A DNA stretch of 64,000 nt, taken from Niebla homalea. Lineage: Eukaryota; Ascomycota; Lecanoromycetes; Lecanorales; Ramalinaceae. This document shows, piece after piece, positions 1-64,000 of the stretch; within the stretch, counting starts at the first letter, position 1, and the number at the start of each line of letters is the position of its first letter. The position numbers and the translations under genes were made by a program. The notes under the pieces were generated by a model. That model did not search any database, had not been told where the DNA came from, and worked only from the letters and a program-made list of their open reading frames with translations. The stretch lies in contig JAHGAU010000013.1 of NCBI GenBank assembly GCA_019925105.1, positions 1,364,001-1,428,000 of the forward strand, in the 5' to 3' direction.

Positions 1-992
1 CCACGAAGCTTAGCCCCTCTGACAATGCGAGTCAAAGATGCTCTCAGGTTGTGCGGCACGAAAATTCGGTGGAGAGCAAGATTGAGTTCTTGAAATGGGG
101 CTGCGATGCATTTCTAGCATTCCTTGCCATATAGTGGTGTCTTCACATACTGCCCAAAGCTGTTGCAGCTGCTTAACATGCAGCTGAATTGGAGCCCATG
201 AAATCCTAGTCATAGGTACTCTCGACCAGATATCTCAACATACCAGTGGCAAGGCCGTGTCCGCGGCAATCGCGATGGACGACCGCCTGCGTAACCCAGC
301 AGAGCGTTCTGCTTACGATACCCAGCGACAAGCGAAAGCAGTGCCCACCAAGAATGCATGGATAACGGCTTTAATGTAAAAGAAGTCGGCTGCAGCAGGG
401 AGATACAGTTCGCAATCTGTCTAAGCTAAGTCGAACGTGGCGACCTGGGCAGCTCTTTGCGGAATTACGATTCTAGCTTCAGCAGACTTGAACATTGTGA
501 CCTACCTGCTATGTTATTTGATTCGTGCCAATCAGAAGCTAAAGCTTTAATAAGGACACCACTGCCATTTGGGCGATGTCATCCGTAATTTCGCTTTCAC
601 CATACGTCCAGTGATTCGTGCTTCATCGCTGCCGATTTTCGAGTGGAGTGGCATGTAATTTCCAGCGACCTGTTTCACATTCATATTACCTCACCTAAAT
701 GCTATCATGAGTGGTGGGAAAGTTTGACTTCAGTAGCGGAGGCTCAAGCCATGCTATGGTGCCTTACGTAAGCTCTTCTTGATTGGTGCATCGTTGAAGC
801 CGGAACCGAAGTTCGGAACCGACACGCATTTGGGAGGCTCGTTCAGAGCATCGTTGGCGGCCGAAAAGCAAATGGGTGACACTCCAATGTATATATATCG
901 CGCACTTATGTACATATGAGGTATTGTATATAGAGTCACAGCCTTCAATCTAGAGCCCCATCCTTCTCAAATCTCTAGGAATCCATCTCACA
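1..992. other. Region without a recognisable gene
   Basis: Only short ORFs are present on either strand (longest about 67 codons) and none resembles a known protein. The stretch ends in the upstream region of the dehydrogenase gene, with TA-rich runs around 890-930. Confidence 0.5.
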
Positions 993-1989
993 ATGGCAAC
1001 TTCTACCAACAATGCCCGCGACTCCCTTGCATCACGTATCCTGCCCCAAATGACCTTCTCAGATGGCTCTGAAGCTTCAATGACCGGACCGCCTCCACCG
1101 ATGCCTCACTATCTCACTGGCGAAGGGAGAGCAGTGAAGCGCTTCGCTATTGAGGGTAATGCAATGTGTACGTCGAGCAAGTGAAGGCTAGTAACTTTCT
1201 TACCCTTCGTCATATATTGCTTCGAGTATCTCATCCTAAAAGAACGTAGTGACTGGCGGAGGCGGCACTCTCGCCCTCACCACCGCGCGCGCCCTCCTCG
1301 AGCACGGCTTATCCGGCCTCCTCCTCGCCGACATCTCATTCTCCGAGTCCGCCAAAAACGAGATCCGGCAGCTCATCGCCGACTTTCCCGCCGCCCGACT
1401 CCACCACACCATCCTCGACGTCACCTCCGCTCCCAAGATCCAAGAAGCGGTCGACGACGCCACGCAACTCAACGGTCCCATCGACATCCTCATCTGCTTC
1501 GCCGGCGTCGTCTCCTGCACGCACGCCGTCGACACCACCCCCGAAGAGTGGCGCCGTACCCTTGACATCAACACCACCGGCGCTTTCCTCTCCGCCCAGG
1601 CCGTCGCCCGGAGCCTCATCGCCGCTAACACCCCAGGCAGCATCATCTTCATCGCCTCCATCTCGGCGCACAAGGTCAATTTCCCTCAACCGCAGGCCGT
1701 GTACAACGCCTCCAAAGCTGCGCTCCTGAGTCTGAAGTCCAGTCTGGCGGCCGAGTGGGCGGTACATGGAATTCGGGTGAATAGTATTAGTCCCGGGTAT
1801 ATGGATACCGTACTGAATGAAGGGGAAGGCTTGGCCGAGGCGAGGAGGGTGTGGAACGAGAGGAATCCGATGGGGAGGATGGGGCAACCGGAGGAGGTGA
1901 CCGGAGCGGTGGTATTGTTGTGTAGCGGTGCGGGGAGTTATATGACCGGCATGGACTTGCGAGTGGATGGAGGGCAGTGTTGTATTTAG
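993..1989 (+). CDS. Short-chain dehydrogenase/reductase (SDR), one intron
   Basis: This is predicted to be a cytosolic NAD(P)-dependent oxidoreductase of the classical SDR family, about 304 residues. Exon 1 runs 993-1167 and exon 2 1250-1989; the 82-bp intron 1168-1249 starts GTACGT, ends TAG, and keeps the frame (codon TTG across the junction). The Rossmann motif TGGGGTLAL lies at about residues 60-68, the structural Asn in DINTT at about 166, the catalytic Ser in IASIS at about 195-197, and the YxxxK pair at Tyr210/Lys214, followed by SPGYMDT. CFAG replaces the usual NNAG. The N-terminal extension of about 58 residues resembles fungal sorbose/xylulose-reductase-like SDRs, but the substrate cannot be inferred. 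Its mirror copy lies beyond the right edge of the window. Confidence 0.9.
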
Positions 1990-2172
1990 GTAATGGCTAT
2001 ATTTGGTGGAAAGGTTGAGAGCCAGGTCATTGGAAGAAGGCAAATCAGGTGTAGGAACGTAATGCCGAGAATTCGGAATCATCCTGAAAATTCAATTCAG
2101 GGCTTGAATTATTTTTCAGTATCCTATCGGGACCAAGACAGTCGTTCGTAAGCATAACAGAACGATTCAAAT

Positions 2173-3750
2173 TCATATTGCAGTCGCTGGCCGACTATTA
2201 CCACCGTTCTTCCTCTTACCCTTGACAAAGAAAACTGATCTCAGACGTTTGAGCTTTGCCCACCTCTCATCATCCTTTTTCCTCCTATCAACCTCGTCTT
2301 GTTCTGAACTGAGACCATTCGTCGCTTCACTGATGATGCTAGCACCGTCATCATGTTCAACATTCGGTGTCTCGACAGGGCCATCACCTGCTGCACGTCT
2401 CTTGACCGACTTTTTTTTGCTCCACCTGCTTTGCACCCCAATTCCTCAGCGCCCTGACCTGCATCTCCCAGCCTGCCAATCCATCCAACGATCCCCTGGC
2501 ACTCTCCTCCTCACGAATGTGGCCGTTTTGAGAGCTTGCACTGATCCAAGGACAGTAGTCTCGGTGCTCGCTCATAACGTCGAGATGCTCCATACTTGGA
2601 ACTCGGGCATCATCCGGATCTTCGGATGATGATGGAGGAGCTTTGAATAGCCACAGCCCCAGTCGTCGGAAACAGGCGCTGCACGTTGCTAAGCCGGGGA
2701 TGTGTCCATCTTCTTCTGCGTGCCAGCCAAATAGGGCGAGGAGGAGAGCTGGAGTGCTGACCTCAGACAAAGGAGGAGCGGTCTCAGCGGTGGATGTGTT
2801 TTCAGGTGAGGAGCCATTCCGGGGTTTCGAGGGCGCTGGCTGAGCTTGGAGGAACTTGCGAGCAATTGGCACGAAGGTGGACAAGTCCAAGATTTCGGGA
2901 GTGGTGAGTGTAGCAGGAAGCTCCGCGGCCATGGCATTCAGAGAGTGGTAGCGCTGGTGAAGTCCCTCAAGGGCGGCGGCTTGATTGATCAGCGGAAGGC
3001 GGTGGATGGTATCTACAATTGGGCTTAGCCAAAAGTCGGGAAGCAGAGGAGAGGAATCGTACCATCACAACCTCGTCTTCGCCACAAACAAGACCCCTCG
3101 TGTGCGCTCGAGATCATCTCCGCATATTTCTTCACCAATTCCTTCTGAGCTTCATCGCGCCATTCTTCGTCCGACTCGTTCGGGTCTGTGAGGTCTTCTT
3201 CTTCCGCTGCTGCTGCTTCTTCTTCCCCACTATCACGACTGGGGCCTTGCGGCGGTCGGTCTCTCTCGAGCACGATGACTACCTCCTGCTCACATCCTCC
3301 AACGCATCTCACAGTCTCCTTTCTGACGCACGACCAGCCACGTTTCGCCCATGTCACCTCATTGATGCTATCAGGCTTGCTAAGCCATTTGTCCACATGC
3401 CTGTAGGTCTGGAGTCGCTGTAAGAATTGTGCTCTATCCCAAGGGGCAAAATTAGGTGGTGGCTTTCTAGGAGTAGCCGATGGTACAGGGGTTGCGGGGG
3501 AGAGTCGAGAGTCTCGTGGCAAAGGACGCGCTTCGGGTCTGATAGCTTTGCTGGACGGGACATAAGCTGAGGATGGTCTGTCGAGACGCGTTCGTTTGGC
3601 TGGTGGGGCTGCTGTCACTGGTAGAGTAGTCGTGGATCCATTGAAGGGGTTTTGGGAAGTTGGAGGAAGGCTCGTGGATGAGGCATTGGATGAGATGGTG
3701 TCTAACAGTCGGTGGAACTTGCGCTTGGTGGTTGACAGAGCGGTAGGCAT
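2173..3750 (-). CDS. C3HC zinc-finger (NIPA/Rsm1-like) nuclear protein, one intron
   Basis: The protein looks like the fungal Rsm1 family (C3HC zinc finger, NuBaID fold), linked in fission yeast to mRNA export and otherwise poorly characterised. The start is set at the ATG at 3748-3750, which opens MPTALSTTKRKFHRLLD, a typical family N-terminus; an upstream in-frame ATG at 3780 exists. Exon 1 is 3750-3063, intron 3062-3013 (50 bp, GT-AG), exon 2 3012-2173. The first zinc module shows Cys141, Cys149, Cys153, His217, Cys221 and Cys228, with an acidic insert at about 176-200. The second, in exon 2, has CSACFRRLGLW and HRDYCPW. The frame breaks at an eight-base T run (2411-2418, plus strand); seven bases would join the basic C-terminal tail and give about 508 residues. 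This is probably an assembly homopolymer error. Confidence 0.82.
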
Positions 3751-4618
3751 TGCAGAGAGGTCTTGCAGTTTTCGCGTCAAGGGTCACCGCACTCAAGTTG
3801 TAGATGCAATGTAGCATGATGCTATGTATTAAACTATCACGCTAGTATTAGCGTGGATCAATATTACCAGGCACATATTTACATCTTTCCATCCTTTCTT
3901 ATTCAATTCAGAGACTCGATGGTTGGTGATACTGTCTTACGAAGCTCGCCGATATCTGAGACCTGTGCTGATAGGGAATCGTATACTATATCCAGCACGA
4001 GCCACGATTCAGGCCGGGATCCTATATCGATTGTGAATGATGGATGATGCTTTCAGACATTGGCACCGAACATACACATCATCCATCTTTCGTGAAAATA
4101 GTCTCCGTCATGCTGTTAGGAGCCCTTCGGAAGATGGCAGCCTGTGCTCGCGTCGTGGTCCAGAAGGTAGAAGTATGCTCTGTAACCCATTGAAACAAAC
4201 AGTGGTCGGTTGCTATGAAAGTCTGAAGTAAGTGGTCTGCCTGTGTCACAGGTCATCCCGTACCTGGTATGCGCGGCGACGCCTTCAATTCCAAGCCGGG
4301 AGAGGCGTCTGAACATCCTCACATTTACCATGCCGGAAGCATCCAGAAAAGCGAACTTAGTAAGTCTCATCCGGACTTGGATGTCTTGGTGATATGCAGG
4401 ATAAATCACACTAACATCACTTGCTGACGCAATCGTGCATCGATGATGCGAATACCATCGCGGATCTCTTCGGTAGTGATATCACAGCGCACGAGAAGCG
4501 GGCATAGGGGAAGGGGGACTTCATATCTCGCATATCATCTCGCATCTCATCTTGTATACGTAATATCATCATATATCTCTTCTCGTATATCCATCGTCGC
4601 AAACTGCAAACTACAATA
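3751..4618. other. Intergenic region, divergent promoters
   Basis: This lies between the divergently transcribed Rsm1-like and methyltransferase genes. It has only short unrecognised ORFs (longest 97 codons on the minus strand, 4116-4409). A run of ATAT/CTCATCT-type sequence at 4520-4590 immediately precedes the methyltransferase start and may be its leader. Confidence 0.5.
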
Positions 4619-5497
4619 ATGGCGTCCTCTGATACCAGCACTAATGGCGTCCTCGCCGGGGCGATGAATGGTTGGACTAAGCACGCCAATACCTACACCT
4701 GTGTCGAACGCATGACATTACCTCTGGCCATCGAGCTCGCTCAGTGGGTCAATTCAGTCTCTCCATTTGATACACCCGGAGCCTCCGCTCTGGACGACGG
4801 CTGTGGCGGCGGCGTGCTTGGCTCCGCTATCAAAACGATATGCCCTACCATATTCCTCCTTTCTTGTGATGTTGCGGAGGGAATGGTGTCTATGGCTCAA
4901 GTGCGCGCCGAGCGAGAAGGATGGGCTGCGCCCTGTGACTTTCAAGTTTTGGACGCACGTAATCTCAAAGGCATACTCGATGCAAGCATTACGCACCTGA
5001 TGAGCCAGTACATGATTTGTTTGGCACCCGATCCGGATCGTATCGCTGCAGAGATGTACCGGGTACTTAAGCCCGGCGGGGTGCTAGGTCTGGGTACGTG
5101 GGGAATGCCGCATTTCGACCATTTCTATGTTCCGTGGGTCACTGCGGCATGGAAGATGGGTGTCCTGAACTTTGAGGTTGTGGATCTTATGCCGCCAAGG
5201 TGGACACAGTCTGGATCTGTCAAAGACGCTTTGCAGGAAGCAGGTTTCGTGGAAGTGGAAACCAGGGAGAAGATCGTAGGTTGGGAGTTCGAGAGTTTGG
5301 CAAGGTGCATGCACTATGTGTTCAGGGAAGGCAATCCAGGCATGGAGACATACAAGCAGGCCTGGGTCAAGATCTCAGGACAAGACACGGATGTCTTCGA
5401 GCCCGTATATGCGGAAGAGATTGGGAAGTTGTATGGGAAAGAGGACGGCACGGTCGTCATACCCGTGAAGGCTGTACTTTGCATCGGGAGGAAATAG
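4619..5497 (+). CDS. SAM-dependent class I methyltransferase
   Basis: This single-exon ORF of 292 residues is predicted to be a cytosolic S-adenosylmethionine-dependent methyltransferase (Methyltransf_11/25-like). Motif I (ALDDGCGGGVLG, residues about 57-68) forms the SAM-binding loop and SCDVAEGM (about 82-89) follows at the second strand. The post-motif segment RVLKPGGVLGLGTWG is at about 148-162, and a variable C-terminal region begins with the helix SVKDALQEAGFVEVE. The ATG is preceded by an A-rich leader, and no signal peptide or membrane segment is seen. The acceptor may be a small molecule, as for secondary-metabolite methyltransferases of this type, but there is no biosynthetic cluster around it. 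It is fully open here; the mirror copy carries two single-base deletions. Confidence 0.88.
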   Translation: MASSDTSTNGVLAGAMNGWTKHANTYTCVERMTLPLAIELAQWVNSVSPFDTPGASALDDGCGGGVLGSAIKTICPTIFLLSCDVAEGMVSMAQVRAEREGWAAPCDFQVLDARNLKGILDASITHLMSQYMICLAPDPDRIAAEMYRVLKPGGVLGLGTWGMPHFDHFYVPWVTAAWKMGVLNFEVVDLMPPRWTQSGSVKDALQEAGFVEVETREKIVGWEFESLARCMHYVFREGNPGMETYKQAWVKISGQDTDVFEPVYAEEIGKLYGKEDGTVVIPVKAVLCIGRK

Positions 5498-5731
5498 CCA
5501 TCCTCTCCCTATTGTCCATTCCTGATCCTGCTTCCACTCTTTGTTCAGCTTCTTGATGCGAAGATGACATGTTGTCATATCCTAATTTTCATAGTGACTT
5601 GCTTCATGTACCAGCAATTATAGACCAGAACTACTAAGCGTCTCTTGCCTTACTAAACGACCAAATCAAGAATTAAATCCATAAACGTGTCATCGCTACT
5701 ACGATCAGTGAGCACCGGTCTTTATGACTTG

Positions 5732-7029
5732 TCAGCCTCTTCTAATTCCCGACCCTCTCTGCGCGATCGCCGGCCCAAGATACGAGTATGGCACAGAATG
5801 CCCGCCATTGACATTGTCCCGGAACGGTCCTTGCTCCCCAACCCCAGCGAATTCACAATTCGATGCCGCGTCTTCTGAAGGGCTTGCATGGCACTGCTTA
5901 TCCCAGACCAACGGCGCGAAGGTGTTGATGCAGAACGTATTCAAACCCGTAGAATCGATCCTCACGTTGGCCGCGCCACCGATGACGCCGTTCAAACTGC
6001 AGGCGTAGGGTCTCTCGAAAAGCAACTTACCCGTTGTCAGATTGGATGCTAGGATGCGCGTGATAGTGGCTCCGTAGTTTGTGGAAATATCATTTGGATT
6101 GAAATGCGCGAAGGAAGAACTGTATGCATCGCTGTACCACCACGCATCGCACACGCCCTGAGCGTTCTGCCCGTCTTTGCAGTCGCCCAGCTGATAGGGC
6201 AAGGCGATTTCGGTGCCGTTGGTTGAGAGCGCGACGGGGTCAGTATCCACACCAACGGTAATGGTGATGCCCATCTGGTCGAGAGTGTGCGAGATGAGGT
6301 AAGCGTAGAAGTTGTCCCTGAGGAAGCTCCTCAACATTACACTGGCTGGAAGGCTGGGCTCTGTAAAACTCCCCTGACTGCCGAAAGCAACGAATTCGGT
6401 GGCGTTACCGAGCACGGTGGTCAGAGTGTCGACCATTTTGCTTTGAACGCCTTGTTTGAAGCTCGCCAAGTCTGTGGCCACATCTCCTTCTGACATGACG
6501 TCGCACCCGAAATCCAAGGTCGAGACAACATTATTGGCGTCGATGGGGGTGTTGGCTACGGCAGTGCACCAGGTGGTGAAGCATTGGTTGATGCCTTACT
6601 TAGTTAACAGATCCCAAAAACACTTTGACGGGACTCAGAAGACCGCAACCCACCTGAAATGTTTCAAGAGTGTATAGCTCTGGTAGCGTTGGTCCACAAG
6701 GAGCTATAGGCCGGCACGAAAGATCACAAACTTTGGAACAATCGAAGTCAGAAAGCCCATTCACGAAATAGCAAGTGGAGAATCCTTCGCCTGCCTGGCA
6801 GGTGTTACTCTGCACCCATCCTAGACATAAGATGGGATGTCAAGGTCGGTGAAGCATTCGTTAGTGGGGCCTGTACGGGCCGTGCTGTTGCATTTCGTTG
6901 CCTGGCGTCGATGGAGACGCGACGATCGAGGTCAGGGTATGGCCGAAGCTGCGTGTGATGGATTTGCATAAGACAGGCTTGGGATCACAACTCCCAAGAG
7001 GATGGTTTGAGAAGACTCGAACAGAGCAT
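5732..7029 (-). pseudogene. Cysteine-rich secreted-type protein, probably degenerate 5' end
   Basis: No family was recognised. The 3' exon (up to about 6593) is open for over 260 codons, Cys-containing and with several NxT/S sites, consistent with an extracellular protein. A 5' segment (6815-6655) adds a Cys-rich stretch (SNTCQAGEGFSTCYFVNG). Upstream, the same frame continues through another Cys-containing stretch and a hydrophobic signal-like stretch (TILLGVVIPSLSYA). However, it is interrupted by an in-frame TAG just before GWVQSNTC and a TGA after the hydrophobic segment, and the nearest ATG (7027-7029) is in another frame. The GTGGGT donor near 6651 and the AG near 6594 do not join in frame. 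It may be a pseudogene, or a gene with unusual introns. Both arms share the stops. Confidence 0.55.
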
Positions 7030-7994
7030 TTTGGTGAGAGAAATGATTAGGGGATCGGCCTTGAAAAGAAAGGTGCTTTAAGATAATGCCGAATTACAAC
7101 ACGACCATGTACGAGAAATGGCATGACAATGATTGGAGCAGGAACCTCTTGTACATTTGGGTGCGGTTTCGGCCAAAGCAAATCTACCTAACGATCGATG
7201 TCAATGGCGGCTGGAACGAGCGACTTGTGAAGGACAATCAGACGCGCCGAAGTGACTTTATCATCTCATAATGACGACGAAAGCGCTGTGTGATGCCAGC
7301 GCTTGGGGCATACATTTGTGCTGTGATTCGGCGGCATCAGGCGGTGGGCCTTCGTAAAGGCGCTTGTAGGACTTTGGAACAGACCGCGCCTCATTCTCTT
7401 GGACCCCAAAAGGCAGCACCTCTCATAAGCTGGACTCTCGGATAAGTTTTGTTCCGTGATACAAGGAGGTCTAACATCCAAAGGTCATTGACTGTATTGA
7501 GGGGACCGTTTATACTTAACAGCCTGATTGCTCGGACCGCACCGCTTACTGTTGATACTGCGAGGTTAGTAAACGTTCGGAATCCTTTGAGACAGATTTA
7601 CCCCAATATGATCAAAGGTAAACGTCGCAGGCGCGATTAAGTCAGAGTTAAAAGTAGCTGCCAGGGTCCAGTATATCCACCAGCATGTTGGTTGTCAGTA
7701 CTTAAGGACCGTCGTCGCTCGAGCAACCAGCACAGACCCATCTGGACGCTCTGAGATAAATCGTGCTGCATCTTGAGACTGGTACTTGTCTCAGTCTCAG
7801 ACAGCAATGGGCACAATCAAAGGCTTCATACATTGCGCTCGCGCCTTCAATGGTCTTCAGGCTCTCATATGAATGAATGCTCCCAGTCTTTCATCCTTTG
7901 GCGCTCTCGTCCTCCTCTTATACTGTAGAAAAAGCCCACAACATTGCTTTTGGTACCATCATGGTAATCCCTTTATTAGGGGGAAATAGCAGTC
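7030..7994. other. Region without a recognisable gene
   Basis: Only short ORFs are present (61-71 codons) and none is convincing. A GTCTCAGTCTCAGAC repeat lies near 7787-7801. The right half probably holds the promoter of the downstream secreted-protein gene. Confidence 0.45.
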
Positions 7995-8593
7995 ATGAAG
8001 CTCCAGACCTTGCGGGTTTTATCCTGCCTCTTGACCATGGTTTCGAGGACCTTATCGTCCACTATACCCATCAACATTACCACGTTGGCACGCATCGCCA
8101 GCAATGCTCAGTCGTCAAATCGTGTCACATGTATTTCCCCGGACATCAGTTGCACCGTCCGATTGAATCAGACTGCAATCAACTCATTAGTACAATTTAC
8201 GCCTTACCGAACACATATCGAGAGATAACCTTTCAACAATGGTCCCCGCCGCAACCACTGCCTAGTGGCGTCGTCGGACTTCCGCACACCTTTGTCCACG
8301 AGACATGCTATATCACAATAGCCATGGGTCTCGGCTGTCAGAGCGACATCTCCACTCTTAGCGACCTCGCCATTTCCGCCCAGGTTGGCTCACTTGAATG
8401 TCTTCATTCAGTATTTCCCCTGTACTGCGGCGCTACGGTCCCGGGAGGCAGAGGGAATCGAATGGTCGTCATTGTATCTGGAGAGAGGCTACCAGAAAAT
8501 GACGAGAACAGGTACCTGACGTCAACTGGCTGTCCAGGTGAGGGGATTGCCTTTTCTGGGGATTCGAACAGGACGTCTGTGACTGCAAAGTAG
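7995..8593 (+). CDS. Small secreted seven-cysteine protein A (frameshifted in this arm)
   Basis: The gene starts MKLQTLRVLSCLLTMVSRTLSS, a hydrophobic secretion signal. In this arm the frame is lost at the CCCC run 8137-8140, where the mirror copy has five C. Without that loss the product is 199 residues, as seen intact in the other arm. Mature Cys lie at residues 46, 61, 105, 115, 136, 145 and 180, almost the same spacing as paralogue B about 600 bp downstream. Shared landmarks are CISP, LPHTF..TCY and AQVGS..CL. It belongs to a widespread, uncharacterised type of ascomycete secreted protein and could be an effector-like apoplastic protein. No enzymatic motif was seen. Confidence 0.75.
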
Positions 8594-9200
8594 AAGTTGG
8601 CAATTGCTGATCCTTACCAACGCCGAGTTTGAGCTATTGAGAATGCACGCGTTGAACATGATACTGACGACAATTCGTAGACCCAACTCTTTAAGTTGGC
8701 TACTGGGGAGCGTTAAAAGACAAGCCATCAGTTCATTTGATACATCTTTAGTATTGAGAACAGAGTTTGTATCACTGCGCGTACTCGACAACCGCTCTTA
8801 TGTCTTATATTTTAGGAGACTTGAACAGCAACAGCTCATAAGATGGTATAAAGTTCGACAACATGCCTCGACTCAAGCCCGATTCGAGTCTGAATTGACA
8901 CAAAATTCAGTCTAGATGAGACCTCATGCAATGCGACCCGTGCCGTAATTCTCTTTCTTGTGATGACGGGCGCGGCTATCGCCAACGATCTCAAACTGAA
9001 TGTCCTTGATTGCCAGATCCAGAAATGGAACAGTACGGCGCTTCTTAGTGGAATACTGCGATGGACGTCATTGAGGGCTCGCCGCATCAATCAGAAATAG
9101 GTACTTCTTCCTCATGTATAGGGTGATGTCCACTTTTCATAAGACGAATAGACAGCCACTACTGCTCCTCTCCGTGCAACCCTGACTGCTTTCGTTAGAG
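8594..9200. other. Intergenic region between the two secreted-protein paralogues
   Basis: Nothing convincing is present. A short open stretch around 8925-9100 begins with a hydrophobic segment (ILFLVMTGAAIA) resembling a signal peptide but has no ATG in frame; it may be a remnant of another secreted gene. Confidence 0.4.
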
Positions 9201-9788
9201 ATGGGATTGAGAACCAAGCAAATCACCGCTCTTCTTTTCGCCATGTTCGCAAGCATCACACCATTCGTCATATCGCCCAATGAAACCTCTACCGAATCCA
9301 TGACTAATGGAACCCTTTCGTCAGATCGGTCCAATCAGATAATATGCATCTCCCCGGCGAGCAATTTGGACCGACCTGATAAAGCAGACTGTGATGTGTT
9401 AATCAGTTCCATCTACAATTTACCGTTCGCGGATACACAGAGGACGTTTCGACGACCGCCCATCATCCACCCCAGGGACTTGCTGCTTCCGCACACTTTC
9501 CAACACCTGACCTGCTATGTCACAATAATCATCGCTGACGTCTGCTTCAGCGACATCGCAAGTCTCCGCGAGATCGCCTTGACGGCACAAGTTGGCTCTG
9601 TCCATTGTCTTCTACCAGTCTCACGTGGAAATCGGAACTGCGGCGCTAGAGTCACCGCAGGGAGAGCGGGTCGCATGAGCGTCATTGTGCATGGCAAGGC
9701 GTGGAATATGAACGCGTTCGATATGATTCTGCCACCAGCAGGCTGTCCGAGTGTGGAGGCATTGGATTCCAGTGTCCAGACAGCTTGA
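9201..9788 (+). CDS. Small secreted seven-cysteine protein B
   Basis: This single-exon ORF of 195 residues has an N-terminal signal (about residues 1-25, hydrophobic core ALLFAMFASITPFVI), then a Ser/Thr-rich linker with N-glycosylation sites. The Cys-patterned domain has cysteines at 49, 64, 105, 115, 136, 147 and 182. The pattern and motifs (CISP, DC..LISSIY.LP, LPHTF, TCYVTI, AQVGS) match paralogue A, so the two are a tandem duplicate pair in the same orientation. It is predicted to be secreted and disulphide-bonded, with unknown function. This arm is open; the mirror copy loses a G after CGARVTAG and frameshifts. Confidence 0.8.
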   Translation: MGLRTKQITALLFAMFASITPFVISPNETSTESMTNGTLSSDRSNQIICISPASNLDRPDKADCDVLISSIYNLPFADTQRTFRRPPIIHPRDLLLPHTFQHLTCYVTIIIADVCFSDIASLREIALTAQVGSVHCLLPVSRGNRNCGARVTAGRAGRMSVIVHGKAWNMNAFDMILPPAGCPSVEALDSSVQTA

Positions 9789-10965
9789 ACTTGCCTCGCT
9801 AGTTGAGCATGAGTCTTTCGAGAATGTGAAGGGGTCATGGGGCACACATTGTTATAGCACGAGTTGGAGCGAAGTCTTCTGCTGGCAGCTGACATAGTGT
9901 CGACGGTATTGCTGGTGCGGCAATTGCGCGTTCTGCACGCTACTTAGGGGCCAGGCTTCTTGGACCAGTACACGCAATGATATGAAACAATGTCTCAGCC
10001 CCCATAATTCGCTCTCTTCCAGCCGACAGTAACCGTCGTCGTTACTTACTGGAGAGGCCTTCTTCCCAGACAGCGATCATGAGATCAGCTTCTACTAATC
10101 GTGGTCAAACACAAGGCCGGTCTGGTCAGCCTCCTCGAGCTCCTATGAGTCTGACATTTGAGACCCTCAAAAGCCAGCCATCGCTCCGTGACGAGATTGG
10201 TCACAAACCCAAGAACCTTGAGATGCGTTCTCCCTATAATCGATCTCTCTGTGTTGTGGCATCTTTCCGTAGGACTGCCGCATCTTTATATTTACCATCC
10301 ACGGACTGAGGAGAGCTTTCGAGTGAAAACTGCAGCTGATAATCACTCACTAGACGTGTCGCATAATAATAATACTGGCTTTCAAACCGAGTTTCTTGAC
10401 CGAAATTGTATCCGTTACGGAGCGTTAAATCGAAATGATTACCTCAAAAACCACATCGGGTTCGTAAACAGTATGGCGGTGGATGGATACATGAGCTCTC
10501 AATCGCCTTTCAACCAGGCAGGAATGGTGGCTGCGGGACAGGTGCAGGAATGGAGGATGCTCGTGCATGGCAAGTAGGCGCTGGCCTAAGAGGAATATGT
10601 CATGATCCTTAGGGATTGGTGAAGGCGACTGCGAAGCACAAACCACTGCCCACGGTGGGCATCATTGTGCCATTCTATGAGGGAATATTAGGCGAGAAAG
10701 CAGGGAAAAGGGATTGCCGTGGAGCGCCGACGAGCATAAAGGTAGCACTCAACAGAGATAATGCTAAAGTATGAAGTGATTTGACTACGATACGAAAGAT
10801 TGTGGTACTTATGCCCCGTCAAGGACCCTTTCGATCACATCACGTGGACTGTAATGCTTGCATAAGACGAACGGTATGCAGGTTACGCGGCGCGAATGAT
10901 CCTTGCTTGTTCCAGTGCTTTACTTGCCTCTCTTACTCGATCCTCTTCCCGCCATACCCCAGCAA
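9789..10965. other. Mostly non-coding region with a possible third secreted-protein remnant
   Basis: No intact gene is seen. An ORF ending at 10577 finishes with GMVAAGQVQEWRMLVHGK, reminiscent of the C-terminal part of paralogue B (GRAGRMSVIVHGK). It lacks a signal peptide and most cysteines, so 10361-10577 could be a decayed third family member. The rest (10578-10965) shows nothing. Confidence 0.35.
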
Positions 10966-12644
10966 TTAGTTTCCCCCTGGGTAATGACAGTGACCGCCCG
11001 AGTCCCTACTCACATCGTCACGGAACAGCTCCTCGCCTTCAGGCACTGGCTGCATTCCAGTAGCGTTCTCCAGCCCAGCGTTGACGGCATCCTCATAGGT
11101 AAATGCAAAGGGCCCTTGTAGGAACCCGAGCCCTGCAGCAGCGGCCGCGGCTTCTTGCTCAAGATCACATACGCCTTGGTCGGCATCAGCTCCGGGTACA
11201 GTGCTGTTGGTATTCCCGCCTCCATCGAAACCCGACGAGCCAGCGCCAGAATGACCGAATGCGCTCGCAGGGAGAGCTCTTGAGAAACCGGTCTGTCTTA
11301 GCTCATTCGCGCCCAGGGGTCATCCGAGGGGCGTCCACTGAGTCCACTCTCTCGTGCCTCCCTTTCAAGCTCCGCAATCCGCACGTTTTGCGCTTGGACG
11401 ATCCGTCGCAGATTCGCCAACACGGCCAAGTTCGTCACCGTCTCTCGTGACGTGTTGACGACACGCCTCCTCACGTTGCCAGTGTTGCGGGCGATTGGTC
11501 TTAGGATGGTATCAGCGGGGTTGTTGATGAGGTGGGCGGTCTGCGCGCCAGCCTGATTGAACGTTCCGAATGTTAATAAGCGTCCGAGAAATGCAGCCGC
11601 GATGATAAAGCCAAGAAGAAGCCCGATGGCTGAGCCAGTCACTGAAGACCAATCCACCGCGTTGATATCTCCCCGCTTCCACGCAATTTGGTTGACGAAC
11701 CCACCAGCAGAGCCGACAACAGCGGTAATAGGTGACCCCACTCCAACATAGAAGTTATATCCGTGCCGTGTCGGGCCTGGAAGGAGCGCGGCGGTGGCCA
11801 CGGGGCTGGCGGAGGCTGTTGAGATGAAGGTCGCGATGGGCGTTGCACCTGCGGGGATAGTAGGGCCTGCTCTACCTTCTTCAGCTGCATCCGAGCCATC
11901 ATCACTCCCAGCAGGTTGTATATCTTGCAACATGAGTAGCTTCCGGCGAAGCTCGTCGTGGACGTACTGGACTCTTTGAGTGTCGCTTGGAGGTGGGCTC
12001 ATCTGCTCCCCGGGCACCAGCATGCTCTGATTCCTCGCATCGCAGAGCTTAGGTATGTAGCTCAAGGCATCATTGAGCTCTTGTACGACCAATAACGCCT
12101 GTAGGACGAGGTGATCGCTCATGGCCTGTGTGTCTGAGTAGTTCTTCGTGTTGGTCAATTTGTGCACATCTGCCACGATGTCAATGAATCTAGTCGAGTT
12201 CGTGGTCGTCCCATTGGCATAAGTGTATACCCCGGCATCAGTAGAGGTCAGGATGCTCGTATTGCAGTACCCAAAATCGGCCGTGATGTTATACTTCAAG
12301 GGTGCAGTGAAGTTCTCATACTCGGCTGTCCACGCCAGACTGCTGACACCGTTGATGAATTGAAATTGCCCGGCAAGGTCGCTATCATTGCCTCCAAAGG
12401 CGACTGAATCAGAGGGGAGATCGCTATGATAGTTCAGAAAGCTCGATCCTGGCCTTGGCAGTCGTCTGCCTTGTCGTTTTTCAAATTCTGAACCATTCGT
12501 GTATTCGTCGGGAAAGGTGCGTTCGAGAAGATCAATTGCATACTCCTCAGCTACCTCTGGATCAGTAAAAGATGCAAAGGGAGAAGCTACCGTCTGTAAG
12601 GTGGCCAAGGCCAGGAGCACCAGATGTGGGGTCGTTTGTTTCAT
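10966..12644 (-). CDS. Secretory-pathway single-span membrane protein with propeptide (frameshifted)
   Basis: No family was recognised. The ATG at 12644 opens a signal peptide (MKQTTPHLVLLALATLQTVA). An acidic pro-segment ends in a Kex2-like site (EKR, residues 55-57). Next is a lumenal/extracellular region of about 270 residues with many NxS/T sites, one strongly hydrophobic span (about 337-357, GLLLGFIIAAAFLG), and a basic segment with a heptad-like helix at about 405-432 (LRRIVQAQNVRIAELERE), probably a short coiled coil. The frame breaks at residue 443 on the GGGG run 11316-11319; the mirror copy has one more base there and continues. Joining the frames gives about 559 residues, ending at the TAA at 10966. 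It is likely a type I surface or endomembrane protein. Confidence 0.7.
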
Positions 12645-12669
12645 GATTTAATGTGGCGATTGAGCAATT

Positions 12670-13212
12670 TTGGAGATGGCCTTTGGAGGATACCGTAGGG
12701 GGAGGGACCTGGGACCTGCAAAGACATGGCCACCATATATATACCTGTTGCCAAGGAGGGGCAATTCAGTCAACGATGAACAGAACCAATGTCTTGCATC
12801 AATTATAGATGTCGGCACATCAGTGATCTCACCGGGTTCATATGGTCTCTCTCCAGTTGCGCGACTTGACGAAGATTATCATCCAGAGTCACATCAATGT
12901 CTCATGCTTGCTGAGGGATTGTTTGAAAGGGCTATGGGAAAGACCTCCATTGATGGAGAAATCAGCGACACCTACCTCAGAGTGAGTCAGGCCACTGGGA
13001 ACCCTTCCGAGATTAAAAATATGAGGCCATTCACGAATGTCGCTTGGGAGCCTGGATCGATATCGGTTCTTGGCAATCATCCCACCAATAATCGACCTGG
13101 AACGCGGGAGATCAGCGCACAGCGTGAAGGGAGCCATCGGGTTACTGTTTATGGCCGACAATCCTCCAGAAAGGTACATCCCGTAAGAATTACCGCGTGC
13201 ATGTGTCATTAA
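12670..13212 (+). CDS. Hypothetical ORF, 180 codons
   Basis: This ORF starts 25 bp from the start of the membrane-protein gene on the opposite strand and is unchanged in length in both arms. Its sequence has no recognisable domain, signal peptide or membrane span. The opposite strand also has a 106-codon ORF (12889-13209). Because frame survival in both arms is expected wherever no indel falls, conservation between arms is not evidence of coding. It may be a chance ORF. Confidence 0.25.
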   Translation: MEMAFGGYRRGRDLGPAKTWPPYIYLLPRRGNSVNDEQNQCLASIIDVGTSVISPGSYGLSPVARLDEDYHPESHQCLMLAEGLFERAMGKTSIDGEISDTYLRVSQATGNPSEIKNMRPFTNVAWEPGSISVLGNHPTNNRPGTREISAQREGSHRVTVYGRQSSRKVHPVRITACMCH

Positions 13213-13938
13213 ATTCGACTTTACAGATTTGCGAGATTGAACAATTCTTTCGAAGCGACTAAATCAAACACCAAGTATCTTCACTGGGAGCTAGGCAAGC
13301 AAGAAACTTCAACGTGAGCAAGGCTGTTGAGCACGCCCTCCAGACTGTCTATAGACAAAATCTCCGTATTTCGGAAGCAATGTAGTACCCCATGTTACCC
13401 ATTGGATCAGAGCTCAGGAGATTCTAAGAGCATTAAAAGTTCAAGCATAAAAGGAGTACTCGCAAGAAGCAAGGCCAGTCTGACTCATGGACCGCGGCCT
13501 CCTTCATCAAATGATGGAGTAGGCAGAGCGGGATCGGTTAGAATTATCCGTAGCCAACAAAGGATGGATCCTGATGCTGTGTCTCTGCCTTCTTGCCCGA
13601 GCGAATGACGTCATTAGTCAGCCCACAGGCTGCTATTCCCAATTAGGCAGGCCGAGCCGCGTTTCAAGTTTCAACCCGTCCTACAAGACACAAGCCAGAC
13701 TTGTTTCATCCATGAATATAGACTGCTCCGGATGAGAACTATATGGGCATCGGAAAGCTGTGTACCACCATAGTCTATTCCGTAGCAGCACCCTAAACTG
13801 CGTACAGGATTGAGCCTTCCGTCCTAATTGGTCAAATGTCGCTTTCAAAGGCCGAGAATCACCGCATATACAGCATTAACACCCGCTTTTCGGGAAGGCT
13901 TGTTCACTTACGAAGCCTTCATCACGCTGGGAAGAGCA
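13213..13938. other. Intergenic region
   Basis: There is a 93-codon Ser-rich ORF at 13327-13608 (+) without recognisable features. The remainder is probably the 3' flank of the transporter gene. Confidence 0.4.
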
Positions 13939-15570
13939 TCATAATCCCTTCTCCTTGTCGTCTCTCTCACTGGCACCCTTGATAAGATGACTTAAGTCGC
14001 CGACAGGGATTGTGAATGGAAAATCGACGCTTGCCAGCATTATGGCGAAGAAGATCCACCAGCCTGCGATCGCATTGACGAAAGCGAATGCACCGGCAGC
14101 CTATACACGTTCAAGCTCGTCAGCTTCTTCCCCAATTTTGCCACAATCCAGAAAGCTTCTGAGCAGCGTTTCCCTGTTCTGAAACCCCGAGTCTTCACTC
14201 GCATATAATTCGGTCAATAAGAGATGAGTGGGAGTGATGCAAATACTCACCACCGAGAGTCGCCCTGCTCTTTTCAAGGCCGCCGTGTTCTCCGCATTCT
14301 CATACGCAAGTGCCAGGTTGAAGTACGACGCCGCAAGGCATGAGAACGCGTTGATCAAGCAGAAGAACATAAGTACGAAGATGATATTTGTGCGGAGCGA
14401 GCAGATCAAGAAGATGACGCATATCAAGCCTGAATATATCTATCAGTATCTGGGCAGTAAGGCTCGGGTCGGAAGTGTGGAGCGTGGGCAGGAGCGCGAC
14501 CAAATGGAGGCGATCTGGAGACTGGTGGAGATGATGCGACACGTACCGCACCACACAAGCAGAAATGCGAAGCTGGCATTGTAGGAGGGATCCTTTAATC
14601 CCAGGGGGTTGCCGGGGTTTCCCATCATGGGTGCGACTTCGGTGGGGTCGGTCACGTACGCGCCGTAAGCGTTGAACCACGGAATCAGTGTCATTGCAAA
14701 GGCGATCCAGAAGGCCCCTCGAATACGGTCACGTCAATATTTGTAGCTAAGGCGCTTGGGTTTTTGGAAGCGCTCACCGAAGGTGCCGAATACCACAAAG
14801 GGAAACGTATTGCCAATGATCCATTCTCCAAGACTACCCAGCATCATTAACAGGCCTCCGAAGGCAAAATAGACCCCTATCGCCCAAAGCGCGGATTGTC
14901 AGCAATCTTGCTTCTTGCAGAAACATGACGTTGATGAAATATGTGTCAGCCCTAGGGTTCAAAGAGTCAATACCAGTAGATGCGGCTCCATTTCCACCCG
15001 CACCTCGCCAACCCATCAAATCGCATGCTAGCGGTGTTACACTTATTAGGAAGCCAATAAGCGCTCTGGAGGATTGCCGTTACTTGTCAGGCCCGAACCG
15101 AAAGTCCACAACGAATCCCTGGGGGAAGCCCGACTATGAGGACTTACATGGGCGTGGGATTCCCAAAAGTCTTCCGCAACTCCCCCTTGACTCGGTTTTC
15201 GGGACTCAGGTACAGCTTCTCGAAGATCTCCGGTGGGATGTTGATGCTCCCGGCCGTCAGCGCACTGTCCATGGAACGGCGTCCCATGCGACGAGCCATA
15301 TTCTCGTGCATTTGGTCGAGATCTTTCCCCGCCATTATTACCATAAGGATCGAAAGGCAAATTCTGGGGTGCCATGTCGGCGGAGGTGTGGAATGCGGGC
15401 AGGTCGACACCCTTCTCCAACGGCGAGGGGTCTCGCTTCAGGGGTGCAAGATCCTTTTCCATGGGAGATGTTAAGGGAGAGGGGCCATCGTTGCTGTTGG
15501 TCGCTGTGACCGCGTTGCTTGAGTAGGGTGTTGGGTCTCCACTTCCATTGGCTGCCGTGGAGGGTTCCAT
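13939..15570 (-). CDS. GPR1/FUN34/YaaH-family acetate (ammonia) transporter, six exons
   Basis: This integral plasma-membrane protein of the acetate uptake transporter family (yeast Ato/Ady2, Aspergillus AcpA) carries monocarboxylates or ammonium. Five introns lie at 15147-15066, 14972-14876, 14776-14718, 14546-14430 and 14250-14101; all are GT-AG and join in phase to about 375 residues. A hydrophilic N-terminus leads to the signature NPTPIALIGF (split by intron 1), then TPLACDLMGWRGAGG and FGGLLMMLGSLGEWIIGNTFP. GAFWIAFAMTLIPWF, a hydrophobic LICVIFLICSL span, FNLALAYENAENT and FAFVNAIAGWWIFF follow, so six helices are expected. The C-terminus is charged (ERDDKEKGL). In this arm the N-terminal exon is frameshifted at CCCC 15327-15330, where the mirror arm has two more bases. 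Confidence 0.9.
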
Positions 15571-18084
15571 TTGTAACTTGAGTCGTTGGACCGATCTGAG
15601 GTCTGAGATTATTTTACAATAGCAGCTCGAAATGACAGAGAGATATAAGTTCAAGCTTTACTTGTGCGATGAAGGAGAGCGTGGGAAAGAACCTTCCTGA
15701 ATGTATGTGAAACGTCCCAGGGGAGATGGCCCTAAAATCAAATAGCAAAGGTTCTTCAAATAAGAGTGAGCAGGATAGCAAGCAATATAAGCGGGCGTAC
15801 AATAACGACGAAGACACTCAAATGGAAAGCATTGGAATTCGGAGTGGAAGCATCATATCGGTAGTTCTGACGAGCATATGCTGCGCTGTGACGAGGATCC
15901 CATCACACCCTGTCACAAGGCTCATCGACGATGGCCATAGAGTATCCTTACCGCTGTTATCGCAGCACTCACTCATACCTGCGGATACATTGCGTGTGAC
16001 GAAAAGACCGAAGGGTCCTTAGGCCAGGGTCCCCTGGACTCGTGACCCTGCTTCCGGCGGGTTTTTGAGATGTTGATATGCCCGGTCAGGCTTGCATTGG
16101 CCGGTATCCTTGCATCTTTCTGCTCTCAGGGTGACTGACAACAAGTCCGATGACGAGTTTCTGTGGCCTGATCGTCGGGTTTCGTTGAGCAGTGAAGCGT
16201 GAAGAATCTAATCCCAGTATGTTGTTTTGGGTTTTTGCTCAGACGGATGATTTGCCAAGATTATTGCTCCGGGCTTAGCAAGATCCAATCCATTGGGTGG
16301 TGCAGGATACCCCCGGCAGAACACGTCGCTTGTTCCATCGCGCCTCAATCCTCGCATCACAGAGTACAAATGTCTGACTTGACGAGAAAGCCTGGACATC
16401 AGATTATTGTAACCTGCGGTTGCCAAATCTGCTTCCTGACCAGTTGCAAGCGCTGAGATCTTAAGATCGAAACACTGCGCGCGTCTATCGTTGCGTCACA
16501 AGAAAGTTGTCATCTCTTATCGGGGAATTGAAGCTGCGTAAGCGGGCTTTCAAGTGAAGCCCAACAATCGATATGACCTTAAGACATGAGACCGTACGAC
16601 CCCTAGCTGCTTGCGCCACCATTGGTGGATTGGCCTCATGAGGGAATGATTCAGGCGATTTCGATGATTTTCAACAGTTCGCTTTGCATACATGTTTCGC
16701 AACCTCCAGAGATCAGCTCTAAGCTCCAGCTCCCGGCATCTTCAATCAATGGAATCCGTATCCTTGGATTAGGACCGAAAAAGGCACACGGAATTGATGA
16801 AGACTATCATAAGTGTGCGTCAATAGATTCCAAGGGCTGCTGGGTAGTACTTTGTCGGCTTTAATTACTTACCCTTCCTGGACAGGGGGGCGAAGAAAGC
16901 AGGCGCCTGCGCCTCTTACGTGTGACGGATGAAACGGTAATAAGCGTGCGTCAAAAGCTGGCTTACAAGATGACTACCTTACCTCTTGGAGCCAGTGGAC
17001 GACACCCTCATTTCCTCGAGCTATCATTCTATCGACTTTACCAAATGATACGCTCCATACTCAAAACACAATGTCCATCTTATAGGGTCAAAGGGAGCCG
17101 CTCCCCACTCTGGAAGGAGTCTATTTTTTCATCTCTGAAGAGGCGTTCTTTCATCATTTCTTAACGATTGATACATTGCACTGCACAGCACCGTGTACGA
17201 AAAATTGATTTCCTTCTTTGTCAACTGGATCTTGCACAGCGCTTCTTCATCTTCGAATGCAGTCAGCAGACAGCATCCAGGATCACACGTCTGCCTGAGC
17301 AATAGCAGTCCCAGCTCCAAAGCCGGCAAGACGACGTCCACGCCAGGTGAATCCAGGGCATCGAAGGCAATATGATCCCTTGACAAGCAGCTGAAGGCTC
17401 CCACGACTGGTACATGGCTTTATGTTAGGCGATGCAGAACATTACCTGCTAGTATGAGGGGCTCTAGCACATCGTTTTTGAGCTTGGGGGCGTTCATAGA
17501 GGAGCGGGAGGTACCCGTCACGTTCAAGCCCCATGAACTTCCATCACTGCCTGATGCAGGTGCGCTCCGATAACCTAACCTGGATCAGGATATTCCTGAT
17601 TCGTGACAGCAAGACGGCTTCCGAGGGATGGAAGCTCGATATATGTGGTTTGCAAAGGTGATAACCGTAGCGATGGCAGTTGCAATTCGACCGTAGTCCA
17701 GGTACGTGAAGCAATTCCACGGGCTCTTTGATACGGTTGCGACCATTTGCAATGTGACCGTCATCTGTTCAGACACCACAACAGGATCACTGATCACTAA
17801 CGATTGCATTATTCTCTTCACAAGCAAGGACCCAGGCCTCTGCTCTAGGAAACACTTTTGCTATAGAAAATGATTGGGTGGACTCGTGATTGAAGCGCTT
17901 ACCAGCAAATCTGAGGTCCCACAGGCTGCTATCCGACCTTGGCCTGAGCGCAGTCTGTGGGATGTTGGCGAAGCCTCGATTATGCGCTCACAGATTATAA
18001 GTAATCGAGGAGGAGCAAAGAAACAGATCTTGGGCTCTAGTGCCCATCTACCGTCAAGGGCTAACAGATTGCGGTAGCGATACA
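15571..18084. other. 2.5-kb region without a confident gene
   Basis: This holds only short ORFs (up to about 98 codons) on both strands. Some are shared by both arms, for example 17129-17404 (-) and 16208-16426 (-), but none shows a domain, a secretion signal or a convincing exon chain. The last part is the upstream region of the secreted-protein gene at 18085. Confidence 0.45.
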
Positions 18085-19064
18085 ATGAGGATTACAATAC
18101 TTTCCACATTGCTCGTTGCACTCCTTTGCCCAACACTGGAGAGTATGATGGCCCAAAGTACTAGCATGAACAACCCAAGGTGCGGACACCTGATAGTCTG
18201 GTTTATCGTTCTTAGGCAGACCTAATATGCAGCAGTCGCCAGTCGTTTAGCTTTACTGCATTGTGTGATGGAATCGAATACGTCTACTCAGGCTCCTGTG
18301 ATATCACAACGCGATACGACAAAGGCACGAATAGCGCTAACCTGGCAATTCTGCTCAATGCCATGGAGAAGAAGCCGGCCTCCCAGGAACTTGGCGAGGA
18401 TAGTCCATCAAGTTTTCTCAGTGGTGATACTGCACTAAAAATGCAATATCCAATGCGTGGAGGACCTGCACTTGACTACAGGACAGGCACTGCCATCATC
18501 GATGAATTATACCTATATTTCTACTATGAGACTGAGTCAAATCTGAATGAACGCCCATGCCAAGGCGACATCTCATTTGGTGGCAACGTCAAATTCCAAT
18601 TAGATTTGAAAAAGGTGATAGTAATACCAGTCCAGTTTGATGTCTTCAGCTCGACTTCAAACAAAATCCGGGCTAATGGCACTGCTTGGCCCTCCGAGGA
18701 ACTTTCGACCGCTGCTATAGAAGGTTTGCTCGATCAAGCCAATTCGTCACCAAATTTGCGAAGACCGGGCGACTTTGGCCGAGAAATCCAGCAATTTTAC
18801 GCAAACAATACAGAAGGGGCTCCATTTTATGGGGACTGGACGTACAACAAGGCTGAGGGCGCATTGCAAGTGACTCGGTTGGAAGTCAAGCTTGTTCTAG
18901 AGTCTGCTCGAAAGTACTATGCTGATCATGGATTTGCGCCAATGGTCCTTCATATTTATGTTCAAGCTGACGAAAAATGGAATGCATGCGCGAGCATCGT
19001 TACGCATAAGAAGCAGCGTAGTGATATTGGGATCACTAATATAGGAGCCCTTAACGTAACCTAG
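18085..19064 (+). CDS. Secreted protein of unknown function, one intron
   Basis: The predicted product is about 302 residues. Exon 1 (18085-18179) encodes the signal peptide MRITILSTLLVALLCPTLES. The intron 18180-18250 (71 bp, GTGCGG...TTTAG) splits a Ser codon, and exon 2 runs to the TAG at 19064. The mature part begins FTALCDGIEYVYSGSC and has few cysteines, some NxS/T sites and an alternating beta-like middle (IIDELYLYFYYETESN, VIVIPVQFDVFSS). A helical stretch EVKLVLESARKYYADHG comes near the C-terminus. No family was recognised. The protein is probably extracellular. This arm is open; the mirror copy has two A-run contractions that break it. Confidence 0.7.
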
Positions 19065-19993
19065 GTCGCACTTTCTGTCTCTACAAACCGTAAAATCTCT
19101 TCACCAGACGGATCTAGGGTCAATGTTGCATGAGCGACCCTCCACTTTTGGACTTGAATTGCCACTGTATAGTATGAAGAGATTTGGACGCGTTATGAAC
19201 GAGTCCAGGACTGAATGATCAATAGGCCCTTGTGGGGCTGGCGCTGCTTCGCCTTAGGTGTACAGTGGGACTCTCAGTGCAGTATCTTAAGACTGTTAAA
19301 AATGACCACCATATGGGTTTTATTTCATAATCTTGCGCACTGGAATCGCAAATCATCAAAGTCGACTAGGAGCCTAGACTTGTTTTGATTTATCGCTCTG
19401 CTGAAATCTTGCAGAGGCAGAGCTATAGTTATCGTCGGATGAGCTGCTTGTGCATGTATTATGTCGTGGTATCGTATTCGAGAATCCTATTCTGATTGTA
19501 CTCAACTTCTTCCTCACGTCAACTGAGCACCAAACGCAGCCAGTCCCGAGGCAAACAAACATAAGCATTACGTTACACCATTCTTCGATGCAATGATCTT
19601 TCCTCAATAAGGTAATTTGTGCGAGGGTAAGCATTCACGGGTGGAGCTGCCTGAATGAAAAAGGGCTCAGCAGCCACTCTCCATGATGACACAACTTCGC
19701 CAGATCCGTGAGAACCAAAAGTACAACGTCCAGAGACAATATCATCAGCTTGATAATTCGAGCGAACTATGTACCCGGGATCTATCAAGCATCCCCAATC
19801 ATATTCACCGTCTGAAAAAGACTTTGCTTGGAATCAAATCCTTACAAGAAGCTGAGACCACTCACAGTGCTGCATTTCGTGATAAGATAAATCAACGTAC
19901 TCATAGCATCTGCGATCTGGTCTGGGTCTGGGAAACCAATACAAAGTGATCTATCCCAGCAACACTGTGGTGAAGATTTCCAAAGATGTAATT
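19065..19993. other. Region without a confident gene
   Basis: Two overlapping minus-strand ORFs (19573-19788 and 19374-19634) show no recognisable domain. They could be exons of an unrecognised gene or remnants. The GMC pseudogene ends just inside. Confidence 0.4.
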
Positions 19994-21641
19994 TCATTCC
20001 GCAATAATGTCGGCCATTTGCTCTGCAAGAGCGTACACTGCCACCATGGTGTGCGCACTGATAGGCGTTGGTATAACACTTGCATCCATGACCCTCAGCC
20101 CTCCCACACCTCTGACCCTGCCCTCTGCATCCACCAATGGACCCATGCCGCACGAGCCGGCAAAATGAGCAAATGAACCCGCGCATCTCTGCACACGCGC
20201 ATCCAGCTCATTATTCGATGACGTCGAAGTCAAAAAGGGGTAGTTGGGCGGAGGAACTTCTCCGGTCACCACAAAAGCGGACATGTTGCGGCGGAGTGCC
20301 GTACGCAGGATGACACGATCAGCTTCCGTAGCGTAGTAACTTGGATCGATGACTGGAGCATCCTTCGGATCGCTAGAAGATAAGGTGATGCTGCCTCGGG
20401 AGGTTGGCAGTAGATTTATAATTGAAATACTGATGATGCTACCGTCGTGTGGGATATTCATGCCTGTTAAGGGTACTTCGGTAGGTGCGTACATCGGTAT
20501 GATCTCGTAGTGAGCTCGCGCCGGGGCAATTTGAGAATAAATGTTCGTGATTTCTTTATGAGGATGATCGATCTGCAAGGCCAGTAAAAGGAAGCGTAGG
20601 CACGGTCTCGGCGATGATATAATCTGTCGGAAAGCCTTCAATGCAATCTGGTGAAGCGCTCATGAAGGCGGGAGACGGCGCGCAGATAAAACTGGGTAAC
20701 AGCACCATGGTCAAACAGGTTTTTGCCTACCTAAGGTGAGTCGACTGAAGTTAATATATTGTATGTATTGAGTACATTTTTAGGCCCAATACTTGAGAAC
20801 ATAAGAAGTTGAGGAGAGCGAAGAGCCCTACGGCAAACAATTACCTCTCTTTTCGCAAATATAAATTCTCCGGAGAGCAGCTCTATACCATAAGCCTTTG
20901 CAATGCCACCATGGACTTTCTCGGGCAGAACTCTCTTGACTGTTGTACTAGTTTTGACCTCAACACCTTCGAGCCCGTAGGCTTTACCAGCTGGCTGGCG
21001 CTTGCCTTTGTGCCAATTTTCGACATGAGGCGTTATGCCTTATTATCGCCGCCGTTTTGGTCAGCGATAGATTTGACGCCTATCTTCAAGTATGAATTAC
21101 GCATTTGTTCCGTCAGTGGATACGTGCAGTCAAGCGCTGATGTGAAGTGGATAGGCCCACTGAAGCCATGCTGCTCAGGATCTGCTTGAGGGTCATGATG
21201 AGTTTCGGTTTTCCGAAAGTAGGGAAGCTGGCCATTGTAACTCAAGCGCTTACCATTAACCATGTTGGCCAACACATCGTAATCCTCTCGATCACCTCTG
21301 GTCCAGGCTGCGTACTTTCTACGTGGAAGTTAAGCAAAGCCAGCTTATGGTTACGACATGGGCCTTCTCTGCCTACACCGACGTTCCGCCAGAAAGAAGC
21401 TTTCCCGCTGCTTGGTAGACTTCGAGACCATTCAAGTGCTTTTGAGGCACAGATTTCATATTGTACTGGAAGTCACTGTCGTTGAGCTGCATTGCCCCCA
21501 TCGGTTCCGTTATCAGAGGATGGTCGTGCTCATTGGGCCCAGTCTCAACAATGGAGATACTAAGCGACGGATCGTTTCTTTCAGGCGGGAGGCTACGACA
21601 TAGCCTGCGAAGCCGCCGTTTACAATAAGGTAATCATTAAT
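19994..21641 (-). pseudogene. GMC oxidoreductase pseudogene, near full length
   Basis: Fragments of a glucose-methanol-choline family FAD oxidoreductase follow one another in the right order but in shifting frames. They are an N-terminal dinucleotide-fold remnant (DYLIVNGGFAGYVVASRL), then EHDHPLITEPMGAMQL, AAGKLLSGGTSV before a stop, YFRKTETHHDPQADPEQHG and NWHKGKRQPAGKAYGLEG. After these come ALRSPQLLMFSSIGP and an open 215-codon C-terminal domain (20641-19994) with FAHFAGSCGMGP and VIPTPISAHTMV, which keep the catalytic-type histidines. Stops and frameshifts are identical in both arms, so decay preceded the duplication. The FAD motif GGGTAG reads NGGFAG, and G-to-A-type changes fit RIP. 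The pseudogene sits exactly at the AT-rich border. Confidence 0.88.
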
Positions 21642-21731
21642 AACTGTAAAAACAGCAGCCCGGTATAATGCTATAAATATCAGCTGAATTGTAAGCTTTT
21701 ATATTTATAGTAAAAATTAACGGAAAATAGG

Positions 21732-21845
21732 TGTTAGGGTACTAAAGTAGGTAGGTCCTAGTAATGAATGAATAATAGCTATGAAGGTAGCTATGATATG
21801 GGTGGTGTACGCATGGTAGGTATATGCGCCAACCCCCGGGAGCTA
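21732..21845 (+). mobile_element. Truncated LTR-like repeat copy
   Basis: It opens TGTTAGGGTACTAAAGTAGG and matches the first two thirds of the solo element at 30043-30216 with scattered transitions. Similarity stops after CCGGGAGCTA. It may be the remaining end of an LTR retroelement whose interior has been eroded. Confidence 0.6.
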
Positions 21846-22539
21846 ATTATTCAGGCGTCCGGGTTAAGGTTAGACGGACTTGGTGAAAAATCGGGTAATA
21901 TTTCCCAAAAAAAAGTAACGCGGATTACAATACGGTTACGATGAAAATTATATAGTTTAAAACGGCGAAACGAACGGTAATATCCGTAATATAATACGAC
22001 TATAAAGGAAAGAAAAATATTTAATTATATAATCTCTTTATAATATTACTTTTTAAGTAAAAGTAATATAATAAAATATTTAATTCATTATAATTAATTA
22101 CCTTTAATTATATTCTTTTTCCGTATATTTATATAATATAATAAAAATATTTAATTAATTATAATTAATCGTTTTTAAACGTATTCCTTTTCCGTACGTT
22201 TATATATTATAATAAAAATATTTAATTAATTAAATCCACTATAGCTTTATTAAGTTTTAAGAAAAATTAATCTTTTCCGTTAAAATTTCTTTTTAAATTT
22301 TTTTCTTTTTAATATTATTTATAAAGTAGCCCTTTAAAGGTTAAAGGAATATAATAATCGTTATTTCCTACTTCCTTATAATACTTCCTTAAACTTTTCT
22401 TAATAAAAATATAATTAATTTATCTAAAAGCTTTTATAATTATAATATAATAAAGTTAAGCCTATTTATTTATTAATATTTAAATACGCCCCGACTTACT
22501 TACTTATTTACCTCCCTCCTTCCCTTTTCAACTTACCTT

Positions 22540-23110
22540 ATATCTGCAAATTTGTGGACCAGCATATAAGCACTCCGAGTGCAAGCGAGCAGGTTAAGCA
22601 GGTTGAACTTATATCCCCCCTCGCTTGGCCTTTAAGTACTTTAAGTGCTTACGAGTATCCGGCTTACTTATAAGTTTCCTGGATTCTTATAAGTTTTACT
22701 TTTTTTTTTAACTTAACGTTTTTTTAATTAAATTACCCCCTTTAACTACCCCCCCCTTTAGGATAAATTATTAATTATTAAGGTAACTTTTAGCTAAAAA
22801 ACTTAAATCTATAATTAATTTTAAAAAACGTTGAATATTACGGTATATAGGGGGGGTTACGGCTATACCCGTTACCAAGAAAGCTTAATTAAAAAATTTA
22901 TAAAAAATAAAAATCATTATTTTACCGTTTTAAACATTTTTATTTTAAACTTTTTTTTACCTGCTCGGGACCGCTCGGAGCGCTCGTAAGTTTTCTGGGA
23001 TTCTCGTAAGTGACTTAGGAGCGATCTGAGTGAATAAATTCCTTTTTTTTTTTGGCTACTCGATCTAAACAGGTCGCAGATTTACTGATATACCGGACTT
23101 ATTTACCCTC
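22540..23110. repeat. Pair of GC islands with related motifs
   Basis: Two GC-richer patches (22540-22690 and 22955-23100) share a repeated box of the form TAAGTTTYCTGG-ATTCTYRTAAGT. They also carry CGAGCAGG and its complement CCTGCTCG in opposite orientation, separated by AT-rich sequence. They may be the inverted ends of a decayed DNA transposon; no transposase is recognisable. Confidence 0.45.
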
Positions 23111-23495
23111 CTATATTTTTTTCCGGTTTAATAGTTAGCCCTTTAGCCAGTTTTATGGCCCGTTTTTTAGTAAAAAATAATACCCAATATATATATACCT
23201 TAATAATAATACGCCCTGAAATCCTATAATTTATATAATAAACTTAAGAGTTAACTTCTTTATATTTAATGTAATCCCGGAGAATTAACCTCCTTATCTT
23301 AAACATAATCCCCGATATTCCGTAACGCTTAATATATATATACTTTTATTATAATATAATAAGCCTTAAAATATTATACTTTAAATAAAAAACCTATAAA
23401 TTAAGTAAGAAACCCGTTTATCGGAGGTTATATTTAATCTACGTATTTTCTTATTATTATTATTTAAAGATATTACGTAATTAATAAAGGGAGAA

Positions 23496-23651
23496 CTTAT
23501 AAGTTAAGTAAGAAAGCCATCTAAAATACTATAAGATATATAAAGAACTTATAAATTAAGCAAAAAAGCCGTTTAAAATACTATAAGATAAATAAAGAAC
23601 CTATAAGTTAAGTAAAAAAGCCGTTTAAAATACTATAAAATAAATAAAGAA
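23496..23651. repeat. 52-bp tandem repeat, three units
   Basis: Three units of exactly 52 bp start at 23496, 23548 and 23600, each containing GTTTAAAATACTATAA or a close variant. Degenerate partial units continue to about 23945. Confidence 0.8.
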
Positions 23652-26600
23652 CCTATAAGTTGGATAAAAAAACCGTTTATTAAAAGCTATACCCGATTTA
23701 TATATCCTCCTATTCTTATTACCTAAATATATTATATAATCGATAAAAAGAGAAGTTAAAAGTTAAGTAAAAGACCCGTTTATTAAAAATTATATCCGGT
23801 TTTACGTATTCTCCAATTATTATTACCTAGAAACGCTATAAAATCAATTAGGAACTTAAGAAAAAGCTAAATAAGAAACCTGTTTAAAATACTATAAAAT
23901 AAATAAAGAACTTAAAAGCTAAGTAAAAAACTTATTTATCGGAAGTTGGAAAGGGGAGAGCATGGAAGACATTAAACTTGCGGATAGGTGCATAAAGGAA
24001 TGGAAACATTAAAAGGGCTAATTAAGGGTGGAATCAATTTATATATACTTTAAAAGGAAAAGGGATAACGGATTATTATAGTAAATAACCTATATTTTAT
24101 TAACTTATATAAGGGCTGCGGCTTATCTTTAATTATACTTTATTATTACCTATTATTTTATCACTTTTACTCTTTCTTTCCTTTTTACTTTTTCTGGCGG
24201 TTTTAAGAAGGCTTTTATTTACTTATATATATTAAGGAATTCGGTTTAGTTGTACGATTAAATCGTAAATAACTTATTGTGTTTTTTCCTTAATTAATAG
24301 TAATGAAAACTATAAAAATATTATAAAAAACCAACCTTGATTATTATTATATTATATATATATAACGAAAGTAATAAGCTATAAATTTATATATATTTAT
24401 AAAATATTCCCGACTATTATTTACCTATTAAATAAATATTAAAATCGAGAAAAATAAGGGTATTTAAGTAACTTTTTTCCAAATATCCTTATTCGGATAT
24501 TCTTATTATTACCCTTAATTAATACGGGGACCCCGTTTATACGTATCGGTAAAATATTATTAATATTTATTAATCAATTATTAATTATTAAAAATTAAGA
24601 AATAAAGGAAAATAATAGCTTTTTTAAAGCGTTTTAATTATAAAAAAATAGTAATACCCTTTATATTAACGACGGGCCTAAACTTTAATTAAGAAATAAT
24701 TATATATATTACCGGATATTCTAAATTATCGCTAAGGAAATTACAATTTATATATTAATATAAACCGCTTTCTTAAAATAAAAAAAACTAAAGTAATTAA
24801 AGAAAAAAATAGAAAAAAAATTAGTTATTTTAAATAATATAAAACTATTATTTAATAATTAATAATTATAATAACCGAAATATAAAACTTATTAAATTAA
24901 TATGAATAATTAAACCCGATTAAATTATAAGTCTTATTAAATTATCCCAAGTAATTAAACCGTAAGTCTTATAAAACGATTCCGAATAACCAATTTATTT
25001 ATTATAAATAAGATTCCTTAATTTAGTTTAAAATATTATATATATTCCCTGAAACATAAAGTTAATCTTAAAGATTATTTTATACCGGATAAGCGATCTT
25101 TTAAGACCCGTAAATAATACCGGGTACCTTAATATTAATAAACGTATAAAACCTTTTAATAATTATTAAAATAATTGAATTAAACCGTATATCTTAATAA
25201 TAAGGATAATAAAAATAAGATTCCTTAATAAGGCTTAAATAATCGTATATATTTCTTAAAGAAATACTTCTTATTAAAACGTAAATTATTAAATTAAAAG
25301 TTATTTAAGCAATAATTAAGTTTTAAATTATTTATGGAGGTTTAAATTAATCTTTAGAATTCCTGGGAAATAACCGTAAACCATATAATACGCTGGCTGG
25401 ACATAATAGGCCCTTTATTTTAAGCTATAAATCGAATAATTGAAAATTGAAAAGTTAAAAAGTAAACTAAAAGAGTAAATAATAAAAAGAAATAAATAAT
25501 AAAACCGATTAAAGGAACTAATAAAAAAGAATAGAAATAAATATATTTATAATAATAATTATATCGTATATATATTAAGAATATTAATAGTAATATATAG
25601 CGGTTATTAATACGAGATTTACTTAATCCGACGGTATTTTCCTTAAGGCTTTCCCGTATAAAAGGCAGAAAAAACCAGAATAAATAACTAGAACCTATTT
25701 TAATTTAAAAAGGAAATATAAACTTATAATAAGTTATTATTTATATATACTTATATAATAATTTAAGAAACTAAAAAACCCCTATTAACGTTATACGATA
25801 ATATATTAACTTAACTTTTTCCTTAAAAAAAAAAAAAAGGTAAAAAGGATAAAAATAAAACATAATTACTCAAAGTAACTATAAATGCCTTTCCTTAAAA
25901 TACTTTTATTAATATTAATAATATATTAATAATAAGGCATTTTATTTTATATATATTTTAATATCCTTAAAATAAAAAAAGTAAAGTTAAGTATTATTAT
26001 ATAAACCAAGGAATCAATTACGGTATTATTGCCCTTTTTATTATTGTTTTATTTCCTTTATTAAAAAAAAAATATATACCTTTTTACTTTATATTAAATA
26101 AAAAACAGAAAAATCAGGATAAATTTATATAAATTATAGGGCCATTCCGTATTTATTAATAGTTATAAGTATTATAAAGGATTACTTAATAATAAATTTT
26201 ATTAGCCTTTCCTTAAAAAATAGTAAAATATTATTAAGAATCCCTTAATCCTTTAAATTTAAAAGGAAATTAATTAATATATATGAAATAAAGGAAATAT
26301 TTAAATAATTTTAGGTATCTTCCTTAATAATAATAATAAAGTTAAATATAAAAAAAAACTCCGTAATACCATTAATAATTTTAACTTTTACCTTAAAATC
26401 ATCGGAAACTTTATAATAAAGAATTATAATATAACCCGGGATTAAGATATTATTTTATAGATTAAAAGAATTAAACGAATAAAAAGGTAAATTAAATAAT
26501 ATATAAAAATAAATCTATAACGTATAAAAAAAAACTAAAAAAGATACTTCCTTTAATTAATAAATAAACGTAATAAATATAAAACTTAAAGGAAACGTAA

Positions 26601-27010
26601 CGTATTAAATTAAGTAATTAGAAATTAAAACTTTATTTATAAATAAAACGATAAATAACGTTATAAAGGAAAATATAAAAAACTTTTAAAAATTATTAAG
26701 TTAAGAATTCTTAAAATTAAATCTTAATAATTTTACAAAGTAAACGGCGAATAATATTAAAGTATTATTTTAAGGAATTAATTTTATTTTTAATTATTAT
26801 AAACGTATATTCTATATTATATATAACTTAAACGGAAAGAATATTAAACCCGGAAAACCGGAAAATATAATAAATAAAATAATTAAATATGTATTAAAAG
26901 ACGTAATTAATCGTTTTAAGAATAATTTAACGGATATAAAACTTCGTAAATATTTAATAGAAAATATATATAAAGAACTTAATTTTTATAAAGTATATTT
27001 TAAAGCTACC

Positions 27011-27694
27011 ACCTAGTTGTGAACGGTTGCAGCCTGCAACCGTTCATTTCTCCCGCCGGGGGAATTCCGCGATTGTTAAGAATGGAGGCTTCAACCGTTC
27101 ATTTTTAAAAATAAAGGGTTGGAGGTATTTTTCAGACCGGATCCCTTAACTTTATATGGGAAAGGTATAGAGCTTAGTACGGGCTATAAAACGAGCCCCA
27201 TTTACCCCGGATCGGTTAAGGGGTAATTTAATTATCGATTTTACCAAATTTAGGAATTCTGGAGGTTTAAGTTTAAGTTCGTTTCCCGGCGCTAAAACTT
27301 ACTTTTTACCCCGCCGTTCCCCGTTAAAATATAATAATTTAATTTTTTAACCTGAATTTAGGGTTTTTTAACGGTATCGGAAAAACGAAATTCCGTCCAT
27401 TATTACTTATAATAATATTAAGGTGAATATTTTACCGTTAAATTTCTAAGTTTTAATAAGGTATATTTAAGTTCTTTTTAATCCTTTACTATATTTATTA
27501 AACGTAATATATCTATAAATAAATAATTATTAATTTAAGCCGGATATATTATAATCCGGGTATTATTAATAATTATATTATTAAATATTTTATTGAATTT
27601 ACGGTATTTTTAATAATTAAATATTATAAATATTATATTATAATATTCTTAATATAGGATAACGACGTTAAAGTCTTAACCGTTATCCTATATT
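27011..27694 (+). mobile_element. Unclassified hairpin-bounded repeat, copy 1
   Basis: The element starts near ACCTAGT, followed by a perfect 12-bp-arm palindrome with one central base (27021-27045). It ends with a perfect 14-bp stem (27651-27664 / 27681-27694) around a 16-nt loop. Inside are a TATAAAACGAGC box (about 27185), a TTAACGGTATCGGAAAAA block and TCCGTCCATTATTAC, all shared with copy 2 at 28857. No protein is recognisable. It may be a non-autonomous element; no known family is assigned. Confidence 0.6.
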
Positions 27695-28744
27695 GACCTT
27701 TTCGTAATTTAAGGGTACTTTAAGAGATATATTAATAATAAAGTTATTAAGTTTTAAGATATAATTATTAAAACTTTATTTATCTTATTACCTTACCTTC
27801 TACCTTATACGCTATAATAAAAATTTCTATAAAAAAGACGTAAATCTGAGTATAAATTTTTAAATTTAGGTTTATTCGTATGAATCGGGTGGTTAATTAT
27901 TAAACTATTAACGTTATTAGATTTCTTTATTAAAACCGGTTAAGTATAGGGTTACTTCCCGGCGTTAAAATCCAAAAAGTATTTAAAGGGGTATATATTA
28001 AGGCTTATCCACCCTTTTACTTACCGGGAAAAATTGAATTATATAGAAAAAAAATAGCTTTTAAATAAAGTTAAAATCAAAAAAATCCATTTATTATATC
28101 TAAATATAAATTTAAAAACGTTATTTATATTAAAAAAACTTTAATTTATATTATGAATAACTTCCTTATTATTAATATTTCCCCTATATACTTTTAATCC
28201 GTAATATAGGTATTATTAATATATATAATATTAAATTAAAACTTTAAAATATTTAAGTATTAAGTAAGTAGTTTAAGAAAAACCGAAAAAAAAGCTATTA
28301 TTCTTATTATTATAATTACCCCCCTTTTAATAATATAATAAAAGGCTATTTATAAAGATATACCCCACTAACTTATACCCTTTAAGGTACTCCTATTTAC
28401 CGATTATTAAATTATTATGAATATGTCGGTAAGCCCGGTTTAAACCGGTTTATTTTTGAATTATTGTATTGTTACCACTATTGCCACCGCCACCCTTTAT
28501 ACAGCCCGGTTATTTTTAAATTATTAATAGGCTTAACTATATTTAAGTTTTAGAACTCATATTTATTTTAAAATAATCGTTATAGGCTTAATAAAGGCTT
28601 AATTAATAATTTATCTATATAATAGCCCTTCCTTCCTTTTAAATTTCTGATTTTCTTATTATACTTAAGTTACTCAATCTACTTAATACCCAAGCAAACC
28701 AAATACCCTTTATTTATTACCTATTATTCGACTCCCTTATACCT

Positions 28745-28834
28745 ACCTTTTACCTTTTACCTTTTACCTTTTACCTTTTACCTTTTACCTTTTACCTTTT
28801 ACCCTTTACCTTTTACCCTTTACCATATTTACCT
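28745..28834. repeat. 7-bp microsatellite (TTTTACC)n
   Basis: About twelve tandem TTTTACC units with occasional TTTACCC variants sit just upstream of copy 2 of the hairpin-bounded repeat. Confidence 0.85.
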
Positions 28835-28856
28835 TTATCTATCTTTACCCTATCAC

Positions 28857-29545
28857 CTAGTACTCATCGCTTGTAGGCTCCACGCAATCATTCCCCCTCC
28901 CGGGGAAACCTCGGCGGCTAAAAGTGTTAGCCTTTAGGCAATCATTTTTTAAAGTGATTGCTTAGAGGGTAATTCTTAAACCGATTTAGAAACTTTTGGT
29001 AGCAAAGTTATAGAGCCCGGTAAGCCCTATAAAACGAGCTTTTACTTACTTAAATCCGATAACTCCTTATTTAGTTATAGATTTTTAAATTATTTCGAAT
29101 TCCTGGTGGTTAATAATTAAGTTTGCTTCTTAACGTTAATTTTCAACTTTTATTCGGCTATTCCCCGGAGAAATATAGTAATTTAACTTTTTTCGTATAA
29201 ATTTCGGCTTTTTAACGGTATCGGAAAAATAAAAATCCGTCCATTATTACCCATAATAGTATTAAGCTATATACCTTATAGTTTTAGTTTTACGGTATTT
29301 TTGGGTGCATCCGGAGTATTATTAATCCTTTTTATTTATCTTTTAATTTAGAAAAAAAAAGAAAAAAATAACGGTTATAACGGTACCGGAATTATTATAA
29401 TCCGGCTTATATTAATAAATATATTATTTACTTAATAATAATAAGTAATACTTATTTCCTTTTTCTTATTTATTTTTTTATTTAAATAATTTTTTAAATA
29501 TCTTGGCATAGGATAACCGTTAGCGTGGCCTCTTTATACCAAGAC
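28857..29545 (+). mobile_element. Unclassified hairpin-bounded repeat, copy 2
   Basis: It shares the ACCTAGT start, the CTATAAAACGAGC box (about 29029), the TTAACGGTATCGGAAAAA block and TCCGTCCATTATTAC with copy 1 in the same order. The variable part differs: here a 7-bp stem (GCAATCA, 28939-28945 / 28956-28962) replaces the long palindrome. The 3' end carries an imperfect 9-bp stem (CTTGGCATA / TATACCAAG, 29502-29543). Confidence 0.55.
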
Positions 29546-30042
29546 TTTTAATGAAATCCTTACTTGATTTAGCCCTTATTATCTATAACCTTTAACCGGG
29601 AAAAACCCTTTTATATTAATAAGATAATTAATTATTTATCTATTAAGGCCTTAATTTAATAAGGATAATAACGGGTAAGTAATAAAAGGTAAATAATAAA
29701 GTGTAAATAGTTAATATAATAATAAAGGGTAAACTATTAATTGAATAACAAAGGGTAAATGATAAATTAAATAATAAAGGGTAAATAGTAAATTAAATAA
29801 TAAAGGGTAAATAATAAACTAAATAATAAGTAATAAATACTTAAATAAATAATAAGGGATAAAATTAAATAATAAAGGGTAAATACTTGCTTAAATAATA
29901 AAAAGTATAAGATTAATTAAATAATAAAGTGTAAATAATTAACATAAAAATAAAGGGTAAATGACTAATTAAATAACAAAGGGTAAATACTTAATTAAAT
30001 AATAAGGGGTAAATAGTTAACTAAAAATAAAGGGTAAGTAAA

Positions 30043-30216
30043 TGTCAGGGTACTAAAGTAGGTAGGTCCTAATAATGAATGAATAATAGCTATAAAGGTA
30101 GCTATGATACAGGTGGTGTACGCATAGTAGGTGTGTGCGCCAAGCCCCCCCCGGGAGCTAGTCCTTATGGGGCAAGTAGGCCGAGCATAGGAGCAAGGCC
30201 ACTTGGAACCATAACA
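30043..30216 (+). mobile_element. Solo LTR-like element
   Basis: This 174-bp GC-normal island starts TGTCAGGG and ends ATAACA, so it has the TGT...ACA ends expected of an LTR. It is embedded in the purine-rich tract. The flanking five bases (GTAAA / ATAAA) are a possible imperfect target duplication, but the AT-rich context makes this weak. It is related to 21732-21845. Confidence 0.65.
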
Positions 30217-32671
30217 ATAAATAATAGAATAATAAAGGGAAAATAGTTGAGTAAATAAAAAAGGGTAAATAAATAAATAATAAGGGGTAAATAATTAATT
30301 AAACAGGAAAGGGTAAATAAATAAACAAATATTAAAGAGTAAATAAGTAATTAAATAGTAGAAAGTAAATTTTTAAATAAATAATAAAGGTTAAATAATA
30401 AAAAGTAAATAATATAGGGTGAAGAGTTAATTAAATAATAAAGGGTGGAAAAATCAATAATAAAGGGTAAATTATCAATTAAATAATAAAGGGTAGATAA
30501 ATAAATAATGGAGGGTAAATAATTAATGAAATAATAAAAAGTAACTATTTAAATAAATAGTAAAAAGTTTAAATAAATAATAAAGGTTAAATAATAAAAA
30601 GTAAATATTATAAGGTAAAGAATTAATTAAATAATATAGGGTAAAGTATAAGGTAAAGATTTAATTAAATAATATAGGGTAAATAAGTGATTAAATAATA
30701 AGGTATAAATAATTAATTTTGAGTAATAAAAAGGTTAAATAAAATAATTATTTAAAAATAAAAGGTAATAAATTGAATAAGTAATAAAGGGTAAAATAAA
30801 ATAATTAATAAAAGATAAATAATTAATAAAATGATAAAAAGTAAATATATAAATAAATTGTAAAATGTTTATATAAATAATAAAAGTTAAATAATAAAAA
30901 ATAAAAAATAAAGGGTATATAATAAAAAGGAAAAAGGAAAAAGTAAATAAAATAAATAGATATAATAAGTAAAAAAAGAAAAATAATAAAAAAAGGTATA
31001 TAAGTTTTAATAAGTTTATTTAAAAAAGTATAAAGGTAATAATAAAAATAAAAAGAGAAATAAATATATAAAGGAAATAAAAAATATTAATAAATAAGGT
31101 TTAATAATAGAAAGTAAATAAGAAAAGGCTGTAAGGTTAAATATAAATAAAAAGGGTAATTAAATAATAAAAGATAGATAAAAAAGGTTAAAAGGAAAAT
31201 TTAATAATAAAGAATAAATAATAAAAATTGAAAGTTTAATAATAAAAAGTAATTAATAAAAAGTAAAAGAAATTTAAATTAACTAACTAATAATAATAAG
31301 AAATATAAAAAGGTAAGAAACGCGGAAAAAGTAAAGTTAAAAGTAAAAAGTAAAAAATAAGGTTAAATATAAGGGGTAAAAAGTAAAATTAAAAATAAAT
31401 AATAAAGGGTAATATTAATAAATATAAAAAGGGAAAATCAAGAATAAAAATAAGATAAATAAATAGTAAATAAAAAACAAAGGTTACTAAAAAATAAATA
31501 AAAGGTAAATAAAGGGTAAATAAAGGGTAAATAAAGAATAAATAAAGGGTAAATAAAGGGTGAATAAAAAAGGGTAAATAATAAGGGGCAAATAAAATAA
31601 AGGGTAAATAATGAGTGGTAAATAATAAGGGGTAAATAATAAGGGGTAATAATAAGGGGTAAATAATAAGGGATAAAATAACGGGTAAATAATAAAGGAT
31701 AAAATTAAATAAAAAATGATAATAAAGAATATAAGAAGTATAGAAAGGGTAAAGCTGAAGGTTAAGAGTAAAAGGTAAAATTAAAGGTAAATAATAAAAG
31801 TAAAAGGTAAAAATAAAAGGTAAAATAAAAAGGAAAAAATAAAAAATAAAGTTAAGAATTAAAAATAGAAATATAATAAAAAATAAAAAGCTATTTAATT
31901 ATAAATAAAATAAAATAAAAAGGATAAGGGTTAAATATAAATAAAAAGGGTTAAATATAAAAATAAGAAGGAAATGAAAAAGGAGAATAATAAAAAATAA
32001 TTAATTAAGTTTAAATAATAAAAGAATAAATTAAAAAGAATAAAATAAAAAGGGATAAATAAAAAGGATATTTAATAAGGAATAAAAAAAAACAATAATT
32101 AATAAGGGATAAAATAAAATAAAGAATAAAGAATAATAAGTAATTAAAGAGTAAATAAAAAGTAAATAATAAATAAATAAAAAATAAATAAAGGATAAAT
32201 AAAAGATAAATAAAGAATAAATAAAGGATAAATAAAGGATAAATAAAAGGATTATAAAGTAAATTATAAGTAAATTATAAAGGGAATTATAAGGGGGTTA
32301 TAAAAGGATTATAAGGATTATTATAATCAAGTTATAAAAAGGTTAAAAGCGTATTATAAAAATTATTATAAGAAGGTTATAAAAGGGATATAAAGGTTAT
32401 TAAAAAAGGTATTATAAAGGATTATAAGAAATAAATAAAAGGATTATAAGGAAGTTATAAAGGGTTTTATAAAGTATAAAGGAATTATAAGGCTTAAATA
32501 AAAGGGATATAAAAGGAATTATAAAAGGGTTATAAAAAATAAATAAAAAGGTTATAAGGGAGTTATAAAGGATATTATAAAAAGGGGAAGAAAAATAAAT
32601 TAAGAAATTATTAAGAATAAATAAAGGGATTTTATAGTAATTATTAAAGGATTATAAAAAAGGGAATAAAA

Positions 32672-32880
32672 AATAAATATTAAAAATAAATATTAAAGGT
32701 AAATATTAAAAATAAATATTAAAGGTAAATATTAAAAATAAATATTAAAAGTAAATATTAAAAATAAATATTAAAGGTAAATATTAAAAATAAATATTAA
32801 AGGTAAATATTAAAAATAAATATTAAAGGTAAATATTAAAAATAAATATTAAAGGTAAATATTAAAAATAAATATTAAAG
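32672..32880. repeat. 26-bp tandem repeat
   Basis: About eight alternating units of AAATATTAAAAAT and AAATATTAAAGGT are arranged head to tail. Confidence 0.85.
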
Positions 32881-33213
32881 GAAAATAAGGGATAAATAAG
32901 GGATAAATATAAAATAAATAAAAAATAAATATAAAATAAATAAAGGGTAAATAAAAGGTAAATATTAAGGGTAAATAAAGGGTGAAAATAGGGTAAATAA
33001 AAGGTAAATAAAGGGTAAATAAATAAAATAAAGAAGGGGTAAATATAAAATAAAGTTAAGGTTAAATTAAGGTTAAATAAAGGGTAAATAAAGGGTAAAT
33101 ATAAAGTAAATAAAAGGTAAATAAAAGGTAAATAAAGGGTAAATATAAAGGGTAAATAAAGGGTAAATAAAAGGTAAATAAAGGGTTAATAAATTATAAA
33201 TATTAATAGAAAA

Positions 33214-33607
33214 TAAAGGGTAAAAAAGGGGTAAATAAAAGGAGATATTAAAGGTAAAGAAAGGATAAATCAAAGAGGTAAATAAAAGGGAATTAAGGGT
33301 AAGATAAGGATAAAATAAGAAAAGGAAAAAGGGTAAAAATAAAAATAAAAACAAAAAATATAAAGGATAAAGGGTAAAATTAAAAAGGTTAAATAATTAA
33401 TTTAAGGTTAATAAAAAATAAAGGGTAAGGTTAAGAAAAGTAGGTAATTAATTTAAAGTTAATAAAAAATAAAAGGTAAAGTTAAATAAAAAAAATTAAA
33501 AATAATAAATATAAATAAAAAAAGCAAATAAAAAGTAAATAATAAATTAATAATAAATAAAATAAATTAAATAATAAATATAAAGGTTAAATATAAAAAA
33601 TAAAAAG
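33214..33607. other. Asymmetric spacer at the palindrome centre
   Basis: These 394 bp have no counterpart in the other arm. They are low-complexity and purine-rich on the plus strand, continuous in style with the left arm, with GGTAAAT and GGATAAA words and no ORF of note. The strand composition flips to pyrimidine-rich at 33608. No telomeric TTAGGG tract or recognisable adapter is seen. Confidence 0.9.
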
Positions 33608-33940
33608 TTTTCTATTAATATTTATAATTTATTAACCCTTTATTTACCTTTTATTTACCCTTTATTTACCCTTTATATTTACCCTTTATTTACCTTTTTA
33701 TTTACCTTTTATTTACTTTATATTTACCCTTTATTTACCCTTTATTTAACCTTAATTTAACCTTAACTTTATTTTATATTTACCCCTTCTTTATTTTATT
33801 TATTTACCCTTTATTTACCTTTTATTTACCCTATTTTCACCCTTTATTTACCCTTAATATTTACCTTTTATTTACCCTTTATTTATTTTATATTTATTTT
33901 TATTTATTTTATATTTATCCCTTATTTATCCTTTATTTTC

Positions 33941-34151
33941 CTTTAATATTTATTTTTAATATTTACCTTTAATATTTATTTTTAATATTTACCTTTAATA
34001 TTTATTTTTAATATTTACCTTTAATATTTATTTTTAATATTTACCTTTAATATTTATTTTTAATATTTACTTTTAATATTTATTTTTAATATTTACCTTT
34101 AATATTTATTTTTAATATTTACCTTTAATATTTATTTTTAATATTTATTTT
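33941..34151. repeat. 26-bp tandem repeat, mirror copy
   Basis: This is the reverse complement of the array at 32672-32880, with alternating ACCTTTAATATTT and ATTTTTAATATTT units. Confidence 0.85.
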
Positions 34152-36597
34152 TTATTCCTTTTTTTATAATCCTTTAATAATTACTATAAAATCCCTTTAT
34201 TTATTCTTAATAATTTCTTAATTTATTTTTCTTCCCCTTTTATAATATCCTTTATAACTCCCTTATAACCTTTTTATTTATTTTTTATAACCCTTTATAA
34301 TTCCTTTTATATCCCTTTTATTTAAGCCTTATAATTCCTTTATACTTTATAAAACCCTTTATAACTTCCTTATAATCCTTTTATTTATTTCTTATAATCC
34401 TTTATAATACCTTTTTTAATAACCTTTATATCCCTTTTATAACCTTCTTATAATAATTTTTATAATACGCTTTTAACCTTTTTATAACTTGATTATAATA
34501 ATCCTTATAATCCTTTTATAACCCCTTATAATTCCCTTTATAATTTACTTATAATTTATTTTTATAATCCTTTTATTTATCCTTTATTTATCCTTTATTT
34601 ATTCTTTATTTATCTTTTATTTATTTTTTATTTATTTTTTATTTATTTATTATTTACTTTTTATTTACTCTTTAATTACTTATTATTCTTTATTCTTTAT
34701 TTTATTTTATCCCTTATTAATTATTGTTTTTTTTTATTCCTTATTAAATATCCTTTTTATTTATCCCTTTTTATTTTATTCTTTTAATTTATTCTTTTAT
34801 TATTTAAACTTAATTAATTATTTTTTATTATTCTCCTTTTTCATTTCCTTCTTATTTTTATATTTAACCCTTTTTATTTATATTTAACCCTTATCCTTTT
34901 TATTTTATTTTATTTATAATTAAATAGCTTTTTATTTTTTATTATATTTCTATTTTTAATTCTTAACTTTATTTTTTATTTTTTCCTTTTTATTTTACCT
35001 TTTATTTTTACCTTTTACTTTTATTATTTACCTTTAATTTTACCTTTTACTCTTAACCTTCAGCTTTACCCTTTCTATACTTCTTATATTCTTTATTATC
35101 ATTTTTTATTTAATTTTATCCTTTATTATTTACCCGTTATTTTATCCCTTATTATTTACCCCTTATTATTACCCCTTATTATTTACCCCTTATTATTTAC
35201 CACTCATTATTTACCTTTATTTTATTTGCCCCTTATTATTTACCCTTTTTTATTCACCCTTTATTTACCCTTTATTTATTCTTTATTTACCCTTTATTTA
35301 CCCTTTATTTACCTTTTATTTATTTTTAGTAACCTTTGTTTTTTATTTACTATTTATTTATCTTATTTTTATTCTTGATTTTCCCTTTTTATATTTATTA
35401 ATATTACCCTTTATTATTTATTTTTAATTTTACTTTTTTACCCCTTATATTTAACCTTATTTTTTACTTTTTACTTTTAACTTTACTTTTTCCGCATTTC
35501 TTACCTTTTTTATATTTCTTATTATTATTAGTTAGTTAATTTAAATTTCTTTTACTTTTTATTAATTACTTTTTATTATTAAACTTTCAATTTTTATTAT
35601 TTATTCTTTATTATTAAATTTTCCCTTTTAACCTTTTTTATCTATCTTTTATTATTTAATTACCCTTTTTATTTATATTTAACCTTACAGCCTTTTCTTA
35701 TTTACTTTCTATTATTAAACCTTATTTATTAATATTTTTTATTTCCTTTATATATTTATTTCTCTTTTTATTTTTATTATTACCTTTATACTTTTTTAAA
35801 TAAACTTATTAAAACTTATATACCTTTTTTATTATTTTTTCTTTTTTACTTATTATATCTATTTATTTTATTTACTTTTTCCTTTTTCCTTTTTATTATA
35901 TACCCTTTATTTTTATTTTTTATTATTTAACTTTTATTATTTATATAAACATTTTACAATTTATTTATATATTTACTTTTTATCATTTTATTAATTATTT
36001 ATCTTTTATTAATTATTTTATTTTACCCTTTATTACTTATTCAATTTATTACCTTTTATTTTTAAATAATTATTTTATTTAACCTTTTTATTACTCAAAA
36101 TTAATTATTTATACCTTATTATTTAATCACTTATTTACCCTTTATTATTTAATTAAATCTTTACCTTATACTTTACCCTATATTATTTAATTAATTCTTT
36201 ACCTTATAATATTTACTTTTTATTATTTAACCTTTATTATTTATTTAAACTTTTTACTATTTATTTAAATAGTTACTTTTTATTATTTCATTAATTATTT
36301 ACCCTCCATTATTTATTTATCTACCCTTTATTATTTAATTGATAATTTACCCTTTATTATTGATTTTTCCACCCTTTATTATTTAATTAACTCTTCACCC
36401 TATATTATTTACTTTTTATTATTTAACCTTTATTATTTATTTAAAAATTTACTTTCTACTATTTAATTACTTATTTACTCTTTAATATTTGTTTATTTAT
36501 TTACCCTTTCCTGTTTAATTAATTATTTATTTTATTATTTATTTATTTACCCTTTTTATTTACTCAACTATTTTCCCTTTATTATTCTATTATTTAT

Positions 36598-36769
36598 TGT
36601 TATGGTTCCAAGTGGCCTTGCTCCTATGCTCGGCCTACTTGCCCCATAAGGACTAGCTCCCGGGGGCTTGGCGCACACACCTACTATGCGTACACCACCT
36701 GTATCATAGCTACCTTTATAGCTATTATTCATTCATTATTAGGACCCTACCTACTTTAGTACCCTGACA
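36598..36769 (-). mobile_element. Solo LTR-like element, mirror copy
   Basis: This is the reverse complement of 30043-30216, 172 bp, TGTTATGG at the left and CCCTGACA at the right. Length differences include the G/C run in the middle (shorter here) and an extra C near the right end. Confidence 0.65.
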
Positions 36770-37268
36770 TTTACTTACCCTTTATTTTTAGTTAACTATT
36801 TACCCCTTATTATTTAATTAAGTATTTACCCTTTGTTATTTAATTAGTCATTTACCCTTTATTTTTATGTTAATTATTTACACTTTATTATTTAATTAAT
36901 CTTATACTTTTTATTATTTAAGCAAGTATTTACCCTTTATTATTTAATTTTATCCCTTATTATTTATTTAAGTATTTATTACTTATTATTTAGTTTATTA
37001 TTTACCCTTTATTATTTAATTTACTATTTACCCTTTATTATTTAATTTATCATTTACCCTTTGTTATTCAATTAATAGTTTACCCTTTATTATTATATTA
37101 ACTATTTACACTTTATTATTTACCTTTTATTACTTACCCGTTATTATCCTTATTAAATTAAGGCCTTAATAGATAAATAATTAATTATCTTATTAATATA
37201 AAAGGGTTTTTCCCGGTTAAAGGTTATAGATAATAAGGGCTAAATCAAGTAAGGATTTCATTAAAAGT

Positions 37269-37963
37269 CTTGGTATAAAGAGGCCACGCTAACGGTTATC
37301 CTATACCAAGATATTTAAAAAATTATTTAAATAAAAAAATAAATAAGAAAAAGGAAATAAGTATTACTTATTATTATTAAGTAAATAATATATTTATTAA
37401 TATAAGCCGGATTATAATAATTCCGGTACCGTTATAACCGTTATTTTTTCTTTTTTTTTTTCTAAATTAAAAGATAAATAAAAAGGATTAATAATACTCG
37501 GATGCACCCAAAAATACCGTAAAACTAAAACTATAAGGTATATAGCTTAATACTATTATGGGTAATAATGGACGGATTTTTATTTTTCCGATACCGTTAA
37601 AAAGCCGAAATTTATACGAAAAAGTTAAATTACTATATTTCTCCGGGAATAGCCGAATAAAAGTTGAAAATTAACGTTAAAAGCAAACTTAATTATTAAC
37701 CACCAGGAATTCGAAATAATTTAAAAATCTATAACTAAATAAGGAGTTATCGGATTTAAGTAAGTAAAAGCTCGTTTTATAGGGCTTACCGGGCTCTATA
37801 ACTTTGCTACCAAAAGTTTCTAAATCGGTTTAAGAATTACCTCCAAGCAATCACTTTAAAAAATGATTGCCTAAAAGGCTAACACTTTTAGCCGCCGAGG
37901 TTTCCCCAGGAGGGGGAATGATTGCGTGGAGCCTACAAGCGATGAGTACTAGGTGATAGGGTA
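37269..37963 (-). mobile_element. Hairpin-bounded repeat copy 2, mirror copy
   Basis: This is the reverse complement of 28857-29545, with the same TATAAAAC-type box, the GCAATCA stem and the imperfect terminal stem, and small indels. Confidence 0.55.
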
Positions 37964-37984
37964 AAGATAGATAAAGGTAAATAT

Positions 37985-38064
37985 GGTAAAGGTAAAAGGT
38001 AAGGTAAAAGGTAAAAAGGTAAAAGGTAAAAGGTAAAAGGTAAAAGGTAAAAGGTAAAAGGTAG
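37985..38064. repeat. 7-bp microsatellite (GGTAAAA)n, mirror copy
   Basis: This is the reverse complement of the array at 28745-28834, but shorter and with irregular units, as expected for noisy short-repeat assembly. Confidence 0.85.
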
Positions 38065-39105
38065 GTATAAGGGGAGTCGAATAATAGGTAATAAATAAAG
38101 GGTATTTGGTTTGCTTTTGGGTATTAAGTAGATTGAGTAACTTAAGTATAATAAGAAAATCAGAAATTTAAAAGGAAGGAAGGGCTATTATATAGATAAA
38201 TTATTAATTAAGCCTTTATTAAGCCTATAACGATTATTTTAAAATAAATATGAGTTCTAAAACTTAAATATAGTTAAGCCTATTAATAATTTAAAAATAA
38301 AGCTGTATAAAGGGTGGCGGTGGCAATAGTGGTAACAATACAATAATTCAAAAATAAACCGGTTTAAACCGGGCTTACCGATATATTCATAATAATTTAA
38401 TAATCGGTAAATAGGAGTACCTTAAAGGGTATAAGTTAGTGGGGTATATCTTTATAAATAGCCTTTTATTATATTATTAAAAGGGGGTAATTATAATAAT
38501 AAGAATAATAGCTTTTTTCGGTTTTCTTAAACTACTTACTTAATACTTAAATATTTTAAAGTTTTAATTTAATATTATATATATTAATAATACCTATATT
38601 ACCGGATTAAAAGTATATAGGGGAAATATTAATAATAAGGAAGTTATTCATAATATAAATTAAAAGTTTTTAATATAAATAACGTTTTTAAATTTATATT
38701 TAGATATAATAAATGGATTTTTTTGATTTTTAACTTTATTTAAAAGCTATTTTTTTCTATATAATTCAATTTTTCCCGGTAAGTAAAAGGGTGGATAAAC
38801 CTTAATATATACCCCTTTAAATACTTTTTGGATTTTAACGCCGAAGTAACCCTATACTTAACCGGTTTTAATAAAGAAATCTAATAACGTTAATAGTTTA
38901 ATAATTAACCACCCGATTCATACGAATAAACCTAAATTTAAAAATTTATACTCAGATTTACGTCTTTTTATAGAAATTTTTATTATAGCGTATAAGGTAG
39001 AAGGTAAGGTAATAAGATAAATAAAGTTTTAATAATTATATCTTAAAACTTAATAACTTTATTATTAATATATCTCTTAAAGTACCCTTAAATTACGAAA
39101 AGGTC

Positions 39106-39785
39106 AATATAGGATAACGGTTAAGACTTTAACGTCGTTATCCTATATTAAGAATATTATAATATAATATTTATAATATTTAATTATTAAAAATACCGTA
39201 AATTCAATAAAATATTTAATAATATAATTATTAATAATACCCGGATTATAATATATCCGGCTTAAATTAATAATTATTTATTTATAGATATATTACGTTT
39301 AATAAATATAGTAAAGGATTAAAAAGAACTTAAATATACCTTATTAAAACTTAGAAATTTAACGGTAAAATATTCACCTTAATATTATTATAAGTAATAA
39401 TGGACGGAATTTCGTTTTTCCGATACCGTTAAAAAACCCTAAATTCAGGTTAAAAAATTAAATTATTATATTTTAACGGGGAACGGCGGGGTAAAAAGTA
39501 AGTTTTAGCGCCGGAAACGAACTTAAACTTAAAACCTCCAGAATTCCTAAATTTGGTAAAATCGATAATTAAATTACCCTTAACCGATCCAAAAATAGGG
39601 CTCGTTTTATAGCCCGTATTAAGCTCTATACCTTTCCCATATAAAGTTAAGGGATCCGGTCTGAAAAATACCTCCAACCCTTTATTTTTAAAAATGAACG
39701 GTTGAAGCCTCCATTCTTAACAATCGCGGAATTCCCCGGCGGGAAGAAATGAACGGTTGCAGGCTGCAACCGTTCACAACTAGGT
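39106..39785 (-). mobile_element. Hairpin-bounded repeat copy 1, mirror copy
   Basis: This is the reverse complement of 27011-27694. The 14-bp stem is at 39106-39119 / 39136-39149 and the 12-bp-arm palindrome at 39751-39775. Small differences in G/C runs create a 75-codon ORF here that is not open in the left arm. Confidence 0.6.
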
Positions 39786-42700
39786 GGTAGCTTTAAAATA
39801 TACTTTATAAAAATTAAGTTCTTTATATATTTTCTATTAAATATTTACGAAGTTTTATATCCGTTAAATTATTCTTAAAACGATTAATTACGTCTTTTAA
39901 TACATATTTAATTATTTTATTTATTATATTTTCCGGTTTTCCGGGTTTAATATTCTTTCCGTTTAAGTTATATATAATATAGAATATACGTTTATAATAA
40001 TTAAAAATAAAATTAATTCCTTAAAATAATACTTTAATATTATTCGCCGTTTACTTTGTAAAATTATTAAGATTTAATTTTAAGAATTCTTAACTTAATA
40101 ATTTTTAAAAGTTTTTTATATTTTCCTTTATAACGTTATTTATCGTTTTATTTATAAATAAAGTTTTAATTTCTAATTACTTAATTTAATACGTTACGTT
40201 TCCTTTAAGTTTTATATTTATTACGTTTATTTATTAATTAAAGGAAGTATCTTTTTTAGTTTTTTTTATACGTTATAGATTTATTTTTATATATTATTTA
40301 ATTTACCTTTTTATTCGTTTAATTCTTTTAATCTATAAAATAATATCTTAATCCCGGGTTATATTATAATTCTTTATTATAAAGTTTCCGATGATTTTAA
40401 GGTAAAAGTTAAAATTATTAATGGTATTACGGAGTTTTTTATATTTAACTTTATTATTATTATTAAGGAAGATACCTAAAATTATTTAAATATTTCCTTT
40501 ATTTCATATATATTAATTAATTTCCTTTTAAATTTAAAGGATTAAGGGATTCTTAATAATATTTTACTATTTTTTAAGGAAAGGCTAATAAAATTTATTA
40601 TTAAGTAATCCTTTATAATACTTATAACTATTAATAAATACGGAATGGCCCTATAATTTATATAAATTTATCCTGATTTTTCTGTTTTTTATTTAATATA
40701 AAGTAAAAAGGTATATATTTTTTTTAATAAAGGAAATAAAACAATAATAAAAAGGGCAATAATACCGTAATTGATTCCTTGGTTTATATAATAATACTTA
40801 ACTTTACTTTTTTTTATTTTAAGGATATTAAAATATATATAAAATAAAATGCCTTATTATTAATATATTATTAATATTAATAAAAGTATTTTAAGGAAAG
40901 GCATTTATAGTTACTTTGAGTAATTATGTTTTATTTTTATCCTTTTACCTTTTTTTTTTTTTTTTTAAGGAAAAAGTTAAGTTAATATATTATCGTATAA
41001 CGTTAATAGGGGTTTTTTTAGTTTCTTAAATTATTATATAAGTATATATAAATAATAACTTATTATAAGTTTATATTTCCTTTTTAAATTAAAATAGGTT
41101 CTAGTTATTTATTCTGGTTTTTTCTGCCTTTTATACGGGAAAGCCTTAAGGAAAATACCGTCGGATTAAGTAAATCTCGTATTAATAACCGCTATATATT
41201 ACTATTAATATTCTTAATATATATACGATATAATTATTATTATAAATATATTTATTTCTATTCTTTTTTATTAGTTCCTTTAATCGGTTTTATTATTTAT
41301 TTCTTTTTATTATTTACTCTTTTAGTTTACTTTTTAACTTTTCAATTTTCAATTATTCGATTTATAGCTTAAAATAAAGGGCCTATTATGTCCAGCCAGC
41401 GTATTATATGGTTTACGGTTATTTCCCAGGAATTCTAAAGATTAATTTAAACCTCCATAAATAATTTAAAAACTTAATTATTGCTTAAATAACTTTTAAT
41501 TTAATAATTTACGTTTTAATAAGAAGTATTTCTTTAAGAAATATATACGATTATTTAAGCCTTATTAAGGAATCTTATTTTTATTATCCTTATTATTAAG
41601 ATATACGGTTTAATTCAATTATTTTAATAATTATTAAAAGGTTTTATACGTTTATTAATATTAAGGTACCCGGTATTATTTACGGGTCTTAAAGATCGCT
41701 TATCCGGTATAAAATAATCTTTAAGATTAACTTTATGTTTCCAGGGAATATATATAATATTTTAAACTAAATTAAGGAATCTTATTTATAATAAATAAAT
41801 TGGTTATTCGGAATCGTTTTATAAGACTTACGGTTTAATTACTTGGGATAATTTAATAAGACTTATAATTTAATCGGGTTTAATTATTCATATTAATTTA
41901 ATAAGTTTTATATTTCGGTTATTATAATTATTAATTATTAAATAATAGTTTTATATTATTTAAAATAACTAATTTTTTTCTATTTTTTTTTCTTTAATTA
42001 CTTTAGTTTTTTTTATTTTAAGAAAGCGGTTTATATTAATATATAAATTGTAATTTCCTTAGCGATAATTTAGAATATCCGGTAATATATATAATTATTT
42101 CTTAATTAAAGTTTAGGCCCGTCGTTAATATAAAGGGTATTACTATTTTTTTATAATTAAAACGCTTTAAAAAAGCTATTATTTTCCTTTATTTCCACAT
42201 TTTTAATAATTAATAATTGATTAATAAATATTAATAATATTTTACCGATACGTATAAACGGGGTCCCCGTATTAATTAAGGGTAATAATAAGAATATCCG
42301 AATAAGGATATTTGGAAAAAAAAGTTACTTAAATACCCTTATTTTTCTCGATTTTAATATTTATTTAATAGGTAAATAATAGTCGGGAATATTTTATAAA
42401 TATATATAAATTTATAGCTTATTACTTTCGTTATATATATATAATATAATAATAATCAAGGTTGGTTTTTATAATATTTTTATAGTTTTCATTACTATTA
42501 ATTAAGGAAAAAAACACAATAAGTTATTTACGATTTAATCGTACAACTAAACCGAATTCCTTAATATATATAAGTAAATAAAAAGCCTTCTTAAAACCGC
42601 CAGAAAAAGTAAAAAGGAAAGAAAGAGTAAAAGTGATAAAATAATAGGTAATAATAAAGTATAATTAAAGATAAGCCGCAGCCCTTATATAAGTTAATAA

Positions 42701-43138
42701 AATATAGGTTATTTACTATAATAATCCGTTATCCCTTTTCCTTTTAAAGTATATATAAATTGATTCCACCCTTAATTAGCCCTTTTAATGTTTCCATTCC
42801 TTTATGCACCTATCCGCAAGTTTAATGTCTTCCATGCTCTCCCCCTTTCCAACTTCCGATAAATAAGTTTTTTACTTAGCTTTTAAGTTCTTTATTTATT
42901 TTATAGTATTTTAAACAGGTTTCTTATTTAGCTTTTTCTTAAGTTCCTAATTGATTTTATAGCGTTTCTAGGTAATAATAATTGGAGAATACGTAAAACC
43001 GGATATAATTTTTAATAAACGGGTCTTTTACTTAACTTTTAACTTCTCTTTTTATCGATTATATAATATATTTAGGTAATAAGAATAGGAGGATATATAA
43101 ATCGGGTATAGCTTTTTAATAAACGGTTTTTTTATCCA

Positions 43139-43302
43139 ACTTATAGGTTCTTTATTTATTTTATAGTATTTTAAACGGCTTTTTTACTTAACTTATAGGT
43201 TCTTTATTTATCTTATAGTATTTTAAACGGCTTTTTGCTTAATTTATAAGTTCTTTATATATCTTATAGTATTTTAGATGGCTTTCTTACTTAACTTATA
43301 AG
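43139..43302. repeat. 52-bp tandem repeat, mirror copy
   Basis: This is the reverse complement of the three-unit array at 23496-23651. Confidence 0.75.
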
Positions 43303-43719
43303 TTCTCCCTTTATTAATTACGTAATATCTTTAAATAATAATAATAAGAAAATACGTAGATTAAATATAACCTCCGATAAACGGGTTTCTTACTTAATTT
43401 ATAGGTTTTTATTTAAAGTATAATATTTTAAGGCTTATTATATTATAATAAAAGTATATATATATTAAGCGTTACGGAATATCGGGGATTATGTTTAAGA
43501 TAAGGAGGTTAATTCTCCGGGATTACATTAAATATAAAGAAGTTAACTCTTAAGTTTATTATATAAATTATAGGATTTCAGGGCGTATTATTATTAAGGT
43601 ATATATATATTGGGTATTATTTTTACTAAAAACGGGCCATAAAACTGGCTAAAGGGCTAACTATTAAACCGGAAAAATATAGGAGGGTAAATAAGTCCGG
43701 TATATCAGTAAATCTGCGA

Positions 43720-44290
43720 CCTGTTTAGATCGAGTAGCCAAAAAAAGGAATTTATTCACTCAGATCGCTCTAAGTCACTTACGAGAATCCCAGAAAACTT
43801 ACGAGCGCTCCGAGCGGTCCCGAGCAGGTAAAAAAAGTTTAAAATAAAAATGTTTAAAACGGTAAAATAATGATTTTTATTTTTTATAAATTTTAATTAA
43901 GCTTTCTTGGTAACGGGTATAGCCGTAACCCCCTATATACCGTAATATTCAACGTTTTTTAAAATTAATTATAGATTTAAGTTTTTTAGCTAAAAGTTAC
44001 CTTAATAATTAATAATTTATCCTAAAGGGGGGGGTAGTCAAAGGGGGTAATTTAATTAAAAAAACGTTAAGTTAAAAAAAAAAGTAAAACTTATAAGAAT
44101 CCAGGAAACTTATAAGTAAGCCGGATACTCGTAAGCACTTAAAGTACTTAAAGGCCAAGCGAGGGGGGGATATAAGTTCAACCTGCTTAACCTGCTCGCT
44201 TGCACTCGAGTGCTTATATGCTGGTCCACAAATTTGCAGATATAAGGTAAGTTGAAAAGGGAAGGAGGGAGGTAAATAAGTAAGTAAGTC
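43720..44290. repeat. Pair of GC islands, mirror copy
   Basis: This is the reverse complement of 22540-23110, with the same CGAGCAGG/CCTGCTCG boxes and shortened T/A runs. Confidence 0.45.
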
Positions 44291-44936
44291 GGGGCGTATT
44301 TAAATATTAATAAATAAATAGGCTTAACTTTATTATATTATAATTATAAAAGCTTTTAGATAAATTAATTATATTTTTTATTAAGAAAAGTTTAAGGAAG
44401 TATTATAAGGAAGTAGGAAATAACGATTATTATATTCCTTTAACCTTTAAAGGGCTACTTTATAAATAATATTAAAAGAAAAAAATTTAAAAAGAAATTT
44501 TAACGGAAAAGATTAATTTTTCTTAAAACTTAATAAAGCTATAGTGGATTTAATTAATTAAATATTTTTATTATAATATATAAACGTACGGGAAAAGGAA
44601 TACGTTTAAAAACGATTAATTATAATTAATTAAATATTTTTATTATATTATATAAATATACGGAAAAAGAATATAATTAAAGGTAATTAATTATAATGAA
44701 TTAAATATTTTATTATATTACTTTTACTTAAAAGTAATATTATAAAGAGATTATATAATTAAATATTTTCTTTCCTTTATAGTCGTATTATATTACGGAT
44801 ATTACCGTTCGTTTCGCCGTTTTAAACTATATAATTTTCATCGTAACCGTATTGTAATCCGCGTTACTTTTTTTTGGGAAATATTACCCGATTTTTCACC
44901 AAGTCCGTCTAACCTTAACCCGGACGCCTGAATAAT

Positions 44937-45053
44937 TAGCTCCCGGGGGGGGTTGGCGCATATACCTACCATGCGTACACCACCCATATCATAGCTACCT
45001 TCATAGCTATTATTCATTCATTACTAGGACCTACCTACTTTAGTACCCTAACA
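44937..45053 (-). mobile_element. Truncated LTR-like repeat, mirror copy
   Basis: This is the reverse complement of 21732-21845. The central G run is longer here (seven or more G) than on the left. Confidence 0.6.
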
Positions 45054-45143
45054 CCTATTTTCCGTTAATTTTTACTATAAATATAAAAGCTTACAATTCA
45101 GCTGATATTTATAGCATTATACCGGGCTGCTGTTTTTACAGTT

Positions 45144-46788
45144 ATTAATGATTACCTTATTGTAAACGGCGGCTTCGCAGGCTATGTCGTAGCCTCCCGC
45201 CTGAAAGAAACGATCCGTCGCTTAGTATCTCCATTGTTGAGACTGGGCCCAATGAGCACGACCATCCTCTGATAACGGAACCGATGGGGGCAATGCAGCT
45301 CAACGACAGTGACTTCCAGTACAATATGAAATCTGTGCCTCAAAAGCACTTGAATGGTCTCGAAGTCTACCAAGCAGCGGGAAAGCTTCTTTCTGGCGGA
45401 ACGTCGGTGTAGGCAGAGAAGGCCCATGTCGTAACCATAAGCTGGCTTTGCTTAACTTCCACGTAGAAAGTACGCAGCCTGGACCAGAGGTGATCGAGAG
45501 GATTACGATGTGTTGGCCAACATGGTTAATGGTAAGCGCTTGAGTTACAATGGCCAGCTTCCCTACTTTCGGAAAACCGAAACTCATCATGACCCTCAAG
45601 CAGATCCTGAGCAGCATGGCTTCAGTGGGCCTATCCACTTCACATCAGCGCTTGACTGCACGTATCCACTGACGGAACAAATGCGTAATTCATACTTGAA
45701 GATAGGCGTCAAATCTATCGCTGACCAAAACGGCGGCGATAATAAGGCATAACGCCTCATGTCGAAAAATTGGCACAAAGGCAAGCGCCAGCCAGCTGGT
45801 AAAGCCTACGGGCTCGAAGGTGTTGAGGTCAAAACTAGTACAACAGTCAAAGAGTTCTGCCCGAGAAAGTCCATGGTGGCATTGCAAAGGCTTATGGTAT
45901 AGAGCTGCTCTCCGGAGAATTTATATTTGCGAAAAGAGAGGTAATTGTTTGCCGTAGGGCTCTTCGCTCTCCTCAACTTCTTATGTTCTCAAGTATTGGG
46001 CCTAAAAATGTACTCAATACATACAATATATTAACTTCAGTCGACTCACCTTAGGTAGGCAAAAACCTGTTTGACCATGGTGCTGTTACCCAGTTTTATC
46101 TGCGCGCCGTCTCCCGCCTTCATGAGCGCTTCACCAGATTGCATTGAAGGCTTTCCGACAGATTATATCATCGCCGAGACCGTGCCTACGCTTCCTTTTA
46201 CTGGCCTTGCAGATCGATCATCCTCATAAAGAAATCACGAACATTTATTCTCAAATTGCCCCGGCGCGAGCTCACTACGAGATCATACCGATGTACGCAC
46301 CTACCGAAGTACCCTTAACAGGCATGAATATCACACGACGGTAGCATCATCAGTATTTCAATTATAAATCTACTGCCAACCTCCCGAGGCAGCATCACCT
46401 TATCTTCTAGCGATCCGAAGGATGCTCCAGTCATCGATCAAGTTACTACGCTACGGAAGCTGATCGTGTCATCCTGCGTACGGCACTCCGCCGCAACATG
46501 TCCGCTTTTGTGGTGACCGGAGAAGTTCCTCCGCCCAACTACCCCTTTTTGACTTCGACGTCATCGAATAATGAGCTGGATGCGCGTGTGCAGAGATGCG
46601 CGGGTTCATTTGCTCATTTTGCCGGCTCGTGCGGCATGGGTCCATTGGTGGATGCAGAGGGCAGGGTCAGAGGTGTGGGAGGGCTGAGGGTCATGGATGC
46701 AAGTGTTATACCAACGCCTATCAGTGCGCACACCATGGTGGCAGTGTACGCTCTTGCAGAGCAAATGGCCGACATTATTGCGGAATGA
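45144..46788 (+). pseudogene. GMC oxidoreductase pseudogene, mirror copy
   Basis: It has the same ordered fragments as 19994-21641, read on the plus strand from the dinucleotide-fold remnant to the C-terminal domain. It shares the ancestral stops and frameshifts and adds new ones: a two-base loss at about 46329 (ATATCACACG where the left has CCC) and another near 46440 split the C-terminal domain into two ORFs. Confidence 0.88.
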
Positions 46789-47716
46789 AATTACATCTTT
46801 GGAAATCTTCACCACAGTGTTGCTGGGATAGATCACTTTGTATTGGTTTCCCAGACCCAGACCAGATCGCAGATGCTATGAGTACGTTGATTTATCTTAT
46901 CACGAAATGCAGCACTGTGAGTGGTCTCAGCTTCTTGTAAGGATTTGATTCCAAGCAAAGTCTTTTTCAGACGGTGAATATGATTGGGGATGCTTGATAG
47001 ATCCTGGTACATAGTTCGCTCGAATTATCAAGCTGATGATATTGTCTCTGGACGTTGTACTTTTGGTTCTCACGGATCTGGCGAAGTTGTGTCATCATGG
47101 AGAGTGGCTGCTGAGCCCTTTTTCATTCAGGCAGCTCCACCCGTGAATGCTTACCCTCGCACAAATTACCTTATTGAGGAAAGATCATTGCATCGAAGAA
47201 TGGTGTAACGTAATGCTTATGTTTGTTTGCCTCGGGACTGGCTGCGTTTGGTGCTCAGTTGACGTGAGGAAGAAGTTGAGTACAATCAGAATAGGATTCT
47301 CGAATACGATACCACGACATAATACATGCACAAGCAGCTCATCCGACGATAACTATAGCTCTGCCTCTGCAAGATTTCAGCAGAGCGATAAATCAAAACA
47401 AGTCTAGGCTCCTAGTCGACTTTGATGATTTGCGATTCCAGTGCGCAAGATTATGAAATAAAACCCATATGGTGGTCATTTTTAACAGTCTTAAGATACT
47501 GCACTGAGAGTCCCACTGTACACCTAAGGCGAAGCAGCGCCAGCCCCACAAGGGCCTATTGATCATTCAGTCCTGGACTCGTTCATAACGCGTCCAAATC
47601 TCTTCATACTATACAGTGGCAATTCAAGTCCAAAAGTGGAGGGTCGCTCATGCAACATTGACCCTAGATCCGTCTGGTGAAGAGATTTTACGGTTTGTAG
47701 AGACAGAAAGTGCGAC
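46789..47716. other. Region without a confident gene, mirror of 19065-19993
   Basis: Overlapping short plus-strand ORFs (46984-47208 and 47147-47407) have no recognisable domain. Confidence 0.4.
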
Positions 47717-48693
47717 CTAGGTTACGTTAAGGGCTCTATATTAGTGATCCCAATATCACTACGCTGCTTCTTATGCGTAACGATGCTCGCGCATGCATTC
47801 CATTTTCGTCAGCTTGAACATAAATATGAAGGACCATTGGCGCAAATCCATGATCAGCATAGTACTTTCGAGCAGACTCTAGAACAAGCTTGACTTCCAA
47901 CCGAGTCACTTGCAATGCGCCCTCAGCCTTGTTGTACGTCCAGTCCCCATAAAATGGAGCCCCTTCTGTATTGTTTGCGTAAAATTGCTGGATTTCTCGG
48001 CCAAAGTCGCCCGGTCTTCGCAAATTTGGTGACGAATTGGCTTGATCGAGCAAACCTTCTATAGCAGCGGTCGAAAGTTCCTCGGAGGGCCAAGCAGTGC
48101 CATTAGCCCGGATTTTGTTTGAAGTCGAGCTGAAGACATCAAACTGGACTGGTATTACTATCACCTTTTCAAATCTAATTGGAATTTGACGTTGCCACCA
48201 AATGAGATGTCGCCTTGGCATGGGCGTTCATTCAGATTTGACTCAGTCTCATAGTAGAAATATAGGTATAATTCATCGATGATGGCAGTGCCTGTCCTGT
48301 AGTCAAGTGCAGGTCCTCCACGCATTGGATATTGCATTTTTAGTGCAGTATCACCACTGAGAAAACTTGATGGACTATCCTCGCCAAGTTCCTGGGAGGC
48401 CGGCTTCTTCTCCATGGCATTGAGCAGAATTGCCAGGTTAGCGCTATTCGTGCCTTTGTCGTATCGCGTTGTGATATCACAGGAGCCTGAGTAGACGTAT
48501 TCGATTCCATCACACAATGCAGTAAAGCTAAACGACTGGCGACTGCTGCATATTAGGTCTGCCTAAGAACGATAAACCAGACTATCAGGTGTCCGCACCT
48601 TGGGTTGTTCATGCTAGTACTTTGGGCCATCATACTCTCCAGTGTTGGGCAAAGGAGTGCAACGAGCAATGTGGAAAGTATTGTAATCCTCAT
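47717..48693 (-). CDS. Secreted protein of unknown function, frameshifted mirror copy
   Basis: This is the mirror of 18085-19064. The signal-peptide exon and intron (48598-48528) are preserved. The reading frame breaks in two A runs, one in the codons after FQLDLK and one after QADE, where this arm has four A and the left arm five. It is probably sequence noise rather than biological loss, since the left copy is open. Confidence 0.65.
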
Positions 48694-51208
48694 TGTATCG
48701 CTACCGCAATCTGTTAGCCCTTGACGGTAGATGGGCACTAGAGCCCAAGATCTGTTTCTTTGCTCCTCCTCGATTACTTATAATCTGTGAGCGCATAATC
48801 GAGGCTTCGCCAACATCCCACAGACTGCGCTCAGGCCAAGGTCGGATAGCAGCCTGTGGGACCTCAGATTTGCTGGTAAGCGCTTCAATCACGAGTCCAC
48901 CCAATCATTTTCTATAGCAAAAAGTGTTTCCTAGAGCAGAGGCCTGGGTCCTTGCTTGTGAAGAGAATAATGCAATCGTTAGTGATCAGTGATCCTGTTG
49001 TGGTGTCTGAACAGATGACGGTCACATTGCAAATGGTCGCAACCGTATCAAAGAGCCCGTGGAATTGCTTCACGTACCTGGACTACGGTCGAATTGCAAC
49101 TGCCATCGCTACGGTTATCACCTTTGCAAACCACATATATCGAGCTTCCATCCCTCGGAAGCCGTCTTGCTGTCACGAATCAGGAATATCCTGATCCAGG
49201 TTAGGTTATCGGAGCGCACCTGCATCAGGCAGTGATGGAAGTTCATGGGGCTTGAACGTGACGGGTACCTCCCGCTCCTCTATGAACGCCCCCAAGCTCA
49301 AAAACGATGTGCTAGAGCCCCTCATACTAGCAGGTAATGTTCTGCATCGCCTAACATAAAGCCATGTACCAGTCGTGGGAGCCTTCAGCTGCTTGTCAAG
49401 GGATCATATTGCCTTCGATGCCCTGGATTCACCTGGCGTGGACGTCGTCTTGCCGGCTTTGGAGCTGGGACTGCTATTGCTCAGGCAGACGTGTGATCCT
49501 GGATGCTGTCTGCTGACTGCATTCGAAGATGAAGAAGCGCTGTGCAAGATCCAGTTGACAAAGAAGGAAATCAATTTTTCGTACACGGTGCTGTGCAGTG
49601 CAATGTATCAATCGTTAAGAAATGATGAAAGAACGCCTCTTCAGAGATGAAAAAATAGACTCCTTCCAGAGTGGGGAGCGGCTCCCTTTGACCCTATAAG
49701 ATGGACATTGTGTTTTGAGTATGGAGCGTATCATTTGGTAAAGTCGATAGAATGATAGCTCGAGGAAATGAGGGTGTCGTCCACTGGCTCCAAGAGGTAA
49801 GGTAGTCATCTTGTAAGCCAGCTTTTGACGCACGCTTATTACCGTTTCATCCGTCACACGTAAGAGGCGCAGGCGCCTGCTTTCTTCGCCCCCCTGTCCA
49901 GGAAGGGTAAGTAATTAAAGCCGACAAAGTACTACCCAGCAGCCCTTGGAATCTATTGACGCACACTTATGATAGTCTTCATCAATTCCGTGTGCCTTTT
50001 TCGGTCCTAATCCAAGGATACGGATTCCATTGATTGAAGATGCCGGGAGCTGGAGCTTAGAGCTGATCTCTGGAGGTTGCGAAACATGTATGCAAAGCGA
50101 ACTGTTGAAAATCATCGAAATCGCCTGAATCATTCCCTCATGAGGCCAATCCACCAATGGTGGCGCAAGCAGCTAGGGGTCGTACGGTCTCATGTCTTAA
50201 GGTCATATCGATTGTTGGGCTTCACTTGAAAGCCCGCTTACGCAGCTTCAATTCCCCGATAAGAGATGACAACTTTCTTGTGACGCAACGATAGACGCGC
50301 GCAGTGTTTCGATCTTAAGATCTCAGCGCTTGCAACTGGTCAGGAAGCAGATTTGGCAACCGCAGGTTACAATAATCTGATGTCCAGGCTTTCTCGTCAA
50401 GTCAGACATTTGTACTCTGTGATGCGAGGATTGAGGCGCGATGGAACAAGCGACGTGTTCTGCCGGGGGTATCCCGCACCACCCAATGGATTGGATCTTG
50501 CTAAGCCCGGAGCAATAATCTTGGCAAATCATCCGTCTGAGCAAAAACCCAAAAACAACATACTGGGATTAGATTCTTCACGCTTCACTGCTCAACGAAA
50601 CCCGACGATCAGGCCACAGAAACTCGTCATCGGACTTGTTGTCAGTCACCCTGAGAGCAGAAAGATGCAAGGATACCGGCCAATGCAAGCCTGACCGGGC
50701 ATATCAACATCTCAAAAACCCGCCGGAAGCAGGGTCACGAGTCCAGGGGACCCTGGCCTAAGGACCCTTCGGTCTTTTCGTCACACGCAATGTATCCGCA
50801 GGTATGAGTGAGTGCTGCGATAACAGCGGTAAGGATACTCTATGGCCATCGTCGATGAGCCTTGTGACAGGGTGTGATGGGATCCTCGTCACAGCGCAGC
50901 ATATGCTCGTCAGAACTACCGATATGATGCTTCCACTCCGAATTCCAATGCTTTCCATTTGAGTGTCTTCGTCGTTATTGTACGCCCGCTTATATTGCTT
51001 GCTATCCTGCTCACTCTTATTTGAAGAACCTTTTGCTATTTGATTTTAGGGCCATCTCCCCTGGGACGTTTCACATACATTCAGGAAGGTTCTTTCCCAC
51101 GCTCTCCTTCATCGCACAAGTAAAGCTTGAACTTATATCTCTGTCATTTCGAGCTGCTATTGTAAAATAATCTCAGACCTCAGATCGGTCCAACGACTCA
51201 AGTTACAA
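48694..51208. other. 2.5-kb region without a confident gene, mirror of 15571-18084
   Basis: Only short ORFs are present. The 50353-50694 ORF is longer than its left counterpart because of one extra A in a homopolymer. A G/A substitution relative to the left arm lies near 50471. Confidence 0.4.
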
Positions 51209-52840
51209 ATGGAACCTCCACGGCAGCCAATGGAAGTGGAGACCCAACACCCTACTCAAGCAACGCGGTCACAGCGACCAACAGCAACGATGGCCCCTCT
51301 CCCTTAACATCTCCCATGGAAAAGGATCTTGCACCCCTGAAGCGAGACCCCTCGCCGTTGGAGAAGGGTGTCGACCTGCCCGCATTCCACACCTCCGCCG
51401 ACATGGCACCCCAGAATTTGCCTTTCGATCCTTATGGTAATAATGGCGGGGGGAAAGATCTCGACCAAATGCACGAGAATATGGCTCGTCGCATGGGACG
51501 CCGTTCCATGGACAGTGCGCTGACGGCCGGGAGCATCAACATCCCACCGGAGATCTTCGAGAAGCTGTACCTGAGTCCCGAAAACCGAGTCAAGGGGGAG
51601 TTGCGGAAGACTTTTGGGAATCCCACGCCCATGTAAGTCCTCATAGTCGGGCTTCCCCCAGGGATTCGTTGTGGACTTTCGGTTCGGGCCTGACAAGTAA
51701 CGGCAATCCTCCAGAGCGCTTATTGGCTTCCTAATAAGTGTAACACCGCTAGCATGCGATTTGATGGGTTGGCGAGGTGCGGGTGGAAATGGAGCCGCAT
51801 CTACTGGTATTGACTCTTTGAACCCTAGGGCTGACACATATTTCATCAACGTCATGTTTCTGCAAGAAGCAAGATTGCTGACAATCCGCGCTTTGGGCGA
51901 TAGGGGTCTATTTTGCCTTCGGAGGCCTGTTAATGATGCTGGGTAGTCTTGGAGAATGGATCATTGGCAATACGTTTCCCTTTGTGGTATTCGGCACCTT
52001 CGGTGAGCGCTTCCAAAACCCAAGCGCCTTAGCTACAAATATTGACGTGACCGTATTCGAGGGGCCTTCTGGATCGCCTTTGCAATGACACTGATTCCGT
52101 GGTTCAACGCTTACGGCGCGTACGTGACCGACCCCACCGAAGTCGCACCCATGATGGGAAACCCCGGCAACCCCCTGGGATTAAAGGATCCCTCCTACAA
52201 TGCCAGCTTCGCATTTCTGCTTGTGTGGTGCGGTACGTGTCGCATCATCTCCACCAGTCTCCAGATCGCCTCCATTTGGTCGCGCTCCTGCCCACGCTCC
52301 ACACTTCCGACCCGAGCCTTACTGCCCAGATACTGATAGATATATTCAGGCTTGATATGCGTCATCTTCTTGATCTGCTCGCTCCGCACAAATATCATCT
52401 TCGTACTTATGTTCTTCTGCTTGATCAACGCGTTCTCATGCCTTGCGGCGTCGTACTTCAACCTGGCACTTGCGTATGAGAATGCGGAGAACACGGCGGC
52501 CTTGAAAAGAGCAGGGCGACTCTCGGTGGTGAGTATTTGCATCACTCCCACTCATCTCTTATTGACCGAATTATATGCGAGTGAAGACTCGGGGTTTCAG
52601 AACAGGGAAACGCTGCTCAGAAGCTTTCTGGATTGTGGCAAAATTGGGGAAGAAGCTGACGAGCTTGAACGTGTATAGGCTGCCGGTGCATTCGCTTTCG
52701 TCAATGCGATCGCAGGCTGGTGGATCTTCTTCGCCATAATGCTGGCAAGCGTCGATTTTCCATTCACAATCCCTGTCGGCGACTTAAGTCATCTTATCAA
52801 GGGTGCCAGTGAGAGAGACGACAAGGAGAAGGGATTATGA
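51209..52840 (+). CDS. GPR1/FUN34/YaaH-family transporter, mirror copy
   Basis: Exons are 51209-51632, 51715-51806, 51904-52002, 52062-52232, 52350-52528 and 52679-52840; all junctions are GT-AG. The N-terminal exon is frameshifted after the second codon (CCT where the left arm has CCCT), but at the NNGG-KDLDQ position this arm is in frame while the left is not. The two arms are therefore damaged at different points of the same exon. The membrane core is intact in both. Confidence 0.88.
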
Positions 52841-53565
52841 TGCTCTTCCCAGCGTGATGAAGGCTTCGTAAGTGAACAAGCCTTCCCGAAAAGCGGGTGT
52901 TAATGCTGTATATGCGGTGATTCTCGGCCTTTGAAAGCGACATTTGACCAATTAGGACGGAAGGCTCAATCCTGTACGCAGTTTAGGTGCTGCTACGGAA
53001 TAGACTATGGTGGTACACAGCTTTCCGATGCCCATATAGTTCTCATCCGGAGCAGTCTATATTCATGGATGAAACAAGTCTGGCTTGTGTCTTGTAGGAC
53101 GGGTTGAAACTTGAAACGCGGCTCGGCCTGCCTAATTGGGAATAGCAGCCTGTGGGCTGACTAATGACGTCATTCGCTCGGGCAAGAAGGCAGAGACACA
53201 GCATCAGGATCCATCCTTTGTTGGCTACGGATAATTCTAACCGATCCCGCTCTGCCTACTCCATCATTTGATGAAGGAGGCCGCGGTCCATGAGTCAGAC
53301 TGGCCTTGCTTCTTGCGAGTACTCCTTTTATGCTTGAACTTTTAATGCTCTTAGAATCTCCTGAGCTCTGATCCAATGGGTAACATGGGGTACTACATTG
53401 CTTCCGAAATACGGAGATTTTGTCTATAGACAGTCTGGAGGGCGTGCTCAACAGCCTTGCTCACGTTGAAGTTTCTTGCTTGCCTAGCTCCCAGTGAAGA
53501 TACTTGGTGTTTGATTTAGTCGCTTCGAAAGAATTGTTCAATCTCGCAAATCTGTAAAGTCGAAT
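52841..53565. other. Intergenic region, mirror of 13213-13938
   Basis: It holds the same 93-codon Ser-rich ORF on the minus strand (53170-53451), with no other feature. Confidence 0.4.
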
Positions 53566-54108
53566 TTAATGACACATGCACGCGGTAATTCTTACGGGAT
53601 GTACCTTTCTGGAGGATTGTCGGCCATAAACAGTAACCCGATGGCTCCCTTCACGCTGTGCGCTGATCTCCCGCGTTCCAGGTCGATTATTGGTGGGATG
53701 ATTGCCAAGAACCGATATCGATCCAGGCTCCCAAGCGACATTCGTGAATGGCCTCATATTTTTAATCTCGGAAGGGTTCCCAGTGGCCTGACTCACTCTG
53801 AGGTAGGTGTCGCTGATTTCTCCATCAATGGAGGTCTTTCCCATAGCCCTTTCAAACAATCCCTCAGCAAGCATGAGACATTGATGTGACTCTGGATGAT
53901 AATCTTCGTCAAGTCGCGCAACTGGAGAGAGACCATATGAACCCGGTGAGATCACTGATGTGCCGACATCTATAATTGATGCAAGACATTGGTTCTGTTC
54001 ATCGTTGACTGAATTGCCCCTCCTTGGCAACAGGTATATATATGGTGGCCATGTCTTTGCAGGTCCCAGGTCCCTCCCCCTACGGTATCCTCCAAAGGCC
54101 ATCTCCAA
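53566..54108 (-). CDS. Hypothetical ORF, 180 codons, mirror copy
   Basis: This encodes the same protein as the ORF at 12670-13212, with the same reservations: no domain, and it may be a chance ORF. Confidence 0.25.
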   Translation of the reverse strand: MEMAFGGYRRGRDLGPAKTWPPYIYLLPRRGNSVNDEQNQCLASIIDVGTSVISPGSYGLSPVARLDEDYHPESHQCLMLAEGLFERAMGKTSIDGEISDTYLRVSQATGNPSEIKNMRPFTNVAWEPGSISVLGNHPTNNRPGTREISAQREGSHRVTVYGRQSSRKVHPVRITACMCH

Positions 54109-54133
54109 AATTGCTCAATCGCCACATTAAATC

Positions 54134-55809
54134 ATGAAACAAACGACCCCACATCTGGTGCTCCTGGCCTTGGCCACCTTACAGACGGTAGCTTCTCCCT
54201 TTGCATCTTTTACTGATCCAGAGGTAGCTGAGGAGTATGCAATTGATCTTCTCGAACGCACCTTTCCCGACGAATACACGAATGGTTCAGAATTTGAAAA
54301 ACGACAAGGCAGACGACTGCCAAGGCCAGGATCGAGCTTTCTGAACTATCATAGCGATCTCCTCTGATTCAGTCGCCTTTGGAGGCAATGATAGCGACCT
54401 TGCCGGGCAATTTCAATTCATCAACGGTGTCAGCAGTCTGGCGTGGACAGCCGAGTATGAGAACTTCACTGCACCCTTGAAGTATAACATCACGGCCGAT
54501 TTTGGGTACTGCAATACGAGCATCCTGACCTCTACTGATGCCGGGGTATACACTTATGCCAATGGGACGACCACGAACTCGACTAGATTCATTGACATCG
54601 TGGCAGATGTGCACAAATTGACCAACACGAAGAACTACTCAGACACACAGGCCATGAGCGATCACCTCGTCCTACAGGCGTTATTGGTCGTACAAGAGCT
54701 CAATGATGCCTTGAGCTACATACCTAAGCTCTGCGATGCGAGGAATCAGAGCATGCTGGTGCCCGGGAGCAGATGAGCCCACCTCCAAGCGACACTCAAA
54801 GAGTCCAGTACGTCCACGACGAGCTTCGCCGGAAGCTACTCATGTTGCAAGATATACAACCTGCTGGGAGTGATGATGGCTCGGATGCAGCTGAAGAAGG
54901 TAGAGCAGGCCCTACTATCCCCGCAGGTGCAACGCCCATCGCGACCTTCATCTCAACAGCCTCCGCCAGCCCCGTGGCCACCGCCGCGCTCCTTCCAGGC
55001 CCGACACGGCACGGATATAACTTCTATGTTGGAGTGGGGTCACCTATTACCGCTGTTGTCGGCTCTGCTGGTGGGTTCGTCAACCAAATTGCGTGGAAGC
55101 GGGGAGATATCAACGCGGTGGATTGGTCTTCAGTGACTGGCTCAGCCATCGGGCTTCTTCTTGGCTTTATCATCGCGGCTGCATTTCTCGGACGCTTATT
55201 AACATTCGGAACGTTCAATCAGGCTGGCGCGCAGACCGCCCACCTCATCAACAACCCCGCTGATACCATCCTAAGACCAATCGCCCGCAACACTGGCAAC
55301 GTGAGGAGGCGTGTCGTCAACACGTCACGAGAGACGGTGACGAACTTGGCCGTGTTGGCGAATCTGCGACGGATCGTCCAAGCGCAAAACGTGCGGATTG
55401 CGGAGCTTGAAAGGGAGGCACGAGAGAGTGGACTCAGTGGACGCCCCTCGGATGACCCCCTGGGCGCGAATGAGCTAAGACAGACCGGTTTCTCAAGAGC
55501 TCTCCCTGCGAGCGCATTCGGTCATTCTGGCGCTGGCTCGTCGGGTTTCGATGGAGGCGGGAATACCAACAGCACTGTACCCGGAGCTGATGCCGACCAA
55601 GGCGTATGTGATCTTGAGCAAGAAGCCGCGGCCGCTGCTGCAGGGCTCGGGTTCCTACAAGGGCCCTTTGCATTTACCTATGAGGATGCCGTCAACGCTG
55701 GGCTGGAGAACGCTACTGAATGCAGCCAGTGCCTGAAGGCGAGGAGCTGTTCCGTGACGATGTGAGTAGGGACTCGGGCGGTCACTGTCATTACCCAGGG
55801 GGAAACTAA
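54134..55809 (+). CDS. Single-span membrane protein with propeptide, frameshifted mirror copy
   Basis: This is the mirror of 10966-12644. The frame is lost after NYHSDL (two C missing at about 54360), regained, and lost again at about 54768 (GGG where the left has GGGG). The long 330-codon segment 54773-55765 then passes through the point where the left arm breaks and shows the C-terminal region (Gly/Ser-rich, then VCDLEQEAAAAAAGLG). A final G deletion at about 55718 changes the last residues and ends at ARSCSVTM; the left-arm frame ends instead at the TAA matching 55807-55809. Confidence 0.68.
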
Positions 55810-56987
55810 TTGCTGGGGTATGGCGGGAAGAGGATCGAGTAAGAGAGGCAAGTAAAGCACTGGAACAAGCAAGGATCATTCGCGCCGCGTAACCTGCATA
55901 CCGTTCGTCTTATGCAAGCATTACAGTCCACGTGATGTGATCGAAAGGGTCCTTGACGGGGCATAAGTACCACAATCTTTCGTATCGTAGTCAAATCACT
56001 TCATACTTTAGCATTATCTCTGTTGAGTGCTACCTTTATGCTCGTCGGCGCTCCACGGCAATCCCTTTTCCCCTGCTTTCTCGCCTAATATTCCCTCATA
56101 GAATGGCACAATGATGCCCACCGTGGGCAGTGGTTTGTGCTTCGCAGTCGCCTTCACCAATCCCTAAGGATCATGACATATTCCTCTTAGGCCAGCGCCT
56201 ACTTGCCATGCACGAGCATCCTCCATTCCTGCACCTGTCCCGCAGCCACCATTCCTGCCTGGTTGAAAGGCGATTGAGAGCTCATGTATCCATCCACCGC
56301 CATACTGTTTACGAACCCGATGTGGTTTTTGAGGTAATCATTTCGATTTAACGCTCCGTAACGGATACAATTTCGGTCAAGAAACTCGGTTTGAAAGCCA
56401 GTATTATTATTATGCGACACGTCTAGTGAGTGATTATCAGCTGCAGTTTTCACTCGAAAGCTCTCCTCAGTCCGTGGATGGTAAATATAAAGATGCGGCA
56501 GTCCTACGGAAAGATGCCACAACACAGAGAGATCGATTATAGGGAGAACGCATCTCAAGGTTCTTGGGTTTGTGACCAATCTCGTCACGGAGCGATGGCT
56601 GGCTTTTGAGGGTCTCAAATGTCAGACTCATAGGAGCTCGAGGAGGCTGACCAGACCGGCCTTGTGTTTGACCACGATTAGTAGAAGCTGATCTCATGAT
56701 CGCTGTCTGGGAAGAAGGCCTCTCCAGTAAGTAACGACGACGGTTACTGTCGGCTGGAAGAGAGCGAATTATGGGGGCTGAGACATTGTTTCATATCATT
56801 GCGTGTACTGGTCCAAGAAGCCTGGCCCCTAAGTAGCGTGCAGAACGCGCAATTGCCGCACCAGCAATACCGTCGACACTATGTCAGCTGCCAGCAGAAG
56901 ACTTCGCTCCAACTCGTGCTATAACAATGTGTGCCCCATGACCCCTTCACGTTCTCGAAAGACTCATGCTCAACTAGCGAGGCAAGT
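55810..56987. other. Mostly non-coding region, mirror of 9789-10965
   Basis: It carries the same possible third secreted-protein remnant (minus strand, ending at 56199) and short ORFs only. Confidence 0.35.
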
Positions 56988-57576
56988 TCAAGCTGTCTGG
57001 ACACTGGAATCCAATGCCTCCACACTCGGACAGCCTGCTGGTGGCAGAATCATATCGAACGCGTTCATATTCCACGCCTTGCCATGCACAATGACGCTCA
57101 TGCGACCCGCTCTCTCCTGCGGTGACTCTAGCGCCGCAGTTCCGATTTCCACGTGAGACTGGTAGAAGACAATGGACAGAGCCAACTTGTGCCGTCAAGG
57201 CGATCTCGCGGAGACTTGCGATGTCGCTGAAGCAGACGTCAGCGATGATTATTGTGACATAGCAGGTCAGGTGTTGGAAAGTGTGCGGAAGCAGCAAGTC
57301 CCTGGGGTGGATGATGGGCGGTCGTCGAAACGTCCTCTGTGTATCCGCGAACGGTAAATTGTAGATGGAACTGATTAACACATCACAGTCTGCTTTATCA
57401 GGTCGGTCCAAATTGCTCGCCGGGGAGATGCATATTATCTGATTGGACCGATCTGACGAAAGGGTTCCATTAGTCATGGATTCGGTAGAGGTTTCATTGG
57501 GCGATATGACGAATGGTGTGATGCTTGCGAACATGGCGAAAAGAAGAGCGGTGATTTGCTTGGTTCTCAATCCCAT
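56988..57576 (-). CDS. Small secreted seven-cysteine protein B, frameshifted mirror copy
   Basis: This matches paralogue B up to CGARVTAG, where one G is missing (about 57117) and the frame shifts into an unrelated tail. The original stop is still present at 56988. The first six cysteines are encoded in frame, the seventh is not. Confidence 0.75.
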
Positions 57577-58182
57577 CTCTAACGAAAGCAGTCAGGGTTG
57601 CACGGAGAGGAGCAGTAGTGGCTGTCTATTCGTCTTATGAAAAGTGGACATCACCCTATACATGAGGAAGAAGTACCTATTTCTGATTGATGCGGCGAGC
57701 CCTCAATGACGTCCATCGCAGTATTCCACTAAGAAGCGCCGTACTGTTCCATTTCTGGATCTGGCAATCAAGGACATTCAGTTTGAGATCGTTGGCGATA
57801 GCCGCGCCCGTCATCACAAGAAAGAGAATTACGGCACGGGTCGCATTGCATGAGGTCTCATCTAGACTGAATTTTGTGTCAATTCAGACTCGAATCGGGC
57901 TTGAGTCGAGGCATGTTGTCGAACTTTATACCATCTTATGAGCTGTTGCTGTTCAAGTCTCCTAAAATATAAGACATAAGAGCGGTTGTCGAGTACGCGC
58001 AGTGATACAAACTCTGTTCTCAATACTAAAGATGTATCAAATGAACTGATGGCTTGTCTTTTAACGCTCCCAGTAGCCAACTTAAAGAGTTGGGTCTACG
58101 AATTGTCGTCAGTATCATGTTCAACGCGTGCATTCTCAATAGCTCAAACTCGGCGTTGGTAAGGATCAGCAATTGCCAACTT
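57577..58182. other. Intergenic region between the secreted-protein paralogues, mirror
   Basis: This is the mirror of 8594-9200; nothing convincing. Confidence 0.4.
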
Positions 58183-58782
58183 CTACTTTGCAGTCACAGA
58201 CGTCCTGTTCGAATCCCCAGAAAAGGCAATCCCCTCACCTGGACAGCCAGTTGACGTCAGGTACCTGTTCTCGTCATTTTCTGGTAGCCTCTCTCCAGAT
58301 ACAATGACGACCATTCGATTCCCTCTGCCTCCCGGGACCGTAGCGCCGCAGTACAGGGGAAATACTGAATGAAGACATTCAAGTGAGCCAACCTGGGCGG
58401 AAATGGCGAGGTCGCTAAGAGTGGAGATGTCGCTCTGACAGCCGAGACCCATGGCTATTGTGATATAGCATGTCTCGTGGACAAAGGTGTGCGGAAGTCC
58501 GACGACGCCACTAGGCAGTGGTTGCGGCGGGGACCATTGTTGAAAGGTTATCTCTCGATATGTGTTCGGTAAGGCGTAAATTGTACTAATGAGTTGATTG
58601 CAGTCTGATTCAATCGGACGGTGCAACTGATGTCCGGGGGAAATACATGTGACACGATTTGACGACTGAGCATTGCTGGCGATGCGTGCCAACGTGGTAA
58701 TGTTGATGGGTATAGTGGACGATAAGGTCCTCGAAACCATGGTCAAGAGGCAGGATAAAACCCGCAAGGTCTGGAGCTTCAT
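58183..58782 (-). CDS. Small secreted seven-cysteine protein A (intact copy)
   Basis: This is the open version of the gene at 7995-8593: 199 residues, a signal peptide of about 22 residues, then Cys at 46, 61, 105, 115, 136, 145 and 180. From residue 105 to 136 the cysteine spacing is identical to paralogue B. The five-C run at the frameshift site joins CISP to GHQLHRP. It is predicted to be secreted and disulphide-stabilised, with unknown function. Confidence 0.8.
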   Translation of the reverse strand: MKLQTLRVLSCLLTMVSRTLSSTIPINITTLARIASNAQSSNRVTCISPGHQLHRPIESDCNQLISTIYALPNTYREITFQQWSPPQPLPSGVVGLPHTFVHETCYITIAMGLGCQSDISTLSDLAISAQVGSLECLHSVFPLYCGATVPGGRGNRMVVIVSGERLPENDENRYLTSTGCPGEGIAFSGDSNRTSVTAK

Positions 58783-59748
58783 GACTGCTATTTCCCCCTA
58801 ATAAAGGGATTACCATGATGGTACCAAAAGCAATGTTGTGGGCTTTTTCTACAGTATAAGAGGAGGACGAGAGCGCCAAAGGATGAAAGACTGGGAGCAT
58901 TCATTCATATGAGAGCCTGAAGACCATTGAAGGCGCGAGCGCAATGTATGAAGCCTTTGATTGTGCCCATTGCTGTCTGAGACTGAGACAAGTACCAGTC
59001 TCAAGATGCAGCACGATTTATCTCAGAGCGTCCAGATGGGTCTGTGCTGGTTGCTCGAGCGACGACGGTCCTTAAGTACTGACAACCAACATGCTGGTGG
59101 ATATACTGGACCCTGGCAGCTACTTTTAACTCTGACTTAATCGCGCCTGCGACGTTTACCTTTGATCATATTGGGGTAAATCTGTCTCAAAGGATTCCGA
59201 ACGTTTACTAACCTCGCAGTATCAACAGTAAGCGGTGCGGTCCGAGCAATCAGGCTGTTAAGTATAAACGGTCCCCTCAATACAGTCAATGACCTTTGGA
59301 TGTTAGACCTCCTTGTATCACGGAACAAAACTTATCCGAGAGTCCAGCTTATGAGAGGTGCTGCCTTTTGGGGTCCAAGAGAATGAGGCGCGGTCTGTTC
59401 CAAAGTCCTACAAGCGCCTTTACGAAGGCCCACCGCCTGATGCCGCCGAATCACAGCACAAATGTATGCCCCAAGCGCTGGCATCACACAGCGCTTTCGT
59501 CGTCATTATGAGATGATAAAGTCACTTCGGCGCGTCTGATTGTCCTTCACAAGTCGCTCGTTCCAGCCGCCATTGACATCGATCGTTAGGTAGATTTGCT
59601 TTGGCCGAAACCGCACCCAAATGTACAAGAGGTTCCTGCTCCAATCATTGTCATGCCATTTCTCGTACATGGTCGTGTTGTAATTCGGCATTATCTTAAA
59701 GCACCTTTCTCTTTCAAGGCCGATCCCCTAATCATTTCTCTCACCAAA
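58783..59748. other. Region without a recognisable gene, mirror of 7030-7994
   Basis: Only short ORFs are present; it contains the presumed promoter of secreted protein A. Confidence 0.4.
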
Positions 59749-61045
59749 ATGCTCTGTTCGAGTCTTCTCAAACCATCCTCTTGGGAGTTGTGATCCCAAG
59801 CCTGTCTTATGCAAATCCATCACACGCAGCTTCGGCCATACCCTGACCTCGATCGTCGCGTCTCCATCGACGCCAGGCAACGAAATGCAACAGCACGGCC
59901 CGTACAGGCCCCACTAACGAATGCTTCACCGACCTTGACATCCCATCTTATGTCTAGGGATGGGTGCAGAGTAACACCTGCCAGGCAGGCGAAGGATTCT
60001 CCACTTGCTATTTCGTGAATGGGCTTTCTGACTTCGATTGTTCCAAAGTTTGTGATCTTTCGTGCCGGCCTATAGCTCCTTGTGGACCAACGCTACCAGA
60101 GCTATACACTCTTGAAACATTTCAGGTGGGTTGCGGTCTTCTGAGTCCCGTCAAAGTGTTTTTGGGATCTGTTAACTAAGTAAGGCATCAACCAATGCTT
60201 CACCACCTGGTGCACTGCCGTAGCCAACACCCCCATCGACGCCAATAATGTTGTCTCGACCTTGGATTTCGGGTGCGACGTCATGTCAGAAGGAGATGTG
60301 GCCACAGACTTGGCGAGCTTCAAACAAGGCGTTCAAAGCAAAATGGTCGACACTCTGACCACCGTGCTCGGTAACGCCACCGAATTCGTTGCTTTCGGCA
60401 GTCAGGGGAGTTTTACAGAGCCCAGCCTTCCAGCCAGTGTAATGTTGAGGAGCTTCCTCAGGGACAACTTCTACGCTTACCTCATCTCGCACACTCGACC
60501 AGATGGGCATCACCATTACCGTTGGTGTGGATACTGACCCCGTCGCGCTCTCAACCAACGGCACCGAAATCGCCTTGCCCTATCAGCTGGGCGACTGCAA
60601 AGACGGGCAGAACGCTCAGGGCGTGTGCGATGCGTGGTGGTACAGCGATGCATACAGTTCTTCCTTCGCGCATTTCAATCCAAATGATATTTCCACAAAC
60701 TACGGAGCCACTATCACGCGCATCCTAGCATCCAATCTGACAACGGGTAAGTTGCTTTTCGAGAGACCCTACGCCTGCAGTTTGAACGGCGTCATCGGTG
60801 GCGCGGCCAACGTGAGGATCGATTCTACGGGTTTGAATACGTTCTGCATCAACACCTTCGCGCCGTTGGTCTGGGATAAGCAGTGCCATGCAAGCCCTTC
60901 AGAAGACGCGGCATCGAATTGTGAATTCGCTGGGGTTGGGGAGCAAGGACCGTTCCGGGACAATGTCAATGGCGGGCATTCTGTGCCATACTCGTATCTT
61001 GGGCCGGCGATCGCGCAGAGAGGGTCGGGAATTAGAAGAGGCTGA
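59749..61045 (+). pseudogene. Cysteine-rich secreted-type protein, mirror copy
   Basis: This has the same arrangement as 5732-7029, including the in-frame TGA and TAG upstream of the Cys-rich segment. One extra lesion is a missing dinucleotide at about 60494 (CACTCG where the left arm has CACTCTCG), which splits the 3' exon into ORFs ending at 60537 and starting at 60503. Confidence 0.55.
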
Positions 61046-61278
61046 CAAGTCATAAAGACCGGTGCTCACTGATCGTAGTAGCGATGACACGTTTATGGAT
61101 TTAATTTTGATTTGGTCGTTTAGTAAGGCAAGAGACGCTTAGTAGTTCTGGTCTATAATTGCTGGTACATGAAGCAAGTCACTATGAAAATTAGGATATG
61201 ACAACATGTCATCTTCGCATCAAGAAGCTGAACAAAGAGTGGAAGCAGGATCAGGAATGGACAATAGGGAGAGGATGG
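61046..61278. other. Short convergent intergenic region
   Basis: This is the 3' flanks of the convergent Cys-rich gene and the methyltransferase. Nothing else was seen. Confidence 0.4.
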
Positions 61279-62155
61279 CTATTTCCTCCCGATGCAAAGT
61301 ACAGCCTTCACGGGTATGACGACCGTGCCGTCCTCTTTCCCATACAACTTCCCAATCTCTTCCGCATATACGGGCTCGAAGACATCCGTGTCTTGTCCTG
61401 AGATCTTGACCCAGGCCTGCTTGTATGTCTCCATGCCTGGATTGCCTTCCCTGAACACATAGTGCATGCACCTTGCCAAACTCTCGAACTCCCAACCTAC
61501 GATCTTCTCCCTGGTTTCCACTTCCACGAAACCTGCTTCCTGCAAAGCGTCTTTGACAGATCCAGACTGTGTCCACCTTGGCGGCATAAGATCCACAACC
61601 TCAAAGTTCAGGACACCCATCTTCCATGCCGCAGTGACCCACGGAACATAGAAATGGTCGAAATGCGGCATTCCCCACGTACCCAGACCTAGCACCCGCC
61701 GGGCTTAAGTACCCGGTACATCTCTGCAGCGATACGATCCGGATCGGGTGCCAAACAAATCATGTACTGGCTCATCAGGTGCGTAATGCTTGCATCGAGT
61801 ATGCCTTTGAGATTACGTGCGTCCAAAACTTGAAAGTCACAGGGCGCAGCCCATCCTTCTCGCTCGGCGCGCACTTGAGCCATAGACACCATTCCTCCGC
61901 AACATCACAAGAAAGGAGGAATATGGTAGGGCATATCGTTTTGATAGCGGAGCCAAGCACGCCGCCGCCACAGCCGTCGTCCAGAGCGGAGGCTCCGGGT
62001 GTATCAAATGGAGAGACTGAATTGACCCACTGAGCGAGCTCGATGGCCAGAGGTAATGTCATGCGTTCGACACAGGTGTAGGTATTGGCGTGCTTAGTCC
62101 AACCATTCATCGCCCCGGCGAGGACGCCATTAGTGCTGGTATCAGAGGACGCCAT
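61279..62155 (-). CDS. SAM-dependent methyltransferase, frameshifted mirror copy
   Basis: This is the mirror of 4619-5497. The SAM-binding region is in frame from 62155, then one G is missing at about 61892 (after DVAE) and another at about 61696 (in KPGG). The gene therefore appears as three overlapping ORFs. Both lesions are G-run contractions. Confidence 0.8.
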
Positions 62156-63023
62156 TATTGTAGTTTGCAGTTTGCGACGATGGATATACGAGAAGAGATA
62201 TATGATGATATTACGTATACAAGATGAGATGCGAGATGATATGCGAGATATGAAGTCCCCCTTCCCCTATGCCCGCTTCTCGTGCGCTGTGATATCACTA
62301 CCGAAGAGATCCGCGATGGTATTCGCATCATCGATGCACGATTGCGTCAGCAAGTGATGTTAGTGTGATTTATCCTGCATATCACCAAGACATCCAAGTC
62401 CGGATGAGACTTACTAAGTTCGCTTTTCTGGATGCTTCCGGCATGGTAAATGTGAGGATGTTCAGACGCCTCTCCCGGCTTGGAATTGAAGGCGTCGCCG
62501 CGCATACCAGGTACGGGATGACCTGTGACACAGGCAGACCACTTACTTCAGACTTTCATAGCAACCGACCACTGTTTGTTTCAATGGGTTACAGAGCATA
62601 CTTCTACCTTCTGGACCACGACGCGAGCACAGGCTGCCATCTTCCGAAGGGCTCCTAACAGCATGACGGAGACTATTTTCACGAAAGATGGATGATGTGT
62701 ATGTTCGGTGCCAATGTCTGAAAGCATCATCCATCATTCACAATCGATATAGGATCCCGGCCTGAATCGTGGCTCGTGCTGGATATAGTATACGATTCCC
62801 TATCAGCACAGGTCTCAGATATCGGCGAGCTTCGTAAGACAGTATCACCAACCATCGAGTCTCTGAATTGAATAAGAAAGGATGGAAAGATGTAAATATG
62901 TGCCTGGTAATATTGATCCACGCTAATACTAGCGTGATAGTTTAATACATAGCATCATGCTACATTGCATCTACAACTTGAGTGCGGTGACCCTTGACGC
63001 GAAAACTGCAAGACCTCTCTGCA
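62156..63023. other. Intergenic region, mirror of 3751-4618
   Basis: The same divergent promoter region; no gene recognised. Confidence 0.45.
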
Positions 63024-64000
63024 ATGCCTACCGCTCTGTCAACCACCAAGCGCAAGTTCCACCGACTGTTAGACACCATCTCATCCAATGCCTCATCCAC
63101 GAGCCTTCCTCCAACTTCCCAAAACCCTTCAATGGATCCACGACTACTCTACCAGTGACAGCAGCCCCACCAGCCAAACGAACGCGTCTCGACAGACCAT
63201 CCTCAGCTTATGTCCCGTCCAGCAAAGCTATCAGACCCGAAGCGCGTCCTTTGCCACGAGACTCTCGACTCTCCCCGCAACCCCTGTACCATCGGCTACT
63301 CCTAGAAAGCCACCACCTAATTTTGCCCCTTGGGATAGAGCACAATTCTTACAGCGACTCCAGACCTACAGGCATGTGGACAAATGGCTTAGCAAGCCTG
63401 ATAGCATCAATGAGGTGACATGGGCGAAACGTGGCTGGTCGTGCGTCAGAAAGGAGACTGTGAGATGCGTTGGAGGATGTGAGCAGGAGGTAGTCATCGT
63501 GCTCGAGAGAGACCGACCGCCGCAAGGCCCCAGTCGTGATAGTGGGGAAGAAGAAGCAGCAGCAGCGGAAGAAGAAGACCTCACAGACCCGAACGAGTCG
63601 GACGAAGAATGGCGCGATGAAGCTCAGAAGGAATTGGTGAAGAAATATGCGGAGATGATCTCGAGCGCACACGAGGGGTCTTGTTTGTGGCGAAGACGAG
63701 GTTGTGATGGTACGATTCCTCTCCTCTGCTTCCCGACTTTTGGCTAAGCCCAATTGTAGATACCATCCACCGCCTTCCGCTGATCAATCAAGCCGCCGCC
63801 CTTGAGGGACTTCACCAGCGCTACCACTCTCTGAATGCCATGGCCGCGGAGCTTCCTGCTACACTCACCACTCCCGAAATCTTGGACTTGTCCACCTTCG
63901 TGCCAATTGCTCGCAAGTTCCTCCAAGCTCAGCCAGCGCCCTCGAAACCCCGGAATGGCTCCTCACCTGAAAACACATCCACCGCTGAGACCGCTCCTCC
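63024..64000 (+). CDS. C3HC zinc-finger Rsm1-like protein, partial mirror copy
   Basis: It starts at the ATG 63024 and is cut by the window end. The intron is 63710-63759. Two C-run contractions, at 63125-63127 (CCC, left arm has four) and 63273-63276 (CCCC, left arm has five), break exon 1 before the zinc module. The zinc module itself (CVRKETVRCVGGC ... HEGSCLWRRRGC) is intact. Confidence 0.8.

Follow-up and report, generated by a model that had tools for sequence, protein, structure and literature searches.

Is the large inverted repeat at this locus of Niebla homalea a real duplication, or has the assembly been folded back on itself? The window (the whole 64,000-nucleotide stretch analysed here) corresponds to C13:1364001–1428000, within a contig of 1,443,298 bases that belongs to an assembly of 50,566,743 bases in 52 contigs. 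As set out below, the palindrome is very probably an artefact of fold-back where the chromosome ends, and the right arm is likely the tail, poorly corrected, of a single fold-back long read or a few such reads.

Geometry of the palindrome

The near-perfect palindrome that the original prediction had proposed is present in the given sequence, with arms that are ~99.4% identical, well above chance, and the 394-bp spacer predicted between them is likewise found. Within the window, positions 2772–33213 match the reverse complement of 64000–33608 over 30,491 columns with 99.416% identity, 31 mismatches and 116 gap openings. The structure consists of the following parts:

2772–33213, plus strand: left arm, portion mirrored within the window (arm alignments; long ORFs intact; better agreement with the related copies on C11, C33 and C14)
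33214–33607, plus strand: spacer of 394 nt, more distal subtelomeric repeat, G-rich strand (alignment and composition; relative on C29)
33608–64000, minus strand: right arm, reverse complement of the left arm (alignments; arm differences; related copies; ORF frameshifts)

With the adjoining stretches included, the full arms span C13:1351413–1397213 and C13:1397608–1443298 (45,875 columns, 99.274% identity, 75 mismatches and 201 gap openings), giving arms of about 45.8 kb each and a whole structure of ~91.9 kb. Both arms had been thought to run to the window edge; this holds for the right arm, which is cut by the edge, but not for the left arm, which is not cut there. Window positions 1–2771 also belong to the left arm and have their mirror outside the window. 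The two arms represent the same locus on opposite strands and lie adjacent to each other, with an offset of 394 nt that exceeds the 200-bp default of a published fold-back detector (PMC12870357).

The right arm terminates at the very last base of C13 (1443298). No outer flank, telomere or other independent sequence follows it. A real terminal duplication would be expected to show arms that continue, or a second arm closed by a telomere or a unique flank; here that arm is truncated where the contig stops. At the inner limit of the palindrome, the 4 kb at C13:1347001–1351000 have no near-identical second copy, the best of the other long matches being dispersed repeats with 81–84% identity. A 3-kb piece of the arm (window 15001–18000) has two matches in the genome, both on C13.

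A palindrome of the same kind had been suspected at C33, C34 and the start of C11, and this was not borne out at these three of 104 contig ends: no second near-identical palindrome is seen. The 15 longest inverted self-matches in C33:681001–707865 are 73–83% identical, and those in C34:1–14000 are 72–86% identical. The first 4 kb of C11 contain no inverted self-matches, in a length that is too short to exclude a palindrome. The last 2,865 bases of C33 have no near-identical second copy, the best match being one of 85% on C8.

The turn lies in a subtelomeric repeat

Followed outwards, the left arm passes from a gene-rich part through an AT-rich block into a tract with a strong skew towards G and A, within which the turn is located:

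21501–30000, no strand assigned: AT-rich block, 23.9% GC, with RIP-like dinucleotide bias (dinucleotide ratios)
30001–33607, plus strand: subtelomeric tract with strong G/A skew and TAAATAAAGGG-like units, G strand towards the chromosome end (skew; relatives at many contig tips)
33570–33597, plus strand: 28-nt landmark, ending 10 nt ahead of the turn (copy search, contig tips)

In the AT-rich block the TA/AT ratio is 1.28 and the (CA+TG)/(AC+GT) ratio is 0.36, as against 0.62 and 1.34 in the gene-rich part (window 1401–21400), where the GC content is 50.6%. Such RIP-like AT-rich blocks, together with TTAGGG arrays, fit the assignment of this stretch to fungal nuclear DNA.

Among the matches listed, relatives of the tract occur on the minus strand at contig starts (for example C1, C2, C6, C8, C14, C17, C19 and C41) and on the plus strand at contig ends (C7, C20, C22 and C40). 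Some of the same matches depart from this pattern: C11, C21 and C34 carry plus-strand copies close to their starts, and C33 has copies in either orientation close to its end. Similar AT-rich skewed sequence adjoins TTAGGG arrays at the end of C20 and at the start of C22. No TTAGGG array is present at the turn itself.

The 28-nt landmark has seven other copies with at most two mismatches (control, 0). Five of these lie near contig tips, at distances of 9 nt (C7), 29 nt (C41), 45 nt (C6), 54 nt (C22) and 241 nt (C2), which suggests that the turn lies at about the position where several other contigs stop. The remaining two copies are located 1.7 kb (C29) and 8.4 kb (C32) from the tip. Because of these two copies, and because TTAGGG is missing at the turn, the turn need not coincide with the physical chromosome end and does not demonstrably lie at the telomere.

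The spacer is composed of 246 A, 60 G, 85 T and 3 C, and its closest relative is located on the minus strand of C29 (1717–2124, 84% identity). It is asymmetric in that the G-rich strand of the left arm carries on through it, with no complement of its own, before an abrupt switch to the complementary strand. Snap-back priming from the 3′ end of the G strand was considered and is not supported, the spacer being purine-rich up to its end and hardly able to pair with the adjacent purine-rich strand. Several weak inverted self-matches (~72%) are found near the turn in the low-complexity tract. A search for adapter remnants in window 33001–33800 with five adapter sequences gave none that scored better than 100 shuffles of the same region; four of the five fell under the shuffle mean, and SMRTbell reached 13.0 (shuffle mean 12.7, maximum 18).

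Differences between the arms are one-sided

Alignment of the full arms reveals 276 events, comprising 75 substitutions and 201 indels. Homopolymers of at least three bases contain 147 of the 201 indels, and the right arm loses bases more often than it gains them (140 losses versus 61 gains, binomial p = 2.5e-8). In the 28-kb gene-rich part, 48 indels stand against seven substitutions, and 34 of these 48 fall within homopolymers, which form 14% of the bases. The events are densest in the final 2 kb of the contig, which hold 78 of the 276. Substitutions in the RIP direction number 33 from left to right and 17 in reverse, a mild excess that would be far under the expectation for heavy RIP of a 45-kb duplicate.

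Related copies on other contigs provide a vote on which arm has departed from the common sequence. For this comparison, matches of less than 85% identity or fewer than 300 columns were excluded and overlapping lesser matches were dropped. No further copy of the genes exists on any contig but C13, so the vote is confined to a few subtelomeric kilobases. At indels that differ between the arms, the copy on C11 agrees with the left arm 18 times, with the right arm never and with neither once; the corresponding counts are 10, 0 and 1 for C33 and 5, 1 and 1 for C14, whereas the single retained stretch of C34 spans no arm difference. Summed over comparisons in which stretches overlap and some sites are counted repeatedly, the left arm is favoured in 33 of 37 and the right arm in one.

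At substitutions, the left/right/neither counts are 11/6/0 for C11, 7/0/0 for C33 and 1/1/1 for C14. C11 thus sides with the right arm at six of 17 substitutions. When the main C11 stretch is realigned, four of the six right-favouring columns lie in one poly-A place, where the left-favouring columns are equally doubtful, and the other two are adjacent bases elsewhere.

Reading frames in the two arms

The ORFs were defined mechanically, and seven of them were scanned against Pfam, with matches in three:

1249–1989, plus strand: ORF with a short-chain dehydrogenase domain (Pfam; same in both arms, mirror outside the window)
3025–3780, minus strand: ORF with a zf-C3HC (NuBaID N-terminal) domain (Pfam; right-arm copy frameshifted)
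4619–5497, plus strand: ORF with a methyltransferase domain, best Pfam match 4.4e-14 (one frame in the left arm, split over three frames in the right arm)
11298–12644, minus strand: ORF of 448 aa with no Pfam match (frameshifted in the right arm)

Of the eight left-arm ORFs that reach 220 aa or more, six carry frameshifts in their right-arm copies; the remaining two overlap at a single locus that contains no arm difference. In the right-arm copy of the 448-aa ORF, a part of 330 aa (54773–55765) is open and extends beyond the left-arm stop. Counts of stop-to-stop ORFs in the left and right arms are similar at thresholds of 100 aa (46 and 49) and 150 aa (20 and 20), and are 17 and 10 at 200 aa, seven and four at 250 aa, three and two at 300 aa, and two and one at 400 aa. 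No tRNA genes (ARAGORN, bacterial code) and no Rfam genes were found in the window.

Origin of the palindrome

The homopolymer indels, the frameshifts and the vote of the related copies all fit uncorrected read errors in the second arm. A true second copy should have received the same coverage and correction as the first, and should differ from it by mutations distributed over both arms, whereas a clean arm followed by a noisy, homopolymer-losing arm at the contig end is the pattern of a fold-back read into which an assembler has extended. The original prediction had offered a fold-back assembly product as its second reading, and this is strongly supported by the missing right flank, by a turn that lies in subtelomeric repeat and by apparent errors that are mostly in the right arm. 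Other observations do not help it or point the other way: the offset above the 200-bp detector default, the lack of TTAGGG and of an adapter at the turn, the two landmark copies well inside C29 and C32, the near-equal ORF counts at 100 and 150 aa, the right-arm ORF that passes its left-arm stop, the six substitutions at which C11 sides with the right arm, the mild RIP-direction excess, and the three other contig ends at which no such palindrome was seen.

On this reading the left arm is an ordinary chromosome end, the right one of the chromosome that C13 represents. A long read from a single molecule, most likely on the nanopore platform, would have followed the G-rich strand of the left arm outwards until that molecule stopped close to the chromosome terminus. 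The read would then have continued into the other strand of the duplex, picking up 394 nt further in. The assembler would have extended C13 with this reversed second copy and stopped at the end of the read. Such a read may have been used because, beyond the chromosome end, no ordinary read contradicts it. The type of error points to the nanopore platform, and we infer a read-level event in which one or a few reads lie behind the right arm.

The main competing explanation is a very young real terminal inverted duplication carried by the sequenced culture, perhaps by a fraction of its nuclei. After loss of the telomere, fusion of sister chromatids or a fold-back of the end could have given an isodicentric or breakage-fusion-bridge intermediate. 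The symmetry itself is compatible with this route, as is a subtelomeric turn that lacks TTAGGG; moreover, real sister-chromatid fusion has a reported precedent in Zymoseptoria tritici chromosome 17 (PMC3681731), and the drop in nanopore accuracy past a real inverted junction could account for part of the right-arm errors (PMC7229812). However, the right arm has no outer flank, and the 48:7 ratio of indels to substitutions in the gene-rich part reflects chiefly homopolymer losses. Real copies are not expected to diverge mainly by homopolymer indels. The differences are also one-sided rather than mutation-like and distributed over both arms, the left arm being favoured in 33 of the 37 indel comparisons, and a real second arm would probably have been read from the far side too and corrected equally. 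We therefore regard a duplication of this kind as highly improbable.

Much the same low probability attaches to a C13 end in which the strands are joined or the sister chromatids fused with a 394-nt offset, that is, a hairpin-capped or isodicentric end present in few nuclei; here the right arm would be poorly corrected because few molecules carry it. For a real inverted duplication produced by breakage-fusion-bridge or fold-back template switching, as the original prediction had put first, no positive evidence was obtained, and it is set aside on the geometry of the contig together with the one-sided differences. An assembler error that involves no fold-back read, in which a walk through the assembly graph reversed in the low-complexity tract and the same edges were rewritten backwards, could draw on the several weak inverted self-matches of ~72% near the turn. 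Yet edges that are written twice should yield one consensus, whereas the right arm shows private differences, densest in the final 2 kb, and such an error leaves the stop of the copy at 45.7 kb unexplained; we consider it, if anything, the least likely of these accounts.

With a fold-back read at the chromosome end as the preferred explanation, the duplicated piece most likely does not exist as biology. C13 would then end in a false duplicate of ~46 kb in which most long ORFs are frameshifted, and an annotator could take it for a segmental duplication of recent date that carries pseudogenes. For present use the C13 record is best truncated at 1397607 or earlier. The combination of a terminal, near-identical inverted copy that stops at the last base of a contig and one-sided homopolymer indels polarised by related copies offers a test for such cases that needs no reads.

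Comparison with known systems

Among fungi, the closest parallel is chromosome 17 of Z. tritici, for which sister-chromatid fusion is described, together with an insertion that contains a very large palindrome (PMC3681731). As at C13, an inverted duplication of part of a chromosome has been proposed there, but for Z. tritici the evidence comes from pulsed-field gels, from read depth and from hybridisation (PMC3681731), whereas C13 is known from assembly sequence, has no outer flank and carries many frameshifts in its right arm. Among the literature matches listed, none was recognised as dealing with fungal contigs that end in a fold-back, although this does not prove that such a paper is lacking.

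In nanopore reads of inverted duplicates, the stretch after the junction is called less accurately and bases are missed (PMC7229812). The right arm of C13 resembles these reads in losing bases more than it gains them, although the inverted duplications in that study are real; because the accuracy drop after the turn was described for real duplications, it cannot by itself separate an artefact from a real structure.

Fold-back reads are reported to make up ~0.55–0.6% of ONT genomic reads and to account for virtually none of the PacBio HiFi reads in that study, which covered three PacBio samples in all (PMC12870357). Sequence that could be searched at the turn was present in fewer than half of the fold-back reads reported there, which lessens the weight of the negative adapter search at C13, and one example (example B) has ~2 kb between its segments (PMC12870357). 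Those fold-backs are seen at the level of the read, whereas the structure described here forms the end of an assembled contig and is known from the assembly alone. Like C13, the nanopore fold-back reads of that report combine the same locus on opposite strands in a near-symmetric arrangement, with or without intervening sequence (PMC12870357).

Telomeric and subtelomeric sequence inside and at the tips of contigs

Within C11, a contig of 1.63 Mb from the Niebla homalea assembly, two short TTAGGG arrays (C11:957494-958549) face each other internally, with ~1 kb between them, and are flanked by tracts of the G/A-skewed, AT-rich subtelomeric repeat on opposite strands:

C11:955.5-956.0 kb, plus strand, subtelomeric tract on one side of the arrays
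C11:974.6-977.4 kb, minus strand, subtelomeric tract on the other side

The array pair, flanked in this way, is a buried pair of chromosome ends, which arose either through an old end-to-end fusion or through a misjoin. Units of TTAGG and TTAGGG are intermixed in the telomeric arrays at C11:958516-958572 and at the end of contig C20, where the shorter units may have lost a G in base-calling or may be real.

Over a subtelomeric stretch of ~2.3 kb, the left arm of the C13 palindrome (window 30244-32520) is 97.5% identical to C11:974645-976925, much closer than the other pairs seen. This identity suggests either that chromosome ends have exchanged sequence recently or that there is an assembly problem of a related kind.

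Five contigs (C2, C6, C7, C22 and C41) all stop 9-241 nt from the same 28-nt landmark, which in C13 ends 10 nt before the palindrome turn. The tips of C2, C6 and C7 and the end of C22, the four that were read, contain no TTAGGG array.

Subtelomeric tracts also lie head-to-head at C33:688-702 kb and C34:0.8-10 kb, the plus strand first and the minus strand second. The inverted matches within these tracts reach only ~72-86% identity, in contrast to the near-identical palindrome of C13.
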